From the NCBI GenBank assembly GCA_963969365.1, contig OZ017749.1, positions 248,001-312,000 on the forward strand: 64,000 nt of DNA, in the 5' to 3' direction. Below the pieces are notes generated by a model that had not been told where the DNA came from, ran no database searches, and saw nothing but the letters and a program-made list of their open reading frames with translations. A program made the translations under genes and the position numbers. The stretch comes from Asterochloris sp. CNOR1. Lineage: Eukaryota > Chlorophyta > Trebouxiophyceae > Trebouxiales > Trebouxiaceae. Below are positions 1-64,000 of this stretch, piece by piece (positions within the stretch are counted from its first letter, which is position 1; each line of letters starts with the position of its first letter).

Positions 1-3000
1 CATCGCAACATGTGAGTTGGGGACCCTCTTCCCCTCAGGCCTTCTTGTTCTAGCAGCTTGTATGCTGCATACAAGCCTTGTTGGTGCACCAGTCTGGAAG
101 TGAGTGCTACAAAGTGAATACTAAGATCAGTTCCTGCTTGTACAGGGTGAGAAGGGCTCAATTGAGGAGAAAGCTTACTCTCATCGCTGGCGCTGAGGAG
201 ACTGAGGCCTAAGCCTCATACAAGTCTTATGATTCAAGTTCACCCCATCCTGATGCCACATGACTGGCTTGTACATGTTCAATACATTGTTTGTTGCTGG
301 CTTCTAGACCTGCATGTAGGTGGTGTTGCAAATGCTTGCAAGCCAGCATGCCCTTGGTATTATAGCAGGCAGCAGAAGAACCCTTCTCAGCATGAGGGAG
401 TCCTCCAAACCGCCTTGCTTGGTCAAGAGTTGTGAGACTTTGCACTTCATGAGCCCCAGACAGATATTCGCAGAGGGATGTCAACAAAAGTTCCGCCACA
501 GACCATCAATTGCAATCGATCTAATTGTTAGGGGTTGGTTTCTTGCAAATGCTAGCGGTTGTTCCGGACTCCTGTAACATGCTTGTGACAAGCCTAAGGC
601 TTCTGCATCCCCTATACGTGCAAGAATGAAGACCCTTATAAGCTTAGTGTCTGCCTAATCATGTTCTTCATCAAGTTGGCTACATATGTCATGCATGATG
701 TTTGAGGTAGAAAGCTGTCTGCTGAACAGGGCAGCACCAGTCAACATCATCGCCACAAGGTCTGGTGCTTGTCATTGACGCCTCAGAAGCTGTGGGCTTC
801 TGGTGCGCTCCAGGCAGCTGGCGACATGACATATGAAGCTTCTCTGCAGTACTGCCCATGCAGGGCTTGGCTGACGCATTTGCAACTTTCAGTCATGAGC
901 AGCCCCAGGGGACTACTAGACATCTGGGCATGCGCTCTGGCTCTTGCCTCAAGTCTGACTACTGGCGCAGACTCCGGCAAGTGCTGATGCATTCAGTGGC
1001 AATGAGCAGAAGACAGACACCTCGCTTCATACCTGCTGTGCTGATTCATTCATATGAACCTCAGGTCAAGTTCCTGGTTGCCCCCCATGCAGCCAACAAA
1101 AAGTACGTCCGACGTGACAGTCACTGCACTCAAGACTTCTGCACCCTTAGGCAGGGCAAGTGCCAGATGGCCCAGCCAGCAGAATCCTGCAATCAATACT
1201 GCCGCTCTGGCCTGCAGGTCAAGTGCCTGGTGGCCCACCCTGCAGCCGGCAACAGCTCAGCCTGGTAGAGCTGCATGGACCCTGCCACCCCCCCGGGCCC
1301 GGGCAACATGTACAGCAAGCTGCTGGCTGTATAGTGCCCCTGTCCTCTTGCATGGCTGGCAGATTGTCACCATTGACCTCTGCTGTCTATGTGGAGGCCC
1401 AAGACACCAGACCTGCGCGGGCAGAATAGGTCTCGAAGCTACTTGAAGACGGGCATCATCTGGTATTGGGAAGAGGGGTTTCAGATGATGTTGGCAGATG
1501 GACCAGATGCTGGGCGGATGATGAGATGCTGCAAAGGTGAGATGCTGCCCACTCTGCAGAGTCAATCATGCCAGATTAGCCGTCATGTCTGTGCCAACCA
1601 GCACCTTGAGGACTGCAAGAGCATACGCATGACCTCTCACAGGGCTGGCAGATGGCGACCTCCGGCCATTCTCCCGTCATCCCCTTGTCCCTGCTGAGGT
1701 GAAGCAACATACATGCTAAGGGTGATGTGGCTCTTGCATCAGCCAGCACCCTGTAGCTGCAGTCTGACAGGCAAGAGCATGTTGAGTCCCAGCCTGCTCA
1801 CTCGGTGGGCAGATAGAGAGGCAAGGCTGGCACCTGATGCACGTGCTGAGGTCTAGTGTGACACCTCTGGGCAGGACATTGCACGTCTTGCTGCCCTTCA
1901 GGGTGGCCTGTCAGGCAGCCAGCAGCTCACTGTCCTGAAACCAAGCCTGGCCAAACAGGTCCTTTAGTAGTAGTAACGAGCAGGACTGCAGAGTAGCAGC
2001 GTTGCCAGGCATTCAGGCCCTGACCATCAACCCCTCATGCTGCTTCCTCAATGCCTTGCACCTACTGCTACAAGGCATGAAAGCCAGAGTCCTCTGGCCA
2101 GGCATCACAAACAAGTCTGCCTGGATGGCTGAGCCCGCTTCTGCTTCAATCAGCTGGGCATGGCAATGCGCCACAATTTCACATGCTCATGGCCAGACTT
2201 ACAGTGCGGCCTCGAGGCAACCAGAAGATTGTGGGTGAGCCTCTGGCTGCTGTGCATGCCAAATTTCAAACAACCAGGTTGAGTGAGACTGCATATGTCT
2301 TCAGCCCCAGCCTAGTTTGGACTGCTTGCAGCATCTCTCTCCCAGTCGGCCTTGTCACTCCCACAGCTGTCTGCCCGGCTCTGCACTGCAATGTAGGTGT
2401 CATGAATCAACAAGCCAATGGCCTGTGCACAAGGCTGCGTCCCCCCTGCAGCTGCATGGCTGCAGTGAAGCCCAAGAGCTCCAAGGACTGCCCGGCGTGG
2501 CATGCAGTGCACTGCAGCGTGGGACATAAGGCGTGTCAGCGTCCGAGGTTGCACACAGTCCAAGCTCCTTGACCTGAGGGCTGAGCCAGGCCATGCTCCT
2601 GCAGGGCGGCAGAAGATTGTGACCACACTCAGTCGAGGCTCATCATAGCACAGCAGACAAGCTTCTGCCCCAACACCATCTACAGGGCAAAACGCATGAT
2701 GACGCTTAGCACATCCTGGGCAAGGTGTCCAACACCAATAGTGGCAGCGCATTGAACGTCGCCCAGGCCACTGCGTCACTGCTTTGCAGCCAGCATCTCC
2801 CTGCAAGTAGCCTCATGGAGCCTCGTATGGCTCAGAATGGAGCAAGGCAACTCTCCTAGCGAAACACAGGCAGTAGAGACAGGAATAGAAGCTCTCAAGC
2901 TATCTTGGGAGCAGCAACAACTGGGTGGTGCGCAGAGCAGCTGCTGTGCACTGCAGATGCGTGGTGTTATGATGCATTGGCCTGCTGAGGATGTGGCACT

Positions 3001-3094
3001 TGCTGTTATCGCATGCTGCAATAAATAGAAAAGCAAATGCTGTGCATGTGGCCGCGATATTGCCACGATTTCGGGCAGTCCTGCAGCCCCTGCA
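1..3094. other. No recognised gene; unassigned sequence
   Basis: No frame on either strand gives a recognisable protein, and the open frames are short and of mixed composition. A segment at 1061-1094 recurs at 1214-1246 with few differences (both contain GGTCAAG and end in TGCAGCC). That resembles the exon-edge duplications found inside the genes further on, so part of an unrecognised gene could lie here. The left edge may hold the end of a gene outside the window. Confidence 0.4.
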
Positions 3095-6000
3095 ATGCAA
3101 GCCCATTGGCATCAGCATAGTACGGCATCTGCCAGAGGCTCTTTGCTGACAAGCCATGCCAGGCAATGCATGCTGCGGCAGCCCAGATGCCATACCAGGC
3201 AACCCCATTCAGAGACATCCAGAACACATTGTGCTGCCTCAGTCACACAGCAAGCTCCTCCAACCATCAAACAGGCATCAGGCCACCAGTCGCACGAGAC
3301 GGATGTTGTTGTCATTGGCTCCGGCATAGGAGGTCTCTGCTGTGCAGCCATGCTAGCCAAGTATGGCTTGCAGGTGAGGCGTCTATGGTGACTGACAGGA
3401 GTCTGGCTAAGCATGCCTTGGACACATTAGACCTCTTGGCCTGCAGGTCACTGTGTGCGAAAGCCACGATATCCCAGGCGGGGCAGCTCATGCCTGGGTC
3501 CAGGTGCGAGGTCTGCATGGCAGGCATCTGCTACTGACTGTGTGAGCCGCCTGCAAGCTGCAGCTGCTTAGCAAGGGCTGAGACAAATGGCACAAGACAA
3601 GGCAAGGCCAAGGAGCAGAGGCTTGCCTTGGGTCGTAGCAGCAATCTGTGCCTTAACACAAAGAACTCCCACAGCATGCACAGGCGAATCCCCAGATCCA
3701 CAACTTCCTGCAGCTCTGCTCTGCATCATCTGCACCATGTTCGCTTCCTACTTGCCTCAGCATCCTGTCAGCACCTTACTTTGCAAGCAGAGCACCATCC
3801 CAGCACCTTCCCCGCTATCAGAGGGTGCAGACTTTGGTCCCTGTGTGTGCGTGGAGCAGGATGCTCTAAGCACGTGGCCTGCTGCAGGATGGCTTCCACT
3901 TCGAATCAGGCCCCAGTCTCTACTCTGGCATGGCCAGCACAGGGCGCTCCGCCAACCCGCTGGCGCATGTGCTCCAGGCCATTGACGAGGTGCGTCACGC
4001 AACAGCGCACAGGGCTGTGCACAACAGTGCACTTCAAGGGGATGTGGGCCCTCCAGGTGCATATTTAAGGGCAACATTGCTGTGCAGCTTGCATGGCTGC
4101 CTGGAGCAGTGCAGGCAAGGGTCCCCGTGCCTCTTATGTGGATGGCAGGAATGGACATCAGCATGGTCAGCTGTGCAACTAGTTGTCAATGACAGTGCGT
4201 GCTAATACCATCTCTATGGCCAGTTGGGACCCAGATCTGGATCAATCACTTTGTTGCCTGTTGTCCCCCTCAGAAGTGGAATACACATGGTTTTCCATCG
4301 ATGCCAGTGGCCCCTTTCGAGCTTGCAGCAAGCGTCTTTTGAATGGGAGGAGTGATCATTGATGCAGTTATCCTTGGATGCGACCAGATCTCATGCTGTT
4401 TAATTGCTGCCTGCAGCCCCTGGACCTTATTCAATACGACCGCTGGAATGTGATCCTGCCAGAGGGCGAGTTTCTGACCAAGGTCAGCAGCGCTCCCTTC
4501 ACTTGCGTGCTAGTGGCAGCTACTGCTGCACAACTGCAGGGGCCTCTTGTTTGCCGTTTGCTGGGCCAGGCTCAAGCATCTGCTGCATGTGCTGATCAGC
4601 AGAAACAAGCGTCATTGGGCCATGGCCGTTGGTAAGCTCACAGACACATGCAGCTTGCAAGCTTGTGCATAGGATGCAATGTAGCCTGGCACCATGCAGA
4701 GCGCAAGCACGTGCTGCAGGCTTGCTACTTCTATGGCTTGCACCATGCACAGTGCATGGCGCCGTGGCCCTGCCGAGCTGCATGTCTCTTTACCCTAAGC
4801 AGCTTGCAAGGTAGTGCCCGCATCCGTCCATCACTGTCATTTGACGCCTCCCCCAGGTTGGGAAGGACGCCATGTTTGAGGTCTTGCGCCAGGTCAGCCC
4901 TGACCGCGGGGTCAAGGACTGGGCTGAGCTGCAGCGCATGATGGAGCCACTGGCCAAGGCGGCCGGCGCGCTGCCACCCACAGCCATCCGCTTGGACCCG
5001 GGGGTGGCGGTGACCGCACTGGGCCGCTACCTGCCGCACCTGCTGAGCAGCGGGGCGGATGCCTCCAAGCTGGTGGGGCCTTTTTCGAAGGTACGTGGGG
5101 GACTTCTCGGACAGCGAATGGGTCCCCAAAGTCTGGGGACTGTGGCTTTTGCACATCAAGTCAGTGCACATCAAGACGGAACCAGCGGGCTGCAGCTGCC
5201 TTTGCTTTGAAGCAGAACAAGCAACAGCTCGCAACCTGCTGCACCTGCTGAGCAGCGGGGCGGATGCGTCCAAGCTGGCGGGGCCTTTGTCGAAGGTACG
5301 CTGGGGATCTCAATGCCATGCTAGGGTCTGGGGCTTGTACACAGCCTCAGTGCAGTCCAGGTAGCCAGCAGAGTGCAGCTGCTTTTGCCCTGAAGCAGCC
5401 CCAAGCAATCCGCACCTCTGGTGTCTGTAGGTGATAGAAGGGAAGATCACAGACCCCTTTGTGCGCAACTGGCTTGACCTGCTGTGCTTCCTGCTGTCGG
5501 GCCTCCCTGCCAATGGCACTATCGCAGCAGAGGTGAGTGCCTGGGGGGTAGCCTGCCAGTATCGCCTGCAGGGCATGCCCTGTCGCATGAACACGCAGTG
5601 CTTTTCAACTCTGATCGCTCTGTGCTGGACTCAGCCACAGTACAAGCCACCCCCCAATCTGGCCTCAGAGAGGAAGTACGCAGTACCTCTTGTGGCACGT
5701 GATCCCTGCGGGTGCTTGGTGGCATACACATGGCTGGACATGTCTGCACTCCCTGAAGGAGCACCCTTCTTGCTCTGCAGTTGCTTGGTGGCACATGTCT
5801 GAGCGTGTCTGCACTCCCTGAGGGAGCACCCTTCTTGCTCTGCAGTGGCCTGGTGGCACATGCCTGGGCATGTCTGCACTCCCTGAAGGAGCACCCTGCT
5901 TGCTCTGCAGGTGGCCTTCATGTTTGCTGAGTGGTACAAGCCCAACAGCTGCCTGGAGTTCCCGCGTGGTGGCAGCCAGGCCATGGTGAACGCCCTGGTG

Positions 6001-9000
6001 AGGTCCGTGCTGCATGCTGTGCTCTATTCCCATAAGAAACAAATAATTGGGTGCTTGTTCCTGTTTTTCACAGGGCAACGCTCAAGCAGGAGAGGTACAC
6101 CCTGCTCTGTATGTGTCCTAACCTGCAAGCAGAAGAGCGTTCTGATGCGGTGCCATGCCTGCATTTGTGCCCTGGTGGCTGCCACCTAATGGCCTCTTGC
6201 ATCGTATGGAAGAGGAAAGCAGGAATAACATGCATTCCCAATGGGAGACAAACCAGGGCGGAGCACCTGCTGTCACTGGCATGTCGAGCTGATAACATAC
6301 TTGACGTCTAGTTGTTGCTGAGAGGAAGGGGCTGCAGTCTCATGTCATGCTGTGTCCTGCTGCGTCGGCAATGCTCCTGCATGCTTTATAATCTGTGCCA
6401 ATATGGTGGGGACCTCAGCACAGGAAATTTCTTTGCACTGCCTGATAACACCTTCTCTTACGTGCAAAGCACCTCCTTGCTTAGTGTGGGAATGATAGAG
6501 TTGGGTGCAGCACAGCTGCCATCCTGCTAGGCACTCAGCGACGCCTGAGTTCTGGTGCTGACGGTCATCGATGGCTTTGTGCAGGGGCGTGAAGAAGCAT
6601 GGGGGTAAGATGCTGCTGAAGGCCCATGTCGACCAGGTCACCTTTGACGGCAAGCGAGCGACGGGGGTCAGGCTCAAGAATGGCGCCACGATCAGGGCCA
6701 GGAAGAACGTCGTCAGCAATGCCAGCATGTGGGACACCCTACCCCTCCTGCCCAGCCACATGGTCCCAGCCAGCATGCAGCAGCAGGCAGACACGACACC
6801 CCAGAACCGCAGCTTCATGCACCTGCATCTGGGCTTTGATGCCACAGGTGGGGCACGCAAACACTGCTTTCATTGCTGCTGCCCACTTCGGCTGCGCCTG
6901 GGCTTCATGCGACTGCTGAGGGGTGCAAGCACTGCTTTCAGTGCTGTCGCCTGCTCTAACTGCGCCTGGGTTCTGGTGCCATGGGCGAGGGTTGCAAGCA
7001 CTGCCTGCCGTGCCCCAGGACATCACAAGAGAGTCATCTAGAGAAGCTACTGGCTGTTGTAGTCAGCGCCTTCATAGCAGGTGCGCCTCCTGCACAAGGA
7101 CTGCCATGGCTGGGCAGGAGGCCTGGCAGACCACAGCAGCACCACCTTTCATTCCTGTTGCATGCACAGACTGCACCTGGGCTTTGATGCCTCAGGTGAG
7201 GGGTACGCAAAGTTTGTGGCTGTGCCTCACTGTACCATTTGCAGAGCAACCTGGTGCTGCTCCCTGCCATGACTGCACGCTGCGCCCCCCACCTCAAGCA
7301 CGTGAGCATGAAAGCCATCTGCTGCCTGGTGCTGCTCAGACTACATGCCTCATATCTCATGCATGTAGTGGTTGTTGTGGCAGGAGGCATCTGCATGGAC
7401 TTCAATAGCTCGACTACTAAGTAGTGACTGTGCGCATGCCTCACAGCCACTTCCCCTTTGCTGCAGGCCCTGACAGAAGCAGGCATTGCACGCACACAAT
7501 GCTGCTCTCCTTGTGGCTGCAGTGCCACTGCAGCGTATGTTGTATGCGCGGCCGGTTCTGAGGTCACGTCTCTCTGCCTGCAGGCCTGCAGGACCCTGGG
7601 CTGCACCACATTGTGGTCAACAGCTGGGACCACGGCGTGGACGCGGAGCAGAACGTGGTGCTGATCAGCATTGCCTCTGCCATCGACCCCAGTCTGGCTC
7701 CCAGGGGCAAGCATGTCTTGCACGCCTACCTGCCAGCCACGGAGCCCTTCCACCTCTGGGAGAACCTGCAGCGCGGCAGCCCAGAGTACCTGCAGCTGAA
7801 GGAGGAGCGCAGTCAGGTGAGCAGCTGCGGCGGCTCCACTGATGAAGTGCTTGTGCAGCTTGGCAGTGTGGAGCACCCTGGCAGTGGGATTCACCGTGGT
7901 AGAACATGCTGCGGGGCAGCCCTGAGTGCTTGACACTGAAAGGCGTGCTTGAAACAGAGATGGAGCATGGTCAGGTGAGCAGCTGCGGTGGTGCAGCTCT
8001 GTTCCTCCTTTCTTGCGATGCCCGGCAATGTGGCGCAGCCTGGCCGTAGATTGCACCTGTGGGCTGCACTCAGCGCAGCATTCCCGAGTACCTTGAAGGG
8101 GAAAGAGGAGCGCAGTAAGGCGAGCAGCCGCGGTGCCTCAGCCTTGCATGTGTGCGCAACCTGGCAATGTCTGGTCTCGTGGCAGCGCAATGCACCTGTG
8201 CGTGACGCTGCAGCGCGGCACCCCTGCATACCTAAATTCGAGAGAGGAGCACAGCCAGGTGAGCAGCTGCATGGTGCAGCAGAAATCCCTGTAGACCTCG
8301 CAATGTGGCAATGCAAGGCACCCTGGTAGTGTGGTGCCTGAGGCTCCTAACTTCCAGCATTGAGGGTGGCGGCAGATGGCTGTACTTTCCTGGTGGGACG
8401 TCAGCATTGAAATCGTGATGCCTGTATTCCCTGGCCCTGCACAGCACTGCTGCATGCCCAGGCTTACATGTTGCTCAGACGTGTCGCAGTTTGCCACGCG
8501 CTTGATGACTCTTCAGATGATGCGATGCTCTCCCTAGGTACTGCAAGGACCAGCACAAAGTTGCCATCAGTGCCCCATGCCAAGGCCTTGCTGGCTGAGT
8601 TCTATGGACACGGTTTGCAGGTGCTCTGGGCTGCAGTGGAAAAGGTCATTCCTGACATTAGGAGCAGGACTGAGATTGAGATGGTGAGGTGCTGAACCTG
8701 AAGATGCACGTGTCGTGGGTGACGCGCTGCTGCATGTGATGGCTGCTTTCATCTGCAGTGAGGGACCTTGTTATCTCATCACGATGCATTTCATTGTGTT
8801 CAAAACACCTGAAACTCGAAGATATCACACACCTTGCCAGACACCACACTGGAGACCTTTGTGTTGCCATTTCATAGCCCCGGAGGTGCCAAAACCTTTT
8901 GCGCTTGGTGGAATATACTGCATAGTGGGGTGCTTACCCTCTTGTTCTGTGTTCTGCACGCGATGTCACAGCATGCGCTCTTTCCAGGCACTGCCTGCAA

Positions 9001-9985
9001 CCCCACACTGGCCCCTGCAATGCATCAGCTGCAGTCTAGTTACAGTACCTCCGGCAAGCCATGTGCCGCCTGCTCCGCAGAGCTCCTGGAGCAAGGGTTG
9101 CTGACACCCACGCCCACAGAAGGCACCCTGGGCTTACAACAGCTTTGTGTACAACAAAGTGCAGACGCTGAGGCACTGCGTTGCCCTGCTGCTGCAGGTG
9201 GGCACGCCGCTTACTCACAAGCACTTCCTCAGGCGGCATCGTGGCACGTATGGTGGGTCTGCCTGTCAGCTAGTCGCTCAGCAGAAGCATGCATGCTTTG
9301 GTTGGGAGGCAAGACGGTTTCAAAGCTGCCTCTGGGCGGCTCAGCACCCATGCATGCTGTGGCCATTGGGCATGATGCACTTAAAGCTGGCTTTATGCTG
9401 CACAGCCCCCCTGCATGCAGTGGCTATTAGGCGACATGCACTGACAGGAGGGTCTGGCCACACCCACCTGGTTGCACCTATCAGGGCTCCGCCCTGGTTG
9501 CTTCTCAGCAGCCACAAGCAGTTGCTGCACCCCGCACAGCCTGCTGCCCTGTTGTCTGCCTACTAGCCAGTGAAGCTGAATGTGCCGTCCCAGACCACCA
9601 TGGGCTCAAGCCTCATCCGTGCAATGCAGGGCCAGGCATTGTGGCTGGTGAGGGCACGTTTCCCTTTCAGGGAACCTCTATACCTGGCCTCATGTGCTGT
9701 GGCGACAGCACCTTCCCAGGTGAGGCCTTGGAAAGAGCTGGTTCTGTGTTTGGGCGCAAGATAAGGTGGTTTTGGGGCGTTGCCGTGTGGCAAGGCATTG
9801 GAGTTTGGGTCCAATATACTTTTTGCAAGGCCGCCTGCTTGCATGTTGGGTTCTGTTCTCCGAAGGGCGCCTGTCTGCTTGCAGGTATTGGTCTGCCAGC
9901 AGTCGCAGCCTCTGGCGCAATAACAGCTAACAGCATGGTGCCTATCTGGGACCATTTGCGGATGCTGGATAGCATCAAGGCCTAG
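3095..9985 (+). CDS. CRTISO-like FAD-dependent oxidoreductase (plastid, At1g57770 type)
   Basis: Thirteen exons join in phase to about 578 residues: 3095-3373, 3447-3503, 3888-3989, 4417-4482, 4857-5090, 5431-5532, 5911-6002, 6585-6847, 7584-7816, 8621-8683, 9198-9252, 9630-9719, 9885-9985. The FAD-binding dinucleotide motif VVVIGSGIGGL is near residue 70 and is followed by PGGAAHAW. Other family marks are FAEWYKP, SNASMWDTL, HLHLGFDA, HVLHAYLP, GTPLTH and, near the end, CGDSTFPG plus GLPAVAASGAI. These fit the CRTISO-like branch of the carotenoid isomerase/desaturase family better than true prolycopene isomerase. The substrate of this branch is not established. The first 50 residues are rich in S, T, R, H and Q and could be a plastid transit peptide; the ATG at 3095 was chosen for that reason. 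Several introns carry copies of exon edges. Confidence 0.92.
5037..5299 (+). repeat. Donor-side exon echo in CRTISO-like intron
   Basis: About 58 bases at 5037-5094, the end of exon 5 plus its GTACG donor, recur at 5242-5299 with only a few differences, 205 bases downstream inside the intron. The copy keeps the donor (boundary 5295). Confidence 0.9.
5716..5910 (+). repeat. 65-bp tandem repeat, each unit ending in a splice acceptor
   Basis: Three tandem units lie directly before exon 7. Each ends in TGCTCTGCAG, at 5780, 5845 and 5910, an exact 65-base period. Only the last acceptor is needed for the predicted protein. Confidence 0.9.
6813..7198 (+). repeat. Donor-side exon echoes after CRTISO-like exon 8
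   Basis: The exon end encoding HLHLGFDA, with its donor at 6848, recurs with boundary 7195|GTGAG, 348 bases downstream. Weaker partial copies lie near 6884-6912 and 6956-6985. Confidence 0.8.
7770..8273 (+). repeat. Four-copy donor-side exon echo after CRTISO-like exon 9
   Basis: The exon end (QRGSPEYLQLKEERSQ) and the following GTGAGCAGCTGC recur with boundaries near 7974, 8120 and 8260, about 140-158 bases apart. The copies degrade unevenly; the last one still shows the donor. Confidence 0.85.
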
Positions 9986-10347
9986 CCTCCACCCACACAA
10001 TGACAGTTTGATGTAGTCTGCGTTCATCCATTGATTAATGAGTGCTTGCCTCACACCATGCTTGACCAGCTCACTTAAAGGAGCTTTTTGTACCATGTAC
10101 TCTTCCAACACAGATATGTGATGTTTTGCCAGCACTTCAGTTTGTGTCCTCATACTGACACTGCTTTCAGTGTGATTGGCTGAAGCCACAGACAACATGT
10201 GGGTGCACTGGTGGACAACAAAGGGGAAATTCCACATGAAGGCCCTGGGGAATACGACAAGCTTTGTGCTGAAACATGTGTGATGAGGGGCTGGCCATTG
10301 CAGCAACCCATTTGTCAAGGGGGCTGAGCAAATCTGAGAAGCAGACT
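9986..10347. other. Convergent intergenic region
   Basis: This 362-base gap holds the 3' ends of the CRTISO-like gene (plus strand) and the GT90 gene (minus strand). I see no coding frame, and neither a clear TGTAA polyadenylation signal of the chlorophyte type nor AATAAA. Confidence 0.6.
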
Positions 10348-12628
10348 TCAAGGGTGGGCACATGATTCGCAGTGCCCGCCTGGCAATTCTTCAAATGTGT
10401 CATGCAGCAGACTGGTCTCCAGGGGCACTGCCTGGGGATGTGGGGCTTTTGGTGTAAATGACTGAAGAGCGGCATACTCCTCCAACAGGCGCACCCAGTA
10501 CGCCTGCACCATGGCTGGATTGATCATGTCTTGGGCAAAGGACCTGCCATGGGCGCCGATGCGCCTGGCAGTGGCATCCTTGTGGTACAGGGCCTCCGCA
10601 GCTTGGACGACATGATCAACATGGCCACTCTCCACAATGGAAGGGATCTTGTATACATGAACGCCATCTTCGAGGGCTCCAGTATAGAACGCATTGTACT
10701 CGTTGCGGGGCAGCACCTATAACAATATCAAGACCTCTGAGCATGGCCTCTGCCACAGCTGCGCTTCACACCATGAAGTTTGTGGAAATCAGCTCAGCCA
10801 TTAGGTGGCATTGCAGGATTGTCTTTCAGACCGGCAACTGAGCTCACCACAGCTGATCCACAGAGTAGCAAGTACTTGAGCCTTGCGCTGTACGTGTTGC
10901 CTGCAGGAAATGCCCTTCCATTGTTCCACAGACGCATCGTGAGTGCAACACTGTTCCACAGAGGCATCATAAGTGCAACATTGGCTAGACTGCCCGCCTT
11001 CTTGATATCAGGCGCTGTGCAGAAGCTCACCGGCGGTGTGCAGCAACCACTTGAAATTGCAGTGGTCTGTGAGACTAACAAACGTCTCAGGATGGGCGTG
11101 CCAGCTGCACCAGGGCGTGGGGGTCATCAGATGTCAGGCTTGCACTGTGACATCCAGGATGATGCACGGGTGCCAGCGGAGAGCACCATACATGTCAGGC
11201 GCTGCTGTGTGCTGGGATGCATGGAGCCTCACTCAGTGATTTTGATATTTAACAGTTTGTGGAACTCCGTAACCTCCTCATGCCTTAAGATGACCTCCCT
11301 AGTTGGGCCAATCGGGTGAGCCCTGCAGGGCACAGGTGCGAGGGCAACATCTAGCAAGCGTTAATGCTTCCTCAGCAGTCTTCCACGTGGGGTCCAAGAA
11401 CTCCACACAATGTCTTACGGCAAGGACTCTGCTCAGCTTCAGCCCTGCTGCTTCGAATGGGCGGCTGAAGGCACTGGCTGGGGTCATTGCTGCCTTACCT
11501 GGCGAACAGCTGCGAAGTGCGGCTGTCCCAGGGGCGCGCTGCAGCTTGCGACATGGCAGCTGGCATGTCTGCCCAGGGCGTTGCATGAGCATCCTGCAAG
11601 AAACAAGATGATCTCCAGATGAGCAGCTCTGCTGCCTGTTTCTGCTTCCCAGCTGGAAAATAGTGGTGAAGTGCTTGCAGCAGCGACGTTCACTGAGCTT
11701 GGCCCACCACCCAGTCCAGGAATGTGAAGTCAGGGTACAGGATCGCGTTGTGATGTGCCTCAGTCTTGGTGATGACGAATATGGGGCCGGGCTGGGGACA
11801 TGCCTCCGAGGCCCCTTTGTCGGCTGGGGGTGGAACATCGACTGCAACAGGAGGCTATGGTCGGGCAGCATAAAAGAGGCGTGCCGCACACGTACTTTAA
11901 ATGGATGGCAGCTGTGGGATGCGACACGCGGCTTACAAGTGTTGATCCAGCCAATGTCAAGGTTTGGCAGTTTGACGCTGCCAGCCACACGCAACAGCTG
12001 CAACTTAGTGTCCCTGCAGACCAGGAGACCAACTGGTGACCTGTTGACATAGCAGCAGCCAAGCAGTAGGACAGGCTTTGTCAGAGGGGCTTGCCTGTTC
12101 CTCCACTGGATTCCTCTCCGTTCGCCTACGACGTACATGCGCCCATCAATGACTTGCAGTCTGCGGGCACATTGCCATCGATTGGTAATAGGGAGCAGGC
12201 AGACCAACAAGTGCAGACGTCAGTTGCGGCTAGGGGGTTGCACTGCAAAGCACAGACAGGGCAAGAGGCTTAGCGAGGACAGCTGTGCACCTGAAGCCGC
12301 CATCTGACCCGTCTCCACCAGCGCAGAAGGCGCGGTCCACCTGTTGCTGACTGATGCCTGAGGCAAATGGCCTGAGGTCTTCTGCGATCTGATCAAACAG
12401 ACGCATCTGAGCTGGGCTGAATGGGCTTTTCTTCAATAAAAGGTTGCTGACAGTGTGTGATGCAAATTCCAAGGTCCCCACAACGAGGAGCACTGCAGTT
12501 GCTGCAAGCGCCAGCAATTTGGCAGCAGCAGGAGGGCGCCATGCCGCAGATTTTGGCATGGGGCTTGCTTGTACAGGCGACGCTCCTGGACAGTCACCTG
12601 CAAACAATCTCGACAACTCAAATTGCAA
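10348..12628 (-). CDS. GT90 family (CAP10/POGLUT-like) glycosyltransferase, type II membrane protein
   Basis: Reading down the minus strand, the resolved exons are 12628-12291, 12160-12095, 12013-11937, 11841-11708, 11593-11499, one ending at 11031, 10900-10848 and 10716-10348; one or two exons between 11499 and about 11080 are unresolved. The first exon begins at an ATG at 12628 and has one hydrophobic stretch (LLALAATAVLLVVGTL, about residue 40), a signal anchor that would place the enzyme in the secretory pathway lumen. GT90 marks in order are MYVVGERRG, PNLDIGWINT, PGPIFVITKTEAHHNAILYPD, DHCNFKWLLHTAGNTYSARL, KYLLLCGSAVV and a final helix region RRIGAHGRSFAQDMI. Known relatives transfer glucose or xylose onto proteins or glycans; the substrate here is unknown. 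The intron after exon 2 appears to be GC-AG (AACAG|GCAAGC). Confidence 0.85.
10915..10981 (-). repeat. 30-bp tandem duplication in GT90 intron
   Basis: Two adjacent 30-base units, each starting GTTCCACAG on the plus strand (about 10922 and 10952), lie just upstream, in gene direction, of the acceptor at 10901. Confidence 0.75.
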
Positions 12629-13886
12629 GGTTCCAGACCACAGGACAGCTCAGCAACGCAGCAAACAATATATCTGGTAGCAAAAATCAGCCTGCCTGCC
12701 AGGTGCACACCAATTGGCTAGGGATGTGCTGAGTCTCAAGATGCTGACTTCACTTGATCATCCCATTGGAAGCCAGACACTTGCACCAAGACGTAAAACG
12801 ACTGACTGTCGATTCCATGGACTGGCGGTTAGCTTCCCTATGGAGGGCAAGTAAGAAAATACCGCCCCATTGCCAGAGGGCTATGCTAGCAAAGATCTCA
12901 ATGAACCTCCAGGCTCACAGATTCCCACATGGGCCGCCTTGTTGACAGGCAGCCTCTGAACAGCACATGTCATTGACTCCGTGCACCATCCTGGGCAAAT
13001 CACTGCCAGTGGCAAATATAAAGGTGCTCTTGGTGGTTGTGGGTCTGGTCAAAGGTCTGAGCAGCATAGCTCAGGGGTCTAGATACAGTGGCCAGATTTT
13101 GGGAAGGACCCCCTTCTTAGCAAGCCGGTCTCAGCAAGCCGGGCTGGAATCGTCTTGCTGGTTTATTGCACAGCAAAGTTAGATGGGTGTATTGCAAAGG
13201 GCAGCACTGTAGCCCGGCTCACCCCAGTGGTCTGAGGTGCCTATGCTGCACAGCTGCAGAGAGCATGTACCCTGCTGACATCTACAGCCATGGCAGCAGA
13301 CCCACTGCAGGACAGCCAAGTGGGTTCCATGTGCTGCAGCACTGCGAGTGGAATGGCAGCCTGACTGCACATAATCTCCTGGCCAGGGCTGATGCCATGG
13401 GGTTGAAAACGGCTTCTCTTATGGTTGCAGCAAACATAGTTGCACCACGAGCCTTAGCTGCCGCCTCGTTTTTGCCTAGATGAAGTTCCTCTGCCTTTCA
13501 GTGAGAGCAACTGGAAGTGCTGCCAAAGAAACGGCTAGGTCCGGGGTGCCCCCTAATTCCTATCGGACACCTGCCGTTTGCCTTCTAGCAAGCATCTGGC
13601 GCGCAGGCTCGCGGGCATCTAACAAGATAGTGCTAAGCATCACTGATACAGGGCAGCAGCATACGACACAGTCCCCCTTCCCCGATATCCTGCACGATAC
13701 CTCACTGCGAGCATCTCAATTTGGGGACAGCCTGACAGCTTCCAGGTCAGCATCAAGCCACCCCCTGCAGATAAGAAAGGCAACTTACTGCTTGCCTGCC
13801 TTGAACAGGAGTTAACAATCTCTGAGAATATACTCTTGCAGGCGGCGGAAACCAGCTGCTTTAGTGACGTCAGGAGCCACTAGGAG
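12629..13886. other. Divergent intergenic region, probable shared promoter area
   Basis: About 1.26 kb separates the start of the minus-strand GT90 gene from the start of the plus-strand SPX-RING gene. Open frames are short and unrecognisable. No conserved regulatory motif could be named, and I saw no repeats. Confidence 0.5.
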
Positions 13887-16800
13887 ATGAAGTTTGGCAA
13901 GAGGCTGGGCTCCGAGGCCGCACGCAGGTCAGGGCGCATTGACAGTGATGAGTGTGTGATGAGTGAGTGCCAGCCCTTCACCCACCAAACCAGATCCTTG
14001 ATGTCATCTCAATTTGTGCCTTGGCCCATGCAGATGGCGTCCCTTTTACATGGACTACAAGGCAGTGAAGCGGGCAATCCAGATTGATGTCAGGGCTAAG
14101 GGTGAGTTGCTGCCTCTGAATTGCATAGAGGCAGCAAGACCACACCGCTGCTGCCCACATCCTGCCATGGGCAGCCTGTGCCAGGCACATGGCAGGAGGC
14201 ACTTGTGGCTGCCTGCCTCACACCTTGTTCAGGCCGCTCGTCAAGTATGTGGCCGCTAGACAGGGCGATTTCCTGCCTCCCAGCGCTCCACCCTCGTGCA
14301 GATGCAATGGGGACCAGCTTCGATGCCGCCTTGGGGCGCGAGCTGCAGCGCATAAACGCCTTCTTCTTGGAGCAGGAGAGGCGTGCCGAGGTGAGGCCAG
14401 GGATGAAGTCTTATCTGACAGGCCTGGCGCATGGCAGTTGCGCAGCAGGCAGTCGCCAGGCCCCAAGCATCTTGTCTGCTAGCAGCCGATCAAGGACTGA
14501 AGCAAAAGGATCAGGATAAGGCTTGGGCTTTGTGGACGGTCCCAGTAGTCTGGGGAGGCAACGCCACCCTGGAACTGGGCACATTGGTGCAGAACTCTAG
14601 TGTGGACAGTAGCACAACAGCTGCTGAGAGGTGCATGAGGCAAGTGGAAGTGGTGGCACCATCAATTGCTTGGACAGCAGCACAGCAGCTTGCTGGGGCA
14701 GGAGGTCATGCTTGTGCTTCGGCGAGCGGTGGTATTCCCATGCAGCAGCACCCTCCCATTGATCTGACAGCAGACGACTAGGGCAGATGGTGTGGCTTGC
14801 TTTGCAGGCCATCCTGGGCAGCCTTCAGGGGGGCTCCCCCTCAGCCACGGGGCTGGCCCGTTGCAGGGCTGAGCTAATGGACCTGCGCAAGTTTGTGGTG
14901 CTCAACTACATTGCAGTCATCAAGGCGGCCAAGAAGCGCAACAGGCACCTCAAGGTGGGGGCTGGCTCTCTCTGTGCTTCTCTTGTGGCTGGCTGAGGTA
15001 TTGAGCTTGCGTTCAAGGATGGGTGACTGGGATGTTGCCCAAGCTGACATGCTGCAAAGAAGGAAGCTGAGGTGGGACTGCTGCTATGCTGTCAGCGCTT
15101 CAGGGCTGGAGCCCTGCTTGCTTGGCCGCTGGGCTTCCCTGCATCGAAGGAGTTCTGGCAAAGAGGTGGCACCTGTGGCCACGGGAGCCTGGTCATGCTC
15201 GCCCTGCAGGCCTCTTTTCCAGTCTTGTGCACTGCTGGTGCCAGGGCAGGTATGCTTTAGATGTCGACTGCCTTGCTTGCTCTGATTTGAGCAGCAGCGA
15301 CACAGTGCTGGCTGCATGGGCATGAGGATGACTGCAAGCTGTTCACCCAGCAGGGCTCTCACAGTGCACGGCCTGCGTGCAGGCTGCCTGCGGCACAGAG
15401 GCCTCGTCCTTCTCCGCAACAGATGTCCTGAGCTTGCAGCACTTCTTCACCAGCCCTAAGCTGGCACAAATGTCCACCACGGCGGAAGTCCTGGCGTCGG
15501 TGAGTGCTGGCTCTGTAGCTTGGCCCATGAGCTCATGCAATTCGAGGCCCGGCCAGCCCAGACGTCTGTGGCCCTGCCTGGGATTGTGTAGGCGTGTTGC
15601 TGGTCATGAAACCCTAAGCTGCGCGCGCTTGCTGCTGCGACACCGGCCAGCTCAGGCATCATTGCAGATAACTGCTGCAGCGCTGTTGGCTCTTGCTGTG
15701 CGGCTCTGCTCACTGCTGTGGTGCAGCACTGCCTCGTCCCGCCTGCAGCCATGCTGAGCTGCGCTCAAACCAAGCGAAACCCTGGACCCTAATCCTGTGG
15801 TATATGCAGGAGGCGGGCCTGCAGGGGGCTCAGCCGTCGGCAGACACTTTAAGGGACTACGAGTGCGCCATCTGCCTGAGCCTGCTGCACAGCCCGGTGG
15901 TGCTGACCTGTGCCCACCGCTTCTGCTGGGGCTGCCTGGTGACGCACTGCGCAACCATCCTCCGGGGGCGTGGCGCAGAGCCTCCAGTGACAGGTGTGTC
16001 CCATAGGGTCTAGGGTTTGTAGTATGAGAGACCTGGGGCAGCACTGCTGGCTTGATCTGTGCATGTCCAACCGTGTCTGCTGTGGCTGCCAGTCTATGCA
16101 CTGCGTGGCCACTCTGCAGCTGCGTGGCACAGATACTTCAGTGACGGGTACATGACGTAGTGGACACCATGAGCAGCACTGCCGGCATGATCTGTGGATG
16201 TGCAGCCTGTGTTTGCAAGGGCTGCCAGGTCGTGCATTGCACATCCATCTGTGGCCTGCCCAGCAGCAGTGTTTTGGGGAGCCTTCAGTGACAGGTACAT
16301 CACGTAGTGGACACCTCAGACAGCACTGCCGGCTGATTCATGGTTGTGCAACCTGTATCTGCTGGGACTGCCAGGTCCTGCACCACGCAGCCACCCTGCA
16401 ACAGCGCGACGCTGAGCCGCTGTTGACCAGTGGCCAGATGTTGGCTGATGTGACCGACCCATGCCTCCAGCCCGGCAGTTGTTGTGTGGGGCCTGTCACT
16501 ATTTTGCGTGGGGTTTGGGTTCTGGGGCGGCCTTGGCTTCATTGCTTTTTCTGGCGCCTGGGGACTGCTGGAGATGCAGCTGATCTGGGCAGCCGCTTAG
16601 TCTGCTGCAGCAGCAGGGTTGGTACAATAAAGTAGCCAGGGCTGACAATGTGGTGTTCTGAGGTCAACATTCCTGTTGCGCATTGAGACCTGATTCTGAC
16701 ACTGCCCCACCCCAGGAGGTGCTAGACTTGAACATCAAAGTAATCAGCCCCACTGCTGCCCTGCAGATTCCAGCATTGCCAGAGCCAGACGGGCACTGCT

Positions 16801-17915
16801 GCGGTCGACTGCCTGCGCTCAGGTGCTTGACAGTCATGTTCTGCCTGCAGACTCGACCGACTCCAGCCCAGATGTCAGCGATAGCGAGTGGGAGTGCGAG
16901 AAGCAGCACCAGCATGCAGCAGAGGCGGTGGCGAGCGACAGCTCCAGTGTAGCCACCTACGACTGCCCTGTCTGCCGGAAGCCCCAGATCCTAAACCTGG
17001 ACAGGCTGCAGGTAGGCCTGCAGCTGTCCTCTGGGGGCACTGAAGGATGGCAGTGTGAGAAAATAGCTCACGCCATATTGTGGCGCTCACGCCCTATTGT
17101 GCGGCATGCCTGGCAGTGTTTCGGGCCGTGCCAAGCAGAAGTCTGCCTGACCATGACATGGCACAGCACCAGTACTGGCCAAGCATCTGCAGCTCTGAGT
17201 TTCTGTACACTGTTGGCCTGCAGTCCCAGCCACCACCGGGGACCTGCCATCTTGCTGTCATGGGAACAGCCTCCTCGCCCGTGCTTTGTGCTGATCCAGT
17301 GTTCCCTACTTGCATTGCAGGTGGACGCCCCACTGAGCAAGTTCGTGGAGGACCTGAAAGCGCGTCAGCAGGGGGCGCCTCGGGCCGGGGAGGGCGCCAG
17401 CGTCCAACACCGCAGCGGGGGCGGCTCCCGCACCCAGACTGTGCCCCAGCTGCCCACCATCAGCGAGACGTTGACGCTGAGCCTGGAGGTGCCTGCGCAG
17501 GTGAGGTACTTTTTTAAATAAGTTAATCTTGAGGTATGCTGGACCTCGTGCAAGATACAGCTTGAGGCGCTATGTCAAGGCACCCCACAGCCCTGGCCTT
17601 GCATGGATCTCTCTTAGCTATTGAGGGCCTGAATGGTAGCCCTGGCCTTGGGGCCCTTGCTCTCAAGAGTTGCGTGGCGTTCATCATACCCCTGGTCTTG
17701 AGGCGTGTTGCGACCACCCACGCCCCAAACAACTGTGTCTCTTGTCTACTCCCAGACAAACGACTGTGTCTCATGTCCACTTCCAGGAGAGAACAGTCGA
17801 GTCCACAGAAGAGGCACAGGCGGTGGCGGCGCAGGAGGGAGCGCCTGCTGGGCATGCACCCAGTCCCACTCTGCAGGAGGCTCAGGGGCAGCATGCTGGG
17901 GCTTTGCAGGTTTGA
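13887..17915 (+). CDS. SPX-RING protein, probable E3 ubiquitin ligase (NLA type)
   Basis: Exons 13887-13927, 14034-14101, 14302-14390, 14808-14954, 15383-15499, 15810-15993, 16851-17011, 17321-17500 and 17787 onward join in phase to about 371 residues. The start MKFGKRL, then FYMDYKAVKRAI, RINAFFLEQERR and NYIAVIKAAKKRNRHLK give a full SPX domain with the lysine-rich helix used for inositol-pyrophosphate binding. The RING follows: CAIC, then C-A-H-x2-C-x2-C, and CPVC in the next exon. The loop between the sixth and seventh ligands is about 57 residues and rich in S, D and E. Plant NLA has this SPX-RING order and targets phosphate and nitrate transporters for degradation. The 3' end is uncertain: the frame stops at 17913-17915, or a weak donor (CAG|GTTTGA at 17910) leads through exons 18175-18220 and 18364-18455. 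Confidence 0.85.
15880..16440 (+). repeat. Donor-side echoes of the RING exon
   Basis: The end of the RING exon and its donor (boundary 15993) recur with boundaries 16147 and 16294, spacing about 147-154 bases; a worn fourth copy ends near 16436. CAGTGAC followed by GGT or AGGT is kept at each junction. Confidence 0.8.
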
Positions 17916-18489
17916 TTGGCCTGTTGGTGATATTCTGCACAATGCATGCTGGCCTGCACCGCAGGGGACCCTTGTGGGCAGCGTGCTGCTGCCCTGCAGG
18001 TTTAACTGATGTACTTCTACATCCTGCTTAATCTGATCCAGCGCTGCCTTTGCTGCATGGTTCCTTGAGCTGTTGCAGGCCTTGTTCAGCTGGCGGGCGT
18101 GCATAGGCGAGATGTATCTCTCTGGTCGAGTTTGGTGTATGTGTACGTGCCTGACATCAGTCCGTCTGCTGCAGGTACCCCAGCCAGTCAAGGCAGTGGC
18201 TGTCAGGATCGAGGCTGCAGGTAAAAGCCTGCCCACATGCAATTACTCCAGCGACTTGGCTGTCTACCCTTCCCAGCTAGCTCGCCTTTTCTTTGATGGC
18301 TGGCAGCTGCTCACCACCACCGCTGTTTGGCGCTGCACTGGCAGCTGTGGTCCTCCCTTTCAGAACTTCACAAGCATGACCTCTGGTTCTGTATCACCAG
18401 ACTGATGCCTGAGTGTCCCAAGAGAGGCATCCCCAGGATGACACAGGCGCCCTGACTTGGAATTGTGATACACTGCAGAGCCCGCAGGC
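17916..18489. other. Short spacer between SPX-RING and the double-HAD gene, with two possible exons
   Basis: Two stretches have good acceptors and compatible phase: 18175-18220 (PQPVKAVAVRIEAA) and 18364-18455 (HKHDLWFCITRLMPE, then a stop at 18453-18455). They could be the true 3' exons of the SPX-RING gene, leaving only 34 bases to the next start at 18490. The stretch 17976-18001 echoes the exon edge at 17890-17915, the pattern seen elsewhere at used donors. No terminator or promoter motif could be named. Confidence 0.45.
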
Positions 18490-21400
18490 ATGCTATCGCG
18501 TGGCAAACCACCCCTGCCCCCCTCTGCAAGCAGATCACCACGGGTGGTGGTGGCCTCAGCAGTGGCAGCTGAGGCCCCGCTGCTGCCACCCCAGCGGCCA
18601 GAACACATGGTAAGCCCTCTTGCCAGTCTGTGGCCATTCCAGCAGCTGAAGCAGGCCTTACCTCTGCCTCCTATTGTGCATTCTTGATGCAAACCCTCAG
18701 CAGATACTTACTTGCATCTTGGCCCTCCGCATCGCTGCCTCAGCCGCTTGTTCTGCCCAAAGTCAGCTGCAGCAGTGCCGCAAGCACCAGGGCAGGGCCC
18801 TAAGTGACCATGAGCACCCTGCCATCGAATGGACTGCTAGCCATGCTTCATTTTGAATCGTGCTTATGCAGGAGCGCCTGACAGTGGTGCTCGACCTGGA
18901 CGGCACCCTCATCAGCAGCTTCACACCCCGCCGGGCCCCCAGACTGCCCCCCGACATGACCAGCTACATTGTCGGCCGCGGGGGCAAGCTCAACCCTGGG
19001 GGAGTGTTTGTGGTGGAGCGCCCCGGGCTACAAGAGTTCTTTGACCGCCTCAGCAGCACAGCAGGTGATTTTGCTACTGTCAGTCTTGCAGGCCTGACAG
19101 TTTGGCCGCCGATGGACTCATTGGACTGCCTCTGTTTGCTGCTGATGAACTGCAAGCACCTCTATTGCATGCATGCTGCAGAGGTGCTCTGCTGGCAAGC
19201 CAACAACGCTATCCCTGCAAAAGCCCTAAAGTTTCCCTGTTGTGCCGGCCTGCCTGCAGAGGTGGTGCTCTTCACAGCTGGCCTCGAGGACTACGCTGCC
19301 CCCATTTGCAATGCCCTGGACGACAACTACAGGTGGGGCTCCCTGTCACATCTGCCAAGACCCCTGTGAGGGTAGGTGAGGGAGAGCTAATGCCTTGGTG
19401 TAGCACCGGCAGTGCTTCTGCTTAGCACTGAGTCCATGTGTCGTGTGCAGCCTGTCTGTTGAGCTGTCCAGCTTGTCAAACAAGTGCTTCCAGCAAGTGT
19501 GCCCTCCCTCCCCGCTTGAGCTTCCTGCTTGGCAGCCCCTGCCAGCGCATCGCACCAGCTCACACTTCACCTGGACAGTCCTGCTCCAAGTGAGAATGCC
19601 AGCCTGCTTGGCAAGACTCTTCGTGATGGTATCTGGCGCTGCCCCCTGCAAGCAGTGCCCACCCTCCACCTGCAGGCACCACCTGATGGGACTGCTCTCC
19701 TGCTGGGTTGACCTCCTGGAACACATCTGCACTGCTGGTCTCTCCTAGAGGGCCAATCCTCCACCCACCTGCAGGCACAGGGGACTGCTTCCAGGGGCGT
19801 CTGCTGGTCTCTCCAAGAGTGCTAACCCTCCACCCACCTGCAGGGACTGCTTCCAGGGGAGTCTGCTGGTCTCTCCAAGAGTGCTAACCCTCCACCCACC
19901 TGCAGGGACTGCTTCCAGGGGCGCCGCCTGTACCGCCCCGCCACCACCGCTGCCGAGATCTACCCCTGCATCAAAGACCTGAGCAGGCTCGGCCGCGACC
20001 TGCGCCGGACAGTCCTCGTGGACGACACGCCCTTTGCCTTCCTCAATCAGCCAGACAACGGGATTCCCATACTGCAGTTCAGGTGGGTGCCCAATCGTCC
20101 GAGGTAGTACATTGCAACAACGCAGTTTATCAGAGGCTCCTCTAGTGTCTGCTGCATACTGAGATACATGACAGTCCCCGGTAGAGTACATGACAATCGG
20201 TGCACTATACTCCTTGAGCAATGCTTGTCTGCGACATGCCCTGCTTCACTATACTCCATGACTGTCTTGAAATCTTTATTTCCTGTAAGTGCCACTGCAG
20301 CAGTGATGCTGCGGTCTGCAGAAGCGGCACAACACAGCATGTTCTGCATTTTCGAACCATGCAGCCACTGCTGCAGCCTCCAACTCTGTAAATGTCGTGC
20401 TGCAGGGGTGATGTAGATGACCGCATGCTGAGCGAGGCCATCCTGCCCCTGCTAGACTCCCTCAAGGATGCGCCTGATGTGCGGCCTGTCCTGCGCAAGC
20501 GCTTTAACATGCCGCGGTGAGCTCCACTGCACTTTGCATGCGCCTGGGTGGCTTGGCCTTCAGCTTGTGCTCCAAGGGAACTCCCTGAGCAATGAGCCTG
20601 GTGTGCAGCCTGTCCTGCGCAAGCGCTTTGACATGGTGCTGTGAGTGTTGCTGCACTTCGTTTGAGGCTTGTGCAAAGATGCCCTGGGGCATGGTCAAGG
20701 CCTCACCTCAGATGTATGCACTAAACTAGTCCTCCTGCTTTCTTGGGCTGGCAGGCCCTGTGGCCCAGACACTGTGGGCAGCAGGCTTTGTCGGACTGGC
20801 TGCAACGCGCGTTGTACCCACCCCGCACTTTGCCTGCAGGTGGTTCAGAGCCCAGGGCGTGCCTGTGCCCGTGACAGACCCTGCAACTGCAGTGGGGCAG
20901 GGGTCCTTCCTTCAGACCAAGCGCCAGCTGCAGCTGGCGGCCCAGCCAGCGGCCAAGCTGCCAGCGCACGCCGGGCACCAGCAGGAGGCTGGCGCTGAGC
21001 ACAGCGCCACGCTGCTCCTGTGCGACTTTGACAAGACGCTGACGGACTGCGATGCTGGTGAGGGGGTGTGCTGGGAGGAGGGGCCTGTTTGGCAGCCCAG
21101 CTGGGCTGTGCGCAGCACTGGGGTCCCCTGCTGCTTGGCCCCTGTGCAGCACAGCCTTGTGGCATGCTGCTGCTGTGCAAGGATGACAGGACGCTGGCAG
21201 ACTGCGTTGCTGGTGAGAGGGCATGCTGGGAGGAGGGGCCTGTTTGGCAGCCCAGCTGGGCTGTGCGCAGCACTGGGGTCCCCTGCTGCTTGGCCCCTGT
21301 GCAGCACAGCCTTGTGGCATGCTGCTGCTGTGCAAGGATGACAGGACGCTGGCAGACTGCGTTGCTGGTGAGAGGGCATGCTGGGAGGAGGGGCCTGTTT

Positions 21401-24400
21401 GGCAGCCCAGCTGGGCTGTGCGCAGCGCTGAGGTCCCCGGCTGCTTGGCCCCTGTGCAGCACAGCCTTGTGGCATGCTGCTGTTGTGCTTACTTTGCAAC
21501 CTGTTGGCGGAATGCGATGCTGGAGAAAGGGCATGCTGGGAGGAGGGGCCTGTTTGGCAGCCCAGCTGGGCTGTGCGCAGCGCTGAGGTCCCCGGCTGCC
21601 TGGCCACTGTGCAGCACAGCCTTGTGGCATGCTGCTGTTGTGCTTACATTGCAAGCCGCTGGCAGAATGAGATAGTGGAGAAAGGGCATCCCGCAAGCTG
21701 AGAGGGTTGGCATGATTGGCCAGCCAGCTGGGTTGGGAGCAGCGCTGGGGAGTTGTACTGCTTGGCCGCTGTGCAGCACTGCCTTGTGGTTCCTGCGCGG
21801 GGCACTGCCCGACGGTGTGCTGCTGTGCAAGTAGTAGTAATCTGTTGGCAGAGTGTGATGCTGGCGAGAGGCGTGCTGCATGCACACCAGCAGGCTGCAG
21901 AGTCCGGCCTGTCCGCGCAGGCTAGTCTGCAATGCAGGGGCGCCCTGCCTGCAGTCTGCGATGCGGGGGCGCCCTGCCTGCAGTCTGCGATGCGGGGGCG
22001 CCCTGCCTGCAGTCTGCGATGCGGGGGCGCCCTGCCTGCGCAGCTCTGTGCGGGATGTGTGATCCCGTTGAGCTTGAGGATCGTGCAGTCTGTGCCACTT
22101 CTCACATTCAATTTGCCTTGGTCTTTTCACCTGTGTTTTCTGTCAGGGCGGACCGTGGCTGTGGAAGTATCTTTAAAGCTGGGTGTCGTGCAGTCCGCCC
22201 CAGGCCTCATCACCTATGGCATAGCAGCCGTCCACACCTTTGTGTCTGGCTCCCCTGTGCCGACAGTGTTTGTGGCCTTCTCAAACTGGATTGACTGCAC
22301 TGCAGGGGAGGCTGTGGTGGCAGAGCTGGCCCCAGAGCTGGTGCCCATGTTGTCTGCGCTGGAGATGCCGGCCAACTTTGTCCCCGTCACCAACGCCGTC
22401 CTGTCAGAGATGCAGCGCCGGGGTGTCGCTCGCGACCAGCTGCTGACTGCCCTGCGGCGCATGGGGGAGGACATGCCCTGCGCAAGTGTGGCCATGCTAC
22501 AGGTGGGTGCCGGTCAGTGCTGGGGATGACATGCTGTTTCTATGTCATTTCATGAAATGCGAGTGCACAAGCAGAAGCATGAGGGCAGGCATGCCCTGCG
22601 CTGCAGTGGTCATATCCATGTCAGAGCAGCCCTGGCTGACAGCTTCTGTGTGCATGAATGGGGCGTCCTGCTGTGGAACCATTCTTCCGGCATGTGTTCC
22701 ATGTGCAGCCATCTGACACGTATTCTCGGTGGTGCAGCTGGCGCACCAGCAGGGCGTGGACGTGAGGGTCCTTTCAGACTGCAACACAGTCTTCATCGAC
22801 CACATCCTGACAGGGGCACGGGTGCATGGCCTGGTCAAGCAGGTGCGAGATAGGTCCTTGCCTTCCCTTTTTGGCAGCTGGCAATGGGGCTTGTGTTTTG
22901 CTGCCTATGGTGGGGAACCCCGTACATTGCAGCTCGTGCCGTATGCTTTGCTTCCAGCTTTGCTTCCCGGTCACACAGGTGCAAGACCTTATCCTGCTGT
23001 TGTGCGCTTCATCTCAGCCTGGCTGTCACAAATCAGATGCACGCTTTGAGCGGCAGACCTTAGTTGGGCTTTGCACGGGCTTGCAGCATGCCATTGGGAC
23101 TGCTTTGCTGCAGCAGCTTATTGGCAGACTGCAAATCTGGACTGGCTGCCTCCTATGCTCATGGGCTGTGCACCAGCTTGCCATGGCAGCCAGCTCCTGA
23201 GTCGCAGCTGCATCTGCACGCCCATTCCACCACACATGCCCTGCTGCAGGTGCTGACCAACACAGCCAGCTTTGAGAAGGCCCCGCCCGCTGCGGAGGTG
23301 GACACCATGTGGAGCGACGGCTCAGCCAGCCCCACAAGTGTCCTGGACATCGGCGCCAAACCTGCCAGCCACAAGCTGGTGGTCAGGCCGCGCTTTGACT
23401 ACCAGCATGGCTCCCATGGGTGCCCTCTGTGCCCTGCAAACCTCTGCAAGGTGGGCAGAATTGGTCAGAGGCGTCCCCTGCTGGCAGGCTGGCATGCAGG
23501 CACTCCATTGGTTACCTGCAGAAGTGTCAGCATTGGGATGGCAACCCATCGTCTGCAGCTGTGGGGTTGTGCTGCTTCTGAGTCCCAGCACAGCTCCCCC
23601 AAGTGATGTATGTGTGCTTTGCTTCAGTGTTGGGCATGGCTCTTACAGATGCTCTCCAAGGGTTACAGTCCACAATGGAGGCCAGGTCCTTGTGCATCTG
23701 TATGGGACCCCTGCAAGCAACAGCTGGTCCTTTTTCTATTCTTCAAGTGCCGAGTCAAACAGCCCACCAGCAGAATATGCTTTGAGGATCTTCATGGCAT
23801 CGCTGCGATCCTCTGCAGATGCTTGCCCATGGCCTGCACCAGCAGAAGTGACCTCTGCTTTCATTCCAGAATGGCTGGAGGCAAACAGCTTGCTGCTGCT
23901 CTGGAAGGTTGATCATTGAAACTCTGTTCAATGCTTGTACAGGGTCAAGAGCTAGAGGCGCTACGGGCTGCCCTGCCCTACCAGCGCGTGATTTACTGTG
24001 GAGATGGGGCCAATGACCTGTGCCCGGCATTGGCGCTGAGCTCATCAGACGTTGTCCTGGCCCGCCAGGTGAGAGAGAAACACAGTGCTCAGTAACCAGG
24101 TGCTTCTTCTGTTGCCTGGGTTCCATGCGCATCGCACTGGCATGAGCTCACATTGCATCATCCCGGCCCGCCAGGTAAAACAGCCGACTCACAGAGTGCT
24201 TAGATCCCTGGCATGCATCCTGCCTCCCTCTGGAGTCCACAATCAGGTGACGCCGGGCACCTGCCAGGTGAGTCGTCTATTTCACTGGGTGCTGCATGAT
24301 CTGGTCTTGAGCCTTTGTGAGCAGGGTTGGGCAGGCGTCTGCCTGATTGCATTCACTTAAGGCCAGCGCAACACTCTTGCGTCTGCTGCACTTCCTTATA

Positions 24401-24603
24401 GATCTCAGGACAGTTCTGTTGTCATCTGTGCAGACCTCCAAACCTGCCTCCTGCAGGGCTTTACCCTGGAGAAATTGATTGCTGAGCGCTCTCAGCTGGA
24501 GGACGACAGCGAGAGGGTTGTGGCTCAAGTCAGGGTGTGGAGGGACCACAGCCAACTGCTTCAGATTGTCTCAGAGCTCATCAGTCCTGCTGGTCTGCAA
24601 TGA
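18490..24603 (+). CDS. Fused double HAD phosphatase: FCP1-like domain plus PHOSPHO1-like domain
   Basis: Exons 18490-18609, 18872-19064, 19260-19332, 19906-20082, 20406-20516, 20840-21057, 22306-22502, 22738-22842, 23250-23450, 23943-24068 and 24457-24603 join in phase to about 555 residues. The start MLSRGKPPLPP is followed by an S/R/A/V-rich stretch, possibly a transit peptide. Domain 1 (residues 41-260) has VVLDLDGTL, VVLFTAGLEDYA, RRLYRPAT, TVLVDDTPFAFLNQPDNGIP and RKRFNMPRWFRAQG, the layout of plant FCP1/SCP-like HAD proteins such as At3g55960. Domain 2 (from about residue 300) has LLLCDFDKTLTDCDAG, VLSDCNTVFID, HGCPLCPANLCK and YCGDGANDLCP, the PHOSPHO1/PECP1-PS2 layout that acts on phosphocholine, phosphoethanolamine or pyridoxal phosphate. 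Exon 20840-21057 holds the end of domain 1 and motif I of domain 2 in one frame, so the fusion does not depend on a splice guess. Confidence 0.85.
19735..19925 (+). repeat. Acceptor-side exon echoes, three copies
   Basis: CCACCCACCTGCAG followed by GGACTGCTTCCAGGGG occurs three times, with acceptors near 19774, 19843 and 19905. The last two are 62 bases apart, and the first carries a small insertion after its acceptor. The final copy opens exon 4 of the double-HAD gene. Confidence 0.9.
20474..20648 (+). repeat. Donor-side exon echo in double-HAD gene
   Basis: The exon 5 end, coding for RPVLRKRFNM, and its GTGAG donor (boundary 20516) recur 124 bases downstream (boundary 20640) with few changes. 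Confidence 0.85.
21030..21870 (+). repeat. 155-bp tandem array seeded by the HAD motif I exon edge
   Basis: Units with boundaries at 21057, 21212, 21367, 21522 and about 21677 are spaced 155 bases apart, with a further worn copy near 21862. Each carries a version of the exon end for TLTDCDAG plus its donor and a common intron tail (GGCAGCCCAGCTGGG). The first echoes keep GTGAG; later ones show GGAGA instead. Confidence 0.92.
21930..22042 (+). repeat. 29-bp GC-rich tandem minisatellite
   Basis: About four head-to-tail units of 29 bases (core GATGCGGGGGCGCCCTGCC) start near 21932, 21961, 21990 and 22019, nearly identical. They lie in the intron between the two halves of the PHOSPHO-like domain. 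Each unit contains CCTGCAG, so each is a potential acceptor. Confidence 0.92.
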
Positions 24604-25500
24604 GCCAATATCATTGTATGTGTTGAATTTATGAATTGATAACAGGCCATGGGCACATTGCGCCTGCCTGCTTATGGTTGCATATATACCTGTACTCGCT
24701 GCCCTCAGCATTCAGCACCATATACAGAACTGCTTTCATCAACACATCACTGATACCTTTTTATATGAACATGTACTACATCAGCCCAATAATCTTGATT
24801 TGTGTCATCTTTGGCACCAAGCCATGTGACATCTATAACTGAAGACGGACTTCCAAACGCAGGGCAGCAAGATTCTGCCGACAGGAGCTGGCACGACTGC
24901 ATGCAGCATACTCGGTCTGCATGTTGTCTTTGCATGCTTGATACTTCTTAGTTGTGTGACGTCTTGGTGTCACTGTGGAGCATAGCAGAAACACGTCAGC
25001 GTGTTGCTCATGTTGCTGGCTTGTGTGTGCGCATGCTGCTGCCTTTGCTTGACAGAGCGACAGAGCAGCAGTACCAACACATGGGCTTGCAATGAAGCTG
25101 CCAGACTGCCATGCAACCTCCTGCGAGGCTTACACATCAATGATCTAAAACTCCAGATTGCCCCACCTCGACAGACCACTTCATGCCAGCGCAGGTCCAC
25201 CTCAGATTGATATGCCCAGCTGCTGGGCCCAAAGGTGGCCTAGCACTGCTTGGCCACTGCCCAGGCTGTCTGCAAGTCAATAGGATCTGCTCAGGACAGC
25301 AGCTACAAGTCACTGAGAGAGTGGCTGTTAGCAGCTGCTGCATGGAGTGGTCAAACAGCACTAATGCGGCACTGCCTGGAATGTATCAAGTCGCACAACA
25401 AAGTCTGTTTGTAGATGCCAAACGTGCTCTTCAAAAAGATACAAATGCTATTCAAGCCTCCCTGCATGTGTCCCGGGCCCATGTCAGCTGGCCATGCACC
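24604..25500. other. Convergent intergenic region, partly AT-richer
   Basis: The stretch after the double-HAD stop, notably about 24610-24840, is clearly poorer in GC than the flanks and contains no convincing exon, which fits a 3' UTR and spacer. From about 24,850 to 25,500 only short unconvincing frames are seen. The 3' end of the minus-strand AP2 gene lies at its right edge. Confidence 0.5.
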
Positions 25501-28500
25501 ATCCTACGACCAGCTGATATGGGCCCAGAACGTGAACATGCTTGCATCAAAATGGCGGCTGGTCCTGCCAAGCGTGCAGGGAGCGCATTGGCTGCTGCCC
25601 CGGCAATGAAGACCATGCACACTTGTACAGGGCTTCATAGAACCTAAAGTGAACTGGGGCAGGGCATAGATCCTAGCTGGGTTTGCCAGCCGCTGCGCCT
25701 TCAGGCCTGGCAACACCTGCTGCAATATCACACTGGCTGCCAGGCAGCCAGCGTTCTGCAGCTTTTGCATGGTAAGTTCGTTGATTGCTGCCTGCAGCCC
25801 GATCAATACTGTGTGCCAGTGTCCTCTGTTGACCCCGCAGATGCATGTGCGGGCATTGGATAGAGCTGTCACCTGGGGCAGGGGGCATCAGGGGATGCTG
25901 CATGGCCTCTTGTACTGAGACTCCCCACTCCTGCACTGCCCTGAGGATGCGCATGCGCCGATCGTTGTGAGCTGCCACCCGCCTGCTCTCCTGCTCAGCC
26001 TGCAGAGGATGTCTTCTGCTGAGTGGTCTGGAGAAGGCAGTGGCATGGACTGAGGGCTGAGCGCAACTCGTGTAGTCCGGGCAGCAGGCAGCACGGCTGC
26101 AGCTGAGACCCGCCTGCACAGCCTGCAGAGCAATACTCTGGCCAAGGGCAGCATACAAGGGACTAGACTTGAGCAGCGATGCGGCTGTGCGCGGCGCTGG
26201 CATCCTCTAATGCAGCTGGTCTTGGTGCAGCGCTTGGCGGGACTTGCTGCTTTGCACTGCAGTTGCGTGCTGTCTGACTTAGCCTGCAGGGTAAGCGCTG
26301 AGCAGGCAACTGTAGGGATTCATGCTGTCAGCTCTCTGCAGAGCGAGAAGACAATTACGGCAAGTTGTGCAACAGGCAACATGTGTGGACTCATCCCCTG
26401 CTCTTGTTAGAGTGTTGATTCAGAGCATGGCAAAAGGCTGTGCAGCAGACAGAGAGGTGACATGTCAGCATTGGTGGTACCAAACATACAACAAGGTATT
26501 GATTCAGGTGGCTCAACAACAGGGGCCTCAGCATGGCCCATGTCAACATTGCCTCAGATCAGGCAGAGAGTCAACTTGCAGCACCTTGACTGCAAGCCAG
26601 GCTTGGCACCAGCATTTGTACAGTTCAGGCAGTGCATGACATCCTGTGAGGAGTGAACCTTCCAGCAAAGCTCAGGTCTGCAGCGCATCACCTCCAAGCC
26701 AGGAATGGCGCCAGCATTGCCAGGGTTGAGGCAGAACAGCATGCGCTGTGCAAACCCGCGCTCCCCCGAGGCGGCGCCCATCAGCAGCACCTGCCTGAAG
26801 GCAGCCCGGCCGTCGTGTGATGTCACTCCGCAGGAGGCTGCTGCTGCCCTGCAGGCAAAGAAGGAAAATGCAGCCACCTGCTGCCTGCCAGCCTTGCTGC
26901 GAAGGCGCATGCAGAGCCCTGCGGGCAAAGGAGGTGCATTGAAGGCTGGGGATGTGCAGGGGAGAGCTGTTGCTCTGCAGGCACATAGTGTCTGCTTTTG
27001 CCTGGAATTACGCAGGGGAGGGCTGCTGAACTGGCTCCTTGGGAGGCCGCTGCTGGCTGCTGCTGCCGTGCAGGCACGTACCTGCGGTTGCCTTAGGCCA
27101 GGGACATGCAGGCAGGGCTGCTGACCTGACCTCGCAGAAGGCTGCTGCTGGCGTGACATGTGAGCACAGAGTGTTTCAGTCATGGTGCACCATGGCGAGT
27201 GGTGCCGCGTGCACTGCTGAGCTGACTCAATGAACAGACAGTTGTTCCCAGTATGCGAGCACAGATGGTTTGCAGCCAGGTGCAGTGCTGCACATGCAGT
27301 CTGGAGGCTGCTGGTGCAACATTAACAAACAGGGTGCTGCAGGCAACCACTGTCTATAGTTTGAGAGCTTGATTTGGGTAGAGAGGGTAGTGACAGCCAA
27401 AGCACTCCCTAAAGCCGGCACAGGGGCTTTGCAGCCGCCAGATTGCATTGCTACAGGCGTACAGAGGTATTAGTTCATGCTTGCCCAACTGGTGCTCCGC
27501 AGACAATCATTCACTGGCTCACGTGTCACTGAGCGCAGACCACGGCAAGAAGCTCACCTGAGGATGGTCTCAGAGTCCCGCATCTCTGGATGCTGGGCAG
27601 CAAACTGAGTGGTGCTTGCCACCGTGCGTGCCTTGAGCAGCCCAGGTTGGTGCCGCCAGTCGGCTCCTGTAATGCCGTTGCTGCAGCTGGCGGCGGCGTC
27701 CAGGGGCATGAAAGAAGCCAGCTCTGAGTGTGCCCGGTACAGGCATCTGGTGGCAGGGTCCTTGGCAGCAGCAAGTGACTCCTGCAGGGTAGTGAGCAAG
27801 CCCATCAGCTCGCCATGCTTTGAAGCTACGAGCAGCCAGCAACACCTGCCGTGAGCAGATCCTATATAGTGAGGGCTCCATGGCTGGCCGATGGCGGCAG
27901 GGCTATTGGCAGCAGCAAGCACCTTCAGCACACACAGCCTTAAGAGGGATATGCTTGAAGAGGAAGAGAGCCACGGCATTGTCACATGTGCGAGTAGGAA
28001 CTCAGCAGCAGCCAGCAAGCCTCTGCAACAGACAATGGTTGTCAGCGCATTTTGTGGGGCGTAGGCTGGGCCTTCCAGCACGGCAGGCAGAAAGCTTGCT
28101 GCAGTGCCCAGCTTCATGCTTTGGTAGAGCGCTCTTGTGGGTACACCATCTAGTGCGGAATCATGTCGCATGTCTGATCTGTTGCACGGCAGCTCTTGAC
28201 ATGTGGCACGCATCGGCAGGCCAGGACAGTTCCTAGCACAGGGGGGCAAGGGGCTCACAGAATGCATGCACTTGTACCAGGCCCTCACCTGCAGCACGCG
28301 ATGAAAGGCCCCCAGACCTTCCATGATGCTTTTCTCTTGGCGCTGCTGCTCCTGGCGAGGCACCTCCACCTCTGCAAAGGCCATTGCGCGCTGCATCACT
28401 GCCTGGCAGGGGGCGGGGGGCTTCCCAAAGAGGTTCTGCAATGAGCAGAGAGGGAGGTTGCTTGATGTTCAGTTGGCAAGACACAACAGTGCGCCCATAG

Positions 28501-31500
28501 AAACAAGAGGCAGTAAGGGAATTTTGAGGCAACTCCTGCTGAAACACTGCCTGGGTGGGAGGAAGGGGATCATCAAAACAACTCTGCAACAGCAGACAGG
28601 GGGTCCATCTCCTGTGCAGGTCTCACGTGCTTTTGGCACGAGCAAGCTGCACAAGAGGGCAGAGGAACCCTTCTCAAAGAGTCCCTGCTGAAGTCAGGAT
28701 ATCTCCTTGAGGGCTCATTGCAACATGTGATGCTTGATTGCCCACAAGGGGCCAGGGAATGGGCAGCATGTGCCAACACATGCCCAGGTTGGCTAGTCAG
28801 CACTCACCATGCAGCATTCAGCCTGTACCCCAGGGGCCCACATTGCATAAGAACATGGCATAGCCCACACGACAGACCTGGCAGGCAGGGAGTCATTGGC
28901 ATGGGCCACACAGGCGCTCTGCCATCAGTGGACACTGCAGAGCTAGCAGGCTGAAGAATTTCTCTACATGATGCCTTACAATGGCCCACCTGGTGTTTGA
29001 GCATCTACAGGTGCATGGCAATCAGGTGCTGAGGAGTGGGACACCTCATGCTGGCCAAGCATTCATTGCCCAAGCCCATAAAGGACTCCTCCTCAAGACA
29101 CTCTGTCGTGTTTGAGCCAGGAAACCCCAGCACATGCGAGCTCATGATGCAGCACATCTGGGAAAAGCCCCACCTGGTGCCTGAGCATCCACAGGTGCAT
29201 GGCGCCCAGGTGTTCCGCCAGAAACTGGTCCAGCAGAGAGTCTGAGGTGGGCAGCATCTGCTTCCTGGCCATGTTGCCGAACATAGCGCTGTAGCGCACT
29301 GCATAAGCATTGTGCCAGGCCACGCTTCCCGGGCTGAATCCGCGAGCTGTTGCTGCTTCCTGTGTTTGCTGATAGGCTTCATGCTGCGCACGGTGGATGG
29401 AGGCAGCTATCATGCCGGCTGGGGTGGTGGGGTGAGTCAGGTAAGGCGGTAGGGGCTCCGGTGCGTTCAGGCGCCGCACTTCGTCAGTCTCCGAGTCGCT
29501 CATGGCCTGTGCATCTTCGATGGCGGGGGCAGGTGATGGCATGGCATAAGCAGCTTGTGCTGCCCCGGCAGCAGCGGCAGAGCCCATGCTGGCTGCGGCC
29601 TGGCTTGTTGCAGTCTGAGCGGCCCCAGCAGCAATAGCAGAGCCCGGGCTGGCAGAGGCAGCGCCCTCTTGGGCTGTGCTGCCTGCCACGCTCCCTGCCA
29701 TACTGCCGGTCCGCTGTGTGGCCCTGGCTGTGGCCTCAGCGTCAGCAGCAGCATCCCTGAGGCAGTCGGGCAGCGGGTAGGGTGCAGGGAAGCCAATAGC
29801 CTGTGCAAACTGCTCTATCTCACACACTGATTCTGGGCAGGGCGCCCTAGCAGCCTCTGCTGCTGTGTAGGCAGCCCAGATGTTGGCCAGGCTGGCAGCA
29901 GCAGCCTCAAAGACTATGTCCGCTGAGACCTGCACTGTGGCAGCAGCCCCGCCCCGGGCAAAGGCTTTCTGCACACTGTGGCTGCCGCTGTGCTCCACCA
30001 GGTTGGGTGTGGGCCTGCCTGCTGCCAGGCAACTCTTGAAGGGCCCTGAGACTGCGGCAGTGCATGCCTCAGAACTGCCTGCAGCAGCACCAGTGAATGC
30101 CGGCATGCTGGCTGCGGTTGGCATTGAGCTGGCGGCTGCTGCAGCAGCAAAGCCAGCGGCAGCTGCCTGGGAGCTGCCTGCCGCTGCAGTAGGCCCATCA
30201 GCTGCCTCCATGTGGACATCCTGGTCTGAGTCAAGCAGGCTGAGGCCGCAGGCTGCTGCATCACGGGCTGCTGCAGCGCGCATGCCAAAGCCAACAAAGA
30301 AGGCAGCCCGCATGGCCAAGGCTGACGTCTCGCAGCTGAGGTCAGGCTGATTTCTGTTGCCTGTCCGGCGCATCCTTGCTGCATTGGCATCCATGTGCTG
30401 CCTGCGCTGGAGAGTGGCAGCGCGCAGGCCTGCTGTCATCAACACCACTGTTATCAGCGAGGTGTCCTGTGGGGTGATTGTGCGCAAGTTCGAGCTGCCG
30501 ACATCCATGCTGTGACCCTGGGGAGTCTGCCAGGCCTCCTTTGCACCCACAGAAGCAATTTCACTGACAGCCCTGACCTGTTGCACACTGCCAGCAGCAA
30601 CAGCAGGCCCTGCTGCAGCCCCTGGGGGGTGGCCCGGGCTGGCACTGCCAAAGCGTGGCTGCCCGACATGTGCAGCCTGCTCTGCGGCGTCAGGAGCAGT
30701 GGCCACTGCTGTGGCAGCCCTCGAGCAGTGGCTCCCTGTGGCCCCTGATGTGCTTGTGCCGCCAAAGTGCAGCTGGGGGCCATGAGCAGCACCTGGCAGA
30801 AGACAGGCCATGCCTGCAGTCGGCCAGGGGCCATCCTGCTGCCCGGCAGAAGCCCCAGTGGCAACTCTGTTGGCAGCCTTGGCCAAGCAGGATGCCAGGT
30901 ATGGGCCTGGCGGGCGCAGGTCTGAACCCAGGCCCAGGGTCACCCCGTGCTCTCCTGCAGCGGCCTCAGAGCTGCTTCCTGCCCCAGCAGCAGCAGCGGC
31001 AGCAGTTGCTGCAGCTGAGTCCTGATCAGCCACCATGGCAGCATGCGTGGCCACAGCTGCTGCGTAGTTGAGCTGGTCTGACGGCGGTGGTAGGGGTGCG
31101 GGGAGGGTGTAAGGCAGGTCCAGCCACTTTGTGAACAAGCTGGCCAGCCTGATGGGGTCTTGGGCATGCACCCACTCATGCAGGGTGCCGTTCTGCTGCG
31201 CTTGCTTTATCTCCCGAAGGTCGGGGTGCCAGTCATGCACCACTGCAACAGAAGGAGCATTTCAGCCTGTGGAACAGCACCCAACTGGAGCAAGACAAGT
31301 TGAAGGAGGTTTTCTCAGGTCAGTGCATGTGTGATGCGGACAACTGCAGGACAGGCAGAAACATTTGTTCAATTGTGGTGAACAGAACTGCTCCAGTTTC
31401 GAACAATTCTGAAGCTTGGCCCATGTTTCTTGCCAGCACTCCCTGCTGTCATGCTCCAATGCAGGGCAGACAGCAGAGTTCCTGGCTCTGGTGGCCATCT

Positions 31501-34500
31501 GTAGTTCCTCAGCGGGAGCATTGGGGTTTTGTAATTTCCAGCAGGACCCAGCAAGAAGAGGACCCAGCAGTCAGGTGACATCATACAAGTAGCCAGGTCA
31601 GCTCAGCTGAGACAAGCAAAGTTGGCTGGCTGCAACACTGGGCCAGCGTGACAACAGTCACCTGTGACATTCTTTATTGTTTTGGCATAAGAATTTGTCA
31701 AACGAACTGCGAGCATCCAAGAATACAAGGCAGGGCTATCTGCTAGGCTGAAGCTAACTGCAAGCTTGCTCTCATGTGCCAGTGCCCAACACTTCCTGTC
31801 TTGAGGCATTGCCATAGCTGCCCTGCACTGCTGAACGACATCATTGCAGTGAGCAGGCCCTTTGAGCGCCCAGAATGGGACACCCAAGCACTCACTACCT
31901 CACTGCACCACATGGTTCGTTGTGTTCAACCTACATTCAGCAGCATGCAGCTCCTCCTCTGGGCTGTAGTAGTCTGATGGTTCCCCAAATAATTCCTGCC
32001 CCAGTCCATAGTCAGGCAGAAGCCCCAAGGTGTCCTCGGCTCGCCGTGCAGGGGCAGGATCCTCCCCCAGCAGCTCGTGCAGGCGCCGCTGCAGTGCAGC
32101 CTTGCGCAGGTCTGCCACTGCCAGGGGCACACCTGCAGACAAGGTGCGGGGTGAGCTCAGCAGCAGCTAAGAGCCTCAAGCCATCAGCAGAATGCCTGCA
32201 GACTCTGGGCATGACGATGTCAGCAGCAGCTCAGCACCATTGTGCACGCCACTGCAGGGCTGCTCTTCAGCTGTGACAAAGGAATGTAAACAGCAGCAAC
32301 ATGCCCGCCTGGCCACCCTCTGCTTGGGATTGATCAATGTCAATGCAACCCCGGACAAGTCTACTTGAGATTGAGAGGCAGGCTTTGCCTCTGGGTCACC
32401 TCGGCAGGCATTGGTTGCCTCAATCAGGCCCAGCACGCTGCAATCAGGGTACTTGGAGTGGATCTGGATCTGGTTCACCAGGTACTCTGCCTGCTTGCCA
32501 TACTTGAACCAGGTGCCCAGAAGGGCATGCTGCCCTTCTGTCTCCAGGTGGTGGATCCTGTACAGCACCCATCCTGTGCCCAGTCACGTTATGAGGGCAC
32601 CGCCTGGCCAAAGGCAGCAGGCATTTCAATCTGTGTTGGCAGGTGGCTTGAGGTGGCTGGCAGAGCCTGACTTCAGGCAGATACTACAGGTCATGCTGCT
32701 GGAATGGCAGATGGCAGGACGTGCTGTCCTCCAGATAAAGGGACTTGTGGAGCACAGAGCCAGAGCTCAGGCATGTATTGGATCACAAACAGGGCCCAAG
32801 CTTGCCCGTTTGCTCTGAACAAATTTTTGATAGCAGGCGACATCAAGTGGTACTCCTCTCCCTCCCAGTGATGCATCCTGCAAAATGCATGGCCTGTGGC
32901 TGGCAGAACACCTTTACAAGCATAGCTCACTGCCCATATTGATGCATTCCAGTGCTGTGCACAAACTCTCAAGACATTGCTGCAGAGCATGGAGGCCTTG
33001 CTGCAGCTTGCTGCCAGCCCACAAAAGGCAAGGCCAGTCATGGTATTTAGCAGGAGAGGTATCCGAACATTAGGTGTGCAGCAAGCGACAACTTGACACA
33101 ACCTTCAGCAGCCCATCAACTGCTTACCAATCAGTCTGAATCTTCTTCTCACTTGCTGCTGTCTTCTCCAGCAGGCACTGCAGCAGATATCAGGTTACAC
33201 TTGACAACATGACCCCAGAGGCAAGACACAGCAGATTGTAGCTCAGCAGATCTCAAATTTTGCGCATTGAACTCATCACCAGTATGCCTCGCGTGAACGC
33301 CTGCTGTCAGGCAGGTGACGCAAGCAATGCAGAGCTAAACAGCTTGCACCTAGATTCCTGATGGGTGCTGCTTCTGCACACTGATGCAGCTGGCAATCTC
33401 TGAAGCCGCTGGCGGCAGTCCTGACAGCGAGTCGGACTTACCATGTGGTGCCCAAACAGTTGCAGCAGCCAGCCACGGATGATGCCAACTATCTGCTGCA
33501 TCCTCTGCAGGGCACAGTGTTGTTGTCAGCATTGCTGATGCTTTGCCATGCATCCCATAAACTAACTTGGGACATCTTGAATGTTGGCCTCATCAGTGTC
33601 TGCACAGGCTTGCAAGCATGGCAGCTGATCGCTGTACCAGTCTTCAATAGTCTGCTTGTCACAATTGATGGAGGACCCATGCACAAGCTCACTAGAGCTG
33701 CTAGCATTCTAAGAGCTCCACCCAATAAAACTACAGTGAGCTCTAGTGCACTCTTCCCATTGCAATCCAAAGTTGCTGGGCAAGAGGGTTACCAGCAAGG
33801 ACCACCAGAGAGCATGACCATCCAGCATCTTTGAGCCCATCAGCAGTGCACAGCTGGCAGCAAGCTCACCTTTGGATGTGGAGGGGCTCATGTCCATGTG
33901 CTCCAGCTGAGCTGCCGGGCTGACAGCAGCAAACAAAAGTGGACAGCAAACCTGCTGGCAATAATGCACATCCACCTGCTTGGCATTGCTCGGCCTGGGC
34001 TGCTGGACTTGCTGCAGCATGCCCATGCAGTGTTGCCGTTGTCAACCGCTGACCTTTCAGCTGTGGAGCAGATGCACTCCTTACTCCTCAGGCTTGGCTG
34101 CTGGGCTGGCTGCAGCGAACCCTGAGAGCATGAGCGCATGTCAAGCCTCACCTGTCTGCAATACATGAGACCGGCCCCATGTGATGCCTGGGCTGCTGGG
34201 CTGGTTGCAGCAAGTCTGGGTACCAGCCCGCACTCACCTGTTAGCAGCAGAGGACACTGTCTCCATGATGTTCCTCAGACTTAGCTGTCAGGCTGGCTGC
34301 AGCGAATTCATATATGAAGAGCGCCCGTACAGCCTCACCTCCCGACAGTAAAGGAGATCCACCTCCATGATGTTGAGATCCCCTGCCTCAGCTGCTGAGC
34401 TTGGGCTGGCTGCATGCGCCTTGCGGGGCCCTGCTGCAGCCTGCCTGGCAGCAGGGCGGCGTGCTGGGGGAGGCCCGGGTGTGACCAGCCCCTCGGCAGC

Positions 34501-36080
34501 TGCCTGGGCTGCAGCCAGGGCAGCCTCCACCGCTGACGCCAGCTCAGCTGCCAGCTCTGGCTCCGTGTCCTGCAGGGCCGCCAGCTTTGCAGCGCTGTCT
34601 GCCACCCTGCCTGCATCGTCCCTAGCCCGGTCACCGTACGCCTCAATTCTTTTAGCTACAAGTACGGGAGGAGCAAGTTTAGAGCTGCAGTACCAGCTTG
34701 GCAGCGCTGTCTGCCACCTTAGCTGCACTGTCCTTGGCACAGTCCCTGCACACTTCAGTCTTGTTGGACATACAGGCACCATGAGAAGCATGCCAGCGGT
34801 GCTGGGGTTCATTGTCGGGCAGCAACGTGTGCTTGTGCTTGTTGGGTCATCCATGGCAGGAGCAACGAGAGACATCTCCTGCTGAGTCCCCGACAGTATA
34901 GGCAAAACAACAGCAGCGTGAGCTTCTGCTTGCTTGTACAATGAGATAGCAACAGCAGACCAAACACGGCCTGCAGGCTCACACAAAAGATCTTGCTGGG
35001 CTAATGCAGGGCAAGGTAGTCATCTGTCTGCGGCAGAGGTGCACCACATGCTGCTAAGAGCAGCGGAGCGGGTCCAGCTGTCATGCTTATTGTGTTGCTC
35101 TGACTGCTGAATGCAGCTCTGCTTTGCAGCAGATATACATCCAGTCATGAACGTGACTGCTGTCATCTCTCTGGCAGGTGAGCAGGCCTGCTGCCATTGC
35201 TCACCTTGTGCCTCCAGGTCAGCCCGCCAGCTCTTGGGCAGCTTGTGTTGCCACTCTAGCAGGAAGTTGAGGCCGACGGCATCCCTGAACAGAGTCGACA
35301 AGTCAGCCATTGCCTCGAAATGAGGAGCAAACTAATGGCAGTTGCAGATCACAGTGCTGCCCAGGTCATTGCTGTAAGTGCGAGAAGGCTGATGGACTGC
35401 TGCTTCACTGTAGCTGCTGAGATAGGCAGATAGGCAGCAGGGTTGTCACAGGCACTGCCTGAGCAGCTCTCAGATGGGCAGCAGGCCTATGGCATTCACG
35501 CTCAACATGTGTCAAGGGCAGCAGGCTCAGTCGAGGCGTGGTGCACAGTGCCCTGTAGGATGGGCAGTGATATCACATCAGGCATCTTGAACACTGGGTC
35601 AACCATAGGCTGGTGCTCACAGGCACTGTTGGGCCCTTCGGGAATGCAGAGCCCAAGCAAGCTGGCCACAATTTGCTGCAACAATGAGTGTTCTGGTCGC
35701 CAGGCCGCACACCTTCCTTTCAGCTCCAACACCTTCTCGTCATAGGCGCGGGCTGCCTCTTCCTCAGTGTCATGATGGCCAGCATAGATGTTCCGACCGC
35801 CATGCTTGAGTTGGGCTTGCCAGCGTTCTCCCTTCTGGCAAACTCCTTGGTACAGGGAGGCCTGCCTGAGGACTGTCTCTTGGCGGTAGTGCGCCAGTAG
35901 CTCATCTGCAGGATCAGGCCAGCTTGTGCAAGCACTGCAGCGGGGCACAGCACAGCAATCAACTTGAATTGCCACAAGCCATCACCTACTGACAGCTCAG
36001 GCAGCTGGCTGATTTCATCTGGTGTCAGCAGCTGCACATCATCAGCCCTCCCAGCTGCAACAAGGACCCTGCAGGTGAGT
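25500..36080 (-). CDS. Unassigned multi-exon gene with AP2 domain, Ala-rich region and DUF3987-like segment
   Basis: A chain of minus-strand exons runs from about 36,070 down to about 25,500. Near the start are DDVQLLTPDEISQLPE and an AP2/ERF domain at 35905-35713 (SLYQGVCQKGERWQAQLKHG, then AARAYDEKVLELKG). Further exons lie near 35.2, 34.34-34.66, 33.9, 33.44-33.51, 32.7-32.9, 32.4-32.55 and 31.94-32.13 kb. One very long exon, 31242-29174, is alanine-, serine- and glycine-rich. Exons 28438-28289 (NLFGKPPAPCQAVMQRA), 27.8-27.55 kb (RAHSELASFMPLD) and 26790-26692 (ASGERGFAQRMLFCL) follow. The last three resemble, in order and spacing, the DUF3987 primase-helicase-associated domain; this is a weak inference. 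Exact ends and some joins are unresolved, and it could be two genes. A mobile or viral origin for the DUF3987-like part is possible but not shown. Confidence 0.5.
28620..28954 (+). mobile_element. Possible LINE-type remnant
   Basis: One plus-strand frame inside an intron of the minus-strand AP2 gene contains SLQHVMLDCPQGAREW. This resembles the cysteine/histidine segment that follows reverse transcriptase in many LINEs (H...L.CP....W). Nothing else of a LINE is recognisable, so this is at most a short fragment and may be chance. Confidence 0.2.
28988..29212 (-). repeat. Donor-side exon echo in AP2 gene
   Basis: On the minus strand the end of the Ala-rich exon (LWMLRHQ, boundary 29174) with its GTGGG donor recurs about 184 bases downstream in the intron (boundary near 28990), with a few changes. 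Confidence 0.8.
35713..35905 (-). other. AP2/ERF DNA-binding domain exon
   Basis: This exon of about 64 codons has the AP2 core: YQGV, a W followed by QAQL, then IYAGHHDTEEEAARAYDE and LKG. The three-strand sheet plus helix pattern of plant AP2 domains is complete. Only one AP2 copy is seen in the gene. Confidence 0.8.
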
Positions 36081-36618
36081 TGAAAGGGCTGTGCATCATG
36101 TCAAATGCAAGATCAGATCAAGCACCAGAGGCCCACTTGTCCCGCTCGCGGCAGGCCTCCTGGGCAGTGGCTCTGCTGCAGATGTATGCAGTGACTCCGT
36201 TGTAATAGAAATATGCAATCCATTTGCCTCTCTTGGATTGCACTCCTTGATATTTTGGGTTTTCCTGGCTTGCCATTGCACAAAGCGAACTAGTCATGTC
36301 TCATTCACAGATGCAGGGCTAGCTCCCTTAAAAAGATCAGAGCAGTCATCAGGTGAGCTGATGCCGCGCAAAGCATTCGACCTAAGATTAAGACATGTTC
36401 AGATGTCATCTTTTCTTCATCATTTGCTTTCTGGTGTGATCTGATCCGCAAGTGACAGCTGTGTCACAATGATGCAGACAGGCTCCTCACCAGTTCTGAG
36501 ACACCAGCACAGCTGTGCTGGACTTCCACTGTGCAAATTTCAGAGCATTCAGCACAGGCGGACAGGTCAGGGGTGCCAGGGCAGGAGGGGCCTGTCAGTG
36601 CAGGTCTGAGCTGTAGAT
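36081..36618. other. Divergent intergenic region
   Basis: This gap lies between the 5' parts of the AP2 gene (minus) and PRXQ (plus). It may hide a first exon of either gene, since neither 5' end is certain and a PrxQ transit peptide has not been found. No motif could be named. Confidence 0.45.
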
Positions 36619-38040
36619 ATGGTATGTGCAGAGGCAAGCAGAAAGGAATTCAGCAGACTGTCCATGTCATTGCAGGCTCTCAAGGAGGGCGAGAAGCTGC
36701 AAGACAATCCTGACTACTACCGGTGCGGCTGCACCAGTTGTCTTTGCTCACTGCAGAGGTTTTGGATGCCACATGCTCACCAGCAGCCTTGCACTGCAGA
36801 GTGTTGAAACGGTCAGATGGCGGTGGCCTGGCGCTCTCTAATTTTGCAAAGAAGCAGCCAGTGGTGCTCTTCTTCTACCCTCGTAAGTGCAATCAGGAGC
36901 ACATGATGTGCCAGCAGGCCAGGCCGCTGTTGCAGCAATGTTCTAGGCTGCAGCGTGACCAGCCCAGCTGATGGCTGGCTGTCCTACCGATTAGTTTCAA
37001 CATGGCAGGCTGCAGGCATGATCATCAGCTGACAAGCACAGTGCCCTGCTGCAGAGGCTGGCACCCCGGGCTGCACAAAGCAGGCTGCCAGTTTCCGGGA
37101 CGCCTATGACAAGTTCAAGTCCAAAGGGGTAGCAGTCTATGGCATCAGCAGCGACAGCCCAGAAAAGAACAAAGAGTTTGCTCAGGCCCAGAAGCTGCCC
37201 TTTCCCTTGTTGACCGATCAGGGTGAGCTCAGTGAGACGTGAGCTGTGCCCTCTGCTCATTCCGAAAGAGTCACGCTGGCAGTCCGTGCCGGCTCTGCTG
37301 GCTGGAAGAGTGTCTTAGCTGTGCGGCAACTCATAGAATGTGCTTGGACTACTGCTGCCAGCTGAGCTGGAAAGCGCACAGGGTGGTGCCTGCCCAAATG
37401 CCGCAGTCATGAGCATTTGCTTGTTTTGTGTCTGCTTCAGGTCTGCATGCTGCCTGCCATGCTAATAGCTGTCAAAGCGGCCTATGGCATCTCAACAACA
37501 AGCGTTGGGCATCATGTTCCACTCTCTCCCTGTGCAGGCGACTTCCTCCGAAAGTCCTTTGACATCAAGGCTGATGCCTTTGGCCTGCTGAAAGGGCGAC
37601 AGGTAGCTCCTCACCTGACCTGTGCAAAGCTTGAGCTGACGTCACAGCCCCTTTGCTCTGCCTGATCGCCATTGCTGCCATTGTGTACGGCTTGACTGGA
37701 CACTATAGCCCCTGTGCTGCCTCACGCCACAGCCCCTGCGCTGACCTTTCGCAAAGCTCACATGAGCCTGGCTGCGCTGCAGACTTTTGTGATTGCGAAA
37801 GACGGAACCTGTGTGTTCACCTACCGGGACCAGCTCGGCGCAGAGAAGCATGTTCAGGTCAGCCTGCAGTGCTTTGAGATGGTGGTCTGATGTTGTCAAG
37901 CATCTGTCTGTGTTGGAGGCTGAACTCGCTGCATCACCTGTGGCTCTTCCCCAGGTGTTGGTGCCAGCAGCTGCCTGGAAAGAATCAACACTTCCCTTGC
38001 CTTGCTGCAGGAGGCTCTCAAGGCAATCGAGAAGCTCTAG
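36619..38040 (+). CDS. PRXQ: Peroxiredoxin Q (BCP/PrxQ family), lacking the usual resolving cysteine
   Basis: Exons 36676-36722, 36800-36882, 37055-37222, 37538-37602, 37783-37857 and 38011-38040 join in phase. They encode LKEGEKLQDNP, ALSNFAKKQPVVLFFYP, AGTPGCTKQAASFRDAYDKF, SSDSPEKNKEFAQAQKLPF, KADAFGLLKGRQ, TFVIAKDGTCVFTYRDQL and the end EALKAIEKL. The peroxidatic cysteine is in TPGCTKQA. The resolving cysteine normally five residues later (TPGCTKxAC) is replaced by alanine. Known PrxQ enzymes reduce peroxides in plastids using thioredoxin. The start is uncertain: the frame is open upstream of 36676 to an ATG at 36619 (or 36664), but no clear transit peptide is seen, so an upstream exon is likely. 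Confidence 0.9.
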
Positions 38041-38232
38041 TTTTGGACCCTGCTTGCTTCATTGTCATCTGCCCGGGGCTGGAGATCCAGTGTGAAATTA
38101 CTGATCCTCATTACTTTAAATGTATTCAGACAAGAATGTCCAAAGATTCGGCAGCTTGCAGGCTGTGTTGATCCGCATGGCAGGCCTGCCCGTGTACACC
38201 TGACAAGGACCCCAGTCAGCCTCATCCCCTAC

Positions 38233-41200
38233 ATGAAGTTCGCAAAGCTTCTGGCGGAAGCTGGGCAGGGGGATCCTCGGCATGCGGAAAACCTACAGCT
38301 TCGCTACAAGCAGCTCAAAAAGCACCTGAAAATACTGTCTTCTTTGCAAGGTTGCCACTTGCCAAGCTTTGCATTGTAGCATCATGACCCTGCCAGACAT
38401 GTTCAGCCTGTGCTTAGTCTGTTGTGCTGCTGCAGATGCCGCAGAGACTGATGTGGAGGAGGTAGCAGGCAGAAGTTTGCGAGATCAGGCAAGGGGAGAG
38501 GAGGTAAGGCTGAATGCCTGCAGGTTGTCAGACTTGTGCCTTGCTGTGTCCAGCTTTAGACACTGTGCCTCTGCACTGGCCTTGATGCCCTGCAAGGCCA
38601 GGCGCCTGCGTGGCTCACACTGCCATTGTGAGTCACCAGAATCTTGACTGCTTCCTCCTGCAGGGCACCTCCCCACCCACCGCAGACGACATGGTGTTTG
38701 TCTCGATGCTCAACGAGGTGCGGGCCACCCTGTGCTGCACAAGATGGAGCCTCAGCCTGGGCACACTTTGCCACCTCACTCCCCGTCCCAAGATTCTCCT
38801 GGGCACAAAGTCATCCTGGCACCTGCTTCATTAGTGCTGCTGCCTGTTTGTGCAGGACCTGAGCAGGTTCAATGATTTCTTCATAGAGGTGAGCAGCATT
38901 CAGATCCGTGGAGCGGACGTAGTAGGGTGACTTTGTTGCAGGGTCAAGGGCTCAGCGAATCTGGCCTGCACCGAGCCCTTGGCCTGATTTCGTCACTGCA
39001 CAGGTCCTCTCTGCTTGCCCAGGGCAGCAAGTGCACCTCTGCCACACCCTGTTGGCGGCATTGTCAGGCCTTCCGCTTTTGCTGCCCCTCTTCCCCGTTC
39101 CACATGCAAATATTCCGTTCTACTGCGCAAAGGCCAGCCTCAGCATGTGCCTCTTGTCTAACCTGGTGTGTCTGGTCTTGCTGTCGTTGCTGTGGCGCAG
39201 TCACCTGAGATAAGGTGACAGTATGCTGGGCAGTTTGTGCACGTCTGTCAAAACAAGTTGGCGGCATGGTCAGGCATGCTGCTCTTGCTGCCCCCAATAC
39301 CCTCTGTCACATGCAAACGGTCATTGCTGCGCCACCCACCCCCTTTGTCTGTCCTGCCATTCAGTCGCTGCTTGTATTTTAGCAAATGGCACGTTGTGCT
39401 GCAGCAAGAGGAGGTATTGGTAATCCGCTTGAAGTCTCTGGAGGATCAGATTCCCTCCTGCCACACCCCAGCAGCCAGGGCCCGCCTGACGTCAGCCTTT
39501 GTGGCCCTGCATGGCGAGATGGTGCTGCTGTTGCACTGGTCCATGCTGAACTTTCAGGTGGGCATGTGCCAAGCGCAAAGTACTGCCTGCTGCAAGTGTC
39601 CTGATGCCGTCTGCACATAAGGCTACCCAATGGAAAGTGCCTGGGAGCCAACTGCAGAAACATGCATGGCCACAACAGCAGGCATGGAGATGGCAATGTG
39701 CACATTGCGACACGACGGTCGCCGGTGTGATTTCATGTAGTTCGTACTGGCTGTGAGCTGTCCGTTCATTGGCAGCCCTGCCCTGTCACCTGCAGCAGCA
39801 GCACGCTCTATGTGGACAACTTGCTATGGCAGATGTGATGTTAAGTGAACAATGTCTGTGGCGCCTGCAGGCTGTCATCAAAATCCTGAAGAAACATGGT
39901 GAGCCTTAACTCCAGCTGCAAAGCCATGCCAGGCCTGCTGATTTTCACGTTGCCTTCACTTTTGATGCCTTGATGCTTGCTTGTTACTGTTGTCGATGTC
40001 ATAAGGGCAATCTAGGTCAAAGGTAAACACCAGACGAAATGGCTTCTGCCTGTAATCCTCAGCTTTCTACTCTGTTTTCCAGATAAGCTGGCAAAGCAGA
40101 CCAAGGCATTTGGCCCACTATGGGGCCCGTTTCTGACCAGCTTGGTGCACCAGGTAATGCTGTTTGCTGCTGTTCATGGTAGCACCGGCCAGGCCCTGTG
40201 GGCCATTGAGCATGCGACGACGGCCAGGCAGAGCATCTGCAGCACCAAGTGTCACTGCTGTCGATGAGGTAATGGCTGTAGGCGATTGTATTGGAGGCGC
40301 TGTCAACGCGTCTGCTGCTGTTGATGGTCTACTGTGGCTTGCGCTGTGCTTGCTAGGCTGATTGCAGCTGATGAGGTGCCTGCTGGATCTCTTTGCCCTT
40401 CTGCACTGATGCTTCTCTGAATGCAGCAGGGCGAGCCGCCTGCTGCTGAATGGGCACGTGCTCTGCTCAGCTGACGCTGATCTCACTGCAGCCAAAGGGA
40501 GGGGGCTGTTGGAGCTGCTTTTGACGAGGGACCTGATATTGCCAGGGTGCCAGATGCAGACAGGACACCTGCTGCTGACATTTCACCTGCTTCTGCTGGC
40601 TGACGCTGGTCATTCACTTGTTTGCATCTTGCTATATTGCTGCAGCCCTTCGCTTCAACCGATGGAATCACTCAGATGGTGAAGGCTGCAGAGCAGCACG
40701 CCGAAGAGCTCAGCGTCCTCTCTGGTGAGCACGCTTTGTGCCTGCCAGGCTGCGCAGCAACAGGTTGGCTGCAGCAGGCTTTCCTTGTTGTCATTCCTGG
40801 CTGTGGTGGGCCGCCGTGCCCATCCACAGCTTACAGCTGCAGTCAGATGTGGTCCTTAGCACCTGCCTGCACTGTGGCCTTGTTCTGCGACCACAGTACT
40901 GCAGAACCAGCAGCTGCCTGTCTGGCAGCTTGTGCACCTCCAGCAGCACAACGATGCTGAGCACTGTGCAGTCATCAAGCTGTTGTTATATGCTGGCTGC
41001 AGAGGACGGTGAGCAGAGCCAGGAGCAGCAGGGTCTGCCTGATGGGCAGGCCCACGCCGGTGTGCTGCAGGACGCCATGTTCAGGTGGGAGCCATCTGTC
41101 TCATGTCATCACACAGGGATTGCCCCCAATGGCCAGATGGCGTCTCCACTGTCGTCCCTGCATGTGTACAGCAGTCAACCAACTGTCAAAGCCAACAGGC

Positions 41201-42217
41201 CAATGACCACTTTGCCTGCCCGCATGAGCCAAGCCATGTTCCTTGCAGCCTCCTACTGCAGCCCTGACACCACACACAGCTGCTGTCTACATGTGAGCTG
41301 GCCTGACCCCTGCCTTGCAGGCGCACGCAGGATGCCATGAATCTGTGGCAGGTCATGGGGCAGAAGGCTGCCACTCCTTCCACTGTGCTGCCACCCGGCA
41401 TCCCAGCAGAACAGCAGGAGGCCCTGAGGCAGTCCATGTGCCTGAAGGCAGCCGAGGCAGCCACGGAGCTGCGGGCGCTCTCCATGCGCCAGGCTGGCCA
41501 GCAGCAGGGGCAGGGGCAGCAGGTGGGTCTCGCCTGCTGTGAAGGGACAGGGTCGGTTCAGCCCAGAGCAGTTGCCTGCCTGTTGTGATGTCAGGGTTCG
41601 GCAAGTGGCTCTGCTGGCAGTGTGGACTGCATGTCCTGACCAAAAAGCACCAGCTGAGGCTGAAGTGAGGCTGCAGCAGCTGCTCAAGGTGTCAGCTGCC
41701 CCCCTACATTAGCCGGCGAAACACTGGTGTCCACCATCCCAGACTGAAGGCATATGCTCAAGAGGGCATCTTTTGACACCTTCCTAGGGCAGATCTGCTT
41801 CTAGATACTGGCTCAGACATTGAGAAGGGCGCCTTACAATCCTCTTGCGAAACCAGCACTTGAAGAATGTCTGCATGTTGGAGCAAGAGCTGTGTGCTGG
41901 TGCAGGCCAGTGCATCTGCGACCGCTGATGTGCCCACAGCTGGAGGGCGCAATGCTGCCCCAGCTGCTGGAGGGGTGGAGCAGCAGAGTCAGCAGATCTC
42001 CAGCAACAGGGACCCAGGTCCATGTCCTACCGCAAGCACAGTAGGCAAAACTTCTTTGCAAGCTGCCAGGACTCTGCCACAGCAGATTCCCCCTGGACCC
42101 AGGCCCCGGTTTCAGCAAGAGCCAGAGGCTGACCCTGTGCTGAAGCGCGTTGGCGACCACCTGCCGCCCTCTCACCAAGTGGGATCGCCGCTGAAGAAGC
42201 TGCGACACAGCCTTTGA
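38233..42217 (+). CDS. Single-domain SPX protein (SPX1-like)
   Basis: Exons 38233-38350, 38436-38503, 38664-38717, 38856-38888, 39405-39557, 39871-39898, 40083-40153, 40646-40724, 41003-41084, 41321-41522 and 41906-42217 join in phase to about 399 residues. The N-terminal SPX domain has MKFAKLL, RYKQLKKHLKIL, DLSRFNDFFIEQEEVLVIRL, LLLHWSMLNFQAVIKILKKH and DKLAKQT; the tyrosine and lysines of the phosphate-binding cluster are present. After about residue 220 the chain is rich in Q, A and P and ends in a basic tail (SPLKKLRHSL) that could be a nuclear signal. Plant SPX1-type proteins sense inositol pyrophosphates and restrain PHR transcription factors; that role here is inferred. The start codon is only 192 bases after the PRXQ stop, on the same strand. 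Confidence 0.9.
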
Positions 42218-42699
42218 GGGTGGCCTGCACTCTCCCACTGAAATGGATCTCTTGAGACAGAACACATGAGCACTTGCCTGAGCTCTTGAGAGGAAATAAA
42301 TGCCTATTGCTGCTTTGCTCCCCAGCAGGGCCCTGTGTATTGGCACGTGTTGGTGCACGCAGTGTGTGCCCGCCAAGAAGTATTGCACTCACTGCAAGCG
42401 CCGCTCAACTTGTATTTCATTGTTCATTGGTGTAGAGCAGCTCTGAATTTCCCTGTAGCACAGCAACTGTGCTTGGACACTGCTGGCAGCCAAGCCCTTA
42501 AGATCACCCTTGCCTTCCTTCTCCCTGCTTGTCCTGGCTTCACCAGACCATTTGAGCTTGCCAGGTTGTACATGACTGGACTGCCTCAACATTGCATATG
42601 AAATGCCCTTTGATTCACAATACTTAGGATGGGGTCTGTCATGACCACTGCTGGGGTTGCATAGCTGCATTCTGGTGGGCGTTCATCACACTCCTTTGT
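42218..42699. other. Convergent intergenic region with AATAAA
   Basis: This gap holds the 3' ends of the SPX gene (plus) and SEC5 (minus). An AATAAA hexamer at 42295-42300, about 80 bases after the SPX stop, could serve polyadenylation. No coding frame is recognisable. Confidence 0.5.
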
Positions 42700-45600
42700 T
42701 CAATTACAAAAACAAATGGCAGTGCGGTGAGTCTGTTGCAATATAGGGACAAGCATGCTGTGCAGCTGAGCCTGGACACGGGTCTGCAGGTCACTGCCTG
42801 CAGCGTCTGCCAACCACTGATTGAGTGACTGCTGTTCCTTCTTGTTGGAGCTGGTCAAGTCAGTCTGCTGCTCAATAGCATCCATAGCTGCCCCAAACAG
42901 CTCATCAATGGGAGGCTGCATTAAGCTGCTCAGCGACCTGGCCAAAAATCCCAGTTCAAGCTGAAGCTGCAAGCCCCTGCTGCACGCCATGCCATCCTGT
43001 TCTTGACTGAGAATCCTGCAGAGCACAGGCAGTCTCAAAAGGGCAGCAGCAGGCTAAATGGAAATACTGCACAGTCATCTTTGTGGCATGTCATGTGCTG
43101 ATCTGCACATGCATGATGAGGATGATCACAGTGTGTTGGTCCCTGACTCACTGGTTGCAGGTGGCGAGTGCATGTTCTAGGACAGAGCTCATGACGTCTT
43201 GCCGCCTGGTCGGGCACAAAGAAAACACCTCTCCATCCACGGCCACCTGCATTTGGGCGCAGCTGTAAGGTGCGCACCGGCCTGGCAGCTGTAGTTGCCT
43301 CAAAGGGCAGCTGGGTGCTTGACTGGGACCCTAGAGATAGAGTCTGTTGCTTGCAAAGGGCGTATGAAAAGCATAACTTGTACATGTGGAGGCAAGCCAG
43401 AGCAAACAGCAGCGGAACTGCGCAGTGGCAGTCCCAGATGAGCACAACCGCAGAAGCCCAGAAGCGCCTCAGCAGACAGCAATGTGGCTCCAGTGCAGTT
43501 CACAACTGAGTTGCAACAGAATAGTCTGCTGTGGGGTAGCCTGACCAGCAGAACAGCAGGCGCCAGGGAACACCTGAAATGCACATGAGACTGCAGATGT
43601 AGCAGACCGTGAGAGCAGGGCATCCAGCTTTAGCACTGCCACTGTGGCCCAGGACACACAATGAATCTTACCAGAGCAAAAAGCAGCTCCATTGTGCAGT
43701 CGCGGACCCCTGTAGGAAGGGGCGCCCTGGCCCAGCCGCCTTCCTCCTCTGCAAGCATTTCCTGGAGGAGGGCGTCCAATTGCTGGGCCTTGCTGTCGCA
43801 GTATGCTGTGGCTAGCTGTGATTCCACCTGCAGGCAGAATCCAGCCATTTGCACCATCTCTCCCAGAAGCCATTTGGTTGCTATTGTGCACCCTGACATG
43901 TCTGGGCATTGCATCAGGAATGTAGACTCGGCTTGGGACAGGTGCTCAAGATCAGTCCAGACGCTGCCCAGACACACAGACGCATACTCCGGGAAGGGAG
44001 GTGCTGCCAGCATGCCCCAAGTGGGGGGCTTTGCTGGCCTACCTGCTGCAGGCTAGACTCGCCAGTCTGCTGGAGGGTGCTCAGCTCATCTGAGTGCTCG
44101 TCTGCCCCTAACAAATCCTCATACCTGCACAGGTGAGCATCCAGGTGTGGGCAGCAGTAGGGGCAGGCTGCTCTCCGCAGAGGTGAGAATGGGAAAAGGG
44201 AAAGTTAGCACCTCCTATAGGGCCTGTAATGTACAGCCTGTGGCCCCAAGTGTTCCTTTGCTTACATGTTGATGCAATATGTTGGGCTTGCAGTGCAGGA
44301 AGCCTGCAGACAGCGTTGGCAGCAGCGAGCGCTGGGATGCAGCGGGCAAGAATGGCAGGGTGCTGCTACTCAGCGCATGCAGCGAGCATGCAACTGACCT
44401 GGCAGAGCAGTGCTGCTCGGTGCATGCATGCAGCACACAGGTGGCCTGACAGAGAGTGCTGCTGCTGAGTACATGCAGCAAGCCCACAGGTGGCCAGGCA
44501 GAGTGCTGCTGAGTTGTGCATGCAGCATGTACAGACAAGCCTCCGTTGCTTGAACAGCGCTTGTGATACCCAACCAGGCCTTGGTAGCTTGGCGGCAGAG
44601 GCTTATGCACTGCTGATAGCTACTAGTAAGTCCTGGCCAGCACATGTGTGAATTCGTGCGGCCCTGGTGCACAACCAGCACATGTGACACTTCGAGCAGC
44701 TCTGGTGCACAGCCAGCACATGTGTGACCTCAAGCAGCGCTAGTGCACAGGCAGTACCTGCTCTGGAGAGCAGGCATGACCTGCGTGCGCAGGTGCATGC
44801 TGTTGCTGAGCAGCACCAGGAGGCGCCCCGCCGGGGGCACTGCAGGCAACCCCTCAGGGTCTGGCGCCTCTGCTGCAGCCTGCTGCCCCTCTGCCTCCTC
44901 CCCTGGCTGCTCCTCTCCAGCTTGCAGGGCCTCTGCCATCTGCTGTATGGCCTCAGCTGCTGCCGAGAAGCAGCCAAAGAAGGCTGCCCTTAGCTCTAGC
45001 GCACAGGCGCCTGCAGAGTCTTTGCGGCCGGGTCAGTATTTAGGGTATAGCAGCCCACATCACGTAACAACCTGGGCATAGAACTGCAGTGCTGCACCGC
45101 TAGAGGCGCTCTTACTGCTGCACAGGCCGGACAAGTTGGAGGCCATGAGCTGACATGCTGGTGCACAGAGACTCATTCTGAGAGGGCAAGGGAAAAGGCA
45201 GGAAGAGAAACCTAGGAGGCCTCGCTGTGGCATCTGCAAACGGCGACAGGAACCCATCACTGAAGCAAAAGAACAAGGTCTCCTGGCAGCCCACACTGCA
45301 GTCTGTCTCATGCAGAGGGGAAGGCACAGCCAGGCAAACAGGCAGAGCAGGCAGGCGCCGGCCCGGCTCAGCAGCTCACCGTCAGTGCTCAGCTTGCCAG
45401 CAGCTGCTTGCTGGTGCACAGCAGCCACCTGCTCCAAGCCCCTGACCAGCACTGGCTGGAGGCGGCCAGGCATGCTGTCCCAAGCATGACCTGCAGACGC
45501 AGAGGGGGACAGGCTTTGGGGGGGCTGCAGGAGGTGGGAACTCAGAGGCCAGTGTTGACCGGCTGTATGTTGACCGGCTGTCTGCATGTACCGGCTGTGT

Positions 45601-48600
45601 GCTGCCGTGCAGTGTTGACCGACTGGAGGCAGCACCACAAGACTACACTGGGAGCGTCTGGAAAGCTGACGATAACGCAGCAAAGCCAGCTGCCTTGAGG
45701 CCTTCCTCAGGGGATTTTGCACTATGTTGCAAGATAAATCTCAGGCAGAGAAGTTCCAGTGCTATAGGGAGAGGTAGCAGTGCTGTACCTCTGGAGTGTG
45801 CCACCGGCAGGGTTTCCCAGTCTGGCGATGCAATCAGCCCCTCCAGCACCGCGGTGTACTCGGCTGCCAGCTGGTGCGTGCAGCAGGTGATCACCTGCTG
45901 AAGCACCTGCAAAACGGGATGGATGGGCTCAGGTGACAGACTGTAGTGACGCCCAGTGCGCTTGAGAACGCCGCAGTGAGCAGTGCTACATGAAACTCAG
46001 CCAGAGTGAGCCTGGACCCAGCTGTGCATGCTGACGCCGCCCCACGTCACCGGAAACAGCATCTGTGACGCAGTAGCTGCCCCTTGAGATCACAAGGGGT
46101 TCACCGACCTATACCCTCACCCACTAGACTGGCACCATCAGGAAAATGTATCACCAAGAAAAAGCAGACAGCCATGACATCACCTGGGTGAAGGCCGTGT
46201 GCACAGCCTGGGGCGCAGCCTCCCGCTGCAGCGCACTGCTGCCCGCCACAACCTCAGCAACGGCCGCCAGGAGGGTCGTGGAGCTGCTACCAGGCCCTGA
46301 GAGCCCCTGAAAGGCCGCTGTCATACGTTCCCTGCAGGTGGCAGAGAGGGTGTCGGAGGCAGGTCTGGCCAGAGGGGCAGTGGAGTTCACCCTGCAGTCT
46401 GGCAGCGCAAGCGCCCTCTGCAGACAGCAAGTTTGCTGACGGTAAGGTCTGACAGAGAGGTGCTCAGTCACATGCATTGGCAGTCAGGCTGCACAGGTTC
46501 CTTCTAGCTGTGTTGTGGGACACCAAGCATGACAGCAGCAACTGTCAGTGACAGTTGCCACTGAGTTGGCAGCACAGGTATGACACAGCTGATGTAAGAC
46601 CTGCAGAAAGCAAGTGCAGCTGGAATGCGCCAGGCAGCTTTGCATGCTAATGCACGTACATCTATATCAGCAGCTATGGCTGGTGGCTGCCTCACAACTT
46701 GGATGCCACGACGTCCAGCAAACAGTGCCGGTGCTGTGACTGGTGGCTGACACCTCAGCAGAGCGGCTATTACTTTGTGCCCATGTCTGACTTATACACT
46801 AGATCACTGATATGCTGGGCCTGCTGTGCAGGTGCATCATGCTGTGCCTGGATAATGAGCTGGAAGGCAGCTTCAGGTGGTGACAGATGCGCCTGCAGGA
46901 GACCCTGCTCCCCCAGATTGGTGAGCTGCAGCCGACATACTTCACTGGTCTCATCCCTGTTTCTGGAAGACATCATGCTATGCAGCTCACGGCACTCCTC
47001 TCCAGGCAAGACAAGCTTGCAGTACCCTTGGCCGACAGGTCAGCCCATGCTCCGCCGGCAGTGCTGCAGAACCAGGCAGGCAACACCTGTGGCTGAAATG
47101 GGTCGACCCACCTAAAGTCTGCCAGCAGCTCCTCGATCAGAACTGCTGCTGCTTCCCTGCCCTGCTGCAGCTGCTTCTGTGCCATGCTGCTGACATTGGC
47201 CAGAGCAGCCAGCTTCTCCTGCAAGAAGGCAAGCAACTGTCATCAGACGAGGCACCCAAGCAGCGTGAGCAAACATGTCAGATCTCTGGTGTATGTAAGC
47301 CAAAGTCCAGTTTACTGAGGTCGCCAAGGAGCTTGCTGGTCAAGTCAAAACAAGCACTTGATCCCCAGCCATTGGGACTCAACAGCGACACGTGGCCTTT
47401 GCCCAGCATCAAGGCGGCAAGCCAGCCTGACCAATGAGCTGCATGCTGGCTGCTGGGCAGCAATTGCTTGACCCTATCCTTTTTGTTCTTCCCCTGCAAA
47501 GGGGACCACAGTCAAGTGGTCCAAGAACCATGTTGAGCCGATTAGCCCACCTGAGGCAGCAGCCACAAGTCTGGCAGGTTGCTGGCGACAGCACTGACTG
47601 TCCTCCCAACATGGCGCAGCCAAAGGGTCTCTGTTGCTGCTGAGTGGTGCTGACCTTCCAGTGTAGTGCTAACCCCTGCAGGCGCAGCCGATTGAAAAAT
47701 TTGAATGTAGTAAAAGTTCAGACAGGTGCTCACTGGTTTGCAAGGCTCACACCTGCTGTCTAGAGAGCATCGTGCAGGCTGCCTTTGAGGGGGATCATGT
47801 TGTACATGCTAGCTGCCTTTGCTGGCTCAAACTAAACACAAGAAGGGCTCTGCCGCAGTGGCCATGTTGGACTGGGCTGTCACTGAATGCTGGCTGCCTT
47901 GGCTGTCACAAAACAACGCAATGAGAGCTGCGCTACAGTCACCAAGTCTGGCTGTGTTGTCACAGAACTTGTCAATGCCAGTGAGTGCATCAGTGCCCTG
48001 TCTGCATGCTGGCTGCCCCTGGCCCGAGACAACGCGATAACAGCTGCACCGCAGTGGCCATGATGGGCTGGGTTTTGAGTATCGAAGACCCTTACCATGC
48101 TGCTCCAGGGAGTCGATTGGCTGCAGCAGTATGTCAACATCCACAACCTCCTGCACGCAGAGACGAGAAGGTTGTGCCCGCAGCCATGATGGAGGGTAGT
48201 TAGGGAACAACCGCCCAGCAGAGTAGGGTCTTGGGAATCCCAGTGCAATCACATGCATACTCAACAACAGAACGATGTAAAAATTGGCAGAGTGTCAGCC
48301 TGGTGGATGTCACGAAGGTTCAAAGGCAGTGCAACAGGTCTACAGGCTCCCAGGCGTGTGACTGACGTACAGAGGTGGCCTTCTTGTCATTGCATGTGAC
48401 ATTTTGACCTGCACAGTGTCGGCGCCTGTGTGCAAGTGCCCTCAGCCTGGTCCAGGCATGCAAAACTGGTGCAAGTCCGGCACTGGGCAGTGGAGCCCAC
48501 AGTCAACACTGTTGGCAGCAGGCTGCCTCCCAAACCCAAGTGAGGTTCCCCCAGCAGGCATGCAGGCAGGATGGCAATCTGGAAAAACAAGACCACAACA

Positions 48601-51600
48601 TGGCTCCAGCACCTTTGGGGTGTGGGGCTGATGGCAGCGTTGCAAGCAGCAAGCCTCAACTGGCTGCTACCTGACAGCAGTCATACCCTGGCAGAGCAAG
48701 GGCCTATGCCTCACCTGCCCCCCTGCAGCCTGTAACTGCTTCCAGCGCTGCTCTTCGGCATACTGCTCCTGGGCGCGCTGCTGGTGGGAGTGCAGCCGGC
48801 GAGCGTGCTCTTGGCTGCAGGTGTCCATCAGATCCCTGATGTGCTGGGCCTGCAGTGCAGGGTCTCAGTGCTGAGCGGCGTCAGGCTGGCTGCAGGCCTC
48901 TGTCAGAGAGCCGATGCGCTGGCCTGCTGCACAGGTGGACAACGCTGAGCCTTGGAGTTTGTGCTGAGGTTCAGCTTGATGTGGTGACAGAACTGCCTGC
49001 AGGAGGAACAGCGCCCCCAGAAAGCTGTGCTGCAGCCATCTGTCCAAAAAGGGTACATCCCTGTTCCTTGTAACCTCGTGCTGTGCGGCTCACAAAAGCC
49101 TGGTGGCCCTGCTCTTGACACTTGATGCTGCAGCCAGCGCGTCAAAGCTGGCTGGCTCCCTTGCATCAGGCAGCAGTGCACATGCAGTGTCCAGCAGCTG
49201 ATGTATGTCTTTAACTGCAAACAGTTTGCGGGCATGTCAAGATGCTGGCACATGTAGGGTGCCTTGCTTGCATGGGACACCTATGACTGTGGGATTTACC
49301 AGCGGCGCGCCCTGCTTTGCATGCACTGTGAATTGCAGGCACATGTGTGCAGGATTGGAGTGCGGCTGCCTGAAATGAATCACGTTTGAATGCAGGCCCC
49401 TGTGTGCGGAATTGGGGTGCCCCTTGTTTGCATGATGGCAGGCACACATGTGTGGATCACCTTTGACTGCAGGCACATGTGTACGGGATCCAGCTGCTCA
49501 GCGCAGGCAGCCCCATCAGCTCGCAGCTGCAGCAGGTGCTTGACTGCCTCCACCACGCTACCAGAGGGCGAGGCAGGTGACTGCACCACAGATGACAGAA
49601 GCACCGCCATCTGCTGCACCTGCTTCTCTACCTGCAGTTGACCAGGCAGGCTTAAGCGTATGGGACCCCGGGCTCAAGCTGGCTGCTGATCAGGATTGCC
49701 CAGCAGACACAGGTAGTGCCTGGATGGCACAATGTGGCACGATGCCCAGCTGCAGAGCAATGACAACCTCTGGACCTTCCTTGACAAGCAAGAATGCAGT
49801 GCCAGCCGGCCCAGAGCACAGATACTTCTGCAGCAGCTGCTAGGCCCCTGTATGTTCCTGAAGCTGGTTGAAAAGCAGCTCTTGAACTGGGTATGGACAC
49901 CTTGTCAGTGTATGGGCAGTGACTCCGTGCATGTGGCAGTCACCTCCAGAAAGAGGCTATTCCACACGCCGTGAGGATCCTTCACGGTCATGTCTTTCAG
50001 CAGAGCTGACGCCTTGCGATATCCACTGATCACCTGCAGCCAGCTGGCACAGCCTTTACAGAGGCCCTGGCATGTCGGGCCCACCCCAATACCAGAGACA
50101 GCATGGCTTCTGTAAGGCCCAGCACCACTGAATGCACAGGCAGCACAGTACACCTGCCTTGGCACCTAGCAAGTAGGCGCTCATCGTCTCTGCAGACGGC
50201 AAACACAGCACACGTTCGGCAGGGAGAATGCTGCACACGTTTCTGCCCGGCAGAGTCCGGCCACTATCAAGGAGCCCAGCTGCAGGGAGTAGGGCACTCA
50301 CATGGCACTGAATGCACAGCACAGCAGCATATACATTCAGCGGTGTCATGAAACAGTGCCTCCCTCCATCATTGCACCAGTGAGCTGCCCTGGCAGTCTG
50401 ACCATTGGTCAGTGCACTAGGACAAGCTTGGGGAGGGACACCAAGCCTGGGACCAGGAGACAAAGGGACATGATTAGATTGACAGATGCATGAAGCAGCT
50501 GCACAAAGCAGTGCTTGCAGCGCCATGCACCTGGTCGTACTCCTGCCGCTGCATCTGCTGGCGCATGCGCATGGGCAGGGCAAACAGAGACTCGTAGCGC
50601 TTCAGCAGGCTGAGCACGCTCTTGATGCGCTCGCTCATGGTGGCCCGCTCTAGCATGGCTCCCAGAGCCTTATTGGCCTCCAGCCGCACCTGTGAGGCAG
50701 CATCACAGCTTCAGGTTTTTTATGTGGGGACCACACGGCTGGCTGCAGCTGGGTCACAGTCCAGCCACAACCAGTATGACAGCGTTGCAGCTTTGATGGT
50801 GTGAGGCCATCTGCAGGGCCTTTGCACTGGCTCCCATGGGCTTGTCAGTGTCCAGGCTCCAGTCCTGAGGGACAACAGGTTGCTCCTTTTGAGGCAACGC
50901 CTGCCATCCACCACGTAAGCCAGAACCACCTGAGCGTCATTGACTGGAGCTTGCACGGGAGAGGCTGTGCAGCTTGCATGTCTGCATCAGCTCTGTTTCA
51001 GGCCACACACATAGCTCCCTGTATGCGAATCTCTGCAGCCTCACATTGCATTGCACACTTACTGCGCTGAGCTGGAGTTGTGTCTCCCTGAGCTGGCCCG
51101 GCACACAGGAATGAGAGCGAAAAGCGGCCAAGTTGTCAAACCCCTCGTTGTAGGTCAAGCTGAGAAGTGCTAACCTCCACCAGGGCTGTCCCCATGTCAG
51201 CTGTGCTTGCGCCGTTGGCGCCGTCTGCACCGTCACCCTCGGCCTTGCGCAGGCGGATGTGGATGTCGTCAATGGTGGTCTTGCAGCTGATGAAGCGCTC
51301 AAAGTTCTCTTTCACCTGCACCGAGGGGACATGCCTGGCTGACCACGGTCCTCAACTGGCCTCTGCATTCCGGCAGCCCAACATGCAGACTGGCACCCAT
51401 GTGCCTTCAAGACTGGCGTGACCCAGCTCACCAATGCCTTCAGCTGGCCAGTCCGCTCTGACAGCTCCATGTGCAGGTTGGCACAGCCACTCCGCAGGTC
51501 GTCCACCTCTGTGTCACCGTGAACAAGTGCCAAGTACAGCACTGCGTCAAAGCTGCTGCTGGTGGGCAGGATCTGCGCAGCAGCAGAGAAGAGTGACGGC

Positions 51601-53441
51601 TGCACAGCTGCTACTGGAAGACCATCAATTCAAACAGTAGAAAGCCCCGCCGACAAGCAGGCGCCTTGCCAGCCCAGGCAACAAGAGGCACACAAGGTTG
51701 GACAGGGTAGTGGTCACAGGCAACCTCGCCTTTGTTCTGAACAGAGTCAGATCACTTGAGCCAGTGAGCAGTGCTGCTGCATGGTTGGTTTTCACAGCCT
51801 TGCCAGCTGCCTCCGCCCGCTCAGCCGACCTCCTCCGTGCAAACATGTGCCGCTTATTCAGCTCCGGCTTCTGCAGCCACCAGGGATGAGTTGGCATGTG
51901 AACATGATCATCAGCATGGATTGAATAATCTTTGATCAAGAGTCAGGTAGCCCTGTCCTGCCAGTGCAGCTGCTTTTCAAAGTGCTTCGGAGAACTGCCA
52001 CGAACGCCTGGTGAGTTTGGTGCTTTAGCAGGACCCATGCAGCAGGATGACCTTTGACACAAGAGTGCAGCAAGCGCTTACCGGCCCAGGGCGAGCCCTG
52101 CTCCCCGTCCTCTCATAGCGCGCCTGCACACACAGGTAAGCCAAGACTCAAGAGCATGTATGCAGGGGCTGCAGCAGCAAACGTTGCGCTGCATTGGCAT
52201 GGCATGCACACAGGCTTGCAGCAGACACCTGGCAGGCCCTGTGACACGGCAGTGTCCACCGCTGCCGAGCAAGCATCCGGGCCAGTGCACCACTCCTAGG
52301 CATCTCAGATTCAAAGAAATTCATGGTGGATGGTACAGCTGCTACATCAAGCCCTGCCCATTGCAACCCAGGCGCTGCAGGGGCGCTGCACTCACCAGCC
52401 CAAGAACTGTGGTGTCAATCCTCCCTTGGCCCAGAGGATCCTGGTTGTCTGACTCCAGGGCAGCTGCTTGCATGGCCAGCCGGGAGGCCGTCTCGCCAGC
52501 ATCGTTGGAGGGCACAGCATGGGTGCAGACGTTTAGCGCCACACGCTGCAGCTCCTGGGAGTCCACATTGTCCCAGACCATCGGTCCCAGCAGGTTGCTG
52601 GCCCTGCACATGCAGCAAACGCTGTTGCTGCAGCTTCTGGCTGTCAATATTCTGAGAGATGACAGGACCCAGCAGGGTGCTGGCCCTGCAGGCGCTGGAT
52701 TCAGTGTAAAACATTATGTAGAGCTTCCTGGGGTATCCTGGCAGCCGCTGCACCAGCCATCGGCCAGAGGAACCGTGTCAGAGCTATGATAGGGCCCTAG
52801 CAGCTTGTGCAGCTACATGAGGTGTGTTGACTGGCCGCTGCAGCCATTGGTCGCCTGATCAACATGTCTGCTACAAACGAGGCCCCAGCAGATTGCCGAC
52901 ACTGCAGATGCCAAAGTCAGCAGTCTGCAGCTTCATTTAAAGTGCTGGCTGTCCGCTGCACCTGCTAGTGGCCTAAGGCAGCATGCCAGAGCTACCACGC
53001 TTGCAACTGGCAACCAAGATCGTGAGCTTCTCATGCAGCTTCCTGAAGTATGTCAAAAAACACTGTCTGTTGCTTGTGCCTGCTGCTGAGGATGCGGGGC
53101 AGAGCAACTGTGAAGCCCTGCTCTGCCTCATGGGCGGCAACTTGTATTGAGACCGACCACCCCGCCACCAGATAGCCACCAGGCCTGCCACTGGCCAGAG
53201 CAACTTTTCGCAGAGCTGCACACAGCCTTCAGGCTGCAGCGGGGTTGCATATTCAACAGCAATACCTCCTGTCTTCATGGGCCTCCTCTGCTCCCTCTTC
53301 CTCTTCATCATCTTCGGGGATGAAGTCAATGTCATCCTCATCTTGGGGAGCAGCCTGAGCATTCTCCTCGTGGCTGGTTGCAGCTGGAGCTTTGCTGGAT
53401 TGCACAATTGCAGCTGTGGAGGGCTGTCTGGTAGGGGCCAT
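42700..53441 (-). CDS. SEC5: Exocyst complex subunit SEC5 (EXOC2)
   Basis: More than twenty minus-strand exons match SEC5 in order: DPLGQGRIDTTVLGLV (about 52.4 kb), VKENFERFISCKTTIDDIHI (51.3), ERIKSVLSLLKRYESLFALP (50.6), VISGYRKASALLKD (50.0), HIRDLMDTCSQEHARRLHSH (48.8), EVVDVDILLQP (48.15), LLVLLSNSMHLRT (44.8), GVRDCTMELLFALV (43.7) and a final exon about 43018-42700 with LQLELGFLARSLSSL. SEC5 is part of the octameric exocyst that tethers secretory vesicles to the plasma membrane. The N-terminal exon (53441-53260), with a long acidic run after MAPTRQPS, is assigned by position; its phase to the next exon is not resolved, so it could belong to another transcript. Introns carry exon-edge duplications near 44.7, 49.3 and 52.7 kb. 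Confidence 0.85.
44640..44785 (-). repeat. Short tandem repeats in SEC5 intron
   Basis: About four units of roughly 35-50 bases, each containing CACATGTG and GTGCACA, lie in the intron just below the exon ending near 44.79 kb. Spacing is slightly irregular. Confidence 0.7.
49245..49500 (-). repeat. Donor-side echoes in SEC5 intron
   Basis: The exon end and start of intron near 49490 (ATCCGTACACATGTGCCTGC on the minus strand) recur two to three times downstream as ATCC...CACATGTG.GCCTGC variants, interleaved with a second motif. Confidence 0.7.
52560..52900 (-). repeat. Acceptor-side echoes before a SEC5 exon
   Basis: On the minus strand, the segment ending GA(C)TCCCAGGAGCTGCAG before the exon at about 52560 has a neighbouring copy (GACAGCCAGAAGCTGCAG). 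A CAGCA..CTGCTGGG.CC block recurs four times between 52.59 and 52.90 kb. Confidence 0.75.
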
Positions 53442-53903
53442 CTGCCTGGGCAGCGCCCTGATTTATGAGACCACTTCTTCAATGCTGGCCAAATTGGCCT
53501 CAGCTGAGGCCAGTCAGTCAAGATCTGCAGATCGGGTACAGCATGAAAGGGGAGGGAGGCAAGGCCAGGAACAGTCAAAGCTGCATGACTGCTGACATGG
53601 AAACTTAGGTGAGGCAGAGCACAAGTAAACCGGAATTGGGCCGGAACTCTTCTGGTGCATGCAGAAAGCAAGTCGCACCTTCTCACTAAACAGAGAATTG
53701 GGGGCTGCGAACGCCTGCTCGTCCCTGTAACGTCGCTCGGTTCTCTATTGGTGAGATCGGCACAAACATCGGTCAGGGAGAGAGGAGCACTTTTCGCCCA
53801 CGGCGTGGCAGTTCGGCTGGACTTTGTCAAGAGCCCATCAGGAAGGAGCGTTCATTGCCCCCGCCCTGATACAGGGAAGCAGCGCACACTCAGCAGCTGG
53901 CGC
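53442..53903. other. Divergent intergenic region between SEC5 and NADK
   Basis: About 460 bases separate the putative SEC5 start (minus) from the NADK start (plus), which suggests a shared promoter region. One minus-strand frame stays open across it, but the translation is not recognisable. Confidence 0.5.
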
Positions 53904-56900
53904 ATGAGCGGTTGTCTGGACGAGAGGGCCAATGCTGCAGTCGAAAGTGAGTTTGCCGCAGCAGAGATTACTCCCACCAGGTGCTAGGATTGTTCACTTT
54001 CACAGACTGTGCGCAGCCCCAGCATGGGCAGTGGTCAAGCTCCTCTCCCTTGTTGTGAGCAGCACAAAGCTTGATGGGGTCGGGAGTGTAGCGGGCTGGT
54101 TGTCTTTGCAGAGAGGGCCCCACGGCCAGAGTGAGATGAGGTTGCATGCAAGGGGTGCGGCTGTATGGTCGGCCACCCTTGTCAGCTGCGCCTGCGTCCA
54201 GACAGCCGCCGCAGGCAGGCAGCAGCAGCCTGCAGTGGCCAGCTGAGGCGGCCCACCTGGCAGCCTTGACGCAAGCTTGTCGTGCTAGGACCTCCAACAC
54301 CATCAACAAGGTTGCAGCCAGGAGTCTTGAGCAGCAGGCACCTGCTGCATGGGCAGCTACCCACGCAGATTGCCATGCGACGCTCAGCACTCGCATCTGA
54401 AGTGCTCACCCCCTGCCCCTGGCTGCAGGCTTCAGAGCCATTCTGCAAAACGCTGCAGACGGAGAGGAGGCTGCTCGCCAGGAGGCGTTCAGGTGGAGGC
54501 AGGATGCAGCAGACCTGCAGCGGCAGGTTAAGGAGCTGCAGCAGAAGTGAGCATGTGAAGCGGCCTTATAAGGGGGTTGTGACGGCTGGGCACCTTACAT
54601 GCTGGCTTGGTGGCGCTGCTGCGTCAGGCACAGCAGCTGCCTGCTGTGCTGGCAACGCCCTACGCGGCAGTGGTCAGCGCCCAGGCATGCTTGAGATGAG
54701 AGTCGGCAGCTTGTGCACACGCCTGTGCCCTTTCCCCACGCATGCTCAGTGCCCCCCAAAGCGCTTGCAGCTGTACCTCTGGGTGATCTTGCACAGGCAT
54801 GAACAGCTGGAGGCTGCCCAGGCTAGCTCATTGCAAGGCACAGAACAGGCATGCCCTCTGCTGTGCCTTGGAACGTGTAGGTGCTCTGGGGTGCATGGCC
54901 AGGCTTCCTGCCACATGCTGACTGCTGCACCCGTGGCCAGCCTTGCAGTGCCTGCATGCTGCACTGCAGGTGCAAGCAGATCCTGCATATGTTGGGGTTT
55001 TTGGCCAGAGCACCAGGCCTTTCACTGTGGACTGGTGTTGCTGTAGCCAGCCTTTCAGTGGTTGCCTGGTGTGCTGCAGGTACGAGCAGCAGGTCAAACG
55101 GGCTGACATGTTCAGCAAGCTTGTGTCCAATGTCAGTGGCAAGCTGGATGCAGCGCACACCATCGACAGGGGCCACATCACTACAATCACTGAGGCTGAT
55201 GAGACCAGCTCCCCACACCAAGTAGATGTGAACCTGGCGACGGCAGAGATGGCCTCTGCGCAGATGGCCCAGCAAGCACCAGCAGGTGGGCTTCTGTGCC
55301 ACTCGTAAAGTCTCACACACCTGCACGAAGCTGTCACAGCAGCTGACACCCCAGCAGGCGCAGGCAAGCCTGGGAATGCACTATGTCTTGGCTGCTCTGG
55401 GGCAGGCATCTCGGCAGGCAGGAGCACCCATTGTTGGGGGTTGTCCTTTTCTCAGCCTGGTTTTTCGGGTGGCAGCACCAGGAACCGCCTCCAGACAGCC
55501 AGCCCAGCAGGCGCTGGTAGCTGGGGCCCAGGACCTCAGTGGGGCCTTCACTGGGGCTCTGCATTCGTGCAAGTTGGGGGCATGTGCAGGAAGCTGCCTC
55601 AGCAGCTGCTCTTCACAGTGTCTCTGGGAGGGCCCGCCGCAGCGCCACCAGCCTGGGGCACACTGCTCGCCATCTGCACTGCTTGTCAGGGCCATCGCGG
55701 CCGCTCTTCAGCTCGCAACAGGGTGGCGCATGCGAACCGCTGCACTGTCAGTGTCCCTGTGCTGCATGAAGCCGGGCGCTCAGCCCCTTCACTGTCTGGT
55801 GCAGATGGACCGGTGCTGCCCAAGGTGCGGGTGTCATCTCAAATGGAGCCCAACAAGGGCAGCCTGCCCGCCTCTAGGCAGAACAGTCTGCCAGACCTGG
55901 GCCTGCCTCGGATGACGCGCAAGCGCAGCTCCAACCTGCGCCCAGGAGCGAGGACAGGGGCCAGGGGCAGCCTGGTGAGACAAATGCCGCAGCTGTGGCT
56001 GCAGCTGTGGCAAGGCCGCCACAGCTCATATTGTGTCTTCCCTGCATGCTGCAAGCACACCAGGAGCGACGCTGCCACAGCTGGCGGTGGCAGCGCCACT
56101 CAGGTGCTCTGCACGCTCATTGTCTGCTCTGCTGTGCACTCAGCTTCCGGATGCCCGTGGGACCAACACTATTCAGCCTTAGCTCCTTAGAGGCACGTGC
56201 GTGCAGACCTGACCACTCCTACTGTTCCCCCTTGCAGATGGAGTCTGCCAGCAGTGGGAGCCTCAAAAGGCAGGGCTCCCCGGTGCGGACAACAGTCGGC
56301 AGCCTGGCATCCTGGCTCATGGCATACACCATGATGCAGGTGGGCTGTGGGCATGGCAGTGTGGCCTCGGTGGCTGCCAGTCTTACACGAGGCCCTGAAT
56401 GCTGTGCAGTTGTTACCTTGTTTGTTACCTTGTCAGCTGCAGATCAGTGCTGTGCAATCAGCAGGTGTTGCAGTGGGCCTGAGGATCCTGAGATCGGCTC
56501 TGCTGCAGTGTGCTGAACAGGAGCTCGAGGGCTGTGGTGAGGGTCACTGGTGCACTGATGTGCCTCCCATGCCCCCTGCAGGACAACCCGAAGCAAAGGG
56601 CGGCCGCTCAGCAAATCAACGGATGGTCAGACAATCCTGAGAATGTTGACATCTCTGCAGTATCAGTGCTGGATGATGATGGTGCCTCAGGAGTGGGGGC
56701 AGCTGCAGCAGCCGCTGTCTCTGTGGCTCTTGCCCGCAGCTGGGCATCTGCAGCGTCCCAGAAGCAGGTGATTACTCAACAAGAGACCACTGCTGGTGCC
56801 AGGGGGCAAGGTCTAGCTGCTGTTTCTGCTTCCAGGTCTGCCCTGGTGCCTCTCCAGTGCTGGCAACATAGGCAAAGCCACTGGCAGCCATGTCAGCAGA

Positions 56901-59900
56901 AGCCAGCTCTGCGCCAGGTGCCAGGGGTTGTTGCTGGCGCCCCTTCTCTTGGCACTCTCACTGCGGCCCAGCTGTTGGGGTGTAGCCGCACGGTCCTGCT
57001 GTGATTGGATGCCTGTGCACTGACAGCCAATTTTCGTGCCACAGATTCAGGTGAGAGCAGCGCGGCCATGCCACTGGCTGACGGGCATGAATGTGGGAGG
57101 ACCATGGGTGGCAGTCTGCATGTCAACCACTGACAGAAGCTATAGTATCATTCCTTCCTGTTTGCAGCCCCCTGCCATGCCATGCGCATTGCGCTGTGCA
57201 CCCCACCTGCATGACGTTGGCAATCAGAGGGGCACATCTTGGAGGGGCAGCCTGTGCTGCTGGCTGCCCTGACTGGTAGTTGCTGGCACTTGCACTGAAA
57301 TCCTCCCTGCAGGCGGCAATGGTGGAGCGCACTACCAGTGGCAGCTTGAAACCTGGCAGGGCAGGCTTCAGGCTGGTGGCGGCGGTGTCCAACACAGACC
57401 TTGCCCGGCTCGCCAAGGTGGGTCGTGTTCTGCAAGTGCTGCTGACCTGCTGTGCTGGTGATTCGTGTCAGGACACTTCTCCCACCTCATTGAAGGCAGC
57501 TTGAGCAGTGGCAGGAGCACTGTGTGCAGGTCTCGACTGGCAGCAGGTGCCCAGCACCTGCTGCCTCCTCCTCCTGCAGGTGCTGACGCGCAGCCTGAAG
57601 TGCTAGGCTCTAAACTCTGCATATCAGGAGCTGCTGCCTGCTGTGCTCGCAAGCTGGCCACCTGTCTGAAATATCCATGGCACACGCAGAGGGTAGAATG
57701 TCTTGATTGGTGCATAGCACCAACCCTGGTTCAGTAGAGGGATTCTGCGTTTTTCACATTGGTTCAGGCACAGAGTCTCTCAGCAACATAGTTGCCTCAG
57801 TCCTCCCCTTTGTCAGCCTGCCCGCATCCATTCACTGGATGTTGGAGCACGTCCCTGCCACCGCGCGCAATCCACGATTGTGCTCAACAACCAGGGCAGC
57901 AGGGCTCACCAACTCCTCATCCTTCCCATCTCACCTCGTCCCCATGTCGCGCTGCAGGATGCGACACCGAAGGGCGGCAGCACGCCCCACAAGGTGCCCT
58001 CAACTCCCCCCTTCACCAGCCCACGGGAGGAGGCAGTTCACCCCCAGCACAGCACCAGCCTCAATTCGCAGCCGTCTGGCTCCATTGTGTCAGGCAGCAC
58101 GCCCTTTGCCAGCCTCTCCGGGTGCCCCTTCCCGGACGGGGACATGTCCTCCGCCTGCACCACCATCCATGAGCAGGTCTCGGACAAGGGCCCCAGAGGA
58201 GGCAGCAGCCAGGGCAGCCTGGGGGTGGGGACTGAGCGCGCCCCACCCGGCCACGGCGCAGGGACTGAGCGGGCCCCGTTCAGCCAGGGCGGCACCCCCT
58301 CGTCCATCCCATCGTCTGCCAGCTTCCAGACGGCTGGAAGCCTGCCCATCCTGGCGGAGTCCTCGCAGGTGTGCAGCAGCCGCTGGGCGGAGCAGAGCCG
58401 CTGTGCACTGCACCTGCAGCTGTGCAAAGCACCTCCTGCTTCTTTCTTTGAAGTAGTCAACTCAGCACTGGAGACAGCACACACAGAGTGCGAGGGCTTC
58501 TGTTTGCTTTGTATGAAGTTGTCACTTTACCACTTTGGGCAGCACACTCAAAAGTGCGGCTGGAGGGCTCCTATCTGATGAGCACTGTGCAAACCAGTGC
58601 AGGCCCTGTTGCTGCCAGTGACAGCTGCATGAGCCCTTGCCCTTGTGCCTGTAGATCATGCACAGGCGAGCTGAGTTTGCCGCTGGCACCGGCACTTTGC
58701 CCCCAGCAGGCAATGGGATTGCTCCCACCCGCATCAGCCCCATGCTGCCTCAGACTCAGATCCTGAAGGACACTCGGCACCGGCGGGACGCTTATGCTCG
58801 GGGAGTTGGGGACATCCCGCCCCCGCCGCCTAAGGTTGTGTTGGAGCCCACACTCAGCAGCGACTCGGCAGACTCACTGGTAAGCTTCGGAGAGCGCTGA
58901 GCTGTGTGTCCTGGCAGAACCCATCTGCCACTGTTCTCTGGGAGCTCTCGTTCAGAAGGAACTCGGCAGGCTTGCTGGGTTTGGTTGGAATCTGGCTGCG
59001 TATCTGGCCGCTGCACAGCCGCCTGTGCTGCTGGGTGCTTTGGGGCCTGCATTCTGCAGCACTTGCACGGGGCAAATAGTACTTTATCAAGCCGCTGTTA
59101 CTGCTTCATCTGTTACTGATCCATCTGGCAACATTCTGCAGCTCAGGGTTCAAAGCCTTGCTTGCTGCTCACAAGAGCTGCTTGCGCATGTCCCCTTGCC
59201 CTGCCGGCTGGCCAGGACGTCCCACGTGCCACGCAGTTGTGCAATGGGCAGGAGTTTGCAGACCCAGTCTCCTACCATTGCTCAGAGGTGTGGTCACTTG
59301 CCCTGCAGGCTGGCCAGGACGTCCAATGCAGCTGCATACTGCACACTACCTTGCAGACCTCATCTTCCACCGTGACTTGATCTCCCACCACTGCTCAGAG
59401 GTGTGGTCGCTTGCGCTGCAGGCCGGTCAGGACGGTTCCACACAGCTGCCCAATGGGCGCGACCTGGCAGACCCTGCAGCCAGTGGGCCCAGCGACCCTG
59501 CAGAGCCTGTGCCCCAACGGGAGCAGCCGCCTCCAGTGCAGTCCGTCGAGGCCGCCCGTGCGAGGTCCGCTGCGCTTCCTCCGGGGCGCACCGGCCTGCC
59601 CCACATCGAGTCCTTCAACACAGACGTGGTGCAGGAGAACCTGGAGAGGCACAGGAACCGGCGGCAGCAGCAGCAGCAGGAGGGCGGTCGAGCGCTGACC
59701 CACACAGGTGGGGGTTTGTGAGAGGCTGAGTGCTTGAGTCAGACCGCTTGTACTCAGTGGCCACTCAGTGCCTTCTGAGTGGTAGGGGCAGCACACTGCT
59801 GCACCATGAAGCCTTACAGGTTGGTTTTTGGTGCCCTGCATGTCCCCATCTGCAGCTGCACCATTCTGGCATAGGCCAGCATTCCATGCGCCGCGAATGA

Positions 59901-62900
59901 CCTGAGATGTAACTCCCCCATGCCCTGCAGGCTCCCACCTGCAGCTGCACTGGCTGAGCCGGCCACGCACTGTACTGGTAGTGGCCAAGCCCTCGCCAGA
60001 GGTGCTGGTGTCGTTGGTCAATGTGGTCTTCTGGTTGCTTCAGCGAGATACCACTGTCTACGTGGAGCCCAGCATCTTCCACAGGATGACTGAGGTGACT
60101 GCCTGCCTTCTTATCCTGCTGTGCTCTGGCCTGCTACCAGTGGCAGTGTCTGCCATAACAGGGCAGAGATGCTGGCTTCTTCAGCTGCTGCGCTCTACTC
60201 AATTGGTCTTTTGCAACCTTAAAGAGACAGGGTTAAATTTTCTGCCACAGGACAGCAGAGCTGACCATCTTTAGGTGCTGTGCTTTGCCAGCCACAGGCG
60301 GGCCACGGTGACTGCTTGCCTTCTGCTGCTGCTGCACATTGTGTACAGACAAAGGGCAAGTAAGATGGCTTTGCATCTCACAGGTTGACTGAGGCGACTA
60401 CCTACTTGATTGTGCTGTTCATGGCGACAGCAATAAGGGCTTGCTGTTCCTGGTTTACATGCGAACCAAGCTGCTGCGAGGTCTTGACAGCAGCAGGGCT
60501 CAACAATGGGGGATCTGCGCAAGCCTGACCCCTGCACCTCTCTCCTGCTGCAGAGCATCAAGGTCACGACAGTGGAAGAATACAGGACAGGCACAATGAT
60601 TGCCCGACACTGCACCTCTCTCCCGCTGCAGAGCATCAACTCAGGATGCTGCCAGGTCTCAGGACAGGTTGACCTGGTTCCTGACCCCTGCACCTCTCCC
60701 CTGCTTGCAGAGCATCAAGGTCAGGACAGCAGCAGGTGTCAAGCCGAGCAACCTTGTGTTGAGCACGAGTCCAGGACGCTACCAGGTCTCAGGACAGGTT
60801 GACCTGATTCCTGACCCCTGCATCTCTCCCCTGCTTGCAGAGCATCAAGGTCAGGACAGCGGCAGGTGTCAAGCCGGGGAACCTTGTGACGTGGCTGCCC
60901 GAGCCTGAGACGGGCGAGATACCCCGCCCCGTGGCGGACAGGCTGGACTGGGTGATCACTCTGGGCGGGGACGGCACAGTCTTGTGGACGTGCTCCATCC
61001 TGGGCAACGGGCCGGTGCCCCCACTGGTGCCCTTTGCCATGGGGTCGCTAGGGTTCATGACACCCTTCGCCATGGACCGCATGCAGAAGGTCCTCACGAA
61101 GGTGAGGCTGTTGCCCCTGCTGGCGCCGTTTGCCATGGGGTCGCTAGGGTTCATGACACCCTTCGCCATGGACCGCATGCAGCAGGTCCTCACGAAGGTG
61201 GGCTGGCTGCTCTGGGGGCATGTGAGGCTGTTGCCCCTGCTGGCGCCGTCTGGCATGGGTTCGCTGGGTGTCGTGACACCCTCTGCCATGACCTGCATGC
61301 AGGATGCCTCATGCAGCAATGGGCACCTGGCCAGGCCACCTATTCTGCAGATGGCACTGCCTGGTAGCAGTTGTCAAGCTAGCTTGGCCTGCTTGTGAAG
61401 CCTGGCCATGCCTGCGTAACATGTGCACTGACAGGCTGGTGCTGGTGGTGACTTGAGGGACCAGTTCCACTGCCTGCAGATCATGGACGGCGGGTTCTCT
61501 CTCATGCTGCGCCACAGACTGCACTGCAAAATTGAGCGAGCCGACAACACTGGCTACCTAGGAGGTGAGGGACCTGCACCAGGCTCTTTCAATGCAGACT
61601 GCATCCCAGCAGATGTCAAGCTGCTTCATTGAGCAGCCTGCTGTCTTACAGCACTGTCAGGACTCCAGAGTAGAAGTCATGCCTGCCATGCCCCCCCACG
61701 TCAAAGAAACCCTCTGTGAGGCCTAGGGACCTGGGCTCAGATGGCCCCTGCATTGCCAGAGGCACAGCACACCACTGGTGGCCACACGCCGTGTCTGCAT
61801 GCAGCAGGCTGCCCTGCTGTGGCGTCTGGCTCCATGTGGTACCTGCCTGCACCCTGCAGCCAGCCCATCATACTTTGTGCTGAGCACACGGTGTGTGCAT
61901 GCACCTCCTGCAGCCAACCTCCCATTCCTGTGCTCAACACTCACACCTCATGCATGCGCCTCTGGCAATCGGCTGTCTCCATTGATGCTTACACCTCATG
62001 CACCCCTCTTCTAGCCAGTTTTGTGCTCCTTCATCTGGGCGCACATCCTGGGCATGCGTCACGATTCCCCGGCGCACCCTGCTGACTCCCGGCCGCTGCC
62101 GTGTGTGCAGACGGTTTTGTGCCTGTTGCAGATGTCAACACCGAGCTCGACGAGCAGGTGGTGCTGAACGAGGTGGTCATTGACCGGGGTGTCTCCCCCT
62201 TCCTGTGTAACCTGGAGTGCTACTGCGACGGGAACTTTGTGACCCACGTGCAAGGTGATGGGCTGATTGTGGCGACCCCCACAGGGTCCACAGCCTACAA
62301 CCTGGCAGCAGGGGGTTCCATGGTACACCCCCAGGTGAGTCTGTCATGAGCAACTCAATGTCTGGCTGCAGTGGGATCCATGGTGGGGGAGCCTTGAGGG
62401 GCGCATGTGCTGTGCCCAGCCTGGTGCTCCGGCGCTGTGTTCAACGCTTGCTGAGCTCATGCTGAGCAAGGTGGCCTATGTGACAGCGGACGCTGCTTGG
62501 TGAGGCTGGTTTCTTGACAGGAGCCTACCTGGCTGCAGGTGCCAGGCGTCCTCTTCACCCCCATCAACCCCCACTCGCTGTCTTCACGGCCGTTGATCCT
62601 TCCAGAGTCCATCCAGATCCGTGTGCGGGTGAGCTCTCACTCCGCTGCCTGCTGCAGGAGCCACCCAGGCTGCCTGCTGCAGGAGCCACCCAGGCTGCCT
62701 GCCTTTCCTAGTCACAGCCACATGCATGTCTAGCAGCCTCTGCAGAGAGTATTTTGCCCCCAGCCTGCTGCTGCCCCGCTCCTGAGGCAGACAGGACGGC
62801 AGGGGCCTGGAAGTTAGCTGTGTGCCTGACAGACACAAGGTCCTGACTCTGTCTGCCTGCAACTGCCATTCACTGAGGAGGGTCGGCAGGGCCACAGTTC

Positions 62901-63702
62901 AGACCTGGCTGCCCAACACACATGCCCCCTTCCAGGTGCCTCATGAAGCAGAGTAGGGGACTGGCGCCAATGTTGGTTGCAGTGACTGCCAGTGCTGCCA
63001 CAGGCTACTCCAGACAGGCAGCCAATGATGCAGCTGCTACCCGTGCTGCATACAGGCCCTTGACTGCCAGGCTGCACCTGTGCAGGTGCCTCACGACAGC
63101 CGGTCAGAGATGTGGTGTTCCTTTGACGGCAAGGACCGCCAGCGGCTGGCCCCTGGGGACTCTGTGTTGATATTCATGTCGCAGCACCCGATCCCCACCG
63201 TCTGCAAGCTGGACGCAAGCCACGACTGGTGAGCTGCACTTCCTTCGAGCAGCCATGAGGCAGCATGGGAGGCCAGGCTGTGGGGGCAGGCTGTAGATCC
63301 CAGCCCTGTGTGTGCGTGCCTGACTCAAGTGAGCAGCTGGTCCCAGCATAGGCAAGGGCACCTGTCACGCTTCCAGCACCGGCTGGTGAAGACGACGCTG
63401 CGTACCGTGCATGGCGTGCTCCACCAAGAACCAACAGGCACTGATTGGCTGCAATCCTTTGGCGTCCCCTGCAAAGCTAGGTTGCAGACGGGCACTGATC
63501 TGTAGTGCCGCTCTGCAGGTTCCTTAGCATGTCAGATGGACTCCACTGGAATCTAAGGTGAGCCTGCTGCGTGGCACCCCTGCTTGTCCAGCCCTTCACG
63601 CCAGCCCCTGGGTGCACTGCCCAGCTGGCAGGCATGCTGCGCTGCACTTGCCAAGCCCCGCCGCCCTGCTGCAGGAAGCGTCAGGCTGGAGCCGGGAAGT
63701 AG
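53904..63702 (+). CDS. NADK: NAD kinase (plant NADK2-like) with long N-terminal extension
   Basis: Eighteen exons join in phase to about 961 residues: 53904-53946, 54429-54546, 55080-55285, 55805-55974, 56238-56339, 56582-56767, 57313-57417, 57958-58368, 58655-58879, 59422-59707, 59931-60094, 60841-61101, 61480-61564, 62111-62334, 62539-62628, 63086-63228, 63519-63557, 63675-63702. The kinase domain (last 340 residues) has [75 protein letters not shown] and [10 protein letters not shown], the NADK nucleotide-binding and catalytic motifs. The enzyme makes NADP from NAD with ATP. The first 617 residues start with a probable coiled coil ([20 protein letters not shown]), then are S/P/G-rich and low in complexity, with a poly-Q run near the end. 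Plant NADK2 also has a long N-terminal region with regulatory calmodulin binding; no such site could be identified here. Confidence 0.92.
59190..59440 (+). repeat. Acceptor-side exon echoes before NADK exon 10
   Basis: A segment around the acceptor (GTGGTC.CTTGC.CTGCAG then GC.GG.CAGGAC) occurs with boundaries near 59198, 59308 and 59421, about 110-113 bases apart. Only the last is used in the protein model. Confidence 0.85.
60530..60890 (+). repeat. Acceptor-side exon echoes before NADK exon 12, four copies
   Basis: TGCAG followed by AGCATCAA occurs with boundaries at 60553, 60631, 60710 and 60840. The third copy repeats about 45 bases of the following exon nearly perfectly; the first two are shorter and more diverged. 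Confidence 0.92.
61025..61312 (+). repeat. Donor-side exon echoes after NADK exon 12, three copies
   Basis: The exon end coding for [18 protein letters not shown] and its donor (boundary 61101) recurs 96 bases downstream almost unchanged (boundary 61197). A third, worn copy ends near 61310. Confidence 0.92.
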
Positions 63703-64000
63703 TCCCGTTTCCGTCCAGTCCTAGAATGCAGCTGCAGCGCTGCATGTCTCAGTTCAGCCAACCATTCGCTTGCTCAGGGGGTTTAGGACCCCCTGCCAGC
63801 ACTCAGTAGACTAGAGCTCACTGCTTGCTAGTAGCCTGTACGTCTGACAGCTCTGTGGCGGCCAAGTCATCCATAGTATCAGGTGCATGGGCCATGCCCC
63901 CCTTTGGACACAGTCAACAGCCTTTGCATCAGCCACTCCTCTATCAACTGTACCAACCGCATCAGCCCACAGCACCTCTTGTTGACTCACATGACTGCAT
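63703..64000. other. Region after NADK stop
   Basis: Probable 3' UTR and intergenic sequence. No coding frame or polyadenylation signal could be recognised before the window ends. Confidence 0.4.

Follow-up and report, generated by a model that had tools for sequence, protein, structure and literature searches.

Internal gene duplication, as described by Gao and Lynch in 2009, is reportedly accompanied by intron change. Three further published systems concern local repeats or intron gain. The AGGT model explains intron gain by tandem genomic duplication, upon which donor and acceptor contexts become alike (PMC3443670). In Daphnia, internal direct repeats occur in 100 of 617 established and 55 of 90 new introns, in connection with staggered breaks, and the exon-derived repeats measure 4-12 bases (PMC4202315). 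Introners are copies of one element found in many genes (PMC9860276). In the 64,000-nucleotide stretch of DNA analysed here (the window), an intron's own exon edge and splice site are copied within 16 of 68 introns, about a quarter. We regard this echoing of junctions as confirmed, with the limits that it concerns one window and that the junctions come from predicted gene models.

The window, which seems to come from a green alga, has a G+C content of 57.8% and carries genes with many introns on both strands. Gene models were built with our own gene finder, whose trained splice signals are CAG/GTGAG-like for donors and CTGCAG/G-like for acceptors, followed by hand correction and comparison with Pfam and PDB, which gave eight genes with 68 introns in reliable territory. 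Seven of them have a Pfam match (E <= 1e-3): an amine-oxidase-type gene, a RING gene with an SPX match just under its cutoff, a gene with NIF and Put_Phosphatase matches, an AhpC-TSA peroxiredoxin, an SPX gene, Sec5 and NAD kinase. We take the amine-oxidase-type gene to be a carotenoid isomerase or carotenoid isomerase-like gene, and the AhpC-TSA gene is presumably peroxiredoxin Q. The eighth gene (minus strand, 26756-29503) has no Pfam match and is an ab initio model only. PDB alignments were obtained for three genes, namely NAD kinase, the phosphatase and, weakly and with carotene desaturases, the amine-oxidase-type gene. Comparison of two frames of window positions 1-14998 with Pfam gave only weak Rossmann-type matches, and scans of the window with Rfam (gathering thresholds) and for tRNAs were both empty. 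The mean intron length is 417 (77 introns in the window); this and the G+C content lie near the values tabulated for Tetradesmus obliquus (G+C 57, mean intron 462; PMC5966456), a likeness without identifying power.

Hand correction of the models came after the repeats were already known. The gene finder had at first taken a decoy copy (8214-8258) for an exon; within the counted territory this copy exon and another (28990-29004) were removed, as were small exons at 6133-6149, 21901-21924 and 56740-56767 and exons beyond the regions with support. Three donors (6002, 9719 and 61101) were fixed by hand, 62132-62334 was merged into one exon, and the start of the first carotenoid isomerase exon was placed by eye; part of the correction relied on plant carotenoid isomerase sequence.

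Self-BLAST of the window (E <= 1e-3) gave 28 repeat pairs, all direct and none inverted, with 26 of them spaced by less than 2 kb and two farther apart. On this ground a dispersed repeat family or introner was rejected within the window, in agreement with the preliminary description, which had held that the copies are not one dispersed family. A more sensitive search (E <= 1, at least 30 bits, up to 1.5 kb apart) found 59 direct pairs, against a mean of 0.3 at 30 bits in ten order-4 Markov controls; inverted pairs, as transposon ends would give, numbered 0 in this search, which works above the size of short terminal repeats. Likewise, a diagonal scan detected 56 segments in the window and 0 in four order-3 controls. 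Reported repeat identities range from 69% to 99%, so an assembly artefact is ruled out for nearly all arrays; the 25-base array at 62644-62702 is 100% identical. The repeats were grouped into 34 clusters, of which 23 lie within reliable gene-model territory, while the other 11, which fall outside any reliable model, were left out of the junction counts.

Of these 23 clusters, 17 extend over a junction, with 5 or more aligned bases to either side; they make up 10 donor-type and 7 acceptor-type arrays and occupy 16 introns, 13 of the plus and 3 of the minus strand (Table 1). The earlier claim of junction copies in at least a dozen introns on both strands is thus borne out, and its figure of 30-60 copied exon bases at donors is roughly right (aligned exonic overhang 23-92 bases); the overhang at acceptors is 7-52 bases. 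Each spanning array has a smallest period between 62 and 213 bases, and the aligned copies show the echo directly, for example before 5911, from 21008 and before 60841. No junction is spanned by the remaining six clusters. Wholly exonic clusters number 0 of 23, against about 12% of placements (about 3 expected), which is weak as evidence. The first copies of the 155-base array are near-identical in their intronic parts, and the exonic part of the real copy is clearly unlike the decoys, which suggests that an old junction-spanning duplication was probably followed by later expansion within the intron.

Table 1 Repeat clusters in reliable gene-model territory and their relation to predicted exon-intron junctions.
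Feature	Position	Strand	Remarks
Donor-type array, exon end 5090, carotenoid isomerase-like gene	5025..5408	+	period 205; decoy donor after 5295
Acceptor-type array, three 65-base copies	5706..5917	+	real acceptor before 5911
Donor-type array, exon end 6847	6816..7211	+	decoy donor after 7195 outscores real donor
Donor-type array, exon end 7816	7751..8280	+	decoys near 7974, 8119 (GT lost), 8258
Donor-type array, exon end 15993, SPX-RING gene	15913..16418	+	poorly scoring decoys
Acceptor-type array, NIF phosphatase	19732..19923	+	unit about 62; real acceptor before 19906
Donor-type duplication, exon end 20516	20456..20658	+	period 124
Donor-type array, exon end 21057	21008..21878	+	about five 155-base units, later units diverged
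Acceptor-type echo, exon start 26848, gene 26756-29503 without Pfam match	26828..27152	-	ab initio model only
Donor-type echo, exon end 29174, gene 26756-29503 without Pfam match	28985..29212	-	period 184; only 5 aligned intronic bases
Donor-type echo, exon end 49461, Sec5	49334..49489	-	
Acceptor-type echo before 55080, N-terminal part of NAD kinase gene	54920..55089	+	ab initio
Acceptor-type array before 59422, NAD kinase gene	59195..59474	+	ab initio exon
Acceptor-type echo before 59931	59832..59950	+	
Donor-type echo, exon end 60094	60072..60403	+	
Acceptor-type array, four acceptor copies	60524..60888	+	after 60553, 60631, 60710; real after 60840
Donor-type array, exon end 61101	61010..61311	+	second copy (donor after 61197) in frame, stop-free
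Intron-internal duplication, no junction	9276..9442	+	counter-example
Intron-internal duplication, no junction	39022..39317	+	counter-example
29-base minisatellite within intron	21924..22039	+	no junction in corrected model
25-base minisatellite, no junction	62644..62702	+	begins 16 bases into intron
Non-spanning cluster	27748-27919		ends 6.5 bases short of a junction
Non-spanning cluster	52545-52934		overlaps Sec5 model start, not an intron

Echoes were also sought with exon bases only (up to 50, splice motif excluded) compared with the adjoining intron, taking the 99th percentile of 1464 controls as threshold. Of 62 donor edges 14 matched above it, as did 8 of 60 acceptor edges; far edges (1 of 72) and exon middles (1 of 42) hardly did so. 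All 1464 controls were exceeded by 11 of the donors and 5 of the acceptors. Since exon-only edges still echo without the splice motif, shared splice consensus was rejected as the cause. The introns from this test overlap the 16 array introns, the two sets not being identical.

Junction overlap was compared with chance in several ways. Random placement predicts 7.2 spanning clusters of 23 when the aligned length is taken as the unit (P 1e-5) and 9.2-9.8 when the period is (P 6e-4 to 2e-3), against 17 observed. When all 34 clusters were rotated relative to the 68 introns and their junctions, the 650 shifts averaged 8.8 spanning clusters, and the highest value was 16. With homology-supported exons only, 13 of 17 clusters span a junction (5.8 to 6.6 expected, P 2e-4 to 9e-4), and among recent arrays 9 of 11 do (4.7 expected, P 0.006). 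At 10-base margins there are 13 spanning clusters against 6.2 (P 1e-3) or, with the period as unit, 8.3 (P 0.03, the strictest variant). When exons were constrained and detection limits imposed in a simulation, the expected spanning fraction was 0.37-0.42, under which 17 of 23 has P 3e-4 to 2e-3 and the 9 of 11 recent arrays P 0.005-0.026; detection bias from exon constraint was thereby rejected as the sole cause of the excess. The claimed overlap above the expectation from repeat density therefore holds in these comparisons, though thinly under the strictest settings. About 40-60% of the junction overlap is accounted for by geometry; the remaining excess, 1.7- to 2.3-fold, is likely but not settled because the placement tests overlap one another, with P values uncorrected for their number, and a single window with partly hand-corrected models was used.

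The 16 introns with echoes have a median length of 592, against 299.5 for the others (p 2e-5), and with the arrays collapsed their median falls to 384 and the difference is no longer significant (p 0.35), in line with the earlier proposal that local duplication lengthens introns. Cluster length beyond one unit, spanning or not, totals 4484 bases against 26087 intron bases. The arrays of decoy splice sites also proposed were found: alignment at the score used, which is not exhaustive, located 29 decoys lying 62-442 bases from the real site, and GT/AG is intact in 22 of them (20 before three positions were re-placed by eye). The decoy scores at least equal to the real site in 10 of 29 (rounded scores). 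Among the 22 intact decoys, 21 would, if used, cause a frameshift or introduce a stop, the exception being decoy 61197, which would give an in-frame, stop-free insertion of 32 residues. As for the proteins, the PDB alignment of NAD kinase runs gap-free across donor 61101 with the extra copy omitted, and that of the phosphatase crosses acceptor 19906 with only single-residue gaps nearby; phosphatase donor 20516, close to the end of its alignment, is weaker evidence. At a few junctions, then, the protein alignments are consistent with splicing at the outer copy. As the intact decoys are mostly frame-breaking and the protein alignments omit the copies, functional messages should mostly use the exon-proximal site.

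We consider it probable that local tandem duplication is frequent here, that the exon-proximal site is kept in use and that introns grow as a result. Short stretches of DNA, mostly 60-210 bases, would be tandemly duplicated at a high rate in this genome, perhaps by slippage, unequal exchange or break repair. A duplication across an exon-intron junction would double the splice site; provided that the copy adjoining the exon stays in use in the cell, the protein is unchanged and the other copy is turned into intron, so that the intron would lengthen with a decoy site inside it, and repeated rounds would produce arrays. Such duplications are apparently tolerated because only the outermost copy is needed for splicing, and selection would remove those within exons. 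Overall, the interpretation put forward in the preliminary description is partly supported.

That chance geometry alone is at work, with uniform duplications whose units are long relative to introns and an excess arising from sampling noise or imperfect models, seems unlikely to us. In simulation, placement by itself accounts for 37-42% overlap once detection limits are allowed for, so that most cases require no mechanism that seeks out junctions; the excess reaches only the P of 0.03 cited above when margins are widened with the period as unit, clusters are not significantly denser in genes (29 of 34 touch genic spans vs 26.1 expected, P 0.31), and the models are partly hand-corrected. However, with a margin of 5 bases, P ranges from 1e-5 to 2e-3 in the tests on the whole set and its subsets, and is 0.006 for recent arrays, all uncorrected, and random placement predicts 7-10 spanning clusters rather than 17, so something beyond plain tandem duplication may act. 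Junctions could be mutational hot spots at which a transcription- or splicing-linked process, such as R-loop formation or break repair, duplicates exon edges; the excess over geometry, seen among recent arrays too and surviving exon constraint and detection limits in simulation, speaks for this. Yet exonic overhangs vary widely (7-92 bases), so no fixed breakpoint relative to the splice site is seen, six clusters lie off junctions, and the absence of significant enrichment in genic spans argues against a transcription-linked cause. We hold hot spots to be a decidedly improbable account. The stronger proposition, that junctions of this lineage are true duplication hot spots linked to transcription or splicing and that introns owe most of their growth to copies of their own edges, made outward from the exon, is likewise doubtful.

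Least of all do we expect that the decoys are retained for function, for instance in regulated alternative splicing or as switches for nonsense-mediated decay, which strikes us as very improbable. The number of intact GT/AG sites, the decoys scoring at least as well as the real site and the in-frame insertion offered by decoy 61197 would suit such a role; on the other side, a rough estimate puts GT/AG retention at about what neutral decay would leave at these identities, and the extension lengths from decoys are mixed modulo 3.

Comparators were sought in other DNA. Relatives of Sec5 and NAD kinase were not found in the viral contigs searched, nor relatives of Sec5 in the genome contigs searched. 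A search with a U6 core pattern returned one contig, in a pond MAG, in which no match to Sec5 was seen and one open frame of 302 residues resembled NAD kinase (33% identity). This contig (26.6 kb) has 5 near direct and 0 inverted pairs; judged from its open frames, we take it for an unrelated eukaryote, probably no algal comparator.

If frequent tandem duplication with retention of the exon-proximal site were true genome-wide, it would be a concrete route to longer introns without transposons. It would also provide many natural experiments in which near-identical tandem splice sites compete, making exon-proximal choice by the spliceosome directly testable. Moreover, ab initio gene finders can mistake decoy copies for exons, as happened here.

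Among the matches listed in open-licence literature, as judged from titles and abstract openings, none describes introns growing through repeated echoing of their junctions. Introners also change intron content across many genes (PMC9860276), whereas with 26 of 28 pairs lying within 2 kb we found no similar introns at many unlinked sites within the window. AGGT duplication (PMC3443670) shares local tandem duplication that includes splice-like sequence, and the preliminary description had mentioned it as a known proposal for intron origin; here the copies lie inside one intron, and similarity of donor and acceptor contexts above the 99% control level was found in 0 of 68 introns, so AGGT-type intron birth was rejected. 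Daphnia introns may similarly lengthen through local direct repeats, but of 4-12 bases (PMC4202315), whereas the smallest periods here are far above that size and the copies carry junctions. Internal gene duplication resembles the present case in duplicating within-gene segments that carry both exonic and intronic sequence, and direct local duplication in genes is what we observed (59 direct, 0 inverted pairs; 17 of 23 clusters spanning); the difference is that here existing introns grow with decoys (16 of 68), a new intron not being demonstrated. Among the literature listed, the nearest ideas are internal gene duplication, AGGT duplication and repeat-driven intron growth in Daphnia (PMC3443670, PMC4202315).

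Self-BLAST of the window (E <= 1e-3) returned just two distant direct pairs, one of which lies in the Sec5 gene region (46818-46990 and 48921-49093), with a spacing of 2.1 kb and 71% identity over 176 aligned bases. Two repeat clusters on the minus strand, each with an end close to an ab initio splice site, were left out of the junction-overlap tests and are listed in the table together with two coding candidates that scored under their cutoffs. A further stretch on this strand (29093-31261) was stop-free for 722 codons and had no Pfam match at E <= 0.01.

Minus-strand repeat clusters outside the tests and sub-cutoff coding candidates
Feature	Position	Strand	Detail
Repeat cluster	33989-34340	-	end close to ab initio donor 34339
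Repeat cluster	34581-34757	-	end close to ab initio acceptor 34655
AP2-like stretch	35502-35981	-	Pfam 28.7 bits, under cutoff 33.3
Possible glycosyltransferase family 90 fragment	11690-12138	-	17.4 bits, under cutoff 24

In the NAD kinase gene, extension of the exon to the decoy donor, the intron-internal copy of the splice site, was picked by the ab initio gene finder (61102-61197). This extension is in frame and free of stops, and a conserved stretch would be doubled by it.

Pattern search also found an exact U6 snRNA core on JAIYDP010000129.1, a contig of a Verrucomicrobiaceae MAG, which looks like a contaminant in that MAG from an unrelated eukaryote.
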